64,000 bases of DNA from Castor canadensis. Taxonomy: Eukaryota; Chordata; Mammalia; Rodentia; Castoridae. The stretch is taken from contig NC_133394.1 in the NCBI RefSeq assembly GCF_047511655.1, forward strand, positions 55,894,501 through 55,958,500, read 5' to 3'. A model generated the notes under the pieces. It did not search any database, had not been told where the DNA came from, and saw only the letters and a program-made list of their open reading frames with translations. The position numbers and the translations under genes were made by a program. This document shows positions 1 to 64,000 of the stretch, one piece after another (position 1 is the first letter of the stretch; the number at the start of each line of letters is the position of its first letter).

Positions 1-125
1 GAAAGAGAGTGTGCACCAGGCAGATCTGTTTGAGGGCCATCAGTTTGAGGTGGGAAGGGTGTGGGGTGAACCTTCCTTCACTAACAATCCAGCCTGCTCC
101 AGGCTCCACAGAGCCGCAGCTTTAC

Positions 126-227
126 CTCTCTACAACCCTTCCAATCCTACTGGAAATTCATGCTGCCATGCTCACAGCACTGGGTGAGGGTCCACTCACC
201 TCCATTGTCCCCCATGTCACAGAACAC
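126..227 (-). pseudogene. ANGPT4: ANGPT4 decayed exon (start of fibrinogen-like domain body)
   Basis: Read on the minus strand, a pyrimidine tract and CAG at 228-230 are followed by 102 bases encoding VFCDMGDNGGEWT, then MNFQ, then a stop, then DWK, with a GT splice donor just below 126. Angiopoietins have a 102-bp exon here encoding VFCD...GGxWT.IQxRE.G...FQR.WK.YK. Length, phase and both splice sites fit, so this is a genuine intron-bearing locus and not a retrocopy. It is not functional as read: the Arg codon after FQ is TAG, and two Arg of the RRE motif are Cys, as expected from CpG decay. The later fibrinogen-domain exons would lie to the left of the window. Angiopoietin-4 is a secreted ligand of the TIE2 receptor. 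The exon is placed with ANGPT4 because of the better-matching exon at 3830-3987. Confidence 0.85.
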
Positions 228-419
228 CTGGGAGAGAGAGGACAGGTGAGCTGGAATTCCTTGGAGCCAGCCAGAAGTTAGGTCTAGGCCATCCCAAACA
301 TGACTTGGCTGTCCCCTGACCCCCACCCCAGTACAGGTGAACCTGGAGGTCAAGGTCAGAAGGAGGATTCAAGTTCAATCCCATATCCATTGCCATCATT
401 TTCTAAAGTGACAAGGAAG

Positions 420-595
420 TGGTGGCCTGTCAGGGCCTTTTCGTCATTTGTAAAGTGGGGGTGTTCATACCTTAACCTCTTTGTGTCCCAGTTTCTGCTA
501 TGCAAAATGGCACTGTGAGAATGAAATGATATGAGAATGTAAAATGTTTAGAACACAGCCTGGCACATACTAGGTGCTTTGGTTATTGCTACGTT
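420..595 (+). repeat. MIR SINE fragment
   Basis: The order of short motifs is that of a MIR: a TCATTTGTAAAGTGGGG block, then GTGAGAATGAAATGA, then GCCTGGCACATACTAGGTGCT. Old and diverged. Confidence 0.75.
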
Positions 596-627
596 GCTCT
601 AAGGATTAATTGCAGATAGGCATTGTA

Positions 628-985
628 TTAGTAAAACAGTTTTTGTTGCTGTGACAAAATACCTGACATCAACTTAAGGGAGGAAGGTTTTATTTCAGAT
701 TGTGGTTTCAGAAGGTTCAGCCCATGGTTCCTTGTCCATGCTCTTGAGCAGAATATCATGGCAGCAGGAGCATGTAGGTGGGGAGGGTCTCCATGGTGGA
801 CAGGAAGCAGAAAAGGAGGAATGGGCTGGGCACCAGGTATAACCTTCAAAGGCATGCCCCCAGTGACCTCCTTCTTCCAGTGAGACCCTGCCTCCTAACG
901 TTTCTACCACCTCCCAAAATAGTGCCACCAGATGGGGACCAACTGGTGGGATCAACACACAAGCCTGTGGGGAAAAGTTTATTTT
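628..985 (+). mobile_element. Interspersed repeat of a common rodent family (name uncertain)
   Basis: Motifs such as TTGCTGTGACAAAATACCTGAC, GGAGGAAGGTTTTATTT, CATGCCCCCAGTGACCTCCTTC and CCACCTCCCAAAATAGTGCCA recur in this order in a repeat widespread in rodents, possibly URR1-like. I recognise the pattern but cannot assign the family firmly. Confidence 0.5.
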
Positions 986-1059
986 CAAAACATGACAGGC
1001 ATAAAGTTCTTAGCCATGATGTAGACTCAGAAAGTGCTGGTGGTATTGTCATTCTGTGG

Positions 1060-1535
1060 ACAGATGTTTTCTGAGCACCTACTATGTGCTAAGCTCTGTT
1101 CAAGGCACTGGAGATGCTGATACTGATAGGATAAATAGAATCCTTTCTCTCCAAGAGCTTATTGTCTACCCCAACTAAATTTTTCAGCATAACTTTTGTT
1201 CACACATTGTTTTTCTAGCCTGTTCAGTACATGTTCAATGTTCAATGAATACAGACTTGGCTGCTGGCCCTGGATGAATCACTGATAAATCAGAGATAAG
1301 TCAGCCTTTAGGGCTGGTTCAGTCTGAAGGAGGCTATGCTAGGGCAGGCAGACTGCTGATTGGGAACATTTGGGGAACTCAAAGAAGGAATCACTGGGCA
1401 ACCCTGAAAGGCTTCCTGGAGGAGATGGTTTCAAAACAGGTCATTGAATGAAGATGTGTCTGTCAGGTTGAGACAAGTGGAATGGCATTTCCAAGAGAGT
1501 GCATAATATGAACAGGGGTTCTGAGATGGAAAGAG
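1060..1535 (+). repeat. Ancient mammalian interspersed repeat, family not assigned
   Basis: TGAGCACCTACTATGTGCTAAG near 1074, CAAGAGCTTATTGTCTAC near 1155, GGCTTCCTGGAGGAG near 1409 and a final AACAGGGGTTCTGAGATGGAAAG block follow the order of a well-known old mammalian repeat. A related block, CCTTCCAGGCAGAGGGAACAT, is seen near 2800. Confidence 0.5.
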
Positions 1536-2508
1536 CACACTGAGAGAGAATACAGGGTACCCTGTAAGAGGATGCATGAAGAAAAACTTAGGATTGGGGA
1601 GATATAAGTGAGGTAAAATTAAAGCTGAGGTCTGAGCCCAGATCTATTGCTTCTCCATCACTGTTCCCAAATCCCAGCTGTTTATATCTGCCCACATCCC
1701 ACCAGAGCTGAATTTATTTAATTTCATATAGCATGTTTATTTAAAAATGGTGTCCTTTAAAAAATACTTAAATACAAAGATTAAATGCATTTGAAAAGTA
1801 AACCTTATCCATACCATAAAAGGAAAACTAGCAACTCTTGCAATTGTTCAGATGGTTGGAACACTAAATAGAATGAAAAACTAATATTATGAAATTCTAG
1901 CTAGAAAACGTTGCCGACACAGGGCCCCACATTTGATCTCTTTCTCTTAGAAGGGAAGTTGTCAGGTGTGTAAGAAGTGTTAGGGACAAGGTGGACCAGC
2001 CTTCTTAACACACTGAGAAAGAGAGAAAGGAAATTACAGAGTGAATCTGAAGTGGGATCCCCGGCAGAATGTGCCCACATCGTTCCCTCAGGGCCAGCCC
2101 CAAACCTCCCTCCTGCCACCCACCTGACTGTCAACCACAGCCACTGAATGAGAATAATGTCAGCTCCATCAGCCCCAGTTGGTAATTCCCACATGGAGTA
2201 GAGGCCCAACTTCTGCCCTCAATTGGATTGTATGTAACCTAGAAATGAACTGCTTTGTGCAAAGATAACCTCTGGAGTCCGGGGATATCTGTGATACTAG
2301 CATGGCCCTTACCAAAACAGAACTGTTTCATGCTATTCCAATTAGGAGAGAGTGGATGCACCTCCATCTTTGGGAACTTCCCTGCCTAGCTTGGGGCCTG
2401 GGAGGTGGGGCACCCCCCTTCACTGACACAGCCTGGCACTGACAGGGTTCTGTCTGAGAAGCCCTTGGATGAGTACCACTGACAGCCTCAGTCCCAGGAG
2501 CTGCTAAC

Positions 2509-2623
2509 CTTCTTGGGCTCTGTCATATTAACCACACCCATGTGTAGATGCTGCTGACATTGGTCCTAGAGTGGAAGATCTCTGAACAGTCCTGGAACAC
2601 CTGCTTGGCTGCCTTCACGGAAG
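2509..2623 (-). pseudogene. ANGPT4: ANGPT4 decayed exon (hinge to fibrinogen-like domain)
   Basis: The minus strand encodes KQVFQDCSEIFHSRTNVSSIYT after an acceptor-like CATTGTAG. Human ANGPT4 has EQVFQDCAEI....SGVYT at the matching place (from memory). The frame then breaks: the last part, VNMTEPKK, matching the family's VSNATKPRK, is in a different frame, followed by a weak GTTAGC donor. The segment is about 115 bp, a little shorter than the roughly 128-bp exon usual for the family, so a small deletion or a lost acceptor is likely. Its order relative to the exons at 126-227 and 3830-3987 is right for a minus-strand gene. The two coiled-coil exons expected between here and 3.8 kb were not found. 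Confidence 0.85.
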
Positions 2624-3079
2624 CTACAATGGGACAAAGCAGATACCACCTTGAGGTGAGCCAGGAGAGGAGAGGGACGAGCGGGCATCCCTGCCTACTC
2701 CATGTAGGCCTTGCATGGGGAGGTGTGGGGACATGGAGACAAAGCAGACCTGGGGCTTGAACAATGTGCAGGGGTTGCCCACGTGGAGAAGGAGAGGGCC
2801 TTCCAGGCAGAGGGAACATAATATGCAATGGCCCCTAGGTGGGACAGTCTTGTTATTTGCAGGGGACAGAAGGGGATTGGGGAGGGGAAATGACCACACT
2901 ACATCATGAGAGCTCTGGCTGTTGGAGAACAGGGCATGGCTGGCACAGAGAGGGCAAGGAAGGAAGAGGGAAGAGAAGAGGCTGAGTTTTGGCAAGGTCA
3001 GATAACTCCTGGAGCACTCTGGCCAGAGTGAAGTGGGGCTGGAGGGAGGAGACTCATAACACCTTCAGTGAGGTACTTC

Positions 3080-3155
3080 CCATTTCCCACAGAAGGAAAC
3101 TGAGGCCCCAGGGTGAGGGGACTGGCCCAAGGGCACACAGCCTGGTGGGCAGAGC
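3080..3155 (-). repeat. MIR SINE fragment
   Basis: GAAGGAAACTGAGGCCCCAG followed by GGCCCAAGGGCACACAGCC is the reverse complement of the MIR core. Confidence 0.7.
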
Positions 3156-3352
3156 TTTCCCTTCTTGGTGGTGCAAACCTGCAATCACAGCACTTGCAGG
3201 AAGATTGGGAGTTTCAGGCCAGCCAACCTGAGTTGTATGTTTTTTTCTCAAAAAAACAAGGACTGGGAATGTAGCTGGGTGGTAGAAGACTTGCCTAGTA
3301 TGTGGAAGAGCCTGGGTTTGATCCTCAGCACTGCAAAGAAAAACAGAAAGAA
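3155..3352 (+). mobile_element. Dimeric SINE (B1-like half plus ID/tRNA-like half)
   Basis: The left half reads like a 7SL-derived B1 (GGTGGTGCAAACCTGCAATC...GGCCAGCC). A short A-rich linker leads to a tRNA-like half with box A (GTAGCTGGGTGGTAGAAGAC) and box B (GGTTTGATCC), then an A-rich tail. This B1-dID layout is known from squirrels, dormice and castorimorph rodents. Confidence 0.8.
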
Positions 3353-3829
3353 GAAGGGAAGCAAGAAGAAGGAACAAGAATCAAAGTGTCCTGAGTCCCA
3401 GGAAAATGCCTGTTCTCTGCCCCCACCCAGAGATCCAGGCCCTGTGCCAGCAGTGCCCCACCCCCCAACTTGTGTGGACTCCAAGTCTGGTTTCAATCCT
3501 TACTCAGCCCTGCCAAGCTCTAACTTTATCTGATATTCTGCTCCTCCTTCCACCAGATCTTGCCCTAGTACATTGTCAGAACTCACCCTGGGAGGAGTTA
3601 CCACTCCCCTACCCTGTGTCCAGCATAGCATTTATATAAACAGAAGGGCCAACCCAATGCTGCCCATCCCACCAGTCTTGTAACATGGAGAGAGATAGTT
3701 ATGTGTTGGGGTACTTGGGGAGGGAAGACCAGGGGCTAGAGGTCTTGACATCCCCCAGGGACAGAGATCAAGGCAAGATGTCCTTGGCTGTGAAACAGCC
3801 TGGCCTCCCACTCACTCACCCCCTCTTAC

Positions 3830-3987
3830 CTAGGGCTTCACACATTCGTCAGCTTGTGAGTCTGCATTGTAATCTGATTCCGCAGGCTGGTGCCCAACTC
3901 CAACATGGTGGCAGTCTGGTTCTGGACCACATGCTTCTGAGCTTATGCCAGCTCTGACCTCAAGTTCATCTGCATGTACCACTCTAC
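3830..3987 (-). pseudogene. ANGPT4: ANGPT4 decayed exon 2 (coiled coil)
   Basis: On the minus strand, CTCCCCACAG is followed by a segment encoding MNLRSELA, a stop, AQKHVVQNQTATMLELGTSL, then RNQITMQTHKLTNV, and ends at CCTAG with a GTAAGA donor. The QNQTA.MLELGTSL...QT...KLT core fits ANGPT4 better than ANGPT1 or ANGPT2 (the latter reads MIEIGTNL). The exon is 158 bp; the family exon is 156 bp, so the exon structure is preserved apart from small indels. It carries an in-frame TAA and a frame change close to the 3' end. Exon 1, with the signal peptide, was not recognised upstream. This is a decayed copy of a secreted TIE2 ligand; whether it is the orthologous locus or a dead duplicate cannot be told here. 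Confidence 0.88.
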
Positions 3988-4068
3988 CTGTGGGGAGATG
4001 GTGGTCTCTTTGACCTGAAGTTCATCTGAATGTACTGCTCTTCCTGTGTGGAGATGGTGGTCATAGGT
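3955..4068 (-). repeat. Short tandem duplication of the ANGPT4 exon-2 acceptor region
   Basis: A segment of about 55-60 bp occurs twice in a row, near 3956-4006 and 4015-4064. Both copies contain AAGTTCATCTG.ATGTAC and end in GGAGATGGTGGTC. Each copy carries the 3' splice site and the first codons of the ANGPT4 exon-2 remnant, so the dead gene has two adjacent acceptor-like sites. Confidence 0.8.
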
Positions 4069-4189
4069 CACTGAGTAGAGGCTAGGAAAAGTCTCCTGCC
4101 CCTCCCTGTGTCTTCATGGAAAAGAACAGAGCTTCCAGGAAAGGCTCAGAGAATTACAGGCCAAGCCACCTTATCTCTCACCAGGTCTC

Positions 4190-4735
4190 TCTGCCTGTTA
4201 CCTTGTCCCATATACAGTCCATATTCCACTTGGCACAATCAGAAGGATAGCAACCAAGCCACAGTCCTCATCTGCTCAACACCACCCAGAGTTCCCATCT
4301 TGCTCAGAGGGAAAGTCAAAGTTCTCCAACAACTTCAAGATCCTCCATGGCTAGGCCTCCCATTGCTACTCATTTTCAGTCTCCTATCCCTCCCATCTTC
4401 CTCCCTCCCTCCCTGCCTCTATGACATCCCACCAACACTGCAAGCACACACCCACCTCAGGGCCTTTGTGCATGTTTCTTCTGTGTTCCCCTCGAGCCCC
4501 AAAGCCCCATCCCTGCCCACATGGCTCACTCCCTCACATCATTTCAGATTTAATCATACGCTTATCACTCCCTGACTTTATACTACATATCTACCTGTCT
4601 ACTGTCTCTCATATCTTCTAGAATATTCGTAGCATGTATCTAGGGACTTGATCTTGTTCACCACTTTATCTCCATGTCTAGCACCATGCTCAATATACAG
4701 TGAGTGCTCAATAAATATATTTTCAATGAATTAAT
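4190..4735 (+). mobile_element. LINE-2 3' end
   Basis: The segment has the typical L2 order: a pyrimidine-rich stretch with CAGGGCCTTTGTGCATG, then GATCTTGTTCACCACTTTATC, then GTGAGTGCTCAATAAATAT at the 3' end. Ancient and diverged. Confidence 0.85.
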
Positions 4736-6200
4736 AGAAAAGCTGCAGCAGCAAGGGTCAGAATGGGACCCCCCCACACAATCTTATTTTCTTTCCACAA
4801 AATCCTGAGGGTGAGTAAGCCTTCAGGATGCGTTTGCAGGTCCATCAGCCAAACTGAACTCTCTGTTTTTTGGCCACTATCTGCCAAACAAGGCTGGACC
4901 CCCCAGTCTCCCAGTGCTCTGGGACCTCATGTATGAATGTTCCTAGAGGTGCACTTTCCCAGTTGCTGGAGAGGCTGGACTCATATGCATCCAGGATCAA
5001 GTTGCAAAGGTGAACAGTGGGTTCTCAGGCATTGCAACTGTGGGCAGCAAACCAGAGCCTTCTGCATGCCATTTTGCACACAAGCTGGCCTCTGACCATG
5101 ACACCACTCCCATCCTGGCTCTGTCCCTCACCCTCTCATTCTGGCTTTCGGTAGATCCAACCAGGCAGTTCACAAGGTACCTGGGAAGACGAGCTCCCCA
5201 AGGAGGAGTAGTGATCTTGGCTGGGGCAGGGTAGGCTCTGGCCATTCCTCCTTCATCTTTCCTTCTCTCTTCCACTTCAGTTGCCTCTTCCCTTCTACAC
5301 CCAGCCCCTTAGAAGGAACACACCTCATTCTCAAATCCACAGGGGTATGCATGGACAGGGCTGGCATACACTGGAGCAGTCTTCCTCAGTAGGACCTATG
5401 AATGGGCATTTCTGGGGAGCACACTTGCAGGCCCACCTGGACTTCCTGAACCAGGAACTCAAAGGTCAGGGCTGTGGCACACTTGCTGTCTACATTGTGA
5501 CAAGCTTCCAGCCGAATCTCAAAGTCCAAGTTGCTCAAGTGTGCGAGCCATTGGCTGGAGATGGCAGTGGACAGAGGACAGAGAGGACAGTGCTCCAGAG
5601 CTCTCAGGCCTTTGCCCCCATCCCTTCCTGCTTCCTATGCTTCATATATGCAGCCTCACAGTCCCCATTTGGCTGCCACCCCAATTTCTCTGATATTCTT
5701 GACACAAAGCTTCTTGAACAAGTTCTCTCCATTTTCTTTCCTTCAGGACTACACTCTCCTTTAAAAAAATTAATATATAATTATGGTGCACTTATCACAT
5801 ACAAAGAAGATAATGAAAAAAGATGGCCCATGTTCCTGAGTCCTTCTGTAATCAACTTTCACCTGGAGCATGACTCCCAAACTCTAGGGAGCCCATAGGC
5901 TCTTTAGTTCACTCTGGGATGGTGAGTTAAATTGCCACCACACTGAAGAAGCATCCTATCTTCCTTGATCCATCACCAGTGTGGCCCTGAATGTACCCAC
6001 CCTTCCCTGACTCCTTCCTTCTCAGATTCCTATATGTGGGGGACACTTGTGGGCCAATCCTGGGCCCTGGTCTTTCTGGACCTCCTCTCCCTTGGTATGG
6101 GCCCTCAAGAGGGAAACCACAGGGCCTGAGAAAATACTTCATGGGGCCCATGAATTTGACTGGGTAAAATAATTACCTTTCCTATCTGTGATCTATAATT
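4736..6200. other. No recognised feature
   Basis: Unique-looking DNA between the L2 tail and the inverted L1. Open frames on both strands near 5280-5900 show no family motif. The minus-strand stretch near 5430-5545 stays open and is bounded by CTCCAG and GTGGGC, but I could not match it to any protein, so it is not called as an exon. Confidence 0.5.
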
Positions 6201-6204
6201 AAAA

Positions 6205-9200
6205 TATGGCTTCATAAAATAAGTTAGGCAGTGTTGCTTCCCTTTCTATTTCATGGAACAGTTTAAGGAGGGTTGGTATTAGTTGTTCCTTAAACGTCTG
6301 ATAGAATTCAGCAGAGAATCCATCTTTTTTGGACTTTTCTTTTTTAGGAAACTCTTGATAGCTGCTTCAATTTCTCTTTGTGTTATAGATCAAGTGAGGT
6401 GATTAATATCCTCTTGGTTCAGTTTTGGGTGGTTGTAAGTTTGTAGAAATCTGTCCATTCTGTCAAGATTTTCAAGATCAAGATTTGAGAGTATAGGCTC
6501 TCAAAGTAGTCTCTGATGATTTCCTGGATTTACATGGTGTTTGTTCTTATCTCCCATTTTGCATTTGTGATTTTACTGATTCAGGTTTTTTCTCTCCTCA
6601 TTTCAGTCACGTATGACAGGGGTCTGTCAATATTATTTATTTTTCCAAAGAACCAGATTTTTGTTTCATTGATCCTTTGTATGGATTTTTTTGTTTCTAT
6701 TTCATGATTTCATCCCTTATTTTAATTATTTCTTTCCTTCTGCTTGTTCTGGGATTTGCTTGTTCTTGTTTTTCTAGGAGTTTGAGGTGTAGTATTATGT
6801 CACTGATTTGAGATCTTTCTATCCTTTTAATATATGCACTCATGGGTATAAACTTTCCTCATAGGACTGCCTTTGCTGTGTCTCACTGGTTCTGGTAGGT
6901 TGCGTTTTCACTTTTATAAACTTCCAGGAACCTTTTAATTTCCTCTTTTATTTCATCAATGACCCATTCATCATTGAGAAATGTATTGTTCAGCTTCCAA
7001 TTGTTTGCATGTATTTCACTGCTGTTTTTGTCATTGATTTCTAGTTTTAATGCATTGTGATCAGATAGAATGCATGGGATTATTCCTATTTTCTTATATT
7101 TGCTGAGGCTTGCTTTATGCCCTAAGATATGATCAATTTTGGAGAAAGTTCCATGGGCTGTTGAGAAGAATGTATATTGTGCAGAAGTTGAATGAAATAT
7201 TCTGTAGACATTGGCTAGGTAAATTTGATCTATGTTATGATTTAGATCTAGGATTTCGTTATTGATTTTTTGTTTGGATGACCTATCTATTGGTGATAGG
7301 CGGTATTAAAGTCTCCCACTACCACTGTGTTGGAGTTTACATATGTTTTCAGGTCCTTCAGAGTATGATTGATGAACTTGGGTGCATTGATGTTGGGTGC
7401 ATATAGGTTGATAATTGTTATTTCCTTTTGGTGTATTTCCTCTTTTATTAGTATGGAGTGTCCTTCTTTATTTCATTTGATCAATGTAGGTTTAATGTCT
7501 ACTTTGTCAGAGACATGTATTGCTACCCTGCCTGTTTTCTGGGACCAATGGCTTGGTAAATCTTCTTCCAGCCTTTCACTCTCAGCCAGTACTTATTTCT
7601 GTCACTGAGGTGGGTCTTCTGTAGGCAGCAGATTGTTGGATCTTCCCTTTTAATCCAGTTTGCCAATTGGTGTCTTTTGATGGGGGAATTTAGTCCATTA
7701 ACATTCAGTATTAGTACTGATAAGTACATGGTGGTCCCTGTCCAATTTCCTTAGTGAATATTGATGCAAAAATCATTAATAAAATAATGGCAAACCGAAT
7801 CCAACAACACATCAGAAAGATCACACACCATGACCAAGTCAGCTTCATCCCAGGAATGCAGGGGTGGTTAACATACACGAATCTATAAATGTAACACAGC
7901 ATATGAATAGATGCAAAGACAAAAACCACTTGATCATCTCAATAGATGCAGAAAAAGCCTTCCACAAGATCCGACACCACTTCAAGATAAATGTTCTAAG
8001 AAAACTAGGAATAGAAGAAATGTACTTCAACATTGTAAAGGCTATATATGACAAACTTATAGTCAACATCATACTTAATGGTGAAAAACTGAAACCATTC
8101 CCCCCATCTGCAAGAAACTGAAACTAGATCCATGTCTATCTCCCTGTACTAGTACCAACTCAAAATGGATCAAGGACCTAAATATCAGACCTGAAACTCT
8201 GAAGTTACTAAAGGAAGGAGCAGGAAACACTCTGGAGCTAATAGGTATAGGCAAAGACTTCCTCAATAGAACAACAGCAGCCCAGCAACTAAGAGAAAGG
8301 ATGAATAAATGGGACTTCATAAAATTACAAAGCTTCTGTACAACAAAAGAAATGGTCTCTAAACTGAAGAGACTACCCACAGAATGTGAGAAAATATTTG
8401 CCATCTATACATAAGACAAAGGACTGATAACCAGAATATACAGGGAACTTAAGAAACTTAACTCTCCTAAAATCAATGAACCAATTAAGAAATGGACAAC
8501 TGAGCCAAACAGAACTTTCTCAAAAGAAATTCAAATGGCCAAAAAACACATGAAAAAATGCTCACCATCTCTAGCTATAAAGGAAATGCAAATCAAAACA
8601 TCACTAAGATTCCACTTCACCCCTGTTAAAATAGCCATCATCAAAAACACTACCAACAACATGTGTTGGCAAGGATGTGGGGACAAAGGAACCCTAGTCC
8701 ACTGCTGGTGGGAATGCAAGCTGGTGCAACCACTCTGGAAAAAAATTTGGAGACTTCTCAAAAATCTAAACAGAGGCCTGCCATATGATCCAGCAATTCC
8801 ACTCCTGGGAATATACCCAAAGGAATGCAACACAGGTTACTCCAGAGGCACCTGCACACCCATGTTTATTGCACACTATTCACAATAGCCAAGTTATAGA
8901 AACAACCAAGATGCCCAACTATTGATGAATGGATTAAGAAAATGTGGTACACATTTTGTTTGTTGTACACAGTGGAATTTTACTCAGCCATGGAGAAGAA
9001 TGAAATCTTATCATTTGCAAGCATTACTCTGAGCGAGTTCAGCCAGGCTCAGAAGACCAAAAATCATATGTTCTCCCTCATATGCAGCAATGTGGTTATT
9101 CTTGGATTACATGACAAGGGAGAGCATATACAGGAGATATAGGAATAGGTAGAAAACCCAAAACATGAAAGCATTTGATGTCCTCACTCCAGAGGAACTA

Positions 9201-9523
9201 ATAGAGAAAACTTAAAGCAACAGAGGTTAACATGAGAAGGAGATCAGGAACCAGTGTAAAGATCATTTAGAGATGAATCAACATGGGTCATAACACAAGG
9301 TACACAAAACCAATGATAGGAATCTCTCTGTATAGCTATCCTTAACTCAAGTACCAAAAATGCTTTGTCTTCCTTATTATGCTTGTGTCGTTTCTTCAAC
9401 AAAATTAGTGATAAGGGCAGAACATGACCTGCCTGGAATTGGGGGGGAAGGGGGAAGAGGGGCATGGGGGAGAAATGACCCAAACAATGTATGCACATGT
9501 GAAAAAATGAATAAAAAATATGG
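6205..9523 (+). mobile_element. LINE-1 with 5' inversion (twin priming) and internal deletion
   Basis: Two head-to-head parts make one insertion. 6205-7735 is antisense L1 running from the start of ORF2 (NVNGLNSPIKRH, PTICCLQKTHL near 7705) to the early reverse-transcriptase region. From about 7737 the sequence continues in sense exactly where the antisense part stops ([19 protein letters not shown]...FIPGMQGW). Near 8105-8125 it jumps about 1 kb ahead to the ORF2 C-terminus, and ends with a G-rich 3' UTR and an A-rich tail near 9500-9518. AAAATATGG occurs at both ends (6201-6209 and 9515-9523), a plausible 9-bp target duplication. Both ORF2 parts contain stops. Confidence 0.88.
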
Positions 9524-9529
9524 TATTTC

Positions 9530-10480
9530 CTTCCATTATGAGCTTAGGCCACAAGCCAGAGCAGTCCTAGGAGGCTCTGTGACTTCAAGGCCAATAAAAG
9601 TCGTAAGTGTTTTCATATTCAACCTATAGTGAGCAGGATCTTGCCATATCGTCTTTCTTTTCATCAAGACTTTGGAATTATGGACATTATCAAGTGTCTA
9701 CTGGACACTGCTACAACTCAATTACAGATTTAATTTTCAATATTTTGATTATAATTTCAGTATTACTGAGCGTTCTTATGCCCTTAGTTTGTGTTTCTGA
9801 GATGGAAGTCATAGGTTTCAGATGCCTACAGCTCAAGGCTCCAAATATATGCAGGTCTCCCACAGGTACCCAAATCCCTCCTTGGACTTCCAGTATCCCC
9901 TCCTGTGCCTAGGGTACCCTTGCCACTGTCACTGCTCCCTCTCTACCAGTTGGAAATGCAGGTTTCCAACTGGCATCCAAAGCACAAATCTTCATTACCA
10001 ATCTGACTCCTCCATGTCCACCCACTCTTCCAGTCTTTCTCATCTCAGTCAGCAGTCCCACTCAGTTCTGAAGCCCCAAACCCAGACCTTAACCTTGACT
10101 TCTCTTTCTCAACCAACTGTCTCTACCTACTAGTGAGTTCTGCCCACTGTGGTCCCACTGTAAATTTGGAATCTGCCCACTCACTCCCTCATCAACCTGG
10201 GCTGCCTCTTCTGAATTTCACCCCTACTCTGCTCCCCAGGGATCCCGTGTGGCTGGCTGGGGCTGACCAGCATGCAGGGCAAGCAGAGCTGCACTGAGGC
10301 TGTCTCAGCCTTTGCCAGTGTGCTAGGAAGGTCCTGGAACCTAGGTTAAAATACAAACTCTGACACCTGGTGATCAAGAAGCAAGTTCACTCCAGAGCTG
10401 AGACCTTCCCAGCCATGGCTCCAAAGCCTCTGAGACCCAGAAAACTGGCCTAGTGTCACCATTCACCAGGCTTGATGCTC
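9530..10480. other. No recognised feature
   Basis: Mixed-composition DNA after the L1 tail. No exon, SINE or LINE pattern was recognised, and the short open frames look like chance. Confidence 0.5.
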
Positions 10481-10509
10481 AGGTCTTCCTCAGGTCTGCA
10501 GAGCTGGGG

Positions 10510-10740
10510 TAACCTGAAGTGAAAGGAGCTCCCTGAGTATCCACCCTGGTCCCCCACTTGTCCTGTGGCTGAAAGTGGCTCTGCAGGTCAAAGAACACAC
10601 ATAGCTTGATCTCATCACCCAATTTGCCATGCCCGCCCACCAGCACGGGCCATGAGATGGATAATACAGAGCAGATGTGCTGGTCTGGGGCTCTGGAGAC
10701 CAATATTGGCCGGGGGGGGGCGGGTGCTAGGCCTAGCACA
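10510..10740 (-). repeat. Inverted duplication, arm 1
   Basis: This segment is the reverse complement of 12157-12378 with roughly 10-15% differences plus small indels. Shared stretches include ACACACATAGCTTGATCT, CAATTTGCCATGCC and GGCTCTGGAGACCAATATTGG. The minus strand here stays open (KLGDEIKLCVFFDL then SHFQPQDKWG), and in both copies a CTGCAG or CTACAG precedes the SHF/QF part. No protein family was recognised. Confidence 0.85.
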
Positions 10741-10899
10741 GTGCTCAGAGCAGGGGAAGGATTCCAGTGGAGGACCTACCCCAAGATGGGACCTGCCTCT
10801 TTCCATTACCCTAGTGCTGGCAAATTCTCAGGCCTGAGACAGGGATGGGGGCCCAGTCTCCCAGCACCTAGTGCAAGGGCTGAGTTTTGGCCTCTGAAC

Positions 10900-11015
10900 T
10901 ACCATCTCCTCCCCCTTGGCCCTGGGTTCAAATTCTGGCTCTGTTACAGTTTGTGGGTCTTTGTGGGGGGTGCTACATGTTCTCAGCCTCATTTTACAAA
11001 TCTGTGATAAAGAAA
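10900..11015 (+). repeat. MIR SINE fragment
   Basis: CCCTGGGTTCAAATTCTGGCTCTG, then TGGGTCTTTGTGG, then CTCAGCCTCATTTTACAAATCTG follow the MIR core order. Confidence 0.75.
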
Positions 11016-11159
11016 GTAAACTCTTCCCTCTGCTGTACAGAGGGCCTTTGAAATCTGTCATAAAGAAAGGGACAGGAATTTTGACAGACACAATCAAGGG
11101 AAGAGGGAGGGGGCTCCAGACAGAGGCAGATGCGTATTTGTGAATGAGACTTGGTTGGG

Positions 11160-11527
11160 CCTGTGTTATTTGTATCACATGGACTTTAACTGGCACTTGG
11201 ATAAACAACTGTGGTCCAAACATGCAGTGGGCTGAACTCAGCAATGAGAAGAATGAACCTTCGATTAGAGCCACAACCAGGGAAAACCTCACACAGATTA
11301 TGCTGAGTGAAGTATTCCAGCTCGGGAGGGCTGCACTCCGCAGGATTCCATTTAAATGACTTTCCAGGGAAGTTGGAATCTTTGATCACCAGAGACAGAG
11401 ACCTGGGGTGATGGGTGATTTGCTGCAAAGGGACACTGGGAAAGCTGGAACTTTTTGGGCATGTTGGTGGTTACATGAGTATGAATTTGCCAAAACTCCT
11501 AGAACTGTATGTGAAAAGAACTAATTG
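11160..11527 (+). mobile_element. Ancient L1 (L1M type) 3' end
   Basis: CAATGAGAAGAATGAACC, ATTATGCTGAGTGAAG, GATTCCATTTAAATGACTTTCC and GCCAAAACTCCTAGAACTGTA follow the order seen at the end of ORF2 and in the 3' UTR of old mammalian L1s. Confidence 0.7.
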
Positions 11528-11870
11528 AGCTAGGCACAATGGCTCATGCCTATAGTTGTTACTACTTTGATGGTGGAAACCTGGTAAAACAAAGTTCTAG
11601 GCAAACCCAGGCAAAAAGTTTGTGAAATCTCCATCTCAATAAATGAATGAGCACAGTGGTTCACACCTGATATTCCAGCTACTTTGGGAAACACAAAAGG
11701 AGCATTTTAGTCCAGCCTGGCCCAGACATAAAAGTAAACCCTGCCTGGCTCCAGTGGCTCATGTCTGTAATACAAGCTACTCAGGAGGCAGAGATCAGGA
11801 GGATCATGGTTCAAAGCCAACCCCGGGCAAATAGCTCAAGAGACCCTGTCTCACAAAGACCCTTCACAAA
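11528..11870 (+). mobile_element. Run of three B1-like (7SL-derived) SINE copies
   Basis: Three successive SINE-like segments start near 11528, 11645 and 11742. Each has a form of GGCTCATGCCTATAG or GGCTCATGTCTGTAATAC followed by CTACT and GGAG motifs. The third is the best preserved and ends with AAGAGACCCTGTCTCACAAA. They fill the spacer between the arms of the inverted duplication. Confidence 0.7.
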
Positions 11871-11884
11871 AAGCAGCCCAAAAC

Positions 11885-12156
11885 ACACAATGGAAAAAAT
11901 ACAGCCTCTTCAACAAATGCTTCTGGGAAAACTAGATATCCACATGTAGAAGATTGAAACTAGATCTCTGTTTTCACCCTGTACTAAAATCAACTCAAAA
12001 TGGATCAAAGACTACAGAACTGAAGAGAACTTGTTCAAAGGGAGAAATCTAAATGGCTAAAAAAACACATGAATAAATGCTCACCATACCTGTCCATAAA
12101 GGAAATGTAAATCAAAACCACACTAAGATTCCATCTCACTCCTGTTAAAACTGGGA
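11885..12156 (+). mobile_element. LINE-1 ORF2 C-terminal fragment, internally deleted
   Basis: The sequence matches the L1 copies at 8.2-8.7 kb and 21.3-21.8 kb (CTCAAAATGGATCAAAGACTA, CACATGAATAAATGCTCACC, CACACTAAGATTCCATCTCA), with a jump near 12018 that removes several hundred bases. It ends abruptly at the inverted-duplication arm and has no A-tail. Confidence 0.8.
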
Positions 12157-12378
12157 TACCCAGCCCCACCCCAGGCCAATATTGGTCTCCAGAGCCCCAG
12201 ACCAGAACATCTAGTCTGGATTACCCATGTCACGGCCCATGCTGGTGTGCAGGCATGGCAAATTGGGTGATAAGATCAAGCTATGTGTGTTCTTTGCTCT
12301 ACAGAGCCAGTTTCAGCCACAGGACAAGTAGAGGACCAGGGTGGATACTCAGGGTGGATACTCTTGTCACTTCAGGGA
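12157..12378 (+). repeat. Inverted duplication, arm 2
   Basis: Reverse complement of 10510-10740. The left edge abuts a truncated L1 fragment. A short tandem repeat (GGTGGATACTCAGG type) near 12330-12365 is present only in this arm. Confidence 0.85.
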
Positions 12379-13030
12379 ATTTCAGTTTCTTTTATAGAGT
12401 ATATAAACATTTAAACATAATTTTTGCCATTTTTCTCCATTATCTAGTATGTTCTCACTTAGTGAAATACAGAACACATGTAAATATGTCAGCTTTTTCT
12501 CATTTTTCCTAAATTTATAATATTGTGATTTTAAGTTACAGGTTAAAAGTGGGAAAAGATTTACAAATGTAGTTTATATTTGCTTATACCTGACTAATGC
12601 AGTTGCCTAACATGACCCTGGCCAACAGTTTGGGAAAGCCTCCAAGTACACACAGAAAGGTGAATGTCACTAATGATAAACAAGCAAGTTACAATGCATA
12701 GTGTCTAGAGGTACCAGATAGCCACATGAATGTAATTTCTCAAAATAAAAGATATTCACTTAAGGGAAGTTAGCTTATATTAATATTCCTTCTGCCGATT
12801 GATATTTTCTTATGAAATCTCAAAACTATTCTGCAGAATATTCATGATTTTCTAGGCAGTTTCTCAGTTAAACTGCCCAATTGGTTCCTATGAAGCCAGC
12901 AATCATAAGGACTCCTGACTCTGTCTCACTCAGAGACAATTGGGAAGCTTTGATTAATGCCTTGCTATCAAATTAATGCTCAGTGTTACAACAATAACTT
13001 GGTTACAAAGTAAAAATTTTGCATTTTGAA
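12379..13030. other. No recognised feature
   Basis: AT-rich DNA without a recognisable repeat or gene. Confidence 0.5.
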
Positions 13031-13034
13031 AAAA

Positions 13035-13265
13035 GTCATTGAGCTGGGCATCAGTAACTCATGCGTATAATCCCAGCTATTTAAGAGTCTGAGATCCTAA
13101 GGATAATGTTTCAAGGTCAGACCAGGAAAACTATTTTAGAGACCCCCATCTCAAAGAAAATGAGACCAAAATGGGCTGAAGGAGTGGCTCAAGCAGTAGA
13201 GCACCTGCTTTGCAATCATGATACCTTGAATTCAAACCCCAGTCCCACAATAAAAACTGACTGAT
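13035..13265 (+). mobile_element. Dimeric castorimorph-type SINE
   Basis: A B1-like half (AACTCATGCGTATAATCCCAG...GGTCAGACCAGGAAAAC) is followed by a tRNA-like half with box A (GAGTGGCTCAAGCAGTAGAG) and box B (GAATTCAAACCCCAG). This tRNA-like half is one of the clues to a castorimorph rodent. Confidence 0.8.
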
Positions 13266-13484
13266 AGCAACTGGATGGGGTTGTGGCAAGACAGCATGCA
13301 GTTGGGAGGCCAGTCCACGACTCCAGGCTCTATGAGGGTAAGTAGAAACAGGGAGAAGAGAAAGTGGGATTGCACCTGAACTGAATATGGGTGGGGAAGA
13401 ATATGGAGCTCTTAAAGTTTATTTCCAGGTTCTGGTATGTGGAGCTAGATGAATAATGGGAACACTCACTAAGTCAGGAATAAC

Positions 13485-15700
13485 TTTTTACCATATTTAG
13501 TAAACTGTAATTTATATACAATAAAATAACCAATTTAAATTATATTTTTGGTAACTTTTTATAAATCCATATACCTGCACAAATTTCTTCACAATCCACT
13601 TAAGAGATTTCCATCAGTACCTGACTTCCATCATGCTCCCTAGTCAGCCCCCACCCACTCATCATTCCAGGGGCAATTGTCCTGCTTTCTGTCATTATGG
13701 ATTACATTTTTAGCTTAATGGAGAAAGAATCATAGAATTCATACTACTTTTCATTTGGTTACTTTCTACCAGCATAACATTTTTGAGATTTATCCACGTT
13801 GATGGGTATATCAGTAATTAGTTCTCTTTACAGACTGGATATATTGCAACAATACATTGCAATTTGTTAATTCACTTACCACTTGATAAATATCTGTGCT
13901 GTTTCTAACATGAGGAAATTACAAATAATCACTGCAAATATTCTTGTATGAGTGTTTGTGTGGACATATATTTTAATCTCTCTTGAGTAGCTACTTAAGG
14001 AAGCTGTTGGATTGTTGATAAAAAAGTGCCAAGCCACTTTCCAAAAGGGTTCTACAATTTTCCATTTCCACAAGCCATGTTTCTCATCCACAGTAGTTTT
14101 AGAATTGTCAATCTTTTTTATTTATACTACTATAATGTAAGTATGATGTCCCTTCCCTTGTGCTAATTTGCATTTCCCTGAAGACTGATGATACCGAGTA
14201 TTATTTATTCACTCTTTAAAGTCTCTCTAGATAAAGTCTGAGATTCATATTCAAAACATATGAATGTTTTTATTGGGCCGTTTACCTTATTGTTACTGAG
14301 ATAAAGTCCCTCCTAAGTTCTGGACTCAAGTCCTCTGTCAGAAAAAAGTTTTATGAATATTTTCTCCCATTCTGTAGTAGAATTATCATTTTCTGTGGTA
14401 CCTTCTGGAAAGAAGAAGTTTTTAATTTTGGTGAATTGTAACAATTTATCTTTCTTTTGTTTTGTGGGTCTTGCTGTTGGCATCATGAGAAATCTTTCTG
14501 GTCCAAATCACACAGGTTTCTTTGATGTTTTATGCAGTTAGCCAAAGTTTAGGTCTGTTATCCATTTTAAGTCCACTTGTGAGTATAATGTGAAATAAGG
14601 ATTAAGATTATTTTGTAATCTCCCTTTTGACTTTTTTCTTTGACCTCCTTATTATGTAGAAGTGTATTATATAGTTTCCAAATCTTGGAGACTTTCTAAT
14701 ATCATTTCTTATTTAATTAAGTTATGGTTAGAGAACATCTGCTGAATGAGTTTTTCAATACTTTTAAATTTGATATTTTTTGGCCAAGCATATGGTCTAT
14801 CTTGGTGAATATTAAATATATACACGCAGTAGATAAGTGTTCTGCTGCTTTGGGTGGAATGGCTGATAATATCCAATTAAGTTGGATTAGATGGTAGTAG
14901 TATTTAGTCTTCTGTATCCCTATCGATGTTTTGACTACATGTTCTATCATTTGCTAGAAGAAGAATGTGGAACTCTCCAGCTGCACTCGCAGACTTGTAC
15001 CATTTTTCTCTTCTCCATTTTGTTTCATGTACTTTGAAGGGCTGTTACTAAGTGGACAAGCACACATTTGGTATAGTTATCTTCTTCATGTATTGCTCCT
15101 TTTACCTTTATGAAGTTTTCTTTTGGTCTCTGGTCAGACTCCTTTATTTTGAAATCAGTTTGCTTGACACTTATATGACCACTCCACCTGTCATATGACC
15201 CTTGTTTGCAGGGGAATGTTTTCCAGTTTTTCATGTTTCACATACTTATATTTTCCTTTTTAAGTTACATAAATTACTAGATAGCATATAATTGAGTTTT
15301 GTGTCTATCTTCAATCTGAAAATATTAATCTACTCCTAGTAAGTAGAGTTTTTAGGACATCTGCAGCTGATGTAATCATTAATGCTGTTTCTTTTTACCT
15401 ACCTGTTTTTTTGTCTTGTTGTTATTCCTTTTTCCTCCTTACCTGTCTTTTCTTTTGGACTGATTTTTTTTCACAAATCTGTATCATCTGCAATATTGTT
15501 CATTAGATAAACTATGGTTTTTTCTTTAAATAATGGCTTTACAATTGAGAATACATAGATTAAAATGATCACAGTCTACTTTTCAAGTAGTATCATATTA
15601 ATTTATATTTAATATATGACTTTTAGGACTATACTTCCATTTCCTCCTCCTGTTCTCTGTGTTATAATTTCACAGTCTACATTGCATCTATTTTACAAAA
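13485..15700 (-). mobile_element. Old antisense L1 (L1M type)
   Basis: Several stretches read as the reverse complement of old mammalian L1, in the right order: TTTTTGAGATTTATCCACGTTG, CTAATTTGCATTTCCCTGAAG, AATATTTTCTCCCATTCTGTAG, then GCCAAGCATATGGTCTATC near 14780. Heavily diverged. Boundaries are approximate and more than one insertion may be involved. Confidence 0.65.
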
Positions 15701-15704
15701 ACTC

Positions 15705-15814
15705 ACATGATGAAGCCCAGCACAGTGACACATAACTATAATCCCAGTACTCAAAGACAGAGGCAGGAGAATTGCAAGTGCAAGGACAGCCTAAGGTTCA
15801 TAGCAAGATGCTGT

Positions 15815-15862
<48 letters not shown>

Positions 15863-15955
15863 ACTCATATTACAAGGTTGGGGGTGTAGGTCAGTGGTCA
15901 ATTGCATGCTCAATGATGTGGGTTGGATCCTTAACAGTGCAATACAAACAAACAA
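15705..15955 (+). mobile_element. Dimeric SINE with an internal CA repeat
   Basis: The B1-like half (AGCACAGTGACACATAACTATAA) and the tRNA-like half (GGGGGTGTAGGTCAGTGGTC, then GGGTTGGATCCTTAAC) are separated by a long CA tract, so the microsatellite grew in the A-rich linker. Confidence 0.8.
15822..15859 (+). repeat. (CA)n microsatellite
   Basis: About 19 perfect CA units lie in the linker of the SINE. Confidence 0.95.
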
Positions 15956-17200
15956 GAAATAACTATAATACTTGGCTACTATGTTTTTCAAATATAGTGA
16001 ATACTATGTTAAGCATGTAACTTAAATTTCTAAGATACTGCCAAACTATTATTCAAATATATGTGACATTATATATTTCTACCAGAAATACATGAGTGTT
16101 TCAGCTTTTCTAACACTTGGAATTGTCATACTTTTCAATGTAAGCCATTTTAATGGTTGTTTTAATGATGGTTTTTGATATAAATGATATTGAGAATTTT
16201 TATAAGACTTTCAGCCATTTATATATCTTCTTTTATGAAATATCCCAATCTTTTGTTTTACTTTCCTTATTGAGTTGCAAAACTTCTTATGTTCATACAT
16301 GTATACACACACACACACCCCTTGTGACAGACATGTCTCACAAATATTTTCTCCCATGGTGAGGCAAACATTTTCATTTCCTTAACAGCAACTTTTGAAA
16401 ATTGAATGTCTATTTCATTCCTTTTTTTTGTGGTACTGGGGTTTGAATTCAGAGCTTACACCTCAAGCCACTCCACTAGCCCTTTTGTGTGATGGGTATT
16501 TTTGAAACAGGGTCTTGAGAACTATTTGCCCCATCTGGCTTCAAACTGCAATCCTCTCATCTCTGCCTCTTGTGTACCTAGGGTTATAGGCGTGAGCCAC
16601 CAGTGCCCAGCTCATTACATTTTTTGTCTATGTCATATGGTTATGTCTTAGCTAATAAATCTTTGCCTAGATCAAAGCCATATGTTTTCTTCTAAGAGTT
16701 TTGTGAATTCAGTTCCTATGTTTAGGTTTATTATATATTTTTATTTATTATTTTTTAATGTGTGGTATAATGAAAGGGTTGGAATTCATTTTTACCATAT
16801 GAATATATAGTCATTCCAGCACAAATGAATAGAAAGCTCTCCTTTCTCCCCTACTGGATTTTCTTACATCTATGTTGAAAATCTAACAAATATGGAAGTG
16901 TTCATTTATTTCTGCGCTGTTATTTTCATTTCATCAGTCAATATGTATATTATGTCAATATTATGCATTCTTGAATACCTTAAGTTTATAAACCTGGAAA
17001 TCAGATCATGCAAATACTCCAACTTTTTATTTTTAAATATTATATGGATATTTAAGATCTTTGGAATTTCAACATGAATTGTACAATACTCTTTTTGATT
17101 TTTATTGACTTTATTTTTAGACATGGAACATTAATGCCTTTTTTCAACCAACATTATAAAGAACTAAATAATTGTCCTTGGATTTGCACATTTCCTTAAC
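15956..17200 (-). mobile_element. Old antisense L1 (L1M type), interrupted by a SINE
   Basis: Reverse-complement L1 motifs include CACAAATATTTTCTCCCATGG near 16340, ATGTTTTCTTCTAAGAGTTTTG near 16683 and TTCATTTTTACCATATGAATAT near 16788. A minus-strand SINE sits inside at 16420-16615. Confidence 0.65.
16420..16615 (-). mobile_element. Dimeric castorimorph-type SINE
   Basis: Read on the minus strand, GAGCTGGGCACTGGTGGCTC starts a B1-like half, followed by a tRNA-like half with box B (TTCAAACCCCAG) and an A-tail, seen here as TTTTTTTT at 16422. Confidence 0.85.
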
Positions 17201-17202
17201 AT

Positions 17203-17278
17203 TTTTTTCTGTGCTGGTGTTTGACCCAGCTTTGCACATGTCAGGGAAGAGCTCTATCACTGAGTTACATCCCTAGCT
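17203..17278 (-). mobile_element. ID-like (tRNA-derived) SINE
   Basis: Minus-strand TAGGGATGTAACTCAGTGATAG is a tRNA-like box A region, followed by a box B-like GGGTCAAACACC and an A-tail (T-run on the plus strand). Confidence 0.75.
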
Positions 17279-17279
17279 A

Positions 17280-18480
17280 AATTCTCATATTTCTGATGAG
17301 AAATCTGCTATGCTTTTTATCCTTCTTCCTCTGATGTGATGTCTTTTATTTCTTATTGTTTTTGAGTCCCTTTTAACACTATTTTAGCTGTTTGACTCTA
17401 ATGAAGCCTAGCAAGGTTTTATTTACATTTATTTTACTTATATTTCATTTTGCCTTCTGTGTTTTTTGTTTATATTTTTTAAAACAATCAAATTTGGACA
17501 ATTTTCCAAGTATTTCTTGGAATACCCTCTGCCTTTTGAAATTCCAATTGCACATACGTTAAATCATTTTATTTGTCTCATAGGTCATGAAAGAAATTTT
17601 TTCAATATTTTTATCTCTGTTTTTCATTTTGGATGCTTCCTATCCTATGTCTTCATACTCAATGATACTCTCTTCTGTGGTATCTATGTCTTTGATTATG
17701 TCAGCCACAGTTTTCATTTCATATATATTTTATTCTTAAAAGTTATATTTGAGTCTGTTTATGTTTCCATATTTTTCTTCTTTGTTTTTTTACATGTATG
17801 TATATAAATATGTTCATGTGTGTACATACACACATTTGTGCATATATTTGAAATTTCTGCTGTTTTAAAGCTCATATCTCTTAATTCATTTTATTATCTT
17901 TTTTATTTTGAGTCTGTTTCACTAACTGACTTTTCTCCAAGTTGTAGGTCACATTTTCCTCCTTTTTCAATTGGCATTAATCTTTGATTGGATCCTGCAT
18001 TTCATGGTTTTACACTCTGTGTTGCTGCATTTTGTCAGACCTTTTAGGGTGATCCAAATTTTAGTTAGTGGTCATTTAGACCAACTTTTAAGGGGAGCCT
18101 CTTGTGAGTCTCTACTAAATGCACCATATATTTGTAGTGATCTTTTCATTTGGCTTTTTGGAATTCAGATGATTCTCAGAACTTTGTAAGCTCCAGGAAA
18201 TTTTCAGCTCAGAGTTCTTTCATAATTGTCCTTTCCTCTGAAAATCTTTATGTCCAACAATGTCCTTGGATGTGGACAGTCAACCAAAAATACAATGTAA
18301 CCCTTTGGATAACTGGAACACTTCCTTTTCAGTATACTGCTCTACAATTCTACTTATCTTAGTTTCTCTAAAAGCTGGTTTCTGTCTCTTCAACTTGCTG
18401 ATGGAGTCAAGATTTGTTTTGGATTCATCTTCCTGTCCTGTAATGGAAATTGAACTTAGCTCCAGACAACAAGAATGAGA
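17280..18480 (-). mobile_element. Old antisense L1M/HAL1-type fragment
   Basis: GTCACATTTTCCTCCTTTTTC, then AATCTTTGATTGGATCCTGCAT near 17950-18000 is a familiar antisense block of old L1M elements, preceded by TTTGAGTCTGTTTATG. The same family in sense orientation is at the right end of the window. Confidence 0.55.
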
Positions 18481-20490
18481 CCCTAGTGGGAGATGCAAGG
18501 ACTAGTACCTGGGTTTCTTCTCCATGCTACTGTGTGTACAATTCTTGGAGGCAGTCTTCAGACATGAACCTTCTGCCTAGAGACAGAGACTTCAGAGCAC
18601 CAGACTGGTCCACATACCTGACTTTGCTAAGGAGCTTAGAACATTCTCCTGTCCTCTTTCCAAGGGAAGAAGTGCCCAGGTAGGTGAGTCATGGCATTCC
18701 TATCAATAGCCCTCTCTTCTTCTCTACAATCTGAATCTTGCTATTCTTATTGCTTTTTAAAGCTATGAGTGTTTGTGAATACTATACTCTAAGACTTGAG
18801 TAAAACAAGCCCATCATTTTGAAGGTAAAGGGAAGATTTCAGAATTTAGAAAAAATACTTCTTGTTTACATGAAATGTGGCTTTGTGATTAAACTTGCAA
18901 TTGAATAAAAAAATGTCAGCCTGAGGATTCAAAAAATGAAACACCTCTTTGTTCTACATGCACCCTTACCCTGAAGCAATAAGTGTTATTGGTTCAATAA
19001 ATGGAGCAACCACTAGATACTTAGGGACTGGGGAATAAAAATATAGAAAATACTGATTCAATTCCTAAATGATGTACTCTCCTATGTACTCTCTTTGCAT
19101 GAGAATTGACTTTCATCTTATCCTTTTCCTTCCTTCTATCATCCATCCTGCCCAGTTGTAATAAATAGTAGGATCTAAAGTATATAGACCATCTAAGGTA
19201 TGTTAGGAACTACTCAGAGTTTTAAACTCACTTATTCCCTAAAACAATGGTATAACCACCATCCCATTTTGTGGAAAGGAAATTTCAGGTTCAAAAATTT
19301 TAGGTAACTTGTCCAAGATGACAGACACTTTATGTTGGATAAATTACTTTATCTGTACTTGTCCATATTTTCAGCTAAAATGTGAGAATATCAATGATAT
19401 TAATGTAGTGAGGCAGGAGGTATGATAACTAAAACAAAACTTCCCAGATTCAGATGATACTACTGGCATCATAAGAGTCAAAGTGCTACTGACACAATTA
19501 GCATTATTATTATATTAAATCAATAAATCATCTACTGTCAGGTTCCCCTAGATATCCCCATGGATAACTTCTTTAAAGTCCTGAGACTTCCTTATTCTAT
19601 CATATTTTATGCCTGGGCATGAAACTTATTTATCCCTTTGTCTTCTTTTTCCCTTCTCTTTGTCACCTTCCTTGGAGAACTGTCCCTTTTTTACCCCCTA
19701 TTCTTGCTTCTGTGATGGGATCCATCACAGTAAAAGAAAAGAGCACAGGAATCATATGATTTATTCACATTTTCTAATGGATGTGCACTGTTCCAAGGTT
19801 TAAGGATCACTGAGTGTATAGATAGATATCATAGAAATACTAGGTATTTGGGTAAAATAATAGGTGCAATTAGATTTCCCATAAGGGTGGGATTTATGTT
19901 CAAGTGCCACCCCCCAAAACACACTGCAAGTTCAGGGATTAAAAGATTTCTGACAGTAACACCTCAGTTACAGAATGATGAGGCTGTATCACTTCCTACT
20001 GGGCTCACCTCTAGCATGTTGCCCACAATCTCTGTTTTGTCTACTCCCCAAATACGACTTGTATCTTCTACAACTTGTGTCACCTTCACTAAATTACAAT
20101 CTATTTTTAAAACAAAAGCTATGTCTAATTCCTCTTTGTATCCATCTCTAAACTACAATGTTCTACACATCATAATTTCTTAATATGTTTCAAATGAGAC
20201 AGGAGCAGCTGTACCTCAAGGGCTATCCCACACTGGAATTGCAACCTCAATTGTGCCCTTCTTTTACTTATAAGCCAGACTAAAAATCACCCTCAGCCTT
20301 TACCATCAATTTAGTGGCCAGAAATTGAGGAATATTGGATTTCCTATAAAACAGCTATAAACGAACATTGGAAACATTATAATAAATATTTCTCCAAGCA
20401 CATATCTGCTCTTCCAGTCTCTGAAATTAGAAAGTATATTCTGCTTTTCCTCCAGTGCCTATGTGAGAGATTTAGATATGAAAAGTCAAT
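18481..20490. other. Mostly unassigned, with MIR traces
   Basis: AT-rich DNA. A MIR-like antisense stretch lies near 19235-19330 (CATCCCATTTTGTGGAAAGG, GGTAACTTGTCCAAG), followed by a weaker sense one to about 19420. Nothing else was recognised. Confidence 0.45.
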
Positions 20491-20513
20491 GGTTGTTAAA
20501 AACTCTTGGCTTA

Positions 20514-23500
20514 GAGCAGTTAGGCAAGAAGAAGGAATAAAAGGAATACAAATAGGTAAAGAAACTGTCAAAATATCCCTATTTGCAGACGACATGATCC
20601 TATACCTTAAAGACCCAAAACACTCTACTCAGAAGCTTCTAGACATCATCAATAGCTATAGCAAGGTAGCAGGATATAAAATCAACATAGAAAAATCATT
20701 AGCATTTCTATACACTAACAATGAGCAAACGGAAAAAGAATGTATGAAAACAATTCCATTTACAATAGCCTCAAAAAAAAAATCAAATACCTAAGTGTAA
20801 ACCTAACAAAAGATGTGAAAGACCTCTACAAGGAAAACTATACACTTCTGAAGAAAGAGATTGAGGAAGACTATAGAAAGTGGAGAGATCTCCCATGCTC
20901 ATGGATTGGTAGAATCAACATAGTAAAAATGTCGATACTCCCAAAAGTAATCTACATGTTTAATGCAATTCCCATCAAAATTCCAATGACATTCATTAAA
21001 GAGTACAAAAAATTTACCGTAAAATTTATATGGAAACAAAGGAAGTCACGAATAGCCAAGGCAATACTCAGTCAAAAGAACAATGCAGGAGGTATCACAA
21101 TACCTGACTTCAAACTATATTACAAAGCAATAACAATAAAAACAGCATGGTACTGGCACAAAAACAGACATGAAGACCAGTGGAACAGAATAGAGGACCT
21201 AGATATGAAGCCACAAAACTATAACCAACTTGTCTTTGACAAAGGAGCTAAAAATATACGATGGAGAAATAGCAGCCTCTTCAACAAAAACTGCTGGGAA
21301 AACTGGTTAGCAGTCTGCAAAGAACTGCAACTAGATCCATGTATATCACCCTATACTAAGATTAACTCAAAATGGATCAAGGATCTTAATATCAGACCAC
21401 AAACTCTAAAGTTGATACAAGAAAGAGTAGGAAATACTCTGGAGTTAGTAGGTATAGGTAAGAACTTTCTCAACGAAACCCCAGCAGCACAGCAACTAAG
21501 AGATAGCATAGATAAATGGGAACTCATAAAACGAAAAAGCTTCTGTTCATCAAAAGAAATGGTCTCTAAACTGAAGCGAACACCCACAGAGTGGGAGAAA
21601 ATATTTGCCAGCTATACATCAGACAAAGGACTGATAACCAGAATATATAGGGAACTTAAAAAACTAAATTCTCCCAAAAATAATGAACCAATAAAGAAAT
21701 GGGCAAGTAAACTAAATAGAACTTTCTCAAAAGAAGAAATTCAAATGGCCAAAAAAACACATGAAAAAATGCTCACCATCTGTAGCAATAAAGGAAATGC
21801 AAATTAAAACCACACTAAGATTCCACCTCATCCCTGTTAGAATAGCCATGATCAGCAACACCACCAACAACAGGTGTTGGCGAGGATGCGGGGAAAAAGG
21901 AACCCTCTTACACTGTTGGTGGGAATGTAAACTAGTACAACCACTCTGGAAAAAAATTTGGAGGCTACTTAAAACGCTAGACATTGATCTACCATTTGAT
22001 CCAGCAATACCACTCTTGGGGATATACCCAAAAGACTGTGACACGGGTTACTCCAGAGGCACCTGCACACCCATGTTTATTGTGGCACTATTCACATTAG
22101 CCAAGTTATGGAAACAGCCAAGATGCTCCACCACTGACGAATGGATTAAGAAAATGTTGTATCTATACACAATGGAATTTTATGCAGCCATGAAGAAGAA
22201 TGAAATGTTATCATTCGCTGGTAAATGGATGGAATTGGAGAACATCATTCTGAGTGAGGTTAGCCTGGCCCAAAAGACCAAAAATCGTATGTTCTCCCTC
22301 ATATGTGGACATTAGTTCAAGGGCAAACACAACAAGGGGATTGGACTTTGAGCACATAATAAAAGCTTTAGAACACAAGAGAGGGATGAGGATAGGTAAG
22401 ACACCTAAAAAATTAGTTAGCATTTGTTGCCCTTAACACAGAGAAACTAAAGCAGATACCTTTTTTTTTCCATTTCTCTTTTTTTTTAATTTTATTATTC
22501 ATATGTGCATACAAGGCTTGGGTCATTTCTCCCCCCAGCCGCCACCCCCTCCCTTATCACCCACTCCACCCCCTAACTCTCCCCCCCACCCCCTCAATAC
22601 CCAGCAGAAACTATTTTGCCCTTATTTCTAATTTTGTTGTAGAGAGAGTATAAGCAATAATAGGAAGGAACAAGGGTTTTTGCTGGTTGAGATAAGAATA
22701 GCCATACAGGGCATTGACTCACTTTGATTTCCTGTGTGTCTATGTTACCTTCTAGGTTAATTCTTTTTGATCTAACCTTTTCTCTAGTTCCTGGTCCCAT
22801 TTTCCTATTGGCCTCAGTTGCTTTTAAGGTATCTGCTTTAGTTTCTCTGCATTAAGGGCAACAAATTCTAGCTAGTTTTTTAGGTGTCTTACCTATCCTC
22901 ACCCCTCCCTTGTGTGCTCTTGCTTTTATCATGTGCTCAAAGTCCAATCCCATTGTTGTGTTTGCCCTTGATCTAATATCCACATATGAGGGAGAACATA
23001 CGATTTTTGGTCTTTTGGGCCAGGCTAACCTCACTCAGAATGATGTTCTCCAATTCCATCCATTTACCAGTGAATGATAACATTTCATTCTTCTTCATGG
23101 CTGCATAAAATTCCATTGTGTATAGATACAACATTTTCTTAATCCATTCATCAGTGGTGGAGCATCTTGGCTGTTTCCATAACTTGGCTATTGTGAATAG
23201 TGCCACAATAAACATGGGTGTGCAGGTGCCTCTGGAGTAACCCGTGTCACAGTCTTTTGGGTATATCCCCAAGAGTGGTATTGCTGGATCAAATGGTAGA
23301 TCAATGTCTAGCGTTTTAAGTAGCCTCCAAATTTTTTCCAGAGTGGTTGTACTAGTTTACATTCCCACCAACAGTGTAAGAGGGTTCCTTTTTCCCCGCA
23401 TCCTCACCAACACCTGTTGGTGGTGGTGGTGCTGATCATGGCTATTCTAACAGGGATGAGGTGGAATCTTAGCGTGGTTTTAATTTGCATTTCCTTTATT

Positions 23501-23966
23501 GCTAGAGATGGTGAGCATTTTTTCATGTGTTTTTTGGCCATTTGAATTTCTTCTTTTGAGAAAGTTCTGTTTGGTTCCCTTGCCCATTTTAAAGCAGATA
23601 CCTTAAAAGCAACTGAGGCCAATAGGAAAAGGGGACCAGGAGCTAGAGAAAAGGTAAGACCAGAAAGAATTAACCTAGAAGGTAACACACACGCACAGGA
23701 AATTAATGTGAGTCAACTCCCTGTATAGCTATCCTTATCTCAACCAGCAAAAACCCTTCTTCCTTCCTATTATGGCTTATACTCTCTCTACAGCAAAATT
23801 AGAAATAAGGGGAAAATAGTTTCTGCTGGGTATTGAGGGGGTAGGTGGGAAAGAGAGGGGGTGGAGTGGGTGGTAAGGGAGGGGTTGGGGGCAGGGGGGT
23901 GAAATGACCCAAGCCTTGTATGCACACTTGTATGAAAAAAAATAAAGAAAAAAAAACCAAAAATAT
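20514..23966 (+). mobile_element. Young 5'-truncated LINE-1, split by a nested L1
   Basis: ORF2 begins within the reverse-transcriptase domain ([20 protein letters not shown], the FADD active-site motif) and runs to the C-terminal zinc-knuckle region ([20 protein letters not shown]) near 22315, then the 3' UTR. The two main ORF2 pieces overlap near 20740-20794 in different frames, so there is at least one frameshift. The 3' UTR is interrupted at 22460 and resumes at 23603, ending in an A-rich tail near 23955. TCTTGGCTTA is present at 20504-20513 and 23967-23976, a 10-bp target duplication. Its identity to the nested copy and the long frames suggest a recent insertion. Confidence 0.93.
22461..23589 (-). 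mobile_element. Young 5'-truncated LINE-1 nested in another L1
   Basis: Antisense copy of the ORF2 C-terminus and 3' UTR, starting with the poly(T) of its A-tail at 22461. The 13-bp sequence TAAAGCAGATACC lies on both sides (22448-22460 and 23590-23602), a perfect target duplication taken from the host L1's own 3' UTR. Its C-terminal ORF2 part is almost identical to that of the host element, so both belong to the same recently active subfamily. Confidence 0.95.
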
Positions 23967-24119
23967 TCTTGGCTTAAAGTTTAAATCAGTTAAAGAAGAA
24001 TAGTTTAAAAATCTAAAGATAATCTCTCTTGTTTCTTTATTTTCCATGACAGTTTCCTATAAAACATACATATAAAAAGTTATAGGATAAGGCTGATGGC
24101 AGTAAGGATCTACAAGATC

Positions 24120-25037
24120 CTGTCTAGTTACCTGGTGAGGAAAAGAAAACACAAGGAGAGATCTTGAACATCAAAAACATCAAGCCATCATTGCACACCT
24201 TCAGCCAGTTACCTGGCAATGGAAATGAAAACAAATACACTCTGGACCAAGCTTTAAGAGGTGCTCTAGAAGAAGAAAGTATAAATCATTCATCATGTGA
24301 AAATGTTTTAGCAGTTATTTCTCTTGCTGTTGGGGGAGAAACTGAAGCTTCGTGGTGAAGAGAACAGACTGTAGAGCTAGACTGCTGGATATTTGCACTT
24401 TGTATTGTTAGATGTTTTGGATTCTCTTCCTTTGGATCAGTGTGACAAAATATTCACTTTTGTGGAAAAAAGTGTTGCTACTTGAAAATCAAATACATTC
24501 TATTCTGCTGAGAAAAATTATTTACTATGTATGTGCAGTGATATCCTAATAAGATTATCTAAATCCCAGAAGACAGTCTTCTGTGGGAGAACTCAACTCT
24601 TTTTAACCAGTCTTTTTCCTCTATTTTTGAATTAAGGTCTTAATTTGCAAAATAAATTCAACCTGGAAATGCCACTGTCTTCAGTCCGAATGAGAAGGAA
24701 AGCACCCTTGCTCAGAAGCACACTGAGGATAGAGAAGAAGATATGGATGTAGAAGATAAAAAAGGAGATTATGAAGCTCCAACAACTTACTCCAATCTGA
24801 TCAATTACAACCTATATAGAAAATTCTGGTCACTTCAGGATTACTTCAGGTATCCAGTGCAATGCTATGAGAAGATTTCATGAAAGACTTGTCTTAAGTA
24901 TTCTGAGGACATTCTAGCTGTTTTTAAGAGGTATAAATTAAATGATACTCTGGTTTCCAGGAAAAAGATGGAAGAGTTGGAAACAGAAGGAGAACATGTA
25001 CCTTTTGCAAAATTTTTCGCAAGTGAAAAAGCAATGA
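24120..25037 (+). pseudogene. THOC1: THOC1 processed pseudogene, 3'-truncated
   Basis: Conceptual translation gives NIKNIKPSLHTFSQLPGN, then ALRGALEEESINHSSCENVL, matching the N-terminus of THO complex subunit 1 (human: NNKNIKPLLSTFSQVPG...EEEIINHSSCENVLAIISLA). It continues through LPLDQCDKIFTFVEK, NVEDREED-like acidic sequence, YNLYRKFWSLQDYFR and RKKMEELET to FAKFFASEKA near 25030, roughly codon 290 of about 657. Several THOC1 exons lie in one uninterrupted run, so it is a retrocopy. It has in-frame stops (for example TGA after SVAT, and TGA for the Trp of ISWKT) and small indels. THOC1 itself is a nuclear TREX/mRNA-export factor; this copy has no such role. The homology ends abruptly without a poly(A) tail. 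Confidence 0.92.
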
Positions 25038-25880
25038 CAGGTAAAATATAAGAAGAGAAAACCAAAACCCAAAATACAAAGCTGGACTTCCAGGAATAAA
25101 AAAATGTCTTCATGGACTAGCAATGTCAAGTAATGGAGGAAACTGAAGCCTTGGCCTGTTGGACTCAGTCCAAAGCAAGTGGTGGCACCAGAAGTTTGGC
25201 TGAAAAAAGAGACCAGATGTGTTTCAGGTGGCACTAAGGGCCTGAGCCAAATTCACTGATAGAAGCTGGAAAGTGGGTGGAATTTTACCAGCTTCTGAAA
25301 AGAAACCAGAAAAAATAATTTTAGTCTTCTTCCAATGGCTATGAATTTATGGAAAGTTGCAGGTCTAGGGATAACAAAGATGCAGCTTTGTGTGCATCTG
25401 TTGCCCACTGACTGGATACATGATATCCCCTATCATCTTATGAAATAGCTGCTCCAAAAGTACTTGGGCCTTGAGGTTCTGATGGAAGTTAATACAAAAT
25501 TGCTGCTAGACAGGGAAGGGTATACACAGAGAAGGTAATAAAGAAATTACCCCAAACCAAAGCTTCCCATTCAAACTTCTGATAAATTGAAACTCCAAAA
25601 TCTTTAAATAAATCCAGTGAAACATCACCCACAAAAATCACTGTTGGGATATATACATATATTTATTCCAGATGAAATATACAGTCTGACCAAGATTTTA
25701 TAAATGTTTTGGAGCCTCAGAAATAATTTGTGAGATGACATTCATTGAAAAATTGGAAAACAAAAACAGGCATAAATGCAGTAAGACAATCAAATATGAA
25801 AACTAATTGCAAGTCTTGAAAATGAAAAATAATGATGGTGAAAACCAGAGCATAACACACAGGACTAAACTACAGATTGA
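25038..25880. other. No recognised feature
   Basis: A-rich DNA following the abrupt end of the THOC1 copy. It could be diverged LINE sequence, but no clear match was seen. Confidence 0.4.
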
Positions 25881-26720
25881 ATCATGTTCAAAAGAAAACT
25901 AGAAAATCAAAGATAATGATGACAACTTCATCCAGAATGCAGCACAAAGAGATTTGTCTTTACTGAAATAGCAGTTGACAGCAATGGAACATAGTTTGAG
26001 AAATTCCAACAGCAATAAGATTTCAACAAAGAACAAAATGGAGGGAATGGCATAGAAACAATATTGAAAAGAACTGAAGGAAGTCTCAAGTTCTCAAATC
26101 ATATGCTACAACTACCAAGTAGAGTAAGAAAGATGTAACCACGTTTTAGTACAATATTGTGTAACTGTCAGGATATAGAGAAACTGGTAAAAGCCACTAC
26201 AGGTTAAAAAAGACAGAAACATGGGAAAGGAAAAGCTATTTGATTGTAAAATGTTTACAACTTTTATAGGTTATCAATACCAAAAGACAGTGGGGAGATA
26301 TTAAAGTACTGAGAAAAATAGCTGTGATTGTAGAATTTCATGCCCAGCTAAATGCATTCAAGACTGTGAATAATAATAAGTAAAACATTTCAATTCAAAG
26401 ACTATGAAAACCTACCACTCAATGACCCTCATTCTGAAAGAAAAACTACTAAAAGATGTTGTTCAGGAAGAATGATCCCACAAGAAAAGAGTAGAATACA
26501 TAAAGGAATGGTGAGTGCAAAAATTGAAAAGTAACACAATAATTTTATTGTTGACTATAAAAACAAAGTCAGAACAAGTGATTTTTAAATTATTGTGTAA
26601 TTTAACTGGATGACAGTAACAATATTGGATGGGAAAATAGGTGTTTAGTGAGTAATTTTAGCACACTGCAGATCTTGTAATCTTCAAAAGGAAGAAAAAA
26701 ACTCAGAAACATTGGACTTT
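25880..26720 (+). mobile_element. Old L1M/HAL1-type fragment
   Basis: Motifs in the right order for an old L1M/HAL1 ORF1-to-3' region are AAGACAGTGGGGAGATATTAAA, TAGAATTTCATGCCCAGCTAAA and CTACTAAAAGATGTTGTTCAGG followed by AAGAATGATC. Diverged and not coding. Confidence 0.7.
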
Positions 26721-27059
26721 GTATGTATGTTAAAAGGGTAACCACCAAAAGAAAAACAACATGTAGTTCTCAAACAGCAAAGAGATCACATGGAGGGTAG
26801 GGAAGAATGTAGACCATCTTATAAATTCAACAGGAGGCAGGAAGGGAAGACAAAAGGAACATAGAGTGAGGTAGAAATAAGTCTAAATTTATCACATAAT
26901 AGTAATGATGATCAGAATGAATTTTTAAAACTTGAACTATATTTACTAATTTAAATGAAACAAACACATGAACTCTTTGGTTGAACAAAGAATTCACAAC
27001 TTTCATTTTACCCAATGTAGAAGAGGAAAAAAACGTCCCAGAGCTCTTCCCTTTGCTTA

Positions 27060-27290
27060 AGAAGGAAGCTTCTTCAAACAAACAGGGCAAAATAGGTGAG
27101 GATGGGCATATGGGTATGATCAAAGTACTTTATACCCATGTATGAAAATAGAATAGTAAAACCCACAGAGTAATAGAAGGGGTGAATTTGATCAAAGTAC
27201 ATTATATTCATGTGTGGAAATATCACAATGAAACAGCTTTATACAATTAACATATGATAATTAAAAATAAAAACAAACAGAAAAAAATTT
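27060..27290 (+). mobile_element. 3' tail of an older rodent L1 family
   Basis: Two tandem versions of a TGATCAAAGTA(C/-)TTTATA... block of about 75 bp are followed by an A-rich end. The same motif in antisense is found at 34150-34220, next to L1 ORF2. Confidence 0.55.
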
Positions 27291-29610
27291 AGTTTTAGTA
27301 ATATGACTTCATCCCAATGATCCATGAAACTGTTTTATATGGCCATTTAATTTGAGACTTTGAGTTGTCCACAAATTGACCTTTGTCTCTTTATCCTTCG
27401 TATGGAGTGTTTACATGAAATTTGGGTCTTTATGGGATAATGGTGATATTGTGTTCATTTACTTCTAAAAATGAACACTCAAGTAAATTTATGTTTCTCT
27501 GTTCACTCAAGTAACTTCTGGGATCAGCATATTCACATGGAGGAATTTAGGGGCAGAAGAATGGTAGGGTAGAAAACTCAAGGACTTGTTCTACTTAGAT
27601 TAATAAAATGTATAAATCAATAAAAAGAGAAAAAATTCAAAAGGTTTATATAATTGAGAACATGGTAATTGTCTAAATGGAAATATTTATTATTAGATCT
27701 TGTACTACTGAGAGGCAGCTGGAAGAAGAGGCAAGGCATTAAAATTGATTCCCCCAAACTACTTTGGTGCTACTCATGGCGTTTTACTGTGTCAAACCAC
27801 ATGGTCTCTCCACTGAAAAATATGAGTAAAAGTTTCATTTTTATTTAATAAGCATTCATTCCTTTTTCTACTTTTATTAAAGGCTCTGTCCATTTACACC
27901 ACTACATGTTCTGGGTAATATAAAAATATATGCTTAGCCCTAACAAATTGCATCTCATAACTCCTTTCAAATGAGTCTTTTAAAATGGAAATATTAATCT
28001 AACCATACACAGTTTAGTTTTTATAATGAAATAGTCCCACAGGATGTGTTTCAGGAAATTGTTGGATTTTTTTATACCTCAAATCCATTATATAATAATA
28101 TTATGGAGGCACTGACTTTCCATAAATATTGAAATAAAATATCTAATATTTGGGGAGGGTAAATCAGTTACATAAATTCAACAAATAAAGCACAAAAGTT
28201 TTGGAGAAATGAAATCTCTTTTCACCTTATGAATAATAGACCCAAACTAACTGACTATGTTGAAGTATAGCAAGTGTAATGAAGTGTTTGAAGGCCTGCT
28301 GTGCACACCTGAAATCCAGCTGAGAAAGGAGGGTTGTGACTTCCAGGCCAACCTGGCTGCATAGCAAAACCTTGTCTTTAAAAAACAAAGTCAAAAAGGA
28401 GTTTAGTTCTATTTATCTTGTGTGTGGTAAACATTAAATTTTAATTTGAACACATTCCCATAAATTTTTAAAGAGATAAATGGCAAATATCAATGTTAAA
28501 TAGTCAGATGATTATTATACATTTCTGGTTTGCAGAATTGAATTTCAAGTTAAAATTTTCTCTCAGGCTAATAAAAAAGAGAAGATAGAGCATTTAAAAA
28601 AGAACATGAGGTTGAGACATTCTAGAGTTTTAAACTGAAAGGAACAGCACTTCTTTTTCTCGTGATACAAATTGCCCTCATGGTGAGGCCATATCTGATA
28701 AGAATGTGTCTCTCCCCCTAGCAGAGCAGCTATGCTGTGTTTCCCACCTACTAACTAGGTCAGTCCTCCTAAGGGCACTCAACTGACCACAAGTTTACTA
28801 CATTCGCAAAACTGAAGACTGCTTTTCCCCAGAACTGAAAGTATCACCTCTCTTTAGAAGCTTAGGACCCTTCCACTGAGTCACGATGTAAAAACACTGC
28901 TAAACTTGACTTTCAAACTGGAGAGTCATCTATTCTCTCTTCTTTAATTTCTGGAGAGTAAATGGAGAGATATGCTTAATTCCTGATGTTACTTTGACCT
29001 CTGATTGCTCAATTAAAATAACAAGCATTTGAAATTTTTGCTCTGGAAAAACTGCTGCAGTTATTATAGTTTAGTTTTATTTCAAGAAGACAAGAATTTG
29101 AAAATCTTAAATAACATTGAGGAATAAAGTAGTCACTGAACTAGAATTAGATCACTAACCCAGTTTATTTTTAATACTATATCTTCTACATAATGAAGAT
29201 CTGTTACCATGGTTCACATAGGATTGGATGAAAGTGTGGATGGTGAAATATCACTGTCTGCCTTACAGCTTTACAGGGTTATTTTTTAGACTATGGAGTG
29301 TGTCTAGGGAAATGGAGCTGAAAGTGCTTTGATGTCTAAATTCTACTGATAACTGTTAAAAAGAAAGTAACAGTAGAACAACCTATAGAAATAGTAGTGG
29401 AAGAGAGAGGATGTTTCAAGTAAAATACACAATTGACCTGATCTCGTCAAGCAAAATAAAATTGCAGCCATTTTTTAAGGAAAAAAATGGATGTTTTTAT
29501 TCTTCACTTTTCTTTTCATTTAAGTCCAAGTCTGAAGAATCCAAGGGTTTTTAGTCTGGCTGAATCTTGCAGTAATTCTCCTTCAAACGAAAAAGGAGAA
29601 AGTAATTCTC
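27291..29610. other. Mostly unassigned AT-rich DNA with one B1-like SINE
   Basis: A B1-like SINE (CTGTGCACACCTGAAATCC, then CCAGGCCAACCTGGCTGCATAG) lies on the plus strand near 28290-28390. No gene or other repeat was recognised in the rest. Confidence 0.5.
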
Positions 29611-29619
29611 CTTCAGTAA

Positions 29620-30180
29620 GGATTTAAGAAAACCAGTACCAATTGTTTTCACAGGAATGTGAGAAGGTGAAAGAAAGGGATGAGGATATAAAGCGATAAA
29701 GTCAAAGAAGGAAAGAAAAAGAGAATGATAGAGCATCAGTAATATCAAAAAATATAACATCTGTGAAGGTAGAGGATGAAAGGACATGGATTGAAAGCTG
29801 TGGAAAAGGGGGGAGGATAAGGAGTAAGGGAGAGTCAAGTATATGCACAGTGGGGATATATTAAGAAACCTTTTTGTACATCAACTTAAATATTAATAAT
29901 GAAAGATAGGACTGTAAAATAGATGCAGTGCATGGGGGAGGGTACTAGTGGGAGGAGGAGAGTGAATGAAGAAGATTAAGGTGAGGATATATGGTTGATG
30001 GGTTTCCTATACCTATATGAACTAGAATAAAGAAACCTCTTGCAATTGCTTTCAACGGGACAGGGAGGAGCTGAGGGGAAGAGATGATGAGGGTGGTATA
30101 TTGTAAGCCTAATCAGAATTGTCACTATGACTCCCCCCTGTATAACAAATATATCCTAATAAAAATTATAAAATTAAAAA
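29620..30180 (+). mobile_element. Purine-rich retroposon (L1 3'UTR-like), sense copy
   Basis: This stretch is homologous, in reverse orientation, to 43322-43862. Shared blocks are GTGAAGGTAGAGGAT near 29765, TTAAATATTAATAATGAA near 29887, AGATTAAGGTGAGGATA near 29975 and AAGAAACCTCTTG near 30033. It ends with an A-rich tail. It is probably an L1 3' UTR or a derived retroposon; no ORF was seen. Confidence 0.7.
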
Positions 30181-30479
30181 AAAAGAAAAGAAAAATATTT
30201 AAAGTAAGAACCAAAGACAAAAATAAATTGGTGATTTATTAAGCTAATCAATTTGGAAAGCAAAACAATGGAAGATCAACTACTAAGAACTTTCTTTTAA
30301 AGAACAACAAATAGAAATCGCAGGAATAAGAGTAGAGAAAAATATAGAAAGGAGATGAGAAATCCTTTAGCTCTTAAAGAGATAGAGATATTAATCTCTA
30401 ATGATTGTCCATGCTTCATAAGAACATGGAAAATTGAATTAATTTAATTTAATGAAAATTAATTAAAATTAGATCTTAA

Positions 30480-30622
30480 ATTTTATTTTAGACAGCCTTT
30501 CTGTATAGACTAGGTTAGACTTGAACTTATTCTGTGCCCCAGGATGGCTTCGAACTCACCATCTTTCTGTCTTAGCCTTCCAAATGCTGGGATAACAGTC
30601 ATGTACCATCATGCCAGCATTT
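30480..30622 (-). mobile_element. B1-like SINE
   Basis: The reverse complement begins with GCTGGCATGATGGTACATGAC and contains CCCAGCATTTGGAAGGC, both B1 landmarks. Confidence 0.75.
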
Positions 30623-31690
30623 GTATCTTCTTAATGAACTTAATTTCTTAAATTACAATGGCTTTCTGATCTTTGTGAAGAAACAAAATTCCATAATATA
30701 ACTCCATGCAACCCCTCCCTTAACTTTCAAACCATAGTATGAAATGAAAGGAATCAGAATGTCAAACCCCTTGAATGACAGAAAATTGAAAATTGTGCAT
30801 CTTAGCTCTACATACAATTTGGAAGTTAACCAAATTGTAGTAGAATTAATATTTGCTGTTGCATTTAAGTACATACACATTTTCCTAATTACAAAGTTTT
30901 AAAAAGTGAGCATATTTTAGGATAGAAAGGAGTTAGGGAAATCATACGAATAACTAGATTTACTCATCATTAGGAATTTATTGACTACCTAAGATGGGTT
31001 TTTGTTAGTACAGTGATGAGTAACTTAGTTGATGCTCAGAAAGTCCTTTCAGTGTAATAGGAGTGAAGAGAACAAATGAAAGAGTAGTAAGTCCGTGAGA
31101 AATTGGAAATCAAACAGACATGTTTGATAACTACATTTTTTTGCAATATTCAGATCCACAAATACAGACAAAAACTGCCCATTTTGAGAACTCCAACTAG
31201 GACAACCATGGAAAAAAAATTTTAAATGAGTTCAAGGGTCCCTTCCTTCCATCTCTGTGGATTTAAATTTAGAGATAATTGTTACAAAAGCAATGTCTAC
31301 CTTCTTTTAGTTTATTCTGCATTGCAAATTGTCCCTGTTATTTAATCCTTATAATCTTTTAAGGGATTGCTTTTTAATTGCTCTTCATAAATATTATATA
31401 TAATATATGTAAATATTTGTAAATACATATAATATATATAAAATTAAGGTGTATGACATGATGTTAATACATACAGTTAAATGATATCCAGACTGGAGTT
31501 ATGGATATTTAAAGTCCACTGGGTCAAAATGCTCTCATGTACTCCATCTCCAGGATCACTGTAATCACTGCTGCTGCTAAAGCCATGAATTCTGCTTTTA
31601 CTTGCGCTGGCTTTGGAAGACTTGGTGAACTCTAGATGACCCTGAAGCTATTTCTGACTCTGGGTGGAGAAGTGGTTCCTCAGTAACTCA
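30623..31690. other. No recognised feature
   Basis: AT-rich DNA with TA-rich runs near 31390-31440. No gene, and no repeat of a known family, was recognised. Confidence 0.5.
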
Positions 31691-31699
31691 GCAAAAACC

Positions 31700-31860
31700 C
31701 TGTGCTTGGTGCAATGTAAACTTGTGATTGGTTCATAAGCAAGGCCTGTGATTGGCAAAATACAAGGCTTATGATTGGTAGAACTGGAAGCTAAGGCTGT
31801 GATTGGTGGAATTACAATCCTACCAAAGCTATATAAGCAGGCTATGCGTTCCAGTCTTCT
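31700..31860 (+). promoter_or_regulatory. CCAAT-box cluster and TATA box (promoter-like)
   Basis: Four ATTGG (inverted CCAAT) boxes at 31727, 31751, 31774 and 31802 lie in degenerate 23-28 bp tandem repeats of the form GTGATTGG...AAGGCT. A TATATAAG box follows at 31830-31837. NF-Y boxes stacked at this spacing before a TATA element are typical of strong RNA polymerase II promoters. A start site would be expected near 31860. Possible alternatives are the promoter of an unannotated RNA, or the U3 part of an old solitary LTR; I saw no partner LTR and no retroviral genes nearby. Confidence 0.6.
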
Positions 31861-32190
31861 CTTCGGTTTGCTGCGTTGAAGGTGTTGTGATGTTGGGTCT
31901 TGTAAAAGGGTCTTCCAAGATGGTTTTTGCCTCCTTGTAGTCTTCATCATCGTTGAAACAGGTTTAACCAGTAATGCTAAGAGAAGATAAAACCCTACTT
32001 TGAAGCTTCAAGCATCAGACAGGAACTAGAAGGTGGTTGGAGAGTGACTTCCAAGGCTGTACAACCCCAGGACTCCAGGATATAAACGGGTGGATCCACA
32101 CAGCAACTATGAAGCAACTGAAGAATTTAAGACGTGGGAACAAAGACTGTGAAGGACTGTGAAAGTACTCAAAGGAGAAAGGCATTGGAG
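31860..32190 (+). other. Candidate first exon of an unidentified transcript
   Basis: The stretch downstream of the TATA box ends with GGCATTGGAG followed by GTAAGACC, a good 5' splice site at about 32191. No protein was recognised. It is proposed only because a TATA box, a plausible start and a donor follow one another; transcription is not shown by sequence. Confidence 0.3.
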
Positions 32191-33000
32191 GTAAGACCAG
32201 AGAAGACTGGAGTGTAGAAAGGGGTGAGGAAGCAAGGCTGGGTGGAAAGCTTTCCAGAGAGCTAACAAGGGTTAAGGGCCTAGGGTCCCGACACCCTAAG
32301 CTCCTGGGCTGTGATGCTAGTTATTGTGTGCAGGGCTGCGGACTCTGCAGGCCCAAAGCTCACTTTGACCTGAAGTGAGTCTCTAGTTTCAAAGGCTTGG
32401 AACCTTAAGCTTCTAGTTCTCAGGGTCTAGAGTTTTAAGCCCATAAGATATGAAGACTTGGCCCCAGGGTCTCCAAGGCCGCTGAAGTCCCAAATGTCTT
32501 TAGTAGCTTTTCTTTTTGATTGATCAAGCATTCAGTCTATGATGATACATTGATTTATTGCTTTTAATTATGTTTTGTCCATTTTATCACTTTTGTTCTA
32601 GAAATGTTTTACTTTTTTCGTTTTAACTTCATTTTTTATGACATTGAGAGGTCATGAAGAGTCCAAGCCTGTTTTGCAGAATGGTCCAATTGTTTCCTTT
32701 ATGATTAGATTCTGGTTAAATGGTAGAAACCCTGCATAACTGATTTGTCAGCAGATGAGAACATGGTGCACGTCCACACGTGTAAATTTGTTTCATTGTT
32801 AGTGTAATTGTTCTTATTTGGTTTAGGTGGTATTACCAGATTTTCCCATTGTACAGGTTCTTTCATAGTTTTTTAAGTATGAAATTTGTGGAGTGACACT
32901 TTGAGACAGTGTGACAATTGAGTAGCTCACTAACTTTTCACTCAGTGGTAGAATATACTTGAATCTTGTTGTAAAGTGGCAATTTCCATTTGTCTTTTTG

Positions 33001-33049
<49 letters not shown>

Positions 33050-33640
33050 GTCTCCTCTGACCCTGTGTCACATCACCCCGTGTGTGTGTGTATCTCCTTC
33101 CTGGTTGCCATGAGGTGAGCAGCTTTCATCTGCCATACCCTTCTGTTGTGACGTCCTGCATCACCAATGGCCTAAAACATAAAGCCAGTTAACCATGGAC
33201 CGAAACCTCTGAAATCTTGAGCTGAAATTGACCTTTCTTCCTTTATGTTGACTTTCTCATCTATTTTTGTCACAGAGATGAAAAGCTAATATAATTGTTA
33301 ATATCTATGATAGTTTACTCTTTTAACTTTACTTTGTTCTTTCTCCCTTCTTTCACTCCTTTCATCTTCCCATTTCCCTCCCTTTCTTTCATGTTGTTAG
33401 CACAATCATTTCCATAAAATTGTGGAGCCAAGGTCTTATTCTCTTGCTGGCTGCCAGATAGAAGGTACTGACACTTCTAAGAGGCTTCCTGGAGTATTTT
33501 TCTGCCAAGATACATTTTCCATGAGCCCTCTCACTACAGGCTGGCTTAATTCACCACCCCAAGAAGGAAGAAAAGCCTGTTTCTATTAGACAAGACAAGT
33601 GCTACTTGAGGATTAGGATAACTATGCAATTTCTCATGTA
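32191..33640. other. No recognised gene; one CT microsatellite
   Basis: Mixed unique-looking DNA. A (TC)n tract lies at about 33003-33045. Nothing else was recognised. Confidence 0.5.
33003..33045 (+). repeat. (TC)n microsatellite
   Basis: About 21 uninterrupted CT units, followed by a few CTGT variants. Confidence 0.95.
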
Positions 33641-33658
33641 TATTAAAATGCATTTGTG

Positions 33659-33817
33659 CACTTAACTGGCAGGGGAGATACCATGATCACGAATGTGATC
33701 CAGGTCGAGGCTTATCCATTGCACTCTAGATGTGCTGACCCTTGCGATTTCCTCAAATGTGGGAAACTTGACTGCATAATTTGTGGTAGTGGGGGACTGT
33801 GTTTGTGCTCTCCCCTT
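33659..33817 (+). pseudogene. RNU1: U1 snRNA retropseudogene
   Basis: The sequence follows U1 snRNA along its length: GGCAGGGGAGATACCATGATCA, GAGGCTTATCCATTGCACTC, TGTGCTGACCCTTGCGATTTCC, then the Sm-site region CATAATTTGTGGTAGTGGGGGAC and the 3' stem. It has an A-tail (about 33818-33830) and the 14-bp duplication AAAATGCATTTGTG at 33645-33658 and 33828-33841. That shows insertion by L1 machinery. The 5' end that pairs with splice sites is altered (CTTAACTGG in place of CTTACCTGG), several stem positions differ, and the copy carries no U1 promoter, so it should be inactive. Confidence 0.96.
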
Positions 33818-33929
33818 AAAAAAAAATAAAATGCATTTGTGAGTAAAAGGAATTAATAAATTCTTTGTAGCTTTTTTTCTTGTTGTGAACTGTGAAATTT
33901 GCAAAAGTTCATATGTCAGAGTTGAATTG

Positions 33930-35216
33930 ATCACCCCCCATCATTCTTCTTTATCCCCCCTCGACTCTGGAATAGTTTCAACAGAACTCATTTTCCTATT
34001 TTTATACATGAGTACGTAACATTTCCACCATATTCACCTCCTATATCCTTTATATCCTCCCTCCTTTCCAGTGCTTCCAACCCACAGACAGAACCTGTTT
34101 TACCTTTATGTCCTCGTTTTTTGAAAAAAAAAAGGCAATTTTGTTTGTTTAAGATATCTATACAGGGTGTTTCATAGTAACATTTCCATGTATATATGTA
34201 TTAAAACCTAAATTGGTTCATCCCCTCTTTTTTTTCTCCTTTCTACCTTAACACTCACCTTGAGTTAATACTTGTACATGGTGAAAGACATGGATCTAGT
34301 TTCAGTTTTCTGCATGCAGATAGGACCAATTCCCAGCAACATTTATTGAAGGGCCGTCTTTTCTCCATCAAATGGTTTGGGTGATGTCAAAAAATCAGGT
34401 GAGTATTGCTGGTGGATATGAATCTGAGTCTTCATTTCTGTTCAGATGGTCTTCCTGTATGTTTTTCTGCCAGTACCATGCAGTTTTTATTGCTGTGACT
34501 ATGAAGTAGAGTTCTAAGTTGGGTATTGTGACCTCTAGCATTGGCTATCTGTGGTCTTTCATGATTCCAAATGAACTTCAGGTTGATTTTTCAATCTCTG
34601 TGGTGAATGTCATTGGAATTTTGAGGGCAATTGCTTTTTGAACATGTAGATTGCTTTTGGTAATATAGTTATTTTCACAATCTTGATTCTGCCAGTCCAT
34701 GAGCATGGGAGATCATTCCATCTTCTGGAATCTTTGATTTCTTTTTCTTCAGTGATTTATAGTTTTCATTGTAGAGGTCGAGATCTTTCACTCCCTTTGG
34801 TAAGTGTATTCCTATGTACTATATTATTTTGGAGGCTATTGTAAATGGAACTGTTTTCCTATATTCTTTCTCAGTCTGCTTATTGTTGGTATATACAAAG
34901 ATTACTGAGTTTTGTGAATTTATTTTGTATCCTTCTACTTTACTGAAGGTGTTTATTTTCTTTTAGTGGAGTTTTCTGTGTCTCTTAGGTATAAGATCAT
35001 GTCATCTGCAAACAGGAATAGTTTGACTTCTTTGCTTTGTATTTGAATTATTCTTATTACTTCTTCCTGTCTTATTGCTCTAGCTAGTAATTCTAAGACT
35101 GTTGAATAAGAGTAGAGAGTAGAACCTTTGCCTTGTTCCTGACTTTAGAAGAAAGTGTTTTAATTTTTCGCTATTTAGTGTGATGTGGCTATAGGTTTGT
35201 CATATATAGCCTATAT

Positions 35217-35264
<48 letters not shown>

Positions 35265-35830
35265 CTTAACTTCCTTCTATTCTTAGTTTTATCATGAAAG
35301 AATGTTGAATTCCTGAAGGGTTTTTCTGCATCTATTGAGATGATCACGTGGTTTTTGCCTTTGCTTCTATTAATATTCTGTATTACATTTAATGATTTGC
35401 ATATGTTGAACCATCCCCTCATCCCTGGGATAAAACTGACTTGGTCACGGTACATGAACTTTTTGATATGTTGTTGAATTCAGTTCACAGTATTTTATAG
35501 AGGATTTTTGCATCTAATCTCATTAAGAGATTTGCCCATAATTCTTTTTTTGTTGTGGCTTTGTCCAGTCTGGGGATAAGTGTAACACTGGCTTCATAGA
35601 ATGGTGTTCTCAATGTATTCCTTCCCTTGCTATTTCATGGAAAAGATTGAGGAGTGCTGAGTTTATTTCTTTAAAGATCTGGTTAATTCAGATATTTCTT
35701 TTTTGGGAGAGTCTTATTGCTACTTCAATTTCATTCCTTGTTATAGATATATTTAGATGATTTATATCCTCTTGGTTCAGTTTTGTCTGGTTATATATGT
35801 CTAGAAATTCAACAGAATGGAAAAAGGAAG
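33930..35830 (-). mobile_element. Older rodent LINE-1, 3' UTR and ORF2 C-terminal half
   Basis: Antisense: 33930-34255 resembles the L1 3' tail seen at 27.1 kb, and 34260-35800 is ORF2 read backwards, from the C-terminal region up to the early reverse-transcriptase region (QEDIN-type sequence near 35780). The [18 protein letters not shown] block lies near 35400. Many stops. A (TA)n tract at 35221-35262 has expanded inside it. Confidence 0.85.
35221..35262 (+). repeat. (TA)n microsatellite
   Basis: About 21 TA units inside the antisense L1. Confidence 0.95.
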
Positions 35831-36400
35831 TAACACATTTTTAATTAAATATGTTTATATATACATCTGTATCTACATAGATATAGATGATATAATTGTG
35901 CAGTTTTTTCCTTTTTATGGAAAGGAGTAGGTTTTCTCTGAGTTTAATGAGTACACTGTGTATTTCACTCTGATTTCTTATCTGGATGCTATCTCTTTTT
36001 AGAGTTGACATCTTGAGCTGTGTGGCAATCAGTGGTTCATGCTCTACTGGACAGGTTTTAGGGGATTACACTCAGGGTTCTTAATTCTAGGCTCTTCTTG
36101 AGGTTTGGGTAGTTGTGGTCAGCTTGTTTGTTTAGCCAGGTGATCTGAAGTGGTCCTGTAAGGAACTGATGTGTTACTTGTGGCGGTCCCTTCAGCATGC
36201 ATTCTAAGCCTGGGAGCTAGGATTAAGCCATTTGGCTTAATACTTTACTCTAGGAAGGCTTTTAGTTTCAGCTCACTATCAGGATTTCCAAGGTTGTAGA
36301 ATGTGGTTTGTCACACAGGATATGACTGGGCCTCCCCTACCACAAACAGGGAATGGCAGTGGAGAACTTGGTAGTGAAAACCTTACAAATCATTTTACCT
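35831..36400. other. No recognised feature
   Basis: Unassigned DNA between the old L1 and the first recognisable unit of the tandem array. The sequence TTTTACCTGAGTTTTGGA near 36397 already matches the array unit start at 39530. Confidence 0.5.
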
Positions 36401-36644
36401 GAGTTTTGGATACTGAATAACTGACTGACAAGTTATGTTTATGCTGTACATTGGCAGGAAAAAGCCAGGGAATCCTAGACTTGATTGACAAGTGTCTGCA
36501 TGCTTTCCTCTTCTTTGGCTTCCTCTTTAATCTGTGCATTTTTATAAAGAGTTTTAAAAATAAGTGCAGAAAGTTAGTTGAATTCATTCTTTGTACAATA
36601 GTGTATAAAGTTGAACAATGCATATGTGTTGGAATTTGTGGGGA

Positions 36645-37125
36645 TACTGAGGTTTGAAATATGAGCCTGGCACTTACTAAGCAGGTACTCTGTCATTTGA
36701 GCTGTGACTGTAGCCTTCTGCATTTTTGCTATTCATTTATCCATTCACTCATTTATTTTTTATTTCATTATTTTTGTAATAGGGTCTCTTACTCTTTGCC
36801 TGCGCAGGCATGGACTGCAATCCTCCTTATATACACTTGTACTTCCTGTGTAGCTGTGAAGAAAGGTTTCTGCCAGCATGTCCAACTTTTATTGGTTGAG
36901 ATGAGGTCTAGCAACTTTTTCCCCGGCTAGCCCTGAATTGTGATCCATGTGATGTCTTCCTTCTGGCTAGCTAAGATAAGATGAGTGACGCCGAGCCCTG
37001 ACTTGTTTGTGTTTTGAGGTAGAGTTTTGCTCTGTTGCTCAGGCTGGCCTGGAACTTGACGCTCATGTCTCAGCCTTCCAAGCACTGGGGTTACAGTTGT
37101 GCTCCATCACACCTGGTGTCAAGTG
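36645..37125 (-). mobile_element. Composite antisense SINEs within array unit 1
   Basis: A tRNA-like half (36645-36715), a castorimorph B1-like half (about 36780-37005) and a second B1-like copy (37010-37125; GCTCAGGCTGGCCTGGAACTTG) lie in a row. Diverged versions of the same composite occur at 39765-40225, 42825-43290, 47160-47760, 54480-55040 and 57640-58105. Confidence 0.7.
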
Positions 37126-38699
37126 TACTTTTTTATTATGAGTTCTTTGGAGATTAATATCAGACATAGTTAAACCTGATTAATGTGCAGTTTAATTATA
37201 ACAAATATTTCTTGAGTGCTTTGCAGCAGGCATTATTAAAGTTTCTGATAATAAAGAAGTGGTCATTGGGGCCCTAGAGAGTATTATGGTAGTGATTCTT
37301 TTGTGTACAAGGCAGCAATTTTCTGAATTCATGTTTTTCTGATGTTCTATGCAAAAATATTTTTTATTTTATGTAAAAGACTAGGAAAGAAGCACTGCTG
37401 ACTCGGTAGTTTTATTTACACTGAATTCAATTATAATAAATATTTATTGTTTTCATTAATAAAGCAGGGAGCTGCTTTAAGGTACATTGGGAAACTAGGC
37501 CTCTTAGAGATGTTAGCATACAGCTTTTCATTGGAAAGATAAAGGCAGAATTTTAAAATTTCATGGTAAGTTAGGAAAATTAATCCTTTAATTGGGGAAA
37601 ATTATGGGAGACATTATTATGGGGGGCAGGAGGGTGGGATTCAGCAGGTTCCTACCCAGGACTTGAATGACACAATTCAGTCTCCCTCCTCCTGATCAGT
37701 GAAGTGCTGGGTTGCTGAAGTTCAGAGCCTTGGCCTCAGTATGGACAGCCACTTTCCTCCAGTGCCCTGGCTGTCACAGCTCCCTTCTAGGAGCTGAACT
37801 ATGTGCATAAGGGAGGATGGCTGGTGGAGGGAGTGGGGGCAGCAGAGCCTGGTGGGGGAAAGGGGCTGCATCAGGCTCAGGTGGTTGCCATCCAGGACTC
37901 TGTGTCCCAGAAGATAAGCAAATGGTGAGGTTGTGGCTGCCTGGCACTCATCAAGGTGAGGAGATGGGTCCCACCTGGCCCGTTCCAGGAGAGTGGTACT
38001 TTTTACCAGTGCATCTGCTTCTGCCTCAGCAGCCTTGGCTTGGTGTCTGTGAGGTTTGGCTTCCTAGGCTGTCTGGTATAGTGGTACCCCTCCCATTGTC
38101 CTTTGCCTCCCACACTTGAACCTGCATTGGAGGTAAGTAAGGGTTCATGAAGGGCTGGGGCAGCCAGTGGCTGGGGACATGATATTTGAGTAGGCCCTGT
38201 GGTGACTTAAGGCATCTAGTTGGGCCTGTGCTGGAAGTAAAGACCAGGCACCAGCTAGATCAGCCATAAACTGCTCTAGCAGCCTGGGAGTGAGGCCAAC
38301 CCACACGTGCTTCACCAAGGGGTGCTTCACCACAGGCAGTGAAGCCTTGGATCCTCCCTTTCTCCTGGCTCAGTGTGCTCACGTTCTGTTGGGTGCTTTG
38401 TGCGACACTGTGAAAGACATCTCCGCAGAAAACAGTGTCTTTGGTTAAGAGGAGATTAATGGAGTGATTGCCTTCAGGAGAGCATCACTTGTCCCTGATT
38501 CCCCCACTGGACTTAGTAAAGTTGACATTGCAAGGGTAAAGGAAAAAATTCTTGTAAAGCAATGGCCAGTATTGCAATGTGTTAAGAGTACAAGTTTCAG
38601 CTGATTTACTTTAGCTAGACAAAAGTTATCAACATAGACAAATTAACCAGAATATTTTTCTTGTGTAACTGTTGAGTGATATGTGGATTGTGTGCACAT

Positions 38700-38885
38700 A
38701 TTATCTCATTTAATCATCAAAAACCCTAGTACACAAGTTCTATTATTATTCCCACTTTACAGATGATATAATGAAAGTCCCCACCTATAAAGTAAGGATA
38801 ACTAGTCCAAAGTCAGAGCTGTGACTCAGCCAGGCCATCTGACTCCTTTAAAGTCCCTTAATCTTTTGTATGTGCTACTGTCCCT
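38700..38885 (-). repeat. MIR within array unit 1
   Basis: ATTATTCCCACTTTACAGATGA, then a run ending in GTCAGAGCTGTGACTCAGCC, is a reverse-complement MIR. The orthologous copy in unit 2 is at 41755-41935. Confidence 0.8.
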
Positions 38886-39301
38886 CTAGCATCTCAAGAG
38901 TGTGTAAGACTATTTTCATTGCGTAAAGTGTGCAGGATGCCCACGATGGAACAGTAAGTAAGGCATCCTCCTTGACGGCAGGAACCTGGCAATTGGATGG
39001 AAAAAGTTTCTTCAGGCCACACTTTTGAGTAAGTTTTAAAGGTAGAAAGTTTCCTGGAGAATCCTCTGATGCCTTCCTCAGTGATTTTGAAACATTTGCA
39101 AGATTTTACTTTGAAAATTATGGTCTTTTCCTAGATTTCTTATTTCTTGCTTTGAAACTTTGAAGGAAATGTAATATTGAACTAATGGTACAATGGTTTC
39201 TGTGTGTGCATTCATGTTTAATCTACTTAGTTTGAAATTGTAACACTGCTAGTAAAGCCAGAACACCCTGTGCAACTAGTTAAAATGTCCTTGTTTTTCA
39301 G

Positions 39302-39386
39302 TTTCTGAAGATCATACATGAAGAAGGACCTTCTGAAGAGAAACGGAAGAAAAACCAGAACACTACAGAATGTGCAAAACATTTCA
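39302..39386 (+). other. Exon-like segment in array unit 1
   Basis: TTGTTTTTCAG precedes an 85-base stretch that reads FLKIIHEEGPSEEKRKKNQN and ends at TTTCA followed by GTAGGTG, a donor-like site. The matching piece in unit 2 (from 42355) keeps the acceptor and reads FLKMKQEDGPSGEKSQKNQ. Lysine- and glutamate-rich, not matched to a known protein. Two copies are too few to prove coding. Confidence 0.3.
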
Positions 39387-39529
39387 GTAGGTGTTTTTGG
39401 CTACAGTTTTTAAAAATCTAATTTCTAGTTTAAGTTCCACTAGGAAGAAAAGCTTCATTTGTGAAACAATCTGTGTGGCCAGGGAATGCCAGCAGAGTAG
39501 TGGATTGAGTAATGTGACCTGCACATCAT

Positions 39530-42500
39530 TTTACCTGAGTTTTGGACTCTTGCTATCTGACTGCCATGTCATGCTTAGGCTGTACATGAGCAGGAGAAAA
39601 CCTGGAAATCCTAGACTTGATTAACAAATGTCTGCATGCTTTCCTCTTCTTTGGCTTGCTCTTTAATCTGCCCATGTTTGTAAAGGGTTTTAAAAATAAG
39701 TGAAAAAATCTGTTGACATTTGTTCTTTGCACAATATTGTGTAAAGTTGGAAGAGGCGGGTACTGGCATTTGAAATCAGGGCCTGGCACTTGCTAGGCAG
39801 GCACTCTGTCATTTGAGCTGTGGCTCTAGCCTGCTTTGTTTTTGCTTTTTATTTATTTATTTACCCATGCATTCATTCATTCATATTTGCTTTCATTATA
39901 TTTGTGATAGGCATCTCAACTTTCTGCCTGGGCAGTCATGGACTGAGATCCTCCTTATACAATTGTGCTTCCTGTTTAGATGTGAATACAGGTTCCTGCC
40001 AGCATGTCAACCTTTCCTTTGTTGAGATGAAGTCTAGCAAAAATTTTTCCCCAGCTAGCCCTAAATTGTGATCCATGAGATGTCTGCCTTCTGGGTTGCT
40101 GAGAGGTGTGACCCTTAGCCTTGACTTCTTAGTTTTTTGAAGTAGAGTTTTTGCCCTGTTGCTCAAGCTGGCCAAGAATTTTGATCTAATGTCGTGACCT
40201 CTCAAGTGCTCCATCACACCTGGATTTAATTATATTTTTGATTATGAATTCTGTGAAAATTAGTATCAGGCATGGCTAAACCTGTTTAAGAAGCAGTTAA
40301 TTTATTTAATAAATGTTTCTTGAGTGCCATACAAGAGGCATTATTTCAAGATTCTGTTAATACAGAAGTGGTCATTGTGGCCCTGGAGAGGACTACATTA
40401 GTAACCATTTCTCCAGAAGGCAGTACTTTTGTGAACTCATGTGTTTTCCTGACTTTACTTGCAAGGATGTTTTTGTTTTATTTAAGCCTTGGGTAAGAAT
40501 CACTAATGGCACAGGTATTTTAGGTACAATGAATTATAATATGTCTTTCTTATTTCCAGTAATAAGTTAGGAATTTGCTTTAATGTACAGTGAGAAACTA
40601 GGGTTCTTCCAGACTTCAGCATACTGTTTTCCATAGTGGAGACAGGGACAAGATTTTAAAATTTCATTGGAGGTCAGCATTAATTCTTTAATTTTCAAAA
40701 ATTTGGGAGACATATATGTGAGTGAAGGAGTACAGGGCTGGGCAGGTTCCCTGTCAGGGCTTGAGTGAGGTAAATTAGGTGCCAGGTCCTCAGCAAGGAC
40801 TCCCCTTCTGCTCGACTCCCCTGTCTGTCAAGGGCCCTTCCAGGAGTGTATGAACCAGGTGTGGCTAAGGGGAGGCAGATGGAGTGGTAACCTGCAGGGC
40901 TGGGGACCATGTTGGACTCAGGGTTGTGGCCTCAGGAGATATGTGATCCCTGAGAAAAGCAGAGAGGTCTCAGCTGCCTGGCACTGACTGAATGAGTGGA
41001 TAGATCCATCCTGGCCCAGTCCAGTTTGGCAATACCTTTTCTTTATGCTTCTGGGCATTAGCATCTTTTTGTTGATTTGAGAGTCTGATAAGATTCTCTT
41101 TCTCCTCCACCTGCTGTAGTGATGACTTCTCCTTGTGTCATCACTTGTATCACAAGGAACTGCGGACCAGTGTCAGACATCAGTAAGGGATATTGGAAGG
41201 GTGGTGGGAGCCACTGGTTGGGGACCATGCTGCATTGGGCCTTCCTGGGATGTTAAGACAGCATGGTGGGCCAAAGCCAGCCTGCCAGTGCTTGTGTGAA
41301 GGATCAGGAATCCAGAGGTAGGTCGTGAGGCTCTTTAGCACACTGGAAGTATACCTCCCGAGAGGGTGCTTCACTCAGGGACACTTCACCTCAAGTGGGG
41401 AAGCCTTAGAGCCTCCCATGCTCCTAGTTCATTAGCTATATGTGCTTTGGTCCTCATGGGTATTGCACAACACTCAGTGGAAACAGTGTCTTTTGCTCAG
41501 TGAAGGTGAAGCCAAGTCATTGCCTTCAGGAGAATTATAATTGTCCTGACTCCACTCACCTTCAGCCACAAATGGACTTACTGTTGACAGTAGAAAGGCC
41601 AAGATTTCCTGCAAAGCTGTCATGAGATTTACAATGCCTAAGAGTAAACATTTCAGCTGAGGTAGTTTAATTAGACAAAAGTATAAATACATATAAATTA
41701 ACCAGGATAGTTTTCTTGTGTAATTATTGAGTGGTGTGTGGATTGTGTACATAGGGTATCTCACTGAATCATCAAAAACCCTATTAAGTAAACTATATTA
41801 TTATTCCCATTTTACAGATGAGAGAATGAACACACACAGTTCAAATGGAAGGGTAACTTGTCCAAAGTCAGAGTTGTGACTCAGCAGAACCCTGACCCTT
41901 AACCTGGTAGATGCTATACCATTGCTCTAGCATTTCACGTGCTTGTAAGGGGATTTTCATTTGGTAAAGAGTCTGGAAGAGGAGAGAAAGTAAAGCACCC
42001 TCTTTTATCATAAAGGACCCAGCAATTTGGTAGGAAAAAGTTTGTCTGGATTATATTGTAGAGTTACTTGTAAAGAAAAGAGTTTTCTTCCAGAATCCTC
42101 TAACTCCCACCTCATGCTCTGTCCATAGGACAGTGAATTTGCAACATTTGGAAGATCTCACTTTGAAAATCATTGCCCACTGCTCCATGTAGCATGGATT
42201 ATTTAGAAACTTGAAGAAGAAATGTACTATTGGACTACAGGTCTAATAGTTTCTGGGTGGGTTTTCATGTTCAAATTACTTCATTTGAAATGGTAACACC
42301 GCTAATGGAGGCAGAATACATTGTCTAATTGGGGAAAATATTGCTGCTTTTCAGTTTCTTAAGATGAAACAGGAAGATGGACCTTCTGGTGAGAAAAGCC
42401 AAAACCAGATCATTTCAGTCTCTGACAAGAAACACTTCCATGGGGAATTTAGCTATGATTTTTAAAAACTAATATCTAGTTTAAGTTCCAACAGAAAAAA

Positions 42501-42589
42501 AGGTGATTTCTGCTTCACTTGTAATACAATCTGTGTGGTTAGAAATAGTAGTGAGTGGAGGATTGGGTGGTGTAATGTGACCTACACAA
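39530..42589 (+). repeat. Macrosatellite array, AT-rich unit 2
   Basis: Same layout as unit 1: start at ACCTGAGTTTTGGACTC, antisense SINE composite, M segment 40240-41420 (GTACAGTGAGAAACTAGGGTTC, ATTAATTCTTTAATTTTC), tail with MIR 41755-41935, exon-like piece 42355. Unit length is about 3.06 kb. It is clearly homologous to unit 1 but with many differences and indels. Confidence 0.85.
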
Positions 42590-45390
42590 AATCGGACCTG
42601 GGTTTTGGCTTTTGAAATCTGACTGCTAAGTCATGCTTAGGCTATAAAGCCTGGAAATCCTAAAGTTGATTAACAAGCGTCAGCATGATTTTCTCTTCTT
42701 TGACTTGCTCTTTAATCTGCCCATGTTTATAAGGGTTTTAAAAATGAATGAAGACAGTCAGCTGACTTTTGTTCTTTGCACAATATTGCTTATAGATGAA
42801 CTATATGTGTTTTGCGTGAAGGTATTGATACTGGCCTTTAAAACCAGGGCCTGGCACTTTCTAGGTAGGTACTCTAGCTGTTGAGCTGCTTCCCCAGGCC
42901 TTTTTGTTCTTTGATATGCATTTATGTATTTATTAATTTATTTTTTCTTTCCTTATTTTCTTCATAGTATGTCTCACTTTTTGCCTGGGCAGGCATGGAC
43001 AGAGATCCTGCTTATATACACTTTCTGTTTCCCGTGGAGCTCTGGTGACAGGTGCCTGCCACCGTGTCCAACTTTTCTTGGTTGAGGTGAGGCCTAGAAA
43101 AATCTTTGACCCAGCTGCCTTTGAAGTGTGATCCTCTCTATCTCTTCCTTCTGATTATCTAAGATTAAAAGTGTGAGCCCTGGACCAGACTTGTTGGCTT
43201 GAGCTCAGGCTGGCTTGGAACTTGGGATCCTTGTGCCTCAGACTCCCTAGTGCTGGAACTATCAGTGTACTCCATCACACCAGGCTTTAAGTGCCTTTAA
43301 ATGTTTTTTTACTTTCTTATTAAGAAATATTAGTTGTAAAGGGGGGATTAATTGGGACAATTCCCTATTGTCTTATGTTGTACATTAGTTAGCTCACCAT
43401 CACCATCCCTCCTCCTGCACCCCTCCTGTACCCCTCCCTCCCCAGTTAAAGAAATTACAAGAGGTTTCTTGGTTCTAATTCATAGAATTAAGTGAAGTCT
43501 AACATCCACCTTGTATCCTCACCTTAATCTCTGTCATTCACCCTCCTTCCTCAGAACCCTCCCCATACATACACTGTGACTATTTATAGTCCTGTCTTCA
43601 TTATTAATATTTAAGTAGATGTTCCAAAGGGTTTCTCAATGTGTCACAACTGTGGGTCTACTCTATTTTGCTCCCTTCAACCCCTTTCATTGTTTTCCAT
43701 TACCCTTTTCCTTTCCCCATCCCATTTGCAATAGCTTTCAATACATATCTATATCCTCTACCTTCACAGATACTATGTTTTACTACATGTTGAGGCCCTA
43801 TCATTCTCTTTTCCCTTCCTTCCTTCCTAGAGTTTCATAGAGTAGTTCCTTCAGTATACTTTTTATTTTGAGTTGTGAGGACATAAGTAGAAGACATAGT
43901 AAAACCTATTTAAGAAGCAGTTACTCATTTAAAATGTTTCTTGAGTTCCATACAGCAGGCATTATTTCAAGCTTCCATTAATACAGAAATACCAATTCTG
44001 GCCCTGGAGAGGATTACAGGTGTAACCCTTTCTCTAGAAGACAGTACATTTGTGAATGTGAATTCATACATTTTCTGATTTTACATTCAAGGTTATTTTT
44101 GCTATTTTTAAAACACTAGATAAGAAACACTACTCACTTGATTATTTTATGTACAATGAATTTTATTATACTGGGTCTTTCTTATTTACAGTAATAATAC
44201 AGGGATCTGCATTAACATGCAGTGGGAAATGGGGGTTCTTCCATAATTTAGCATATTGTTTTTCATAGTGAAGATAGTGACAGGATTTTAAATTTTCATG
44301 GGAGATTAGGACCATTAATTCTTTAATATTTGAAATTTTGGGAGACATGATTATGGGGGGGCACTAGAAGGTTCCTTGTCAAGGCTTGAGCGATGTAAGT
44401 CTGAGTCCCTGGTCATGACCTGTGAAGTGCTGATTTGGGGCAATGCTGATCTGTGGTCTGTCCTCAGACTACCCTCTCATCCGCTTCACTGGCTGTCAAG
44501 GCCGTTCCAGGTGCTGAACCAGGAGCAGCCCAGTGGATGTCGAGTGGAGGGAATGGGCACATGCAGAGCTGGGTGCGTTGGCTGCAGCAACCAGGGACTT
44601 GCGATGCCTGAGACAAGCAAAGAGGTCTCAGCTGCCTGGCACATACTTAAATGAGGACATGGGTCCCTCCTTACCCAGTCCAGGTGGGCAGTACCTATTC
44701 TCTGTGCTTCTAGACATTAGCAGCTTTTTGTTGACATGGAAGTCTGATAGGATTCCCTTCCTTAGCTGCCTGCTGTGGACCGGTGACTCCTTATCCTTTG
44801 CATCATGGAAACCCGAGGACCAGCATCAGAGGATAGTAAAGGGGCTTGGAAGGTCAGGGGCAAACAGTGGTTGGAGACCCAATGCTGGAGTGGCTTCTCT
44901 TGGAAAGGTGAGGAGCTGGGTGGCCCAGAAGTGGCCTGCCACTGCTTATGGGAAGAGCCAGGAACCCAATATGTAGAACAAGACCCTTTAAAGCAGTCTG
45001 GCAGTATGGCTTCCCAGCACTGGCTGCATTCAAGGTCACTTCACCTAAGGGGGGATGCCTTGGAAACTTCCAGTCTCCTAGCTCACGAGAATGAGTCTAT
45101 GGGTTCCCAAGGCTCCCTAAATGCAACATTCAGGAGAAACAGTGTCCTTTCTTCACAAGGGGTGAAGCCAAATCAGCCTTCAAGAGTTTCATTGTCCTGC
45201 CCGACCAGCCAGGATTTAATGTTGACAGTAGAAAGGGTAAGGGCAAGTTTGCAGCAAAGCAATTATGGGTTTGGTCATGACAATTGGAAAAAAATTCAGC
45301 TGTGTTTAAAAAGGCAAGAATAAATACATATATATTAACCAGGATAGTTGCCTTGTTTAAGTATTGAAAGGTATGTGTATTGTGGGCATA
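42590..45390 (+). repeat. Macrosatellite array, AT-rich unit 3 (truncated tail)
   Basis: Starts at ACCTGGGTTTTGGCTTT, with the SINE composite to 43290, a retroposon at 43322-43862, an M segment 43863-45080 and the first part of the tail (CAACATTCAGGAGAAACAGTG...TATTAACCAGGATAGTT). At about 45390 it switches straight from the tail to a new M segment (GGTACAGTGGAAAACTAGGG). This is an unequal-exchange or deletion junction and marks the start of the GC-rich part. Confidence 0.85.
43322..43862 (-). mobile_element. Purine-rich retroposon (L1 3'UTR-like), antisense copy in array unit 3
   Basis: Reverse complement of the element at 29620-30180, with the same blocks in order. A strongly altered, GC-richer relative seems to be present in the right-hand units near 47990-48370 and 52270-52640 (CACTCACCCTCC...TACCCGA), and another near 59260-59650. 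Confidence 0.7.
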
Positions 45391-46368
45391 GGGTAACTGA
45401 AAGGTACAGTGGAAAACTAGGGATTTGGTGGACTTTAGCATGTACTTGTTGGTAGAAAAGTTGGGGTCGGGGAGGCTTGGAAAAAATTAATTCTTTAATT
45501 TTTAATATTTCAGGGAGACCTATCAGTAGGGGAAGAGGGCACGCCTGTGGTAGCAAAGGGGCTGAGAGGAACTGAACATGCATTGGGGTCGGAGGACGCT
45601 TGGAAAACATGAATTCTTTAAATTTCCAGGCTTGGGGAAGACGCAGTCATGGCGGAGGAAGGCAGGGCTGAGCAACTTCCTTGGCTGCTGGGTTCCAGTG
45701 AGGTCAGTCAGGTGCGCTGGCCCAGGTCTGTGAAGGGTTGTCTGGCTGGGTTTGTGCACTGCTGAGGCAGTTGTGGGCAAGGGACTCCGCAGCACCCTCC
45801 TGCTGGGGATCTCTTGGTGTTTAGCATGCACTTGTTGGTAGCAAAGGTGGGGTCGGGGAGGCTTGGAAAAAATTAATTCTTTAATTTTTAATACTTCAGG
45901 GAGACCTGTCATTGGGGTCGAGGGCGGGGCTGAGCAGGTTCCTTGGCTAGTGGGTTTGAGTGAGGTCAATGAGGTGCCCTAGCCCTGATCGGTGGGCTTG
46001 TGCAGTGCAGAGGCAGTTATGGGAATTGGAGTCCCATGCCCCTGTACTGGGCATCCCCTGGCTGTCTGTGGACTTGCTGGCAGTTGAAGCAGCAGTTGGG
46101 GCTGGGGCAGAGGAATGGATGACAGGAGGAGGGAGAGGGGGCTCCTGCAGAGCTGGGGGGGGCGGAGTTGGGCTCCAGGTCCCTGCAGACCACCCAAGCC
46201 TGGAGGTCTCCTGGAGAACTGGGGAGAGGTGTGGGGCACCTGTCAATCTCCCAGATCTGGTCTGGGTCTCCCCAGGCCAGCCAAGTTCAGGTGGGAGAGA
46301 CCTTTCCCCAGTGCATCTGGGCTTGTGCAGCCAGGACTGTGGGGTCTGACAGGAAATTCTCTTTGCAG

Positions 46369-46466
46369 GCTGCTGGCTGCCATAGGGAATAGTCCCTGTG
46401 GCCTTTGCAGCCCTGAGCTGAGTGGCCTCGCGCGCGGAGCTGTGGACCGAAGGACCTGCGTGGCGG
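46369..46466 (+). other. Repeated exon-like segment in CpG core, unit A
   Basis: TTCTCTTTGCAG at the left and GGTAAGTAAC at the right make consensus-quality 3' and 5' splice sites around 98 bases. The segment contains GGCCTCGCGCGCGGAGC. The same arrangement recurs at 56913-57010 and, as a longer 122-base form, at 50681-50802 and 53930-54051. Splicing is inferred, not shown. Confidence 0.45.
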
Positions 46467-46675
46467 GTAAGTAACGGGGACCCAGATGGGCTGCGGCTAT
46501 GCAGGACGTTTGGGCAGCTGTGCAGCTCGGCGGGCCGGCATCGCCAGCGCAGCGCGACCCATGCTGGCGGGAGGGAAGGACCAGGCAACCCTGCTGGGGC
46601 TGTAGCAAACCTTGCCATAGTGGCAGGCCTGTGAGGGCGGCAGCGGCGCGAGGGCAGCAGCGGCCTCGTGGGCGT

Positions 46676-46770
46676 CGGCGGTGGCGGCGGCGGCGGCGGC
46701 GGCGGTGGCGTCGGCATTGGCGGCGGTGGCGTCGGCGGCGGCGGCATTGGCGGAGGCGGTGGCTGCAGCC
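46676..46770 (+). repeat. GGC/GTC-type trinucleotide repeat
   Basis: An imperfect GGC tract (GGTGGCGGCGGC and similar, with GTCGGC and ATTGGC interruptions) in the CpG core of unit A. The matching site of the near-identical unit at 57220-57255 has a tract shorter by about 85-90 bases. Long poly-Ala, poly-Gly and poly-Arg frames here are by-products of the repeat. Confidence 0.9.
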
Positions 46771-47304
46771 GCGGCAGCAGAGGTGGCAGTGGCGGCTGCG
46801 CCTCTGGCGGCCCCGCAGGCCCTTCACCCCGGATTGCTTCAGGCCAGGCGCTTGGTTCAAACTCCTAGGACTGGCAAGCCTGTGAGCCTCCAGGTCAGTT
46901 CCCTCTCCTAGATTGCTTGCTTGGGTTGCCTTGTCTTCTAATGGGTCCCCAGGGTTCCTGGGCTGTTTTTGTTCCTGGACTGTTTTTTCATGTGGCAGGA
47001 TGCTTTGCTCTTCTTTGGCTTGTTCTATGAGTCTGTGCATGGTTCCAAGGCGCTTTGAATCCTGAGTGAATGGAGAAAATGTGTTGAGTCTGGTTTTTTG
47101 CACAATTCTGCATATGGATGTGTGAAGTGTGTTGGGTTTTGGGAGGGACTGAAAAAGGGGTTTGAAATCAGGGCCAGGCGTTTTCTAGGTGAGCCCTGTA
47201 TTCCTCCAGGGAGACCCCTTAGACCTTTTGAGGCTTTTGTTATTTCCCCCCCACACCCGGCCACCTTTCTTAATTTCTTGACCTTTTTAGACCTTCATCG
47301 TTCA

Positions 47305-47380
47305 CGTATGTATGTATGTATGTATGTAGGTAGGTATGTATGTATGTATGTGTTTGCTATCGTGTGCATGCATGTATGTA
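47305..47380 (+). repeat. (GTAT)n microsatellite
   Basis: A GTAT tract with GTAG variants. The matching tract at about 57774-57833 differs in length. Confidence 0.9.
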
Positions 47381-48590
47381 TCCCTTTATTCACTTCTCTG
47401 ATTAAGGTTTCTGTGGTCTTTTTGGGCGGGGTGGGGCTCTCTTCCTTTGGGCCTGGTCAGCCCTGGACAGTGACCCTCCTTCTGAACATTGTGTGCTGCT
47501 GGAGTAGCTGTGGTGACAGTCGCCTGCTGTTGCCATGTGCAACTTTTGTTCCTTGAGCTGCATTGTAGCAAAGTTTTAGCCTCAGCTTCCCTTGAACTAT
47601 GCTCCTGCCTTTTGTCCCTCTCTGGGTAGCTGAAAACCTAGGCCCGAGACCCTGGGCAGGACTTGTTTGTTTTTGGAAGGAGAGTTTTGCCCTGTAGCCC
47701 AGGCTGACCTGGGAAGTAGGGTCCTCCTGCCTCAGTCCCCAAAGTGTGGGATGCCAAGGGTGCTCTGCCCCCCTGCTGGTTGAGGTGTGCTTTCTGGTTT
47801 AGTAGTTTGGTCAGCTAGTTTTGCCCCCTCCCCCACGGGGAGAGACTCTGCCTGGAGGGGGGTATTCATTGTACATTCCAAAGAGACCTGTAGGGGTCCA
47901 CTGGTTGCATTGTCCCCACCCCCTCCCTTGGGAGCCCCTCCCAGACTCACTTCAGGCAATGGTAGGAGGGTTCTCTTTTTGTCTTTCTTCCAGGTATGTG
48001 CAGTCCATCTGTCCTAGAACCTTATTCTAATCACCCTCACTCACCCTCCTCCTTCCCGTAAGTACCCGAGCGAGCACACATAGGCTGTACCAAGTAGACA
48101 GACCCTTGTTTCTTAGGAAGTTTGACGGGAATGTAGCAAGGGATTCCTCACTGTTTCCCTGCAGGGCAGGGAGTCAACTTGACCTACTTCTGCGCAACTG
48201 CTCCTGTTGCTCTGCCTTACCCTCTGACCTCCTGCCCCTGGAACTTTCAGGAGCTTTGATACAAGTGCTGCTCCTAGGTTCTCCCTGCCCATCTGTTTCC
48301 TTCAAGGGTATCCTTGGCGCCACTCCTCCCCTTTTCCTTTCTCTCCCTCCCCGACTGGCAAATAGTGTACTTTCCTTTTAGTTCCTGAATTGTGCATTGT
48401 AATTCCTTCCTCTCTGGTTGTTCTTGCAAGAGCTGGTCAGCCCTGTTGAAGAGGCAAGCAGTGAGAACATTAAAGACATCGCCCCCACCCCCCACCCCAG
48501 CCCCCGCAAATCCCCCTTCCGCCTCCCTGCTAAAAGACACCAGGTGGCTCTTTCAGGCTTGCTTCAGCCTCAGGGGTTCCTCGTGGCCCT

Positions 48591-49692
48591 CCAGAATTCT
48601 AAGGTAGGGACCGCTTTCCTTAGAAGGCAGTACTTTTGTGAAGTCATATCTTTGCTGGGTTTTGCAAGCAGGTGGTTCTGCATTGTTGGCAAGTTCTAGT
48701 AAGAAACACCACTCAGGCGCCAGCGTCGTTCTCACACTATTTTATTATAGTCCACCTGGATGACTTCCATCGTCATGCAGGGGCAGGGACCTGTTTTAAG
48801 GTCCAATGGGATACAAGGGATCTCTTGGGGTTTCGCTTGCACTTGGTGGTAGCAAAGGGGCTGAGAGGAACTGAACATACATTGGGGTCGGAGGACGCTT
48901 GGAAAACATGAATTCTTTAAATTTCCAAGCTTGGGGAAGACGCAGTCATGGCTGAGGAAGGCAGGGCTGAGCAGCTTCCTTGGCTGCTGGGTTCCAGTGA
49001 GGTCAGTCAGGTGCCCTGGCCCAGGTCTGTGAAGGGTTGTCTGGCTGGGTTTGTGCACTGCTGAGGCAGTTGTGGGCAAGGGACTCCGCAGCACCCTCCT
49101 GCTGGGGATCTCTTGGTGTTTAGCATGCACTTGTTGGTAGCAAAGATGGGGTCGGGGAGGCTTGGAAAAAATTAATTCTTTAATTTTTAATACTTCAGGG
49201 AGACCTGTCATTGGGGTCGAGGGCGGGGCTGAGCAGGTTCCTTGGCTAGTGGGTTTGAGTGAGGTCAATGAGGTGCCCTAGCCCTAATCAGTGGGCTTGT
49301 GCAGTGTAGAGGCAGTTATGGGAATTGGAGTCCCATGCCCCTGTACTGGGCATCCCCTGGCTGTCTGTGGACTTGCTGGCAGTTGAAGCAGCAGTTGGGG
49401 CTGGGGCAGAGGAATGGATGACAGGAGGAGGGAGAGGGGGCTCCTGCAGAGCTGGGGGGGTCGGAGTTGGGCTCCAGGTCCCTGCAGACCACCCAAGCCT
49501 GGAGGTCTCCTGGAGAACTGGGGAGAGGTGTGGGGCACCTGTCAGTCTCCCAGATCTGGTCTGGGTCTCCCCAGGCCAGCCAAGTTCAGGTGGGAGAGAC
49601 CTTTCCCCAGTGCATCTGGGCTTGTGCAGCCAGGACTGTGGGGTCTGACAGGAAATTCTCTTTGTAGGCTGCTGGCTGTCATAGGGAATATG
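48591..49692 (+). repeat. Macrosatellite array, GC-rich unit B (truncated)
   Basis: M segment only. 48850-49690 matches 45551-46392 and 56095-56937 with few differences. It stops 23 bases into the exon-like segment (acceptor TTTGTAG at 49661-49667) and switches at about 49692 to the second subfamily of units. Confidence 0.85.
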
Positions 49693-51075
49693 AACATACA
49701 TTGACGTCATGGTGCCCCAACCCCCCTGCCCTTTCCCCACCAGACTATCAGACACCATGAGCTCTTGGTATTTCGGACTGCCTACAGCCACACGGGGTCC
49801 TTTTGGCCCTCCAGGGTTGTATAGTTGGGAACCCTTAATGTAGATGGCCACGCTTTGGGGAACTCATCTATTTGTGTGGTTTTGCATGCAGGGATGGTGT
49901 TGCACGGTGGCAAGACGTGGTGAGAAGCAGCACTCAAGACGCCCATTTCACTTAGAAGGACCTTTATTTTCCTACCCTGGGATGACTTCTTTCAACATGC
50001 ATGGGTGTGCTGTGAGGTGAGGTGGGGACAGTAGGGATCTCCTGGAGTGTAGCGTGCGGGTGTTGGGAGCAAAGAGGAGGAGAGGATTTGAAAATATCGT
50101 GGGTGTGTGGGGGACACGTGGAAAGAATGAATGGTGGAAGTTTGAAAACTTCGGGGAGACCTACTCATTGGGGGAGGAGGGCAGGGCTGAGCAGGTTCCT
50201 TGGCTGGTGGGTTTGAGTGAGGTGAGACAGGTGCCCTGGCCCTGCTCTGTGAAGTGCTGTGTTTGTGCACAGCACACAGAGATGGTTTTGGGCAGTGGAT
50301 CCCACCAAGCCTGGCTCCCCACCAAGCCTGGCTCCCCACCTCCTGGGCTGGCTCTGGCTGTCAAGGGCCCTGCAGGGAGTTGAGGGAGGGCAGCGGGTGG
50401 GGGTGGGCCAGGGGAGTGGATGGCAGGTGGAGGGAGGTGGGCCCCTGCAGAGCTGGGGGGTGGAGTCTGGCTCCAGGTCCCTGCAGGCCACCCAAGCCTG
50501 GGGGATTCCTGGAGAAGTGCAGAGAGGTCCAGGGCGCCTGGTGCTCTTGCTCTGGGAGATCGGGGTTGGGTCCTTCCAGGCAGGCCAAGTCGCGGTGGGA
50601 GGGACGTTTTCCCCCCGCCCCTGGGTGCAGCTGGGCTCTGGGCCGCATGAAGCTGTCTCCTGACAGGCTTGTCTTCATAGGCTGCCCGTCGGCCGCCTGC
50701 GGGGGTCCACCCTGGGGCCTTTGCCGCCCTCAGCGTCCAGGCATCGCGGGCGCGCCCGCGCGCGCACACAGAGGACCTGGGAACCCACCAGCTTCTTGGA
50801 GGGTGAGTGAGCGAGGGGACCCGGCCGGATGGGCTGCAGCAGCCAGGGCTTGGGCCCACAGCGCTGTGGAGTGGGCCACGTGGGGGAGGACGCTGGGGCG
50901 GCTCGGTGTGCCAGCGCCGCCGATGTTGGGAGACCCTTGCTGGCGGCGGGCAGGCGCCTGCACCCGCCAGGGCGGTAGCGAACCTCCTTAGCGGCCAGCC
51001 GGCCCAGGAGCTAGGCGGCCAAACAGGCGCTTCAAGGCGGCTGGCCTCCGGCCAGGGGTTTGGGTCAGGGTTCCT
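49693..51075 (+). repeat. Macrosatellite array, GC-rich unit C (second subfamily)
   Basis: Homologous to 52926-54300. Landmarks are CATACATTGACGTCATGGTGCCCC, GGATGACTTCTTTCAACATGC, ATTGGGGGAGGAGGGCAGGGC and a CpG-rich core with GGGCGCGCCCGCGCGCGC near 50750. It relates to units A and B by the shared M order, but as a distinct subfamily. The right end is replaced by an L1 fragment at 51076. Confidence 0.85.
50681..50802 (+). other. Repeated exon-like segment in CpG core, unit C
   Basis: CTTGTCTTCATAG and GGTGAGTGAG flank 122 very CpG-rich bases. The sister copy at 53930-54051 has CTTGTCTTTGTAG and the same donor. Confidence 0.45.
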
Positions 51076-52147
51076 TGTAGAGAGGTCTTTCACATCTTTT
51101 GTTAGGTTTACACTTAGGTATTTGATTTTTTTTTTTTGAGGCTATTGTAAGGAATTGTTTTCATACATTCTTTTTCCGTTTGCTCATTGTTAGTGTATAG
51201 AAATGCTGATGATTTTTCTATGTTGATTTTATTTCCTGCTACCTTGCTGTAGCTATTGATGATGTCTAGAAGCTTCTGAGTAGAGTGTTTTGGGTCTTTA
51301 AGGTATAGGATCATGTCGTCTGCAGATAGGGATATTTTGACAGTTTCTTTGCCTATTTGTATTCCTTTTATTCCTCCTTCTTGCCCAATTGCTCTGCCTA
51401 GGAATTCCAGTACTATGTTGAATAGGAGTGGAGACAGTGGGCATCCTTGTCTGGTTCCTGATTTTAGAGGGAATGGTTTCAGTTTTTCTCCGGGAAGTGT
51501 AATGCTGGCTGTAGGTTTGTCATATATAGCTTTTATCATGTTGAGGAACTTTCCTTCTATTCCTAGTTTTCTTAGAGCTTTTATCGTGAAATGACGTTGG
51601 ATCTTATCAAAGGCTTTTTCTGCATCTATTGAGATGATCAAGCGGTTTTTGTCTTTGCTTCTGTTAATGTGGTTTATTACGTTTCTTGATTTTCGTATGT
51701 TGAACCACCCCTGCATCCCTGGGATGAAGCCTACTTGCTCGTGGTGAATAATCTTTTGGATGTGTTGCAGAATTTGGTTTGCCATTATTTTGTTGAGGAT
51801 TTTTGCGTCAGTGTTCATTAAGGAGATTGGGCTGTGGTTCTCCTTTTTGGAGGTGTCTTTGCCTGGTTTTGGGATAAGTGTAATACTGGCTTCATAAAAT
51901 GTGTTTGGCAGTTTTCCTTCGCTTTCTATTTCCTGGAACAGTTTAAGGAGGGTTGGTATCAGTTCTTCTTCAAAGCTCTGATAGAATTCAGCAGAGAATC
52001 CATCAGGTCCTGGACTTTTCTTTTCGGGGAGACTCTTGATTGCTGCTTCAATTTCATGTTGTGTTATAGGTCTGTTCAGGTGATTAATTTCCTCTTGGTT
52101 CAGTTTTGGATGATCATATGCATCTAGAAATCTGTCCATTTCTCTAA
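51076..52147 (-). mobile_element. LINE-1 internal ORF2 fragment (reverse transcriptase) inside the array
   Basis: Antisense L1 without 3' UTR or A-tail. A single frame of 341 codons (51114-52139) is open from [20 protein letters not shown] through [16 protein letters not shown], the reverse-transcriptase region and [15 protein letters not shown] to [13 protein letters not shown]. The catalytic FADD is SADD here. Edges do not show a target duplication. It sits where the sister unit has its SINE composite, so about 1 kb of unit was lost and L1 sequence took its place. The open frame implies a recent event, but the fragment is only part of ORF2. Confidence 0.88.
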
Positions 52148-52925
52148 AATCGGCCCGTGGGGTCCACTGGTTTGACTGTTCCCCCCACCACCCCCCGCCT
52201 CCTTAGGGGTCCCCTACAGACCCACTTAAGGCAAAGCTCTGGCCGGAAAGTGTCTCTTTTCTCTTTCTCACAGGTATAGGCAGTGCAGTCCCTCCTGGAA
52301 TATAGCCTTCTCTACTCGCCCCCATTCACCCTCCCCCGTGCCACAAGTACCCGACCACACACAGGCTGTCCCTATTGCACAGACCTGTCTTCCTTATGGA
52401 GGTCAGTGTGAATGTACCATGGGCTTCCTCACCGTTTCCCTGCAGGGAGTGGACTTCACCTCTCTGTGGTCACCTCCTCACCTTGCTCTCCCTTACCCTC
52501 TGACCTCCTGCCCTTGCGTTTTCAGGACTTAGACTACATAGGCTGCTCCTAGGCTCCCCCAGCAGGGTTGTTTGTTTGAACCTTATCCTGGATGCTCCCC
52601 TTCCTTTTTCCAGGGCCTCCCCCACCCCACCCCCCACCACCACGGAGACGTCCAAACAGTGTTCTGTGCTTTTGCTTCCTTAAGTGTGCATTTCAATTCC
52701 TTCTTCTCTAGGTGGTCCTAGAATCTGTTGGCACCACTGTGGAAGAAGCAGTGTGTACATTTCAGAGCCCGGGCCCAGAGACCCCCTGTCCCCTTTGTAT
52801 TTGAGGCTCCCCAAGGGTGTGGTTAAATTGTACTTTTATTCCTCTACTTCCCTCCGTATGCGTGTTAATTCGTCCTTGTCTGGACTTCCCTAGTCGAAAT
52901 CATGGTCACCGCTCTTGAAGAAGCA
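52148..52925 (+). repeat. Remainder of unit C (retroposon-derived GC-rich tail)
   Basis: Matches 47878-48470 of unit A (GGGGTCCACTGGTT, CAGGTAT.GGCAGT, TACCC near 52350, TTTCCCTGCAGGGAGT). It joins unit D at about 52926. Confidence 0.7.
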
Positions 52926-55180
52926 GTGACCATACATTGAAGTCATGGTGCCCCACCCCCCCCCCACCCTCTCCCCGCCAGACTAGCAGACACCATGCAC
53001 TCTTGGCATTTCTGAGTTCCTACAGCCACATGGGGTCCTTGTGGCCCTCCAGGGTTGTAAAGCAGGGATCCCTCAGAGTAGATGGCCGAGCTTTGGCCAA
53101 CTCATCTGTTTGCCTGCTTTTGCATGCAGGGATGGGGTTGCGTGGTTGCCAAGACGTGGCGATAGGAAGCATCACTCGGAGGCCCGTTTCACGTAGAAGG
53201 AGTTTTATTTTACTACCCTGGGATGACTTCCTTCGTCATGCATGGATCTGCTCTAAGGTGAGGTGGGGACAGTAGGGATCTCCTGGAGTTTAGCGTGCAG
53301 GTGTTGGGAGCAGAGGGGAGAGGAGGATTTGAAAATGTCGTGGGAGTGTGGGGCCCCCTTGGGAAGAATTAATGGTTGAATTTTGACAACCTCAGGGAGA
53401 CCTAGGCATTGGGGGAGGAGGGCAGGGCTGAGCAGGTTCCTTGGCTGGTGGGTTTGAGTGAGGTGAGGCAGGTGCCCTGGCCCTGATCTGTGAAGTGCTG
53501 TGTTTGTGCACAGCAGACAGAGGCAGTTTTGGGCAGTGGATCCCACCAAGCCTCTCTTCCCTGCCTCCTGGGCTGGCCCTGGCTGTGAAGGGCCCTGCAG
53601 GGAGTTGAGGGGAGGGCGGGGTGGGGGTGGGCCAGGGGAGTGGATGGCAGTTGGAGGGAGGTGGGCCTCTGCAGAGCTGGGGGGCGGAGTTGGGCTCCAG
53701 GTTGCTGCAGGCCACCCAAGCCCGGCCCTCTCCTGGAGAGAGGCAGAGTTTTGTAGGGCGCCTATGGCTCTTGCTGTGCCAGATCAGAGATCAGAGTTGG
53801 GTAATTCCAGGCAGGCCACGTCCCGGTGGGAGGAAAGTGTACCCTCTCCCCCCCGCCCCACCCCCGTGCAGCTGGGCAGCTGGGCTCTCCGCAGCATGAA
53901 GCTGTCTTCTGACAGGCTTGTCTTTGTAGGCTGCCTGCCGGCCGCCTGCGAAAGTCCTCCCTGGGGCCTTTGCCCTCCGGAGCTGCCAGGCATCGCGGGC
54001 GCGCCCGCGCGCGCACACAGAGGACCTGCGAACCCACCAGCTTCTTGGAGGGTGAGTGAGCGAGGGGACCCGGCCGGGTGGGCTGCAGCAGCCAGGGCTT
54101 GGGCCCTCAGCGCTGTGGAGCGGGCCGCGTGGGGGAGGACGTTCGCGCAGCTCCGTGTGCCAGAGCCACCGGCGCTGGGAGAGCCGTGCTGGCGGGAAGG
54201 CGCCTGCACCCGCTGGGGCGGTGGCGAACCTCACTAGCGGCCGGCCCTGGAGGGAGGCGGCGAGGCAGGCGCTTCAAGGCGGCTTGCCTGCGGCCGGCCA
54301 GGGGTTTGTGTCAAGTTGCCAAGTATTCGGAAGCCTGTCAACCTCCAGGTGAGTTCCCTCTCCTAGCTTGCTTGTTTGCTTGCTGGCTTGCTTGCTTGCC
54401 TTCCTGGCTTTGCTTCTGGGTCCAATTCTGCCTCTGGATGAGATGTGTTGGTTTGTGTGAGGGGCAGAGAAATGGGTTTCCAATGAGGGCCAGGCATTTT
54501 GTAGCTTAGCAGTCTGTTCTCGCAGGGGAACCCCTTAGACCTTTGAGCGGTGTGTTACTTTCTCCCGGACCGACACCTCCGTTTCTTTTTTTATGCATTT
54601 GGGTCTTTGTGTATTTCTGTAACTAGGTATGTAGTTGTAAAGGTGTTGGTGGTCCTAGGTACACGTAGGTATGTATTCCTAAGTCGGTTCTCTGATGGAG
54701 ATTGGTTTGGTATTTTCAGGCGAGCGACTGTACCTTTGGGCCTGGGCAGTCATGGACAGTGACCGTCCTCCTGACCACTCTGTGCTGCCTGGGAAGCTGC
54801 GGTGACAGGCGCCTGCTGCCCCGCGCAGCAGGTTTTTCTCCTTGAGGTCATGGTAGCAAGGTTTTTGCCTCAGACCCCTTGAACTGTGATCCTGCCTTTT
54901 GTCTGCCTTCTGGGTGTCTGGGATTCTTGGCCTGAGACCCTGGAGGGGACTTGTTGGATTTTCGAAGGAGAGTGTTGCCCTGTAGCTCATGCTGACCTGG
55001 TAGCTAGGGTCCCCCTGTCTGAGCCCCACAGGTGCAAGGAATGACATGTGTGTGCCCTCCTTGCTGGCTTTAGGTGTGTTTTCTGCTTTAGTAGCTTAGT
55101 TTGTTACTTTGTTGTTTTTCACTGGGATAGATTCTGTGTGGAGGGGGGGTGTCACGGGGGTGTGGGTGTGATCCATTTTA
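52926..55180 (+). repeat. Macrosatellite array, GC-rich unit D (second subfamily)
   Basis: Same order as unit C, with M segment, CpG core near 53925-54250 and then a preserved SINE composite (54360-55040). The right end is interrupted by an L1 3' end. Confidence 0.85.
53930..54051 (+). other. Repeated exon-like segment in CpG core, unit D
   Basis: 122 bases between TTGTCTTTGTAG and GGTGAGTGAG. The splice sites are kept relative to unit C although bases around them differ. The segment is among the most CpG-dense of the window (GCGGGCGCGCCCGCGCGCGC near 53995). Confidence 0.45.
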
Positions 55181-55189
55181 AGAATTCTT

Positions 55190-55618
55190 TTTGTGTTCTT
55201 TTTCTTTTATTATTCATAGGTGCATACAAGGCTTGGTTCATTTCTCCCCCCTCCCTTACCACCCACTCCGCCCCCTCCCTCAATACCCAGCAGAAACTCG
55301 TTTGCCCTTATTTCTAATTTTGTTGTTGGGAGAGTATAAGCAATAACAGGAAGGGACAAGGGTTTTTGCGGGTTGAGATAAGGATAGCTATACCGGGCAT
55401 TGACTCACATTGATGTCCTGTACGTGGGTGTTACCTTCTAGGTTAATTCTTTTTGATCTGACCTTTTCTCTGGTACCTGTTCCCCTTTTCCTAGTGGCCT
55501 CAGTTGCTTTTAAGGTATCTGCTTTAGTTTCTCTGCGTTAAGGGCAACAAAAGCTAGCCAGTTTTTGAGGTGTCTTACCTATCCTCACCCCTCCCTTGTG
55601 TGCTCTGGCTTTTATCCT
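55190..55618 (-). mobile_element. LINE-1 3' end (5'-truncated)
   Basis: Antisense copy of the young L1 3' UTR. It begins at the poly(T)-like TTTTTCTTTTATTATTCATA and contains GTGCATACAAGGCTTGG, CAATACCCAGCAGAAACT and AAGGTATCTGCTTTAG. It matches 22489-22928 closely and ends at CTTTTATC before array sequence resumes. Confidence 0.88.
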
Positions 55619-58105
55619 CACAGGTATAGGCAGTGCAGTCCCTCCGGCATATAGCCTTCTCTACTCACCCCCATTCACCCTTCCTCGGGGCTGAGCACAT
55701 TCCTTGGTTAGTGGGTTTGAGTGAGGTCAACAAGGTTCCTTAGCCCTGATCGGTGGGCTTGTGCAGTGCAGAGGCAGTTATGGGAACTGGAGTCCCATGC
55801 CCCTGTACTGGGCGTCCCCTGGCTGTCCGTGGACTTGCTGGCAGTTGAAGCAGCAGTTGGGGCTGGGGCAGAGGAATGGATGACAGGAGGAGGGAGAGGG
55901 GGCTCCTGCAGAGCTGGTGGTTTTGCATTGTTGGCAAGTTCTAGTAAGAAACACCACTCAGAAGCCAGCGTCGTTCTCAAGCTATTTTATTATAGTCCAC
56001 CTGGATGACTTCCATCGTCATGCAGGGGCAGGGTCCTGTTTTAAGGTACAGTGGGATACAAGGGATCTCTTGGGGTTTCGCTTGCACTTGGTGGTAGCAA
56101 AGGGGCTGAGAGGAACTGAACATGCATTGGGGTCGGAGGACGCTTGGAAAACATGAATTCTTTAAATTTCCAGGCTTGGGGAAGACGCAGTCATGGCGGA
56201 GGAAGGCAGGGCTGAGCAACTTCCTTGGCTGCTGGGTTCCAGTGAGGTCAGTCAGGTGCGCTGGCCCAGGTCTGTGAAGGGTTGTCTGGCTGGGTTTGTG
56301 CACTGCTGAGGCAGTTGTGGGCAAGGGACTCCGCAGCACCCTCCTGCTGGGGATCTCTTGGTGTTTAGCATGCACTTGTTGGTAGCAAAGGTGGGGTCGG
56401 GGAGGCTTGGAAAAAATTAATTCTTTAATTTTTAATACTTCAGGGAGACCTGTCATTGGGGTCGAGGGCGGGGCTGAGCAGGTTCCTTGGCTAGTGGGTT
56501 TGAGTGAGGTCAATGAGGTGCCCTAGCCCTGATCGGTGGGCTTGTGCAGTGCAGAGGCAGTTATGGGAATTGGAGTCCCATGCCCCTGTACTGGGCATCC
56601 CCTGGCTGTCTGTGGACTTGCTGGCAGTTGAAGCAGCAGTTGGGGCTGGGGCAGAGGAATGGATGACAGGAGGAGGGAGAGGGGGCTCCTGCAGAGCTGG
56701 GGGGGGCGGAGTTGGGCTCCAGGTCCCTGCAGACCACCCAAGCCTGGAGGTCTCCTGGAGAATTGGGGAGAGGTGTGGGGCACCTGTCAATCTCCCAGAT
56801 CTGGTCTGGGTCTCCCCAGGCCAGCCAAGTTCGGGTGGGAGAGACCTTTCCCCAGTGCATCTGGGCTTGTGCAGCCAGGACTGTGGGGTCTGACAGGAAA
56901 TTCTCTTTGCAGGCTGCTGGCTGCCATAGGGAATAGTCCCTGTGGCCTTTGCAGCCCTGAGCTGAGTGGCCTCGCGCGCGGAGCTGTGGACCGAAGGACC
57001 TGCGTGGTGGGTAAGTAACGGGGACCCGGATGGGCTGCGGCTATGCAGGACGTTTGGGCAGCTGTGCAGCGCCGCGGGCCGGCATCGCCAGCGCAGCGCG
57101 ACCCATGCTGGCGGGAGGGAAGGACCAGGCAACCCTGCTGGGGCTGTAGCAAACCTTGCCCTAGTGGCAGGCCTGTGAGGGCGGCAGTGGTGGCGAGGGC
57201 AGCAGTGGCCTCGTGGGCGTCGGCGGTGGCAGCAGCGGCGGCGGCAGCAGAGGTGGCAGTGGCGGCTGCGCCTCTGGGGCCCCGCAGGCCCTTCACCCCG
57301 GGTTGCTTCAGGCCAGGCGCTTGGTTCAAACTCCTAGGACTGGCAAGCCTGTGAGCCTCCAGGTCAGTTCCCTCTCCTAGATTGCTTGCTTGGGTTGCCT
57401 TGTCTTCTAATGGGTCCCCAGGGCTCCTGGGCTGTTTTTGTTCCTGGACTGTTTTGTACATGTGGCAGGATGCTTTGCTCTTCTTTGGCTTGTTCTATGA
57501 GTCTGTGCATGGTTCCAAGGCGCTTTGAATCCTGAGTGAATGGAGAAAATGTGTTGAGTCTGGTTTTTTGCACAATTCTGCATATGGATGTGTGAAGTGT
57601 GTTGGGTTTTGGGAGGGACTGAAAAAGGGTTTGAAATCAGGGCCAGGTGTTTTCTAGGTGAGCCCTGTATTCCTCCAGGGAGACCCCTTAGACCTTTTGA
57701 GGCTTTTGTTATTTCCCCCCCACACCCAGCCACCTTTCTTAATTTCTTGACCTTTTTAGACCTTCATCGTTCACGTATGTATGTAGGTATGTATGTATGT
57801 ATGTGTTTGCTATCGTGTGCATGCATGTATGTATCCCTTTATTCACTTCTCTGATTAAGGTTTCTGTGGTCTTTTTGGGTGGGGTGGGGCTCTCTTCCTT
57901 TGGGCCTGGGCAGTCCTGCACAGTGACCCTCCTTCTGAACATTGTATGCTGCCGGGGTAGCTATGGTGACAGTCGCCTGCTGTTGCCATGTGCAACTTTT
58001 GTTCCTTGAGCTGCATTGTAGCAAAGTTTTAGCCTCAGCTTCCCTTGAACTGTGCCTCTGCCTTTTGTCCCTCTCTGGGTAGCTGAAAACCTAGGCCTGA
58101 GACCC
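55619..58105 (+). repeat. Macrosatellite array, GC-rich unit E
   Basis: A partial M segment (55686-55916, matching 45915-46157) breaks at GCAGAGCTGG and is followed by a second, complete M segment from 55917 that matches 48672 onward. The CpG core, short GGC tract, SINE composite and GTAT tract follow. From 56095 to 58105 it is nearly identical to unit A; I see only a handful of substitutions over the first 900 bases, plus repeat-length changes. Confidence 0.88.
56913..57010 (+). other. Repeated exon-like segment in CpG core, unit E
   Basis: 98 bases between TTCTCTTTGCAG and GGTAAGTAAC, almost the same as in unit A (46369-46466). Confidence 0.45.
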
Positions 58106-59220
58106 TGGACAGACCTGTGTGGCGGGTAAAGAATGGGGACCCGGATGGGCTCCAGCATCCCGGCGCACATGCCTTGGCCTGCCTTACACCAAGACAGCCA
58201 TGTGTGCCACAGGGCTCAGCAGAGGCTGATGGAATGGGGCGGCAGCGGCTGTCCTTCTTCTGTGCTGGCAGCTCTAGTGGCAGTCGTGGCAAGAATCTCA
58301 CTTGTACTTCTGCACAGTGGGTCAAGCCTGCCGAGTTCGAGATGAAGTTGCAGGTGGAGACGGAGGTGACCTCTGAAGACATCCTTGGTGAATTTCCTGG
58401 GTCCCTTGGGGTTTCTGCCTTTGGGCTGTTGAGGAAGTGGGAAGGACACTGCGGGGGCTTCTAGGGGGCGGCCAAGGGATTAGTTGGTCCCCTGGTGGAA
58501 AGGGATAGAGGGAGACAGGGATGCTGGAAACGCTGGGCTGAGGGGCCCGGGCCCTGCCCCCGGTGCCCCCAGTGACCCCAGTCCAGTACTGCCGGTGGGC
58601 AAGCTCGTCCCCGCCGGCTTATCCCAGCCAGGGGCATGAGAGTTCCCCCGCACAGACTTTGGACCCGCCTTGCCAGAAAAAGTGTCGCAGTCCCTTAGGG
58701 CTCTAGGCTAGGAAGCAGTGGCCAGAGGGTTGTGCAGAATGGACTTAGAGCCCGGAGCCTGCAAGGAGGCCTTACGCACAGTTTCCCCTGTGGACCATGA
58801 GGAGATCCGGGCCAGGACTGTCTGCCAAGCAGCTGCCTCCCAGGCTGTCCAGGCCCCTGGCCCTGTGGGTGGGCAGAGGGAACTTCGGTGGCCGAGAAGG
58901 GTCGAATGATCCTGACCACTAGGGGCAGGCTTGCCCTCCTCCTCTCCACACTCCCTTCACCTGGCCTGACAGAGGGCCATGCCATGCCTGGGCTTTGGAC
59001 TCTCAAGGGTGGCCAGGGTGCGGGTTCCCAAATGTTGTCGCCAGATACGTTTTAAGGGATGGATACTTTCTCTGCACGGTTGGAGGTGGGCGTAGCGATT
59101 GGTAGTGGGAATTCCAACAAGGTTCTGGGGTACATTGCTTCCATTCCCCCCCAGGGCCTCTCCCCTTCCATGCCCTAGCCCAACCCCCACCACGTCTCAA
59201 GTTGTTCCTTTTTCATCTGT
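58106..59220 (+). repeat. Array end region, first copy of an exon-like module
   Basis: 58158-58545 is homologous to 60941-61331. The module has a stretch reading RQRLSFFCAGSSSGS and, later, PAEFEMKLQVETEVTSEDIL, ending at CATCCTTG followed by GTGAAT, a possible donor at 58388. The second copy has GTGAGT there. Comparing the two, replacements are common in this frame, so coding is not supported. The rest to 59220 is unassigned GC-rich DNA. Confidence 0.55.
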
Positions 59221-59259
59221 CCCGTGCGGATATGCGGTCCATCCATCACCACCTCTCAC

Positions 59260-59650
59260 TCTGGTCTCTTTCACTCACCCTCGTTCCAGTCAGAAGTAGC
59301 CCAGCGATCCCCTGCCATCAACCCTCATGACCCCCACCCCCACAAGCACACACTCATGCACGCACACATACACAGGCACACACTTCTCCGTTTATTGTCG
59401 CTTCTTTCCTCCTTCCTTTTCAGGAGGATGTGTCAAGGGGTTTCTTCTCTTGTTCCCACTGTTGGTCTGCTTTGGTCCCTTCAACCCCTTGCATTGCTCT
59501 CCCTTTCCCTTTTCTCCTCTCTTCCCCGCAGTAGTCAACAGCCCTCAAATACACATCCTCCTGTCCTCTGCCTGCCCTGCGTTTACATCTCTTGAGTGTG
59601 CCGAAGCTCTGTCGTCCTCTTTTCCTTTTCGTCCTTCCTCGGTTCCCAGC
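59260..59650 (-). mobile_element. Degenerate relative of the purine-rich retroposon
   Basis: GGGGTTTCTTCTCTTGTTCCC, GTCCCTTCAACCCCTTGCATT and TTTTCCTTTTCGTCCTTCCTC follow the order of 43630-43825 with a GC shift. Low confidence in the boundaries. Confidence 0.5.
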
Positions 59651-61535
59651 ATGCAGTTGTACTGTCAGCAACCTGTTCCACGTAGCAGATGGTCCCCCGT
59701 CATCATGTGCGCCTTCATCCACGCCTTCAAGTGCTGGATCTGTGCCCTTTGTGTTCCTGAGCCTGGCTTCCTCACGTTCACGTGGTGTGCCCAGACTGCA
59801 GCCATTGCAGGTCACCTTCGGTCTTCCTCCCAAAGATTTCAACCTGCACCGCGTTACAGCATGGCACGTTTTGTTGCTCCGTTCCTCAGCAGGAGGCCTT
59901 GAGGGTGGTTTCCCTGGCATGGGTTCGGTGAATAGCGCTGTGCTCATCATGGTCATGCAGGTTTTTCGGTTTCATATTGGCTTGGGGTCCTTCGGCTGCA
60001 CGCCCGGGGGATCTCTCCATGTATCATCTGGCGTTTCACTCTTTGGCAGGAAGAGAAATCTCCGCCCTGCTTCCCATCATGATTTTCGTGGTTCAAGTTG
60101 GCACAGAGTGTGCGCAAGTGTCACTGCCTGGCGGAATGTGGGCGAGCATTTGCGGCTGTCAGCATGGGTCCGGAGACTGTCCCCTGATGTGATCCAGTCA
60201 CCGTTTAGGGGACTCAGATTTATTCCGTGGTCACGCTTCTCCCGTGCCGTGTGAACTGAGCAGGAAGAGTGCATGCCCACGGGCAAAGGCACACACACAC
60301 ATGCAAACAAGCCGAGAGTAATAGCGTTTTGGTGCTCCTTCTCATCCCAGCTCGGCCGACTAGAGCACGGCCGATGCTGTGTAAGGATCTGAGTGAGTGG
60401 GAAGTTGTAAAAGAGGGAATGTTCATCAGGCTGCACATTTGCTGGATGAACAGCGTGCAGGCCATGGGGTGGTGGTGCCCCGGTGTCCTTGGCGTGCCTC
60501 TGTGCTGGAGAGGAGGGTGGGCTGCAGGTCCGTGAGTCCTGCCCTGCATGGAAGTGGGGAGGGATGTGTTGGGCTTGTGTGACGTGTGGTGGCACTGTGT
60601 CAGGGCAGTGGATCAGGGGGATGTCTGTGTGGGAGCGCAGCAGCCACGCAGCCGTAGGTCGTGGCTGCGACCACAGCAGGCTCACTTGCGCCCCAACCCA
60701 CCCTGGCCCCCCCAGCCTTCTGTGCCTGTTGGATTCTCGACACCTTGCCAGACACGTCGAAATGCCCGAGGGTTCGCAAGTGGGAGTGTGTGGGGTGGCC
60801 GAGGGGAGGATTGTCCCACCACATTCATGATGCGTGAGGGTGGCCGGCCATCCCAGTAGCCCATTGTTTTCTGGCGCCTTCTGCCCGCCACTCTGGCCAT
60901 CCTCTTGGCCCGGCTTCATTCCCACCCAGCGCTGCCGGTGTCCCGGCGCTCGTGCCTTGGCCTGCCTTAAGCCAAGGACAGCCAGGTGTGCCACAGGGCT
61001 CAGCAGAGGCTGATGGAAGGGGGCAGCAGCGGCTGTCGTTCTTCTGTGCTGGCAGCTCCAGCGGCAGTGGCGGCAAGGATCTCACTTGCACTTCTGCACC
61101 GGGGGTCGCGCCTGCCGAGTTCGAGATGGAGTCGCAGGTGGAGATGGAGGCGACCTCTGAAGACATCCTTGGTGAGTTTCCCGGTTCCCTTGGGGTGTCT
61201 GCCTTTGGGCTGTTGAGGAAGTGGGAAGGACACTGCGAGGGCTTCTAGGGGAAGGCCCAGGGATTAGTTGGTCCCCTGGTGGAAAGGGGTTGAGGGAGAC
61301 AGGGATGCTGGAAACTCTGGGCTGAGGGACCCACGTGTGGTGGCACTGTGTCAAGGCAGTGGATGAGGGGGATGCCCCCTCAAAGCAGGTCACCTTCGGT
61401 CTTCCTCCCGAAGCCCTCAACCTGCACCACGTTACAGCATGGCATGTTTTTTCGCTCTGTTCCTCAGCAGGAGGCCTTGAGGGTCGTTTCCCTGGCATGG
61501 GTTTGGTGAATAGCTCTGTGCTCAGCACGGTCAAA
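59651..61535 (+). repeat. Array end region, second and partial copies
   Basis: 60941-61331 repeats the module of 58158-58545. 61333-61380 repeats 60580-60625 (GTGTGGTGGCACTGTGTCA). 61387-61530 repeats 59808-59955 (CAGGTCACCTTCGGTCTTCC, TCAGCAGGAGGCCTTGAGGG). At about 61535 the GC-rich DNA stops and AT-rich DNA begins. Confidence 0.75.
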
Positions 61536-63560
61536 TGAAGGTCAAATGAAGGTTCTGTAGAACATGATTCTTCTTTGTGTATATTTTTAAGTAGTATTTT
61601 TTCTTAATTTTCTATACATCTCTATTGCTAATCTCATGTCTTGAACTGGGATTAGCTTTTGACAGTTTCTTTCAAGTGAAAAGAGCAGCATATGATTTTG
61701 AGAATTTCTGCTGGCTAAAATGCTTCCAAAACATAAGCTAATAGAAATAGCTCAAAGAAATTATAATAGACTAACTAGTCTGCAAACATAATTTGCATAA
61801 TCCCAGAATAGAATGTGTTTGAGTATTCAGACAAAAATAGTAAGATCAGCATTTATTGTTTTATTTTTGATTACTTTAAAATTTTATCGATATTGTTTTG
61901 CATTAATACATTTCCATGAGTAAATTTTGACCAAAATCCAAAGCCATCACAAATTAAATGTGTTTTTTCTTGTGTTGGTATATAAGACTTTCCCCGTATA
62001 CTATTCCTTGAATGTGTTTAGGTAAGCTCTGTAAATTATAGTAAGTATTAAAATGGTAAGTAGTATTGGAAAAGGCCACATTAGAATCAATGAATGAAGG
62101 GGTTGAGACTGAAAATGCACTTGTAAATAAATAAAATGTAAAGTAAATATGACACATTGTTAGGCTAGATTTACAAGTAGAGTATGACAGTAAGTTTCAG
62201 GTGGACAGCTGAGTTTTTGCAGAATTTCAGTGTTATTGTAAGAGTATTTCTAATTTTGTCCTTGCCTAAACTCACTTTCGTCCAGTTTGTGTACAGTTCT
62301 GAGACTTGTCCTGTGCCTACTTTTACTATTTGGGAAATACCTGGGGTTTCCATCCTTAGCCATGGACTTGGCTAACATTTGGTGAATTATTCATCCAGCA
62401 ATTGGGGGTGGTAAAAGGTGGATCTGGTTTGTGAGTAGGGGATCATATTTTCTCTCATCATTCCAGGACTAAGTGTCCTGGGGCAAAGAGAAGACACCAG
62501 AAGTCATGTTATCATAACAAAATGAGAGGGCAGAGCATGAAATGCACACCCAAGCAATGGCATATCTTAAATGCATGTATTCCTTTGTCCCAAAGTTTGG
62601 AACAATGAACTGTACTTCGTGGGATGCATAAAGAGGACAGAGCCTATTTGAACTGCTACATGTGGTTTTATGGGATTGAGTGGGAATACTTAGAAAAATA
62701 CCTTGTATATAATTAAAGTTAGAACACAAAGTTTAATGAACTTACTAAGGCATATCAACTTGCAGCTATATAAACTCTTTTTTCCTAAATATTCTATACA
62801 TACAAATGGATATGTTATATCATGAAATTAGGGAGATAACCTTTTGAGATATTCATTTTCTCTAGCACTCAAGTGAATGCAGCTCCAATTATGTGATTTG
62901 TAATACCTGTTGGAATCAAGATGACTTCACTAGAGATGGTTTTAGAATTTATGCTGAGATGCTATACTCAGGTAGATGGTAATAATCAGAAGAAAAATAA
63001 ATGCTAGATTCTATACCATAGAAAGAAAAATAATGCTGATAGAAAGTTTACAGTGTCATGTAATGACCTGACAGTGAATTTGAAGATCTTAAGAAACCAT
63101 AAGAATTTCTTGATTTAAAGTGATTCTTAACATTCTACCCTCTCATAGATAAATATTATGAAGTCCATACAAACTATAAAAACAACTTTTTGAAGGTACT
63201 GGAAAATGACAAAGTGTTGGCAGCAACTGGAAGAGAGTCAAAACTCCCCTCAATGAAGGAAATTCACTGGGTGTTATTTGCATTTGCTTTTTTTAAATTA
63301 TTTTTTGCCTGAGGGCACTCTCAGATCTGTACAGTGGATGTGGCTAGAACTCAAGGAGAAAATCATGCCTTTACTGGCTTGAGAAGTCACTGAGCATATT
63401 TTGGGGCTATTAGAAGCTAGAAAATGAAGAGACTTACAGAAATTAAGGCTATAGAATTTGCCTCTAAGTTTCTGCATAAATCTCTTCCTAATCGCATGAG
63501 ACTGCTGAAGGACACATGCATGGGAGTGAACCCAAGCTTCCCACCAAAAAAGCAAGAGCT
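61536..63560. other. No recognised feature
   Basis: AT-rich DNA beyond the array. Short open frames near 62180-62380 and 62470-62730 show no family motif. Confidence 0.5.
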
Positions 63561-64000
63561 GCAGGATATCCACTAGTACCACTGCTGCCTACTTCCAGAA
63601 AGATGGAGTTAGGATTCTGAGCTCAGTTACTTTGAACTGACAGTCTGCTTCAACAAAAATCAATGTGTTTTAGAGGAATGTGACAGAATCCAAAATCTTT
63701 ACAATGGTCATTCACAACTTGTAGTTTAATAAAAAAAAAGTTAGCAGGAAAAAAATCACTAGATATGTATAGAACCTTCAAAATTTGACCCAGAGTCAAG
63801 AAAAACTGACATTGATACATGCCCCCCCAGTGTATCATCACCCCCAGTGATTTAGTAGTCAAGGATTCTAAAAACATTTATAGATATTAGATATGTTCAA
63901 GGATTTAAAGGAAAATATGATTATAATAAGTGAGCAGGAGAGGAACCTTGGCAGAGAAATAGAAATGATAAAAATAAGTGGAAATTCTAGAATGGAAAAG
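63560..64000 (+). mobile_element. Old L1M-type fragment, continuing past the window end
   Basis: TTTGACCCAGAGTCAAG, then AGATATGTTCAAGGATTTAAAGG, then GTGGAAATTCTAGAATGGAAAA follow the order of old L1M elements. Confidence 0.65.

Follow-up and report, generated by a model that had tools for sequence, protein, structure and literature searches.

Opposite compositional fates of one repeat family in a probable degenerate macrosatellite of the beaver

Within a 64,000-nucleotide stretch of the Castor canadensis genome (hereafter the window, meaning the whole stretch analyzed), a tandem array passes from AT-rich to GC-rich units, which raises the question of whether both halves belong to one repeat family and, if so, what drove their base composition apart. 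A sequence-only reading had proposed a degenerate macrosatellite recalling D4Z4, itself CpG-rich, or DXZ4. The array amounts to about 22 kb (36.3-58.2 kb) of degenerate kilobase units arranged head to tail, and its parts, together with the adjoining module, are as follows:

36347..39479, + strand: AT-rich unit AT1 (GC 42%, CpG o/e 0.11; self-BLAST, profile, composition)
39480..42553, + strand: AT-rich unit AT2 (GC 41%, CpG o/e 0.06; self-BLAST, profile, composition)
42554..45400, + strand: AT-rich unit AT3, ending at model position 2360 (profile, composition)
45401..48620, + strand: GC-rich unit A, with three partial M-segment repeats, a GGC tract and a SINE composite (self-BLAST, composition)
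46986-47765: SINE composite of unit A
48621..51067, + strand: GC-rich unit B, M segments and CpG island (self-BLAST, composition)
51071..52131, - strand: L1 fragment inserted in unit B (L1-like ORF, other copies found, substitution polarity)
52152..52900, + strand: remainder of unit B to the right of the L1 (homologous to 47893-48471 and to the live unit)
52901..55150, + strand: GC-rich unit C (80-86% to the live macrosatellite unit, and the closest window unit to it)
55188..55616, no strand assigned: repeat inserted between C and D (relatives at 22473-22930 and 23590-23970)
55617..58184, + strand: GC-rich unit D (98% identical to A over 1.18 kb)
58121..61535, + strand: GC-rich module of a separate repeat family outside the array (self-BLAST, profile limit, genome matches)

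The three AT-rich units of about 3.1 kb anticipated by the sequence-only reading were recovered, at a pairwise identity of 68-73%; AT3 is interrupted at approximately 43301-43840 by an insert with a relative at 29704-30173 (self-BLAST). Units A and D are about 98% identical between 45547-46724 and 56091-57266. The names used here for the SINE composite element and the L1-like ORF are presumptive, as is MIR for the tail element, a term shared with the earlier reading.

We compared the two halves using a profile built from the three AT-rich units, which matched the GC-rich half in 13 stretches (E 4.5e-63 to 2.1e-8) and in one further stretch at E 4, while the reversed GC half and the reversed 1-35 kb region gave zero matches up to E 10. 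Forward 1-35 kb yielded weak matches confined to the SINE part of the model; the homology between the halves also includes M-segment sequence outside the SINE. The halves, both carrying the SINE composite, are thus related, as had been claimed. The alternative, that unrelated known repeats lie side by side or that the window array is a mis-assembly, could appeal to plain BLAST, which listed a single hit between the halves at E 1e-10 (67.5%), but it is refuted by the profile homology with its clean reversed controls and by the recurrence of the same AT/GC junction in copies at C13:101.27 and 101.74 Mb, and we regard it as scarcely credible.

The limits of the family required revision. The profile places its left edge at 36347 rather than 36397, and its right end lies near 58.18 kb and not at 61535. 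Because the AT model matched nothing past 58184 in the window and 58158-59150 falls in a different multi-copy repeat (with 45 of its 58 matches on C14), we count four GC-rich units (A-D) instead of five. The module beyond them, which has an internal duplication (58158-58548 vs 60941-61332, 91%), is a separate repeat co-travelling with the array. Matches of the GC units to the model span positions 143-792 and 920-1978, with some short pieces inside those bounds; the AT-unit tail is not among the regions matched by the four units, so the GC half does not share the MIR-containing tail.

Homogeneous relatives of the array occur in the same genome, which supports the proposal of a degenerate macrosatellite more strongly than the window by itself could. 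The live macrosatellite unit measures 3,169 bp (58% GC, CpG o/e 0.41, 108 CpG per unit), and two adjoining live units are 99.84% identical. Live array 1 occupies C9:61898127-62053825 (155.7 kb, 49.1 units), on the same chromosome as the window and some six megabases away; about 30 kb of its sequence was read, in four pieces. Its period of about 3169 bp is arranged head to tail, as are the degenerate window units, and it is long and homogeneous, which the window array is not. Its edges are sharp and pass into AT-rich DNA, and the 9 kb and 7 kb of flank read held no satellite-like array; that the array is pericentromeric is a guess made from its position alone. A second live array lies at C9:62.47-62.63 Mb, within a stretch of live arrays at C9:61.9-62.98 Mb, and a 31-base unit word was found at 154 sites genome-wide (2.81 Gb, up to three mismatches), as compared to 0 with the control. 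The live unit is 79-81% identical to window unit B. Dispersed copies at C9:32.5 and 51.4 Mb keep the AT1-AT3 order at about 78%, and window 28.0-41.5 kb has a 97.5% copy at C13:101.27 Mb that continues into the AT/GC junction.

Per-unit measurements confirmed the compositional split, with GC of 41-42% and CpG o/e of 0.06-0.12 in the AT units versus 54-60% and 0.31-0.40 in the four GC units; TpG/CpA ratios were 1.18-1.29 and 1.18-1.33, respectively. The AT units hold a decayed CpG-island/exon module (CpG o/e 0.07-0.15). A C13 amplicon unit, in turn, bears a CpG island (o/e 0.71) between AT-rich flanks, its SINE and tail being AT-rich. Across the 80 CpG sites of this island, TG/CA stands at 28-32 and CG at 1 in the window AT units, compared with TG/CA at 20-22 and CG at 7-10 in the GC units; as few of these sites are shared by the GC units, their islands have turned over too.

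The island also contains an exon-like block, which as a predicted exon spans 1086-1206 of the live unit and was located by alignment in the following window units:

38068..38132, + strand: exon-like block of AT1, with both splice signals
46369..46466, + strand: exon-like block in the unit A CpG island (TTTGCAG / GTAAGT)
50681..50802, + strand: exon-like block in the unit B CpG island
53930..54051, + strand: exon-like block in the unit C CpG island
56913..57010, + strand: exon-like block in the unit D CpG island

Judged by eye in aligned units only, with some other CpG-rich units outside the count, paired splice signals were present in 8/8 CpG-rich and 1/5 AT-type units scored, AT1 being the sole one of the latter (Fisher p = 0.007; p = 0.015 with A/D and B/C collapsed). 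Splice sites receive no special conservation among the CpG-rich lineages: values there were 0.68-0.71, as compared to 0.75-0.80 at live-unit positions 771-860, and 0.85 at positions 1551-1580 on 6 of 15 pairs. What stands of the proposed CpG-island function is the island itself, a genuine module common to the units and bearing paired splice signals; its promoter activity is putative.

We then considered whether the split reflects loss, gain, or both. Were it loss only, a CpG-rich ancestral unit would have lost CpG in its AT half by methylation and deamination, in line with the low CpG o/e and the TpG/CpA ratios of the AT units, though GC units reach equally high ratios, and with the excess of TG/CA over CG at the C13-island sites. 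Substitutions in the SINE composite were polarized in two groups of units, AT1-AT3 of the window and, on the GC side, window units A and C together with a single unit from C9:67.87 Mb, using the majority consensus of nine independent copies as the baseline. AT-to-GC changes amounted to 49/332 in the AT units and 112/339 in the GC units (p = 2.7e-8; 36/270 vs 82/276, p = 3.9e-6, without CpG-prone columns), whereas GC-to-AT changes were comparable at 102/385 and 92/383 (p = 0.46), all p values being optimistic given related units within each group and a small baseline. The difference is therefore an AT-to-GC excess in the GC units that holds beyond CpG-prone columns, and the GC-to-AT rate is equal in the two halves.

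The L1 fragment, inserted later, shows the same bias, with 35 AT-to-GC vs 11 GC-to-AT changes in the GC half, as compared to a pooled 150:165 for five L1 copies that lie outside the arrays (p = 0.0004), one of which (L031) stands at 35:22. The C13 copy gives 31:7; the window and C13 copies represent one insertion event. Taken with the AT-rich SINE and tail of the island-bearing C13 unit, the SINE and L1 polarities largely refute loss as the sole cause, which we consider improbable. Less clear is the small insert (55188..55616), also carried by a further GC-rich array at C9:58.12 Mb. Where its two outside relatives agree, changes run 14:4 in the window and 11:5 in the C9:58.12 copy. The relatives themselves differ in bias, one toward AT (1:6) and one toward GC (8:3), and changes found solely in the C9:58.12 copy are balanced at 3:3; the insert thus points weakly to biased conversion. 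The split thus has two causes, island decay in the AT units and GC gain in the GC units. For the gain, GC-biased conversion within a homogenizing repeat, one of the two possibilities raised in the sequence-only reading, is the best-supported cause, an argument carried by the SINE and L1 tests.

Alternatively, GC content in the GC units could be held by selection for some regulatory or RNA role, without biased conversion. The island and paired splice signals kept in every CpG-rich unit scored would fit, as would the abrupt GC shift at the edges of array 1. However, the AT-to-GC excess extends to an unrelated L1 insertion, where selection for unit function is unexpected, and conservation among the CpG-rich lineages is moderate; we therefore hold selection to be unlikely, if somewhat less so than loss alone.

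CpG islands, splice signals and live-unit ORFs of up to 327 codons might likewise suggest a protein-coding gene cluster with CpG-island promoters. This interpretation is very improbable: Pfam gave no match at E up to 1 for ten window ORFs and the six frames of one live unit, the 327-codon frame was equalled or exceeded in 35/200 shuffles, and M-segment indels were mostly not multiples of 3 (12/18, 15/19, 6/11, 5/8, 11/14 and 11/13 in six pairs). Zinc-finger-linker, KRAB and olfactory-receptor motifs were absent from the 316 kb examined, and among 150 of 922 KRAB candidates scored, none lay at the C9 or C13 array loci, leading us to reject a KRAB-zinc-finger cluster. Three further candidates were set aside. 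For a possible coding exon at 39302-39388, in the AT-unit tail, conservation was not clearly above that of its surroundings; the 10 kb downstream of the C13 amplicon unit held L1 domains, a DDE_1 transposase remnant and two sub-cut-off matches rather than a gene; and an X-linked ampliconic family is ruled out, since the androgen receptor N-terminal domain maps to C20 and the arrays to C9. Rfam at gathering thresholds returned U1 only, outside the array, and hence no known RNA in the unit.

How far does the likeness to known macrosatellites extend? Human DXZ4 has a 2,994-bp unit with 62% GC and 186 CpG per unit, internal simple repeats and an uninterrupted homogeneous array (PMC3218863), and the beaver unit resembles it in length (3,169 bp), GC-richness (58%), CpG-richness (108 per unit), simple repeats and array form. 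The resemblance is one of form. Human DXZ4 is stated to occur nowhere but at its X location, microsatellites apart (PMC3218863), whereas the beaver window and live arrays are autosomal (C9) and the family has degenerate copies scattered on several chromosomes. Matching a CTCF consensus gave no window-array site with one or fewer mismatches and 13 with two, as compared to 6 in the reversed sequence, while the live unit yielded a single one-mismatch site, nothing that convincingly resembles the CTCF sites of DXZ4. To D4Z4, a 3.3-kb macrosatellite (PMC4278900) whose repeats contain the DUX4 retrogene (PMC12376486), the likeness lies in unit size and array form. Unlike D4Z4, the live unit (six frames) holds no homeobox or other Pfam domain, nor do the ten window ORFs hold a DUX-type homeobox, in agreement with the first impression from the letters. 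The proposed likeness to the two repeats holds for form, but neither the homeobox of D4Z4 nor the X location of DXZ4 is shared. Human macrosatellites such as those of PMC3018141 share large tandem units, with a role described there as largely unknown; the beaver family differs in that successive grades of decay, starting from live units, can be read in one genome. No account of this macrosatellite was found in the accessible portions of the open-licence literature, including the beaver genome paper (PMC5295618).

In the reading we consider likely, 36.3-58.2 kb belongs to a macrosatellite family as a degenerate member, spread by segmental duplication, with the following history. The family, probably of the beaver lineage, would have a unit of about 3.1-3.2 kb combining a SINE composite in antisense with an M segment that bears the CpG island and exon-like block, and AT-type units would carry a MIR-like tail as well. 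The AT-rich subfamily would have seen its island decay and most splice signals disappear; in the GC-rich subfamily the island would have been kept under ongoing homogenization, with the associated GC-biased gene conversion shifting the whole unit and its inserted elements toward GC. One branch would then have expanded, on the same chromosome, into the live arrays with their near-identical units.

The live units would most likely act as CpG-island promoters, present in many copies, from which spliced non-coding RNA is made. More speculatively, and at a probability we put low, the live arrays could be the functional equivalent of DXZ4/D4Z4 on an autosome of a rodent lineage. Each unit would provide a germline-hypomethylated CpG-island promoter and exon, and the arrays would produce spliced repeat RNA and form a chromatin boundary, with likeness maintained by GC-biased conversion; the window would then be an array fallen out of the conversion pool.

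The AT-rich and GC-rich halves are opposite fates of one repeat family. The same 3-kb unit is present in one genome as near-identical live arrays, scattered GC-rich copies and decayed AT-rich copies, interspersed with later insertions. How concerted evolution affects base composition thereby becomes directly measurable, and CpG-rich macrosatellites gain an autosomal case that is probably a rodent one.

Self-BLAST of the window (C9:55894501–55958500) resolved three AT-rich tandem units with a period of about 3.1 kb and pairwise identities of 68–73%, followed on the right by GC-rich units, several of them 97–98% identical.

Features of the window, in window coordinates
21697–22462 and 22826–23589: inverted L1-like arms, 96% identical, with a spacer of about 0.36 kb
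33658–33817 (+): full-length U1 snRNA match, 113.4 bits against a gathering threshold of 69.5
36347–39479, 39480–42553 and 42554–45400: AT-rich units AT1, AT2 and AT3
45401–58184: interval holding GC-rich units A, B, C and D
51071–52131: L1 fragment in the GC-rich half
55188–55616: small insert
58121–61535: separate GC-rich, multi-copy repeat

A profile built from AT1–AT3 gave 13 matching stretches in the GC-rich half (E 4.5e-63 to 2.1e-8) and none up to E 10 in reversed sequences; weaker matches at 11–17 kb were confined to the SINE part of the model. Matches in the GC-rich half alternated between the M segment, which carries the CpG island and an exon-like block (model 920–1978), and the SINE composite (model 143–792), as expected from the same unit, and because they cover more than 1 kb of the M segment, a common SINE insertion alone does not suffice to explain the homology. 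The proposal of the sequence-only reading that both halves form one tandem family is thus borne out. Its further claims, of a shared MIR-containing tail and an array reaching 61535, did not hold, since the GC-rich units match only these two model intervals and lack the MIR-like tail, and no family match lies beyond 58184.

The adjoining 58.12–61.53 kb region has an internal duplication of its own (self-BLAST). Across the 2.81-Gb genome (181 contigs, including the window on C9) it returned 58 matches, with 40 of 57 candidates scored; 45 lie at C14:24.97–37.72 Mb, spaced about 2.8–3.0 kb in places, and the others on C9 (window, 36.9, 51.2–51.3, 58.17 and 64.2–64.3 Mb), C1:105.98 Mb and C13:104.29 Mb. 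The clusters on C14, a chromosome rich in KRAB matches, are tandem-like. An open frame is common to both copies in the window, falling inside ORFs of 125 and 136 codons for which Pfam gave no match. At C9:36.9, 51.2–51.3 and 58.17 Mb and on C1 the repeat lies about 20–90 kb from array pieces, so the two repeats are apparently carried along with each other by segmental duplication.

A genome query with window unit B (40 of 229 candidates scored) located rows at C9:61.90–62.03 Mb with a spacing of about 3,169 bp and at C9:62.91–62.98 Mb with one of about 3,145–3,174 bp. The first array extends from 61898127 to 62053825 (155.7 kb, 49.1 units), as determined from about 30 kb read directly and from word spacing for the remainder; immediately beyond its ends the DNA is AT-rich. 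Identity between two adjacent units is 99.84%; the live unit has a GC content of 58%, 108 CpG (observed/expected 0.41) and a GC peak of 72–75% around the island. A 31-base unit word occurred at 154 genome places at up to three mismatches (136 forward, 18 reverse; both controls 0); among the matches listed, all exact, 46 fell in the first array, 49 at C9:62.473–62.628 Mb, one at C9:62.829 Mb and four on contig C123. The arrays at 61.898–62.054 and 62.473–62.628 Mb are nearly equal in length (about 155 kb, about 49 units each) and may therefore be copies of each other. With units B and C 79–86% identical to the live macrosatellite, the window array is its degenerate relative, 6 Mb away.

The SINE composite occupies a corresponding position in AT- and GC-rich units, so independent SINE copies (consensus of nine) provide the ancestral state. 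AT-to-GC changes per site were 0.12–0.20 in eight AT-type copies versus 0.26–0.35 in eight copies of GC type, among them the live unit at 0.35; GC-to-AT changes were 0.25–0.34 versus 0.22–0.29. Pooling three copies each (AT1–AT3 versus window A, window C and the C9:67.87 Mb unit) gave AT-to-GC counts of 49/332 versus 112/339 (p 2.7e-8), or 36/270 versus 82/276 without CpG-prone columns (p 3.9e-6), with independence overstated because the units are related; GC-to-AT changes gave p 0.46 and 0.26, respectively. The L1 fragment showed 35 AT-to-GC and 11 GC-to-AT changes (31:7 in the C13 copy of the same insertion), versus a pooled 150:165 in five L1 copies outside arrays (10:15, 12:14, 30:37, 63:77, 35:22; p 0.0004 for the window). 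The small insert, polarised only where two outside relatives agree, gave 14:4, and 11:5 in the C9:58.12 Mb array, which carries the same insertion, yet the relatives themselves gave 1:6 and 8:3, making this a weak test. Because the bias extends to an insert unrelated to the unit, GC-biased conversion, one of two options raised in the sequence-only reading, is the probable cause of the high GC content of this half, rather than sequence function alone.

The M segment of the copy at C13:113.42 Mb forms a sharp CpG island (GC 64%, observed/expected 0.71); the rest of that unit is AT-rich. Of the 80 CpG sites in this island, 1 is CG and 28–32 are TG/CA in the window AT units, and 7–10 are CG and 20–22 are TG/CA in the GC units, indicating that the islands of the GC units have turned over too. 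Aligned M segments contain an exon-like block flanked by pyrimidine-AG and GTRAGT. Scored by eye from the alignments, with places checked for the window and live unit, both signals occur in 8/8 CpG-rich units (window A–D, the C13:113.42 Mb copy, the C9:58.12 Mb forward unit, the C9:67.87 Mb unit and the live unit) versus 1/5 AT-type units (Fisher p 0.007; 0.015 with A/D and B/C collapsed).

Splice signals in AT-type units
AT1: acceptor and donor
AT2: none
AT3: acceptor alone
C3, first unit: donor alone
C3, second unit: acceptor alone

The reading frame of the block is broken by indels, 35/200 shuffles produce an ORF at least as long as the longest one observed, and a Pfam search of ten window ORFs and six frames of one live unit returned no match; as far as tested, the block is not coding. 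Across all 15 pairs of CpG-rich lineages, conservation was highest at live-unit 771–860 (0.75–0.80), above that of the splice sites (0.68–0.71); live-unit 1551–1580 reached 0.85, from 6 pairs. The units may be transcribed and may have some function.

The family is dispersed, with a unit start word at 51 genome sites at up to three mismatches versus 3 in the control. C13:101.266–101.286 Mb matches window 28004–41511 at 97.5% and, after an array-internal deletion, joins window 45304 onwards with the same AT/GC junction; its inverted counterpart lies at C13:101.742 Mb, about 0.47 Mb away, and both include the flank seen in the window together with a shortened form of the array. Window 35892–44575 is matched in opposite orientation, with 78% identity, at C9:32.5 and 51.4 Mb, showing that the order of the three units is old. 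These two copies match the window to 33658 and resume from 33827, with 15 bases overlapping in the target, and the U1 copy therefore looks like a retro-insertion with target-site duplication that postdates their duplication. Searching the genome with most of AT2 yielded 51 matches (40 of 141 candidates scored); among those scored, ten of equal score lie on C13:113–117 Mb and four small contigs, and 66–75% pieces on C1, C3, C7, C8, C10 and C17. A fully read 6-kb stretch at C3:96.05 Mb contains AT-type units. One CpG-island unit recurs in ten copies with 100% identity along 1.1 kb, nine of them tied in score and both orientations represented (C13:113.30, 113.42, 113.45, 115.59, 115.72 and 117.65 Mb; C32, C36, C50, C60); these are either very recent amplicons or assembly duplicates; a further copy, at 98%, lies at C9:53.41 Mb.

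The likeness to D4Z4 and DXZ4 drawn in the sequence-only reading stands for array form. Unlike D4Z4, the family yielded no homeobox in the Pfam search, and unlike DXZ4 it is not X-linked, since C20 carries the androgen receptor domain and C9 is thus not the X; evidence for CTCF is weak. The C9 family adds a new member to the macrosatellites, one whose decay is documented with unusual completeness.
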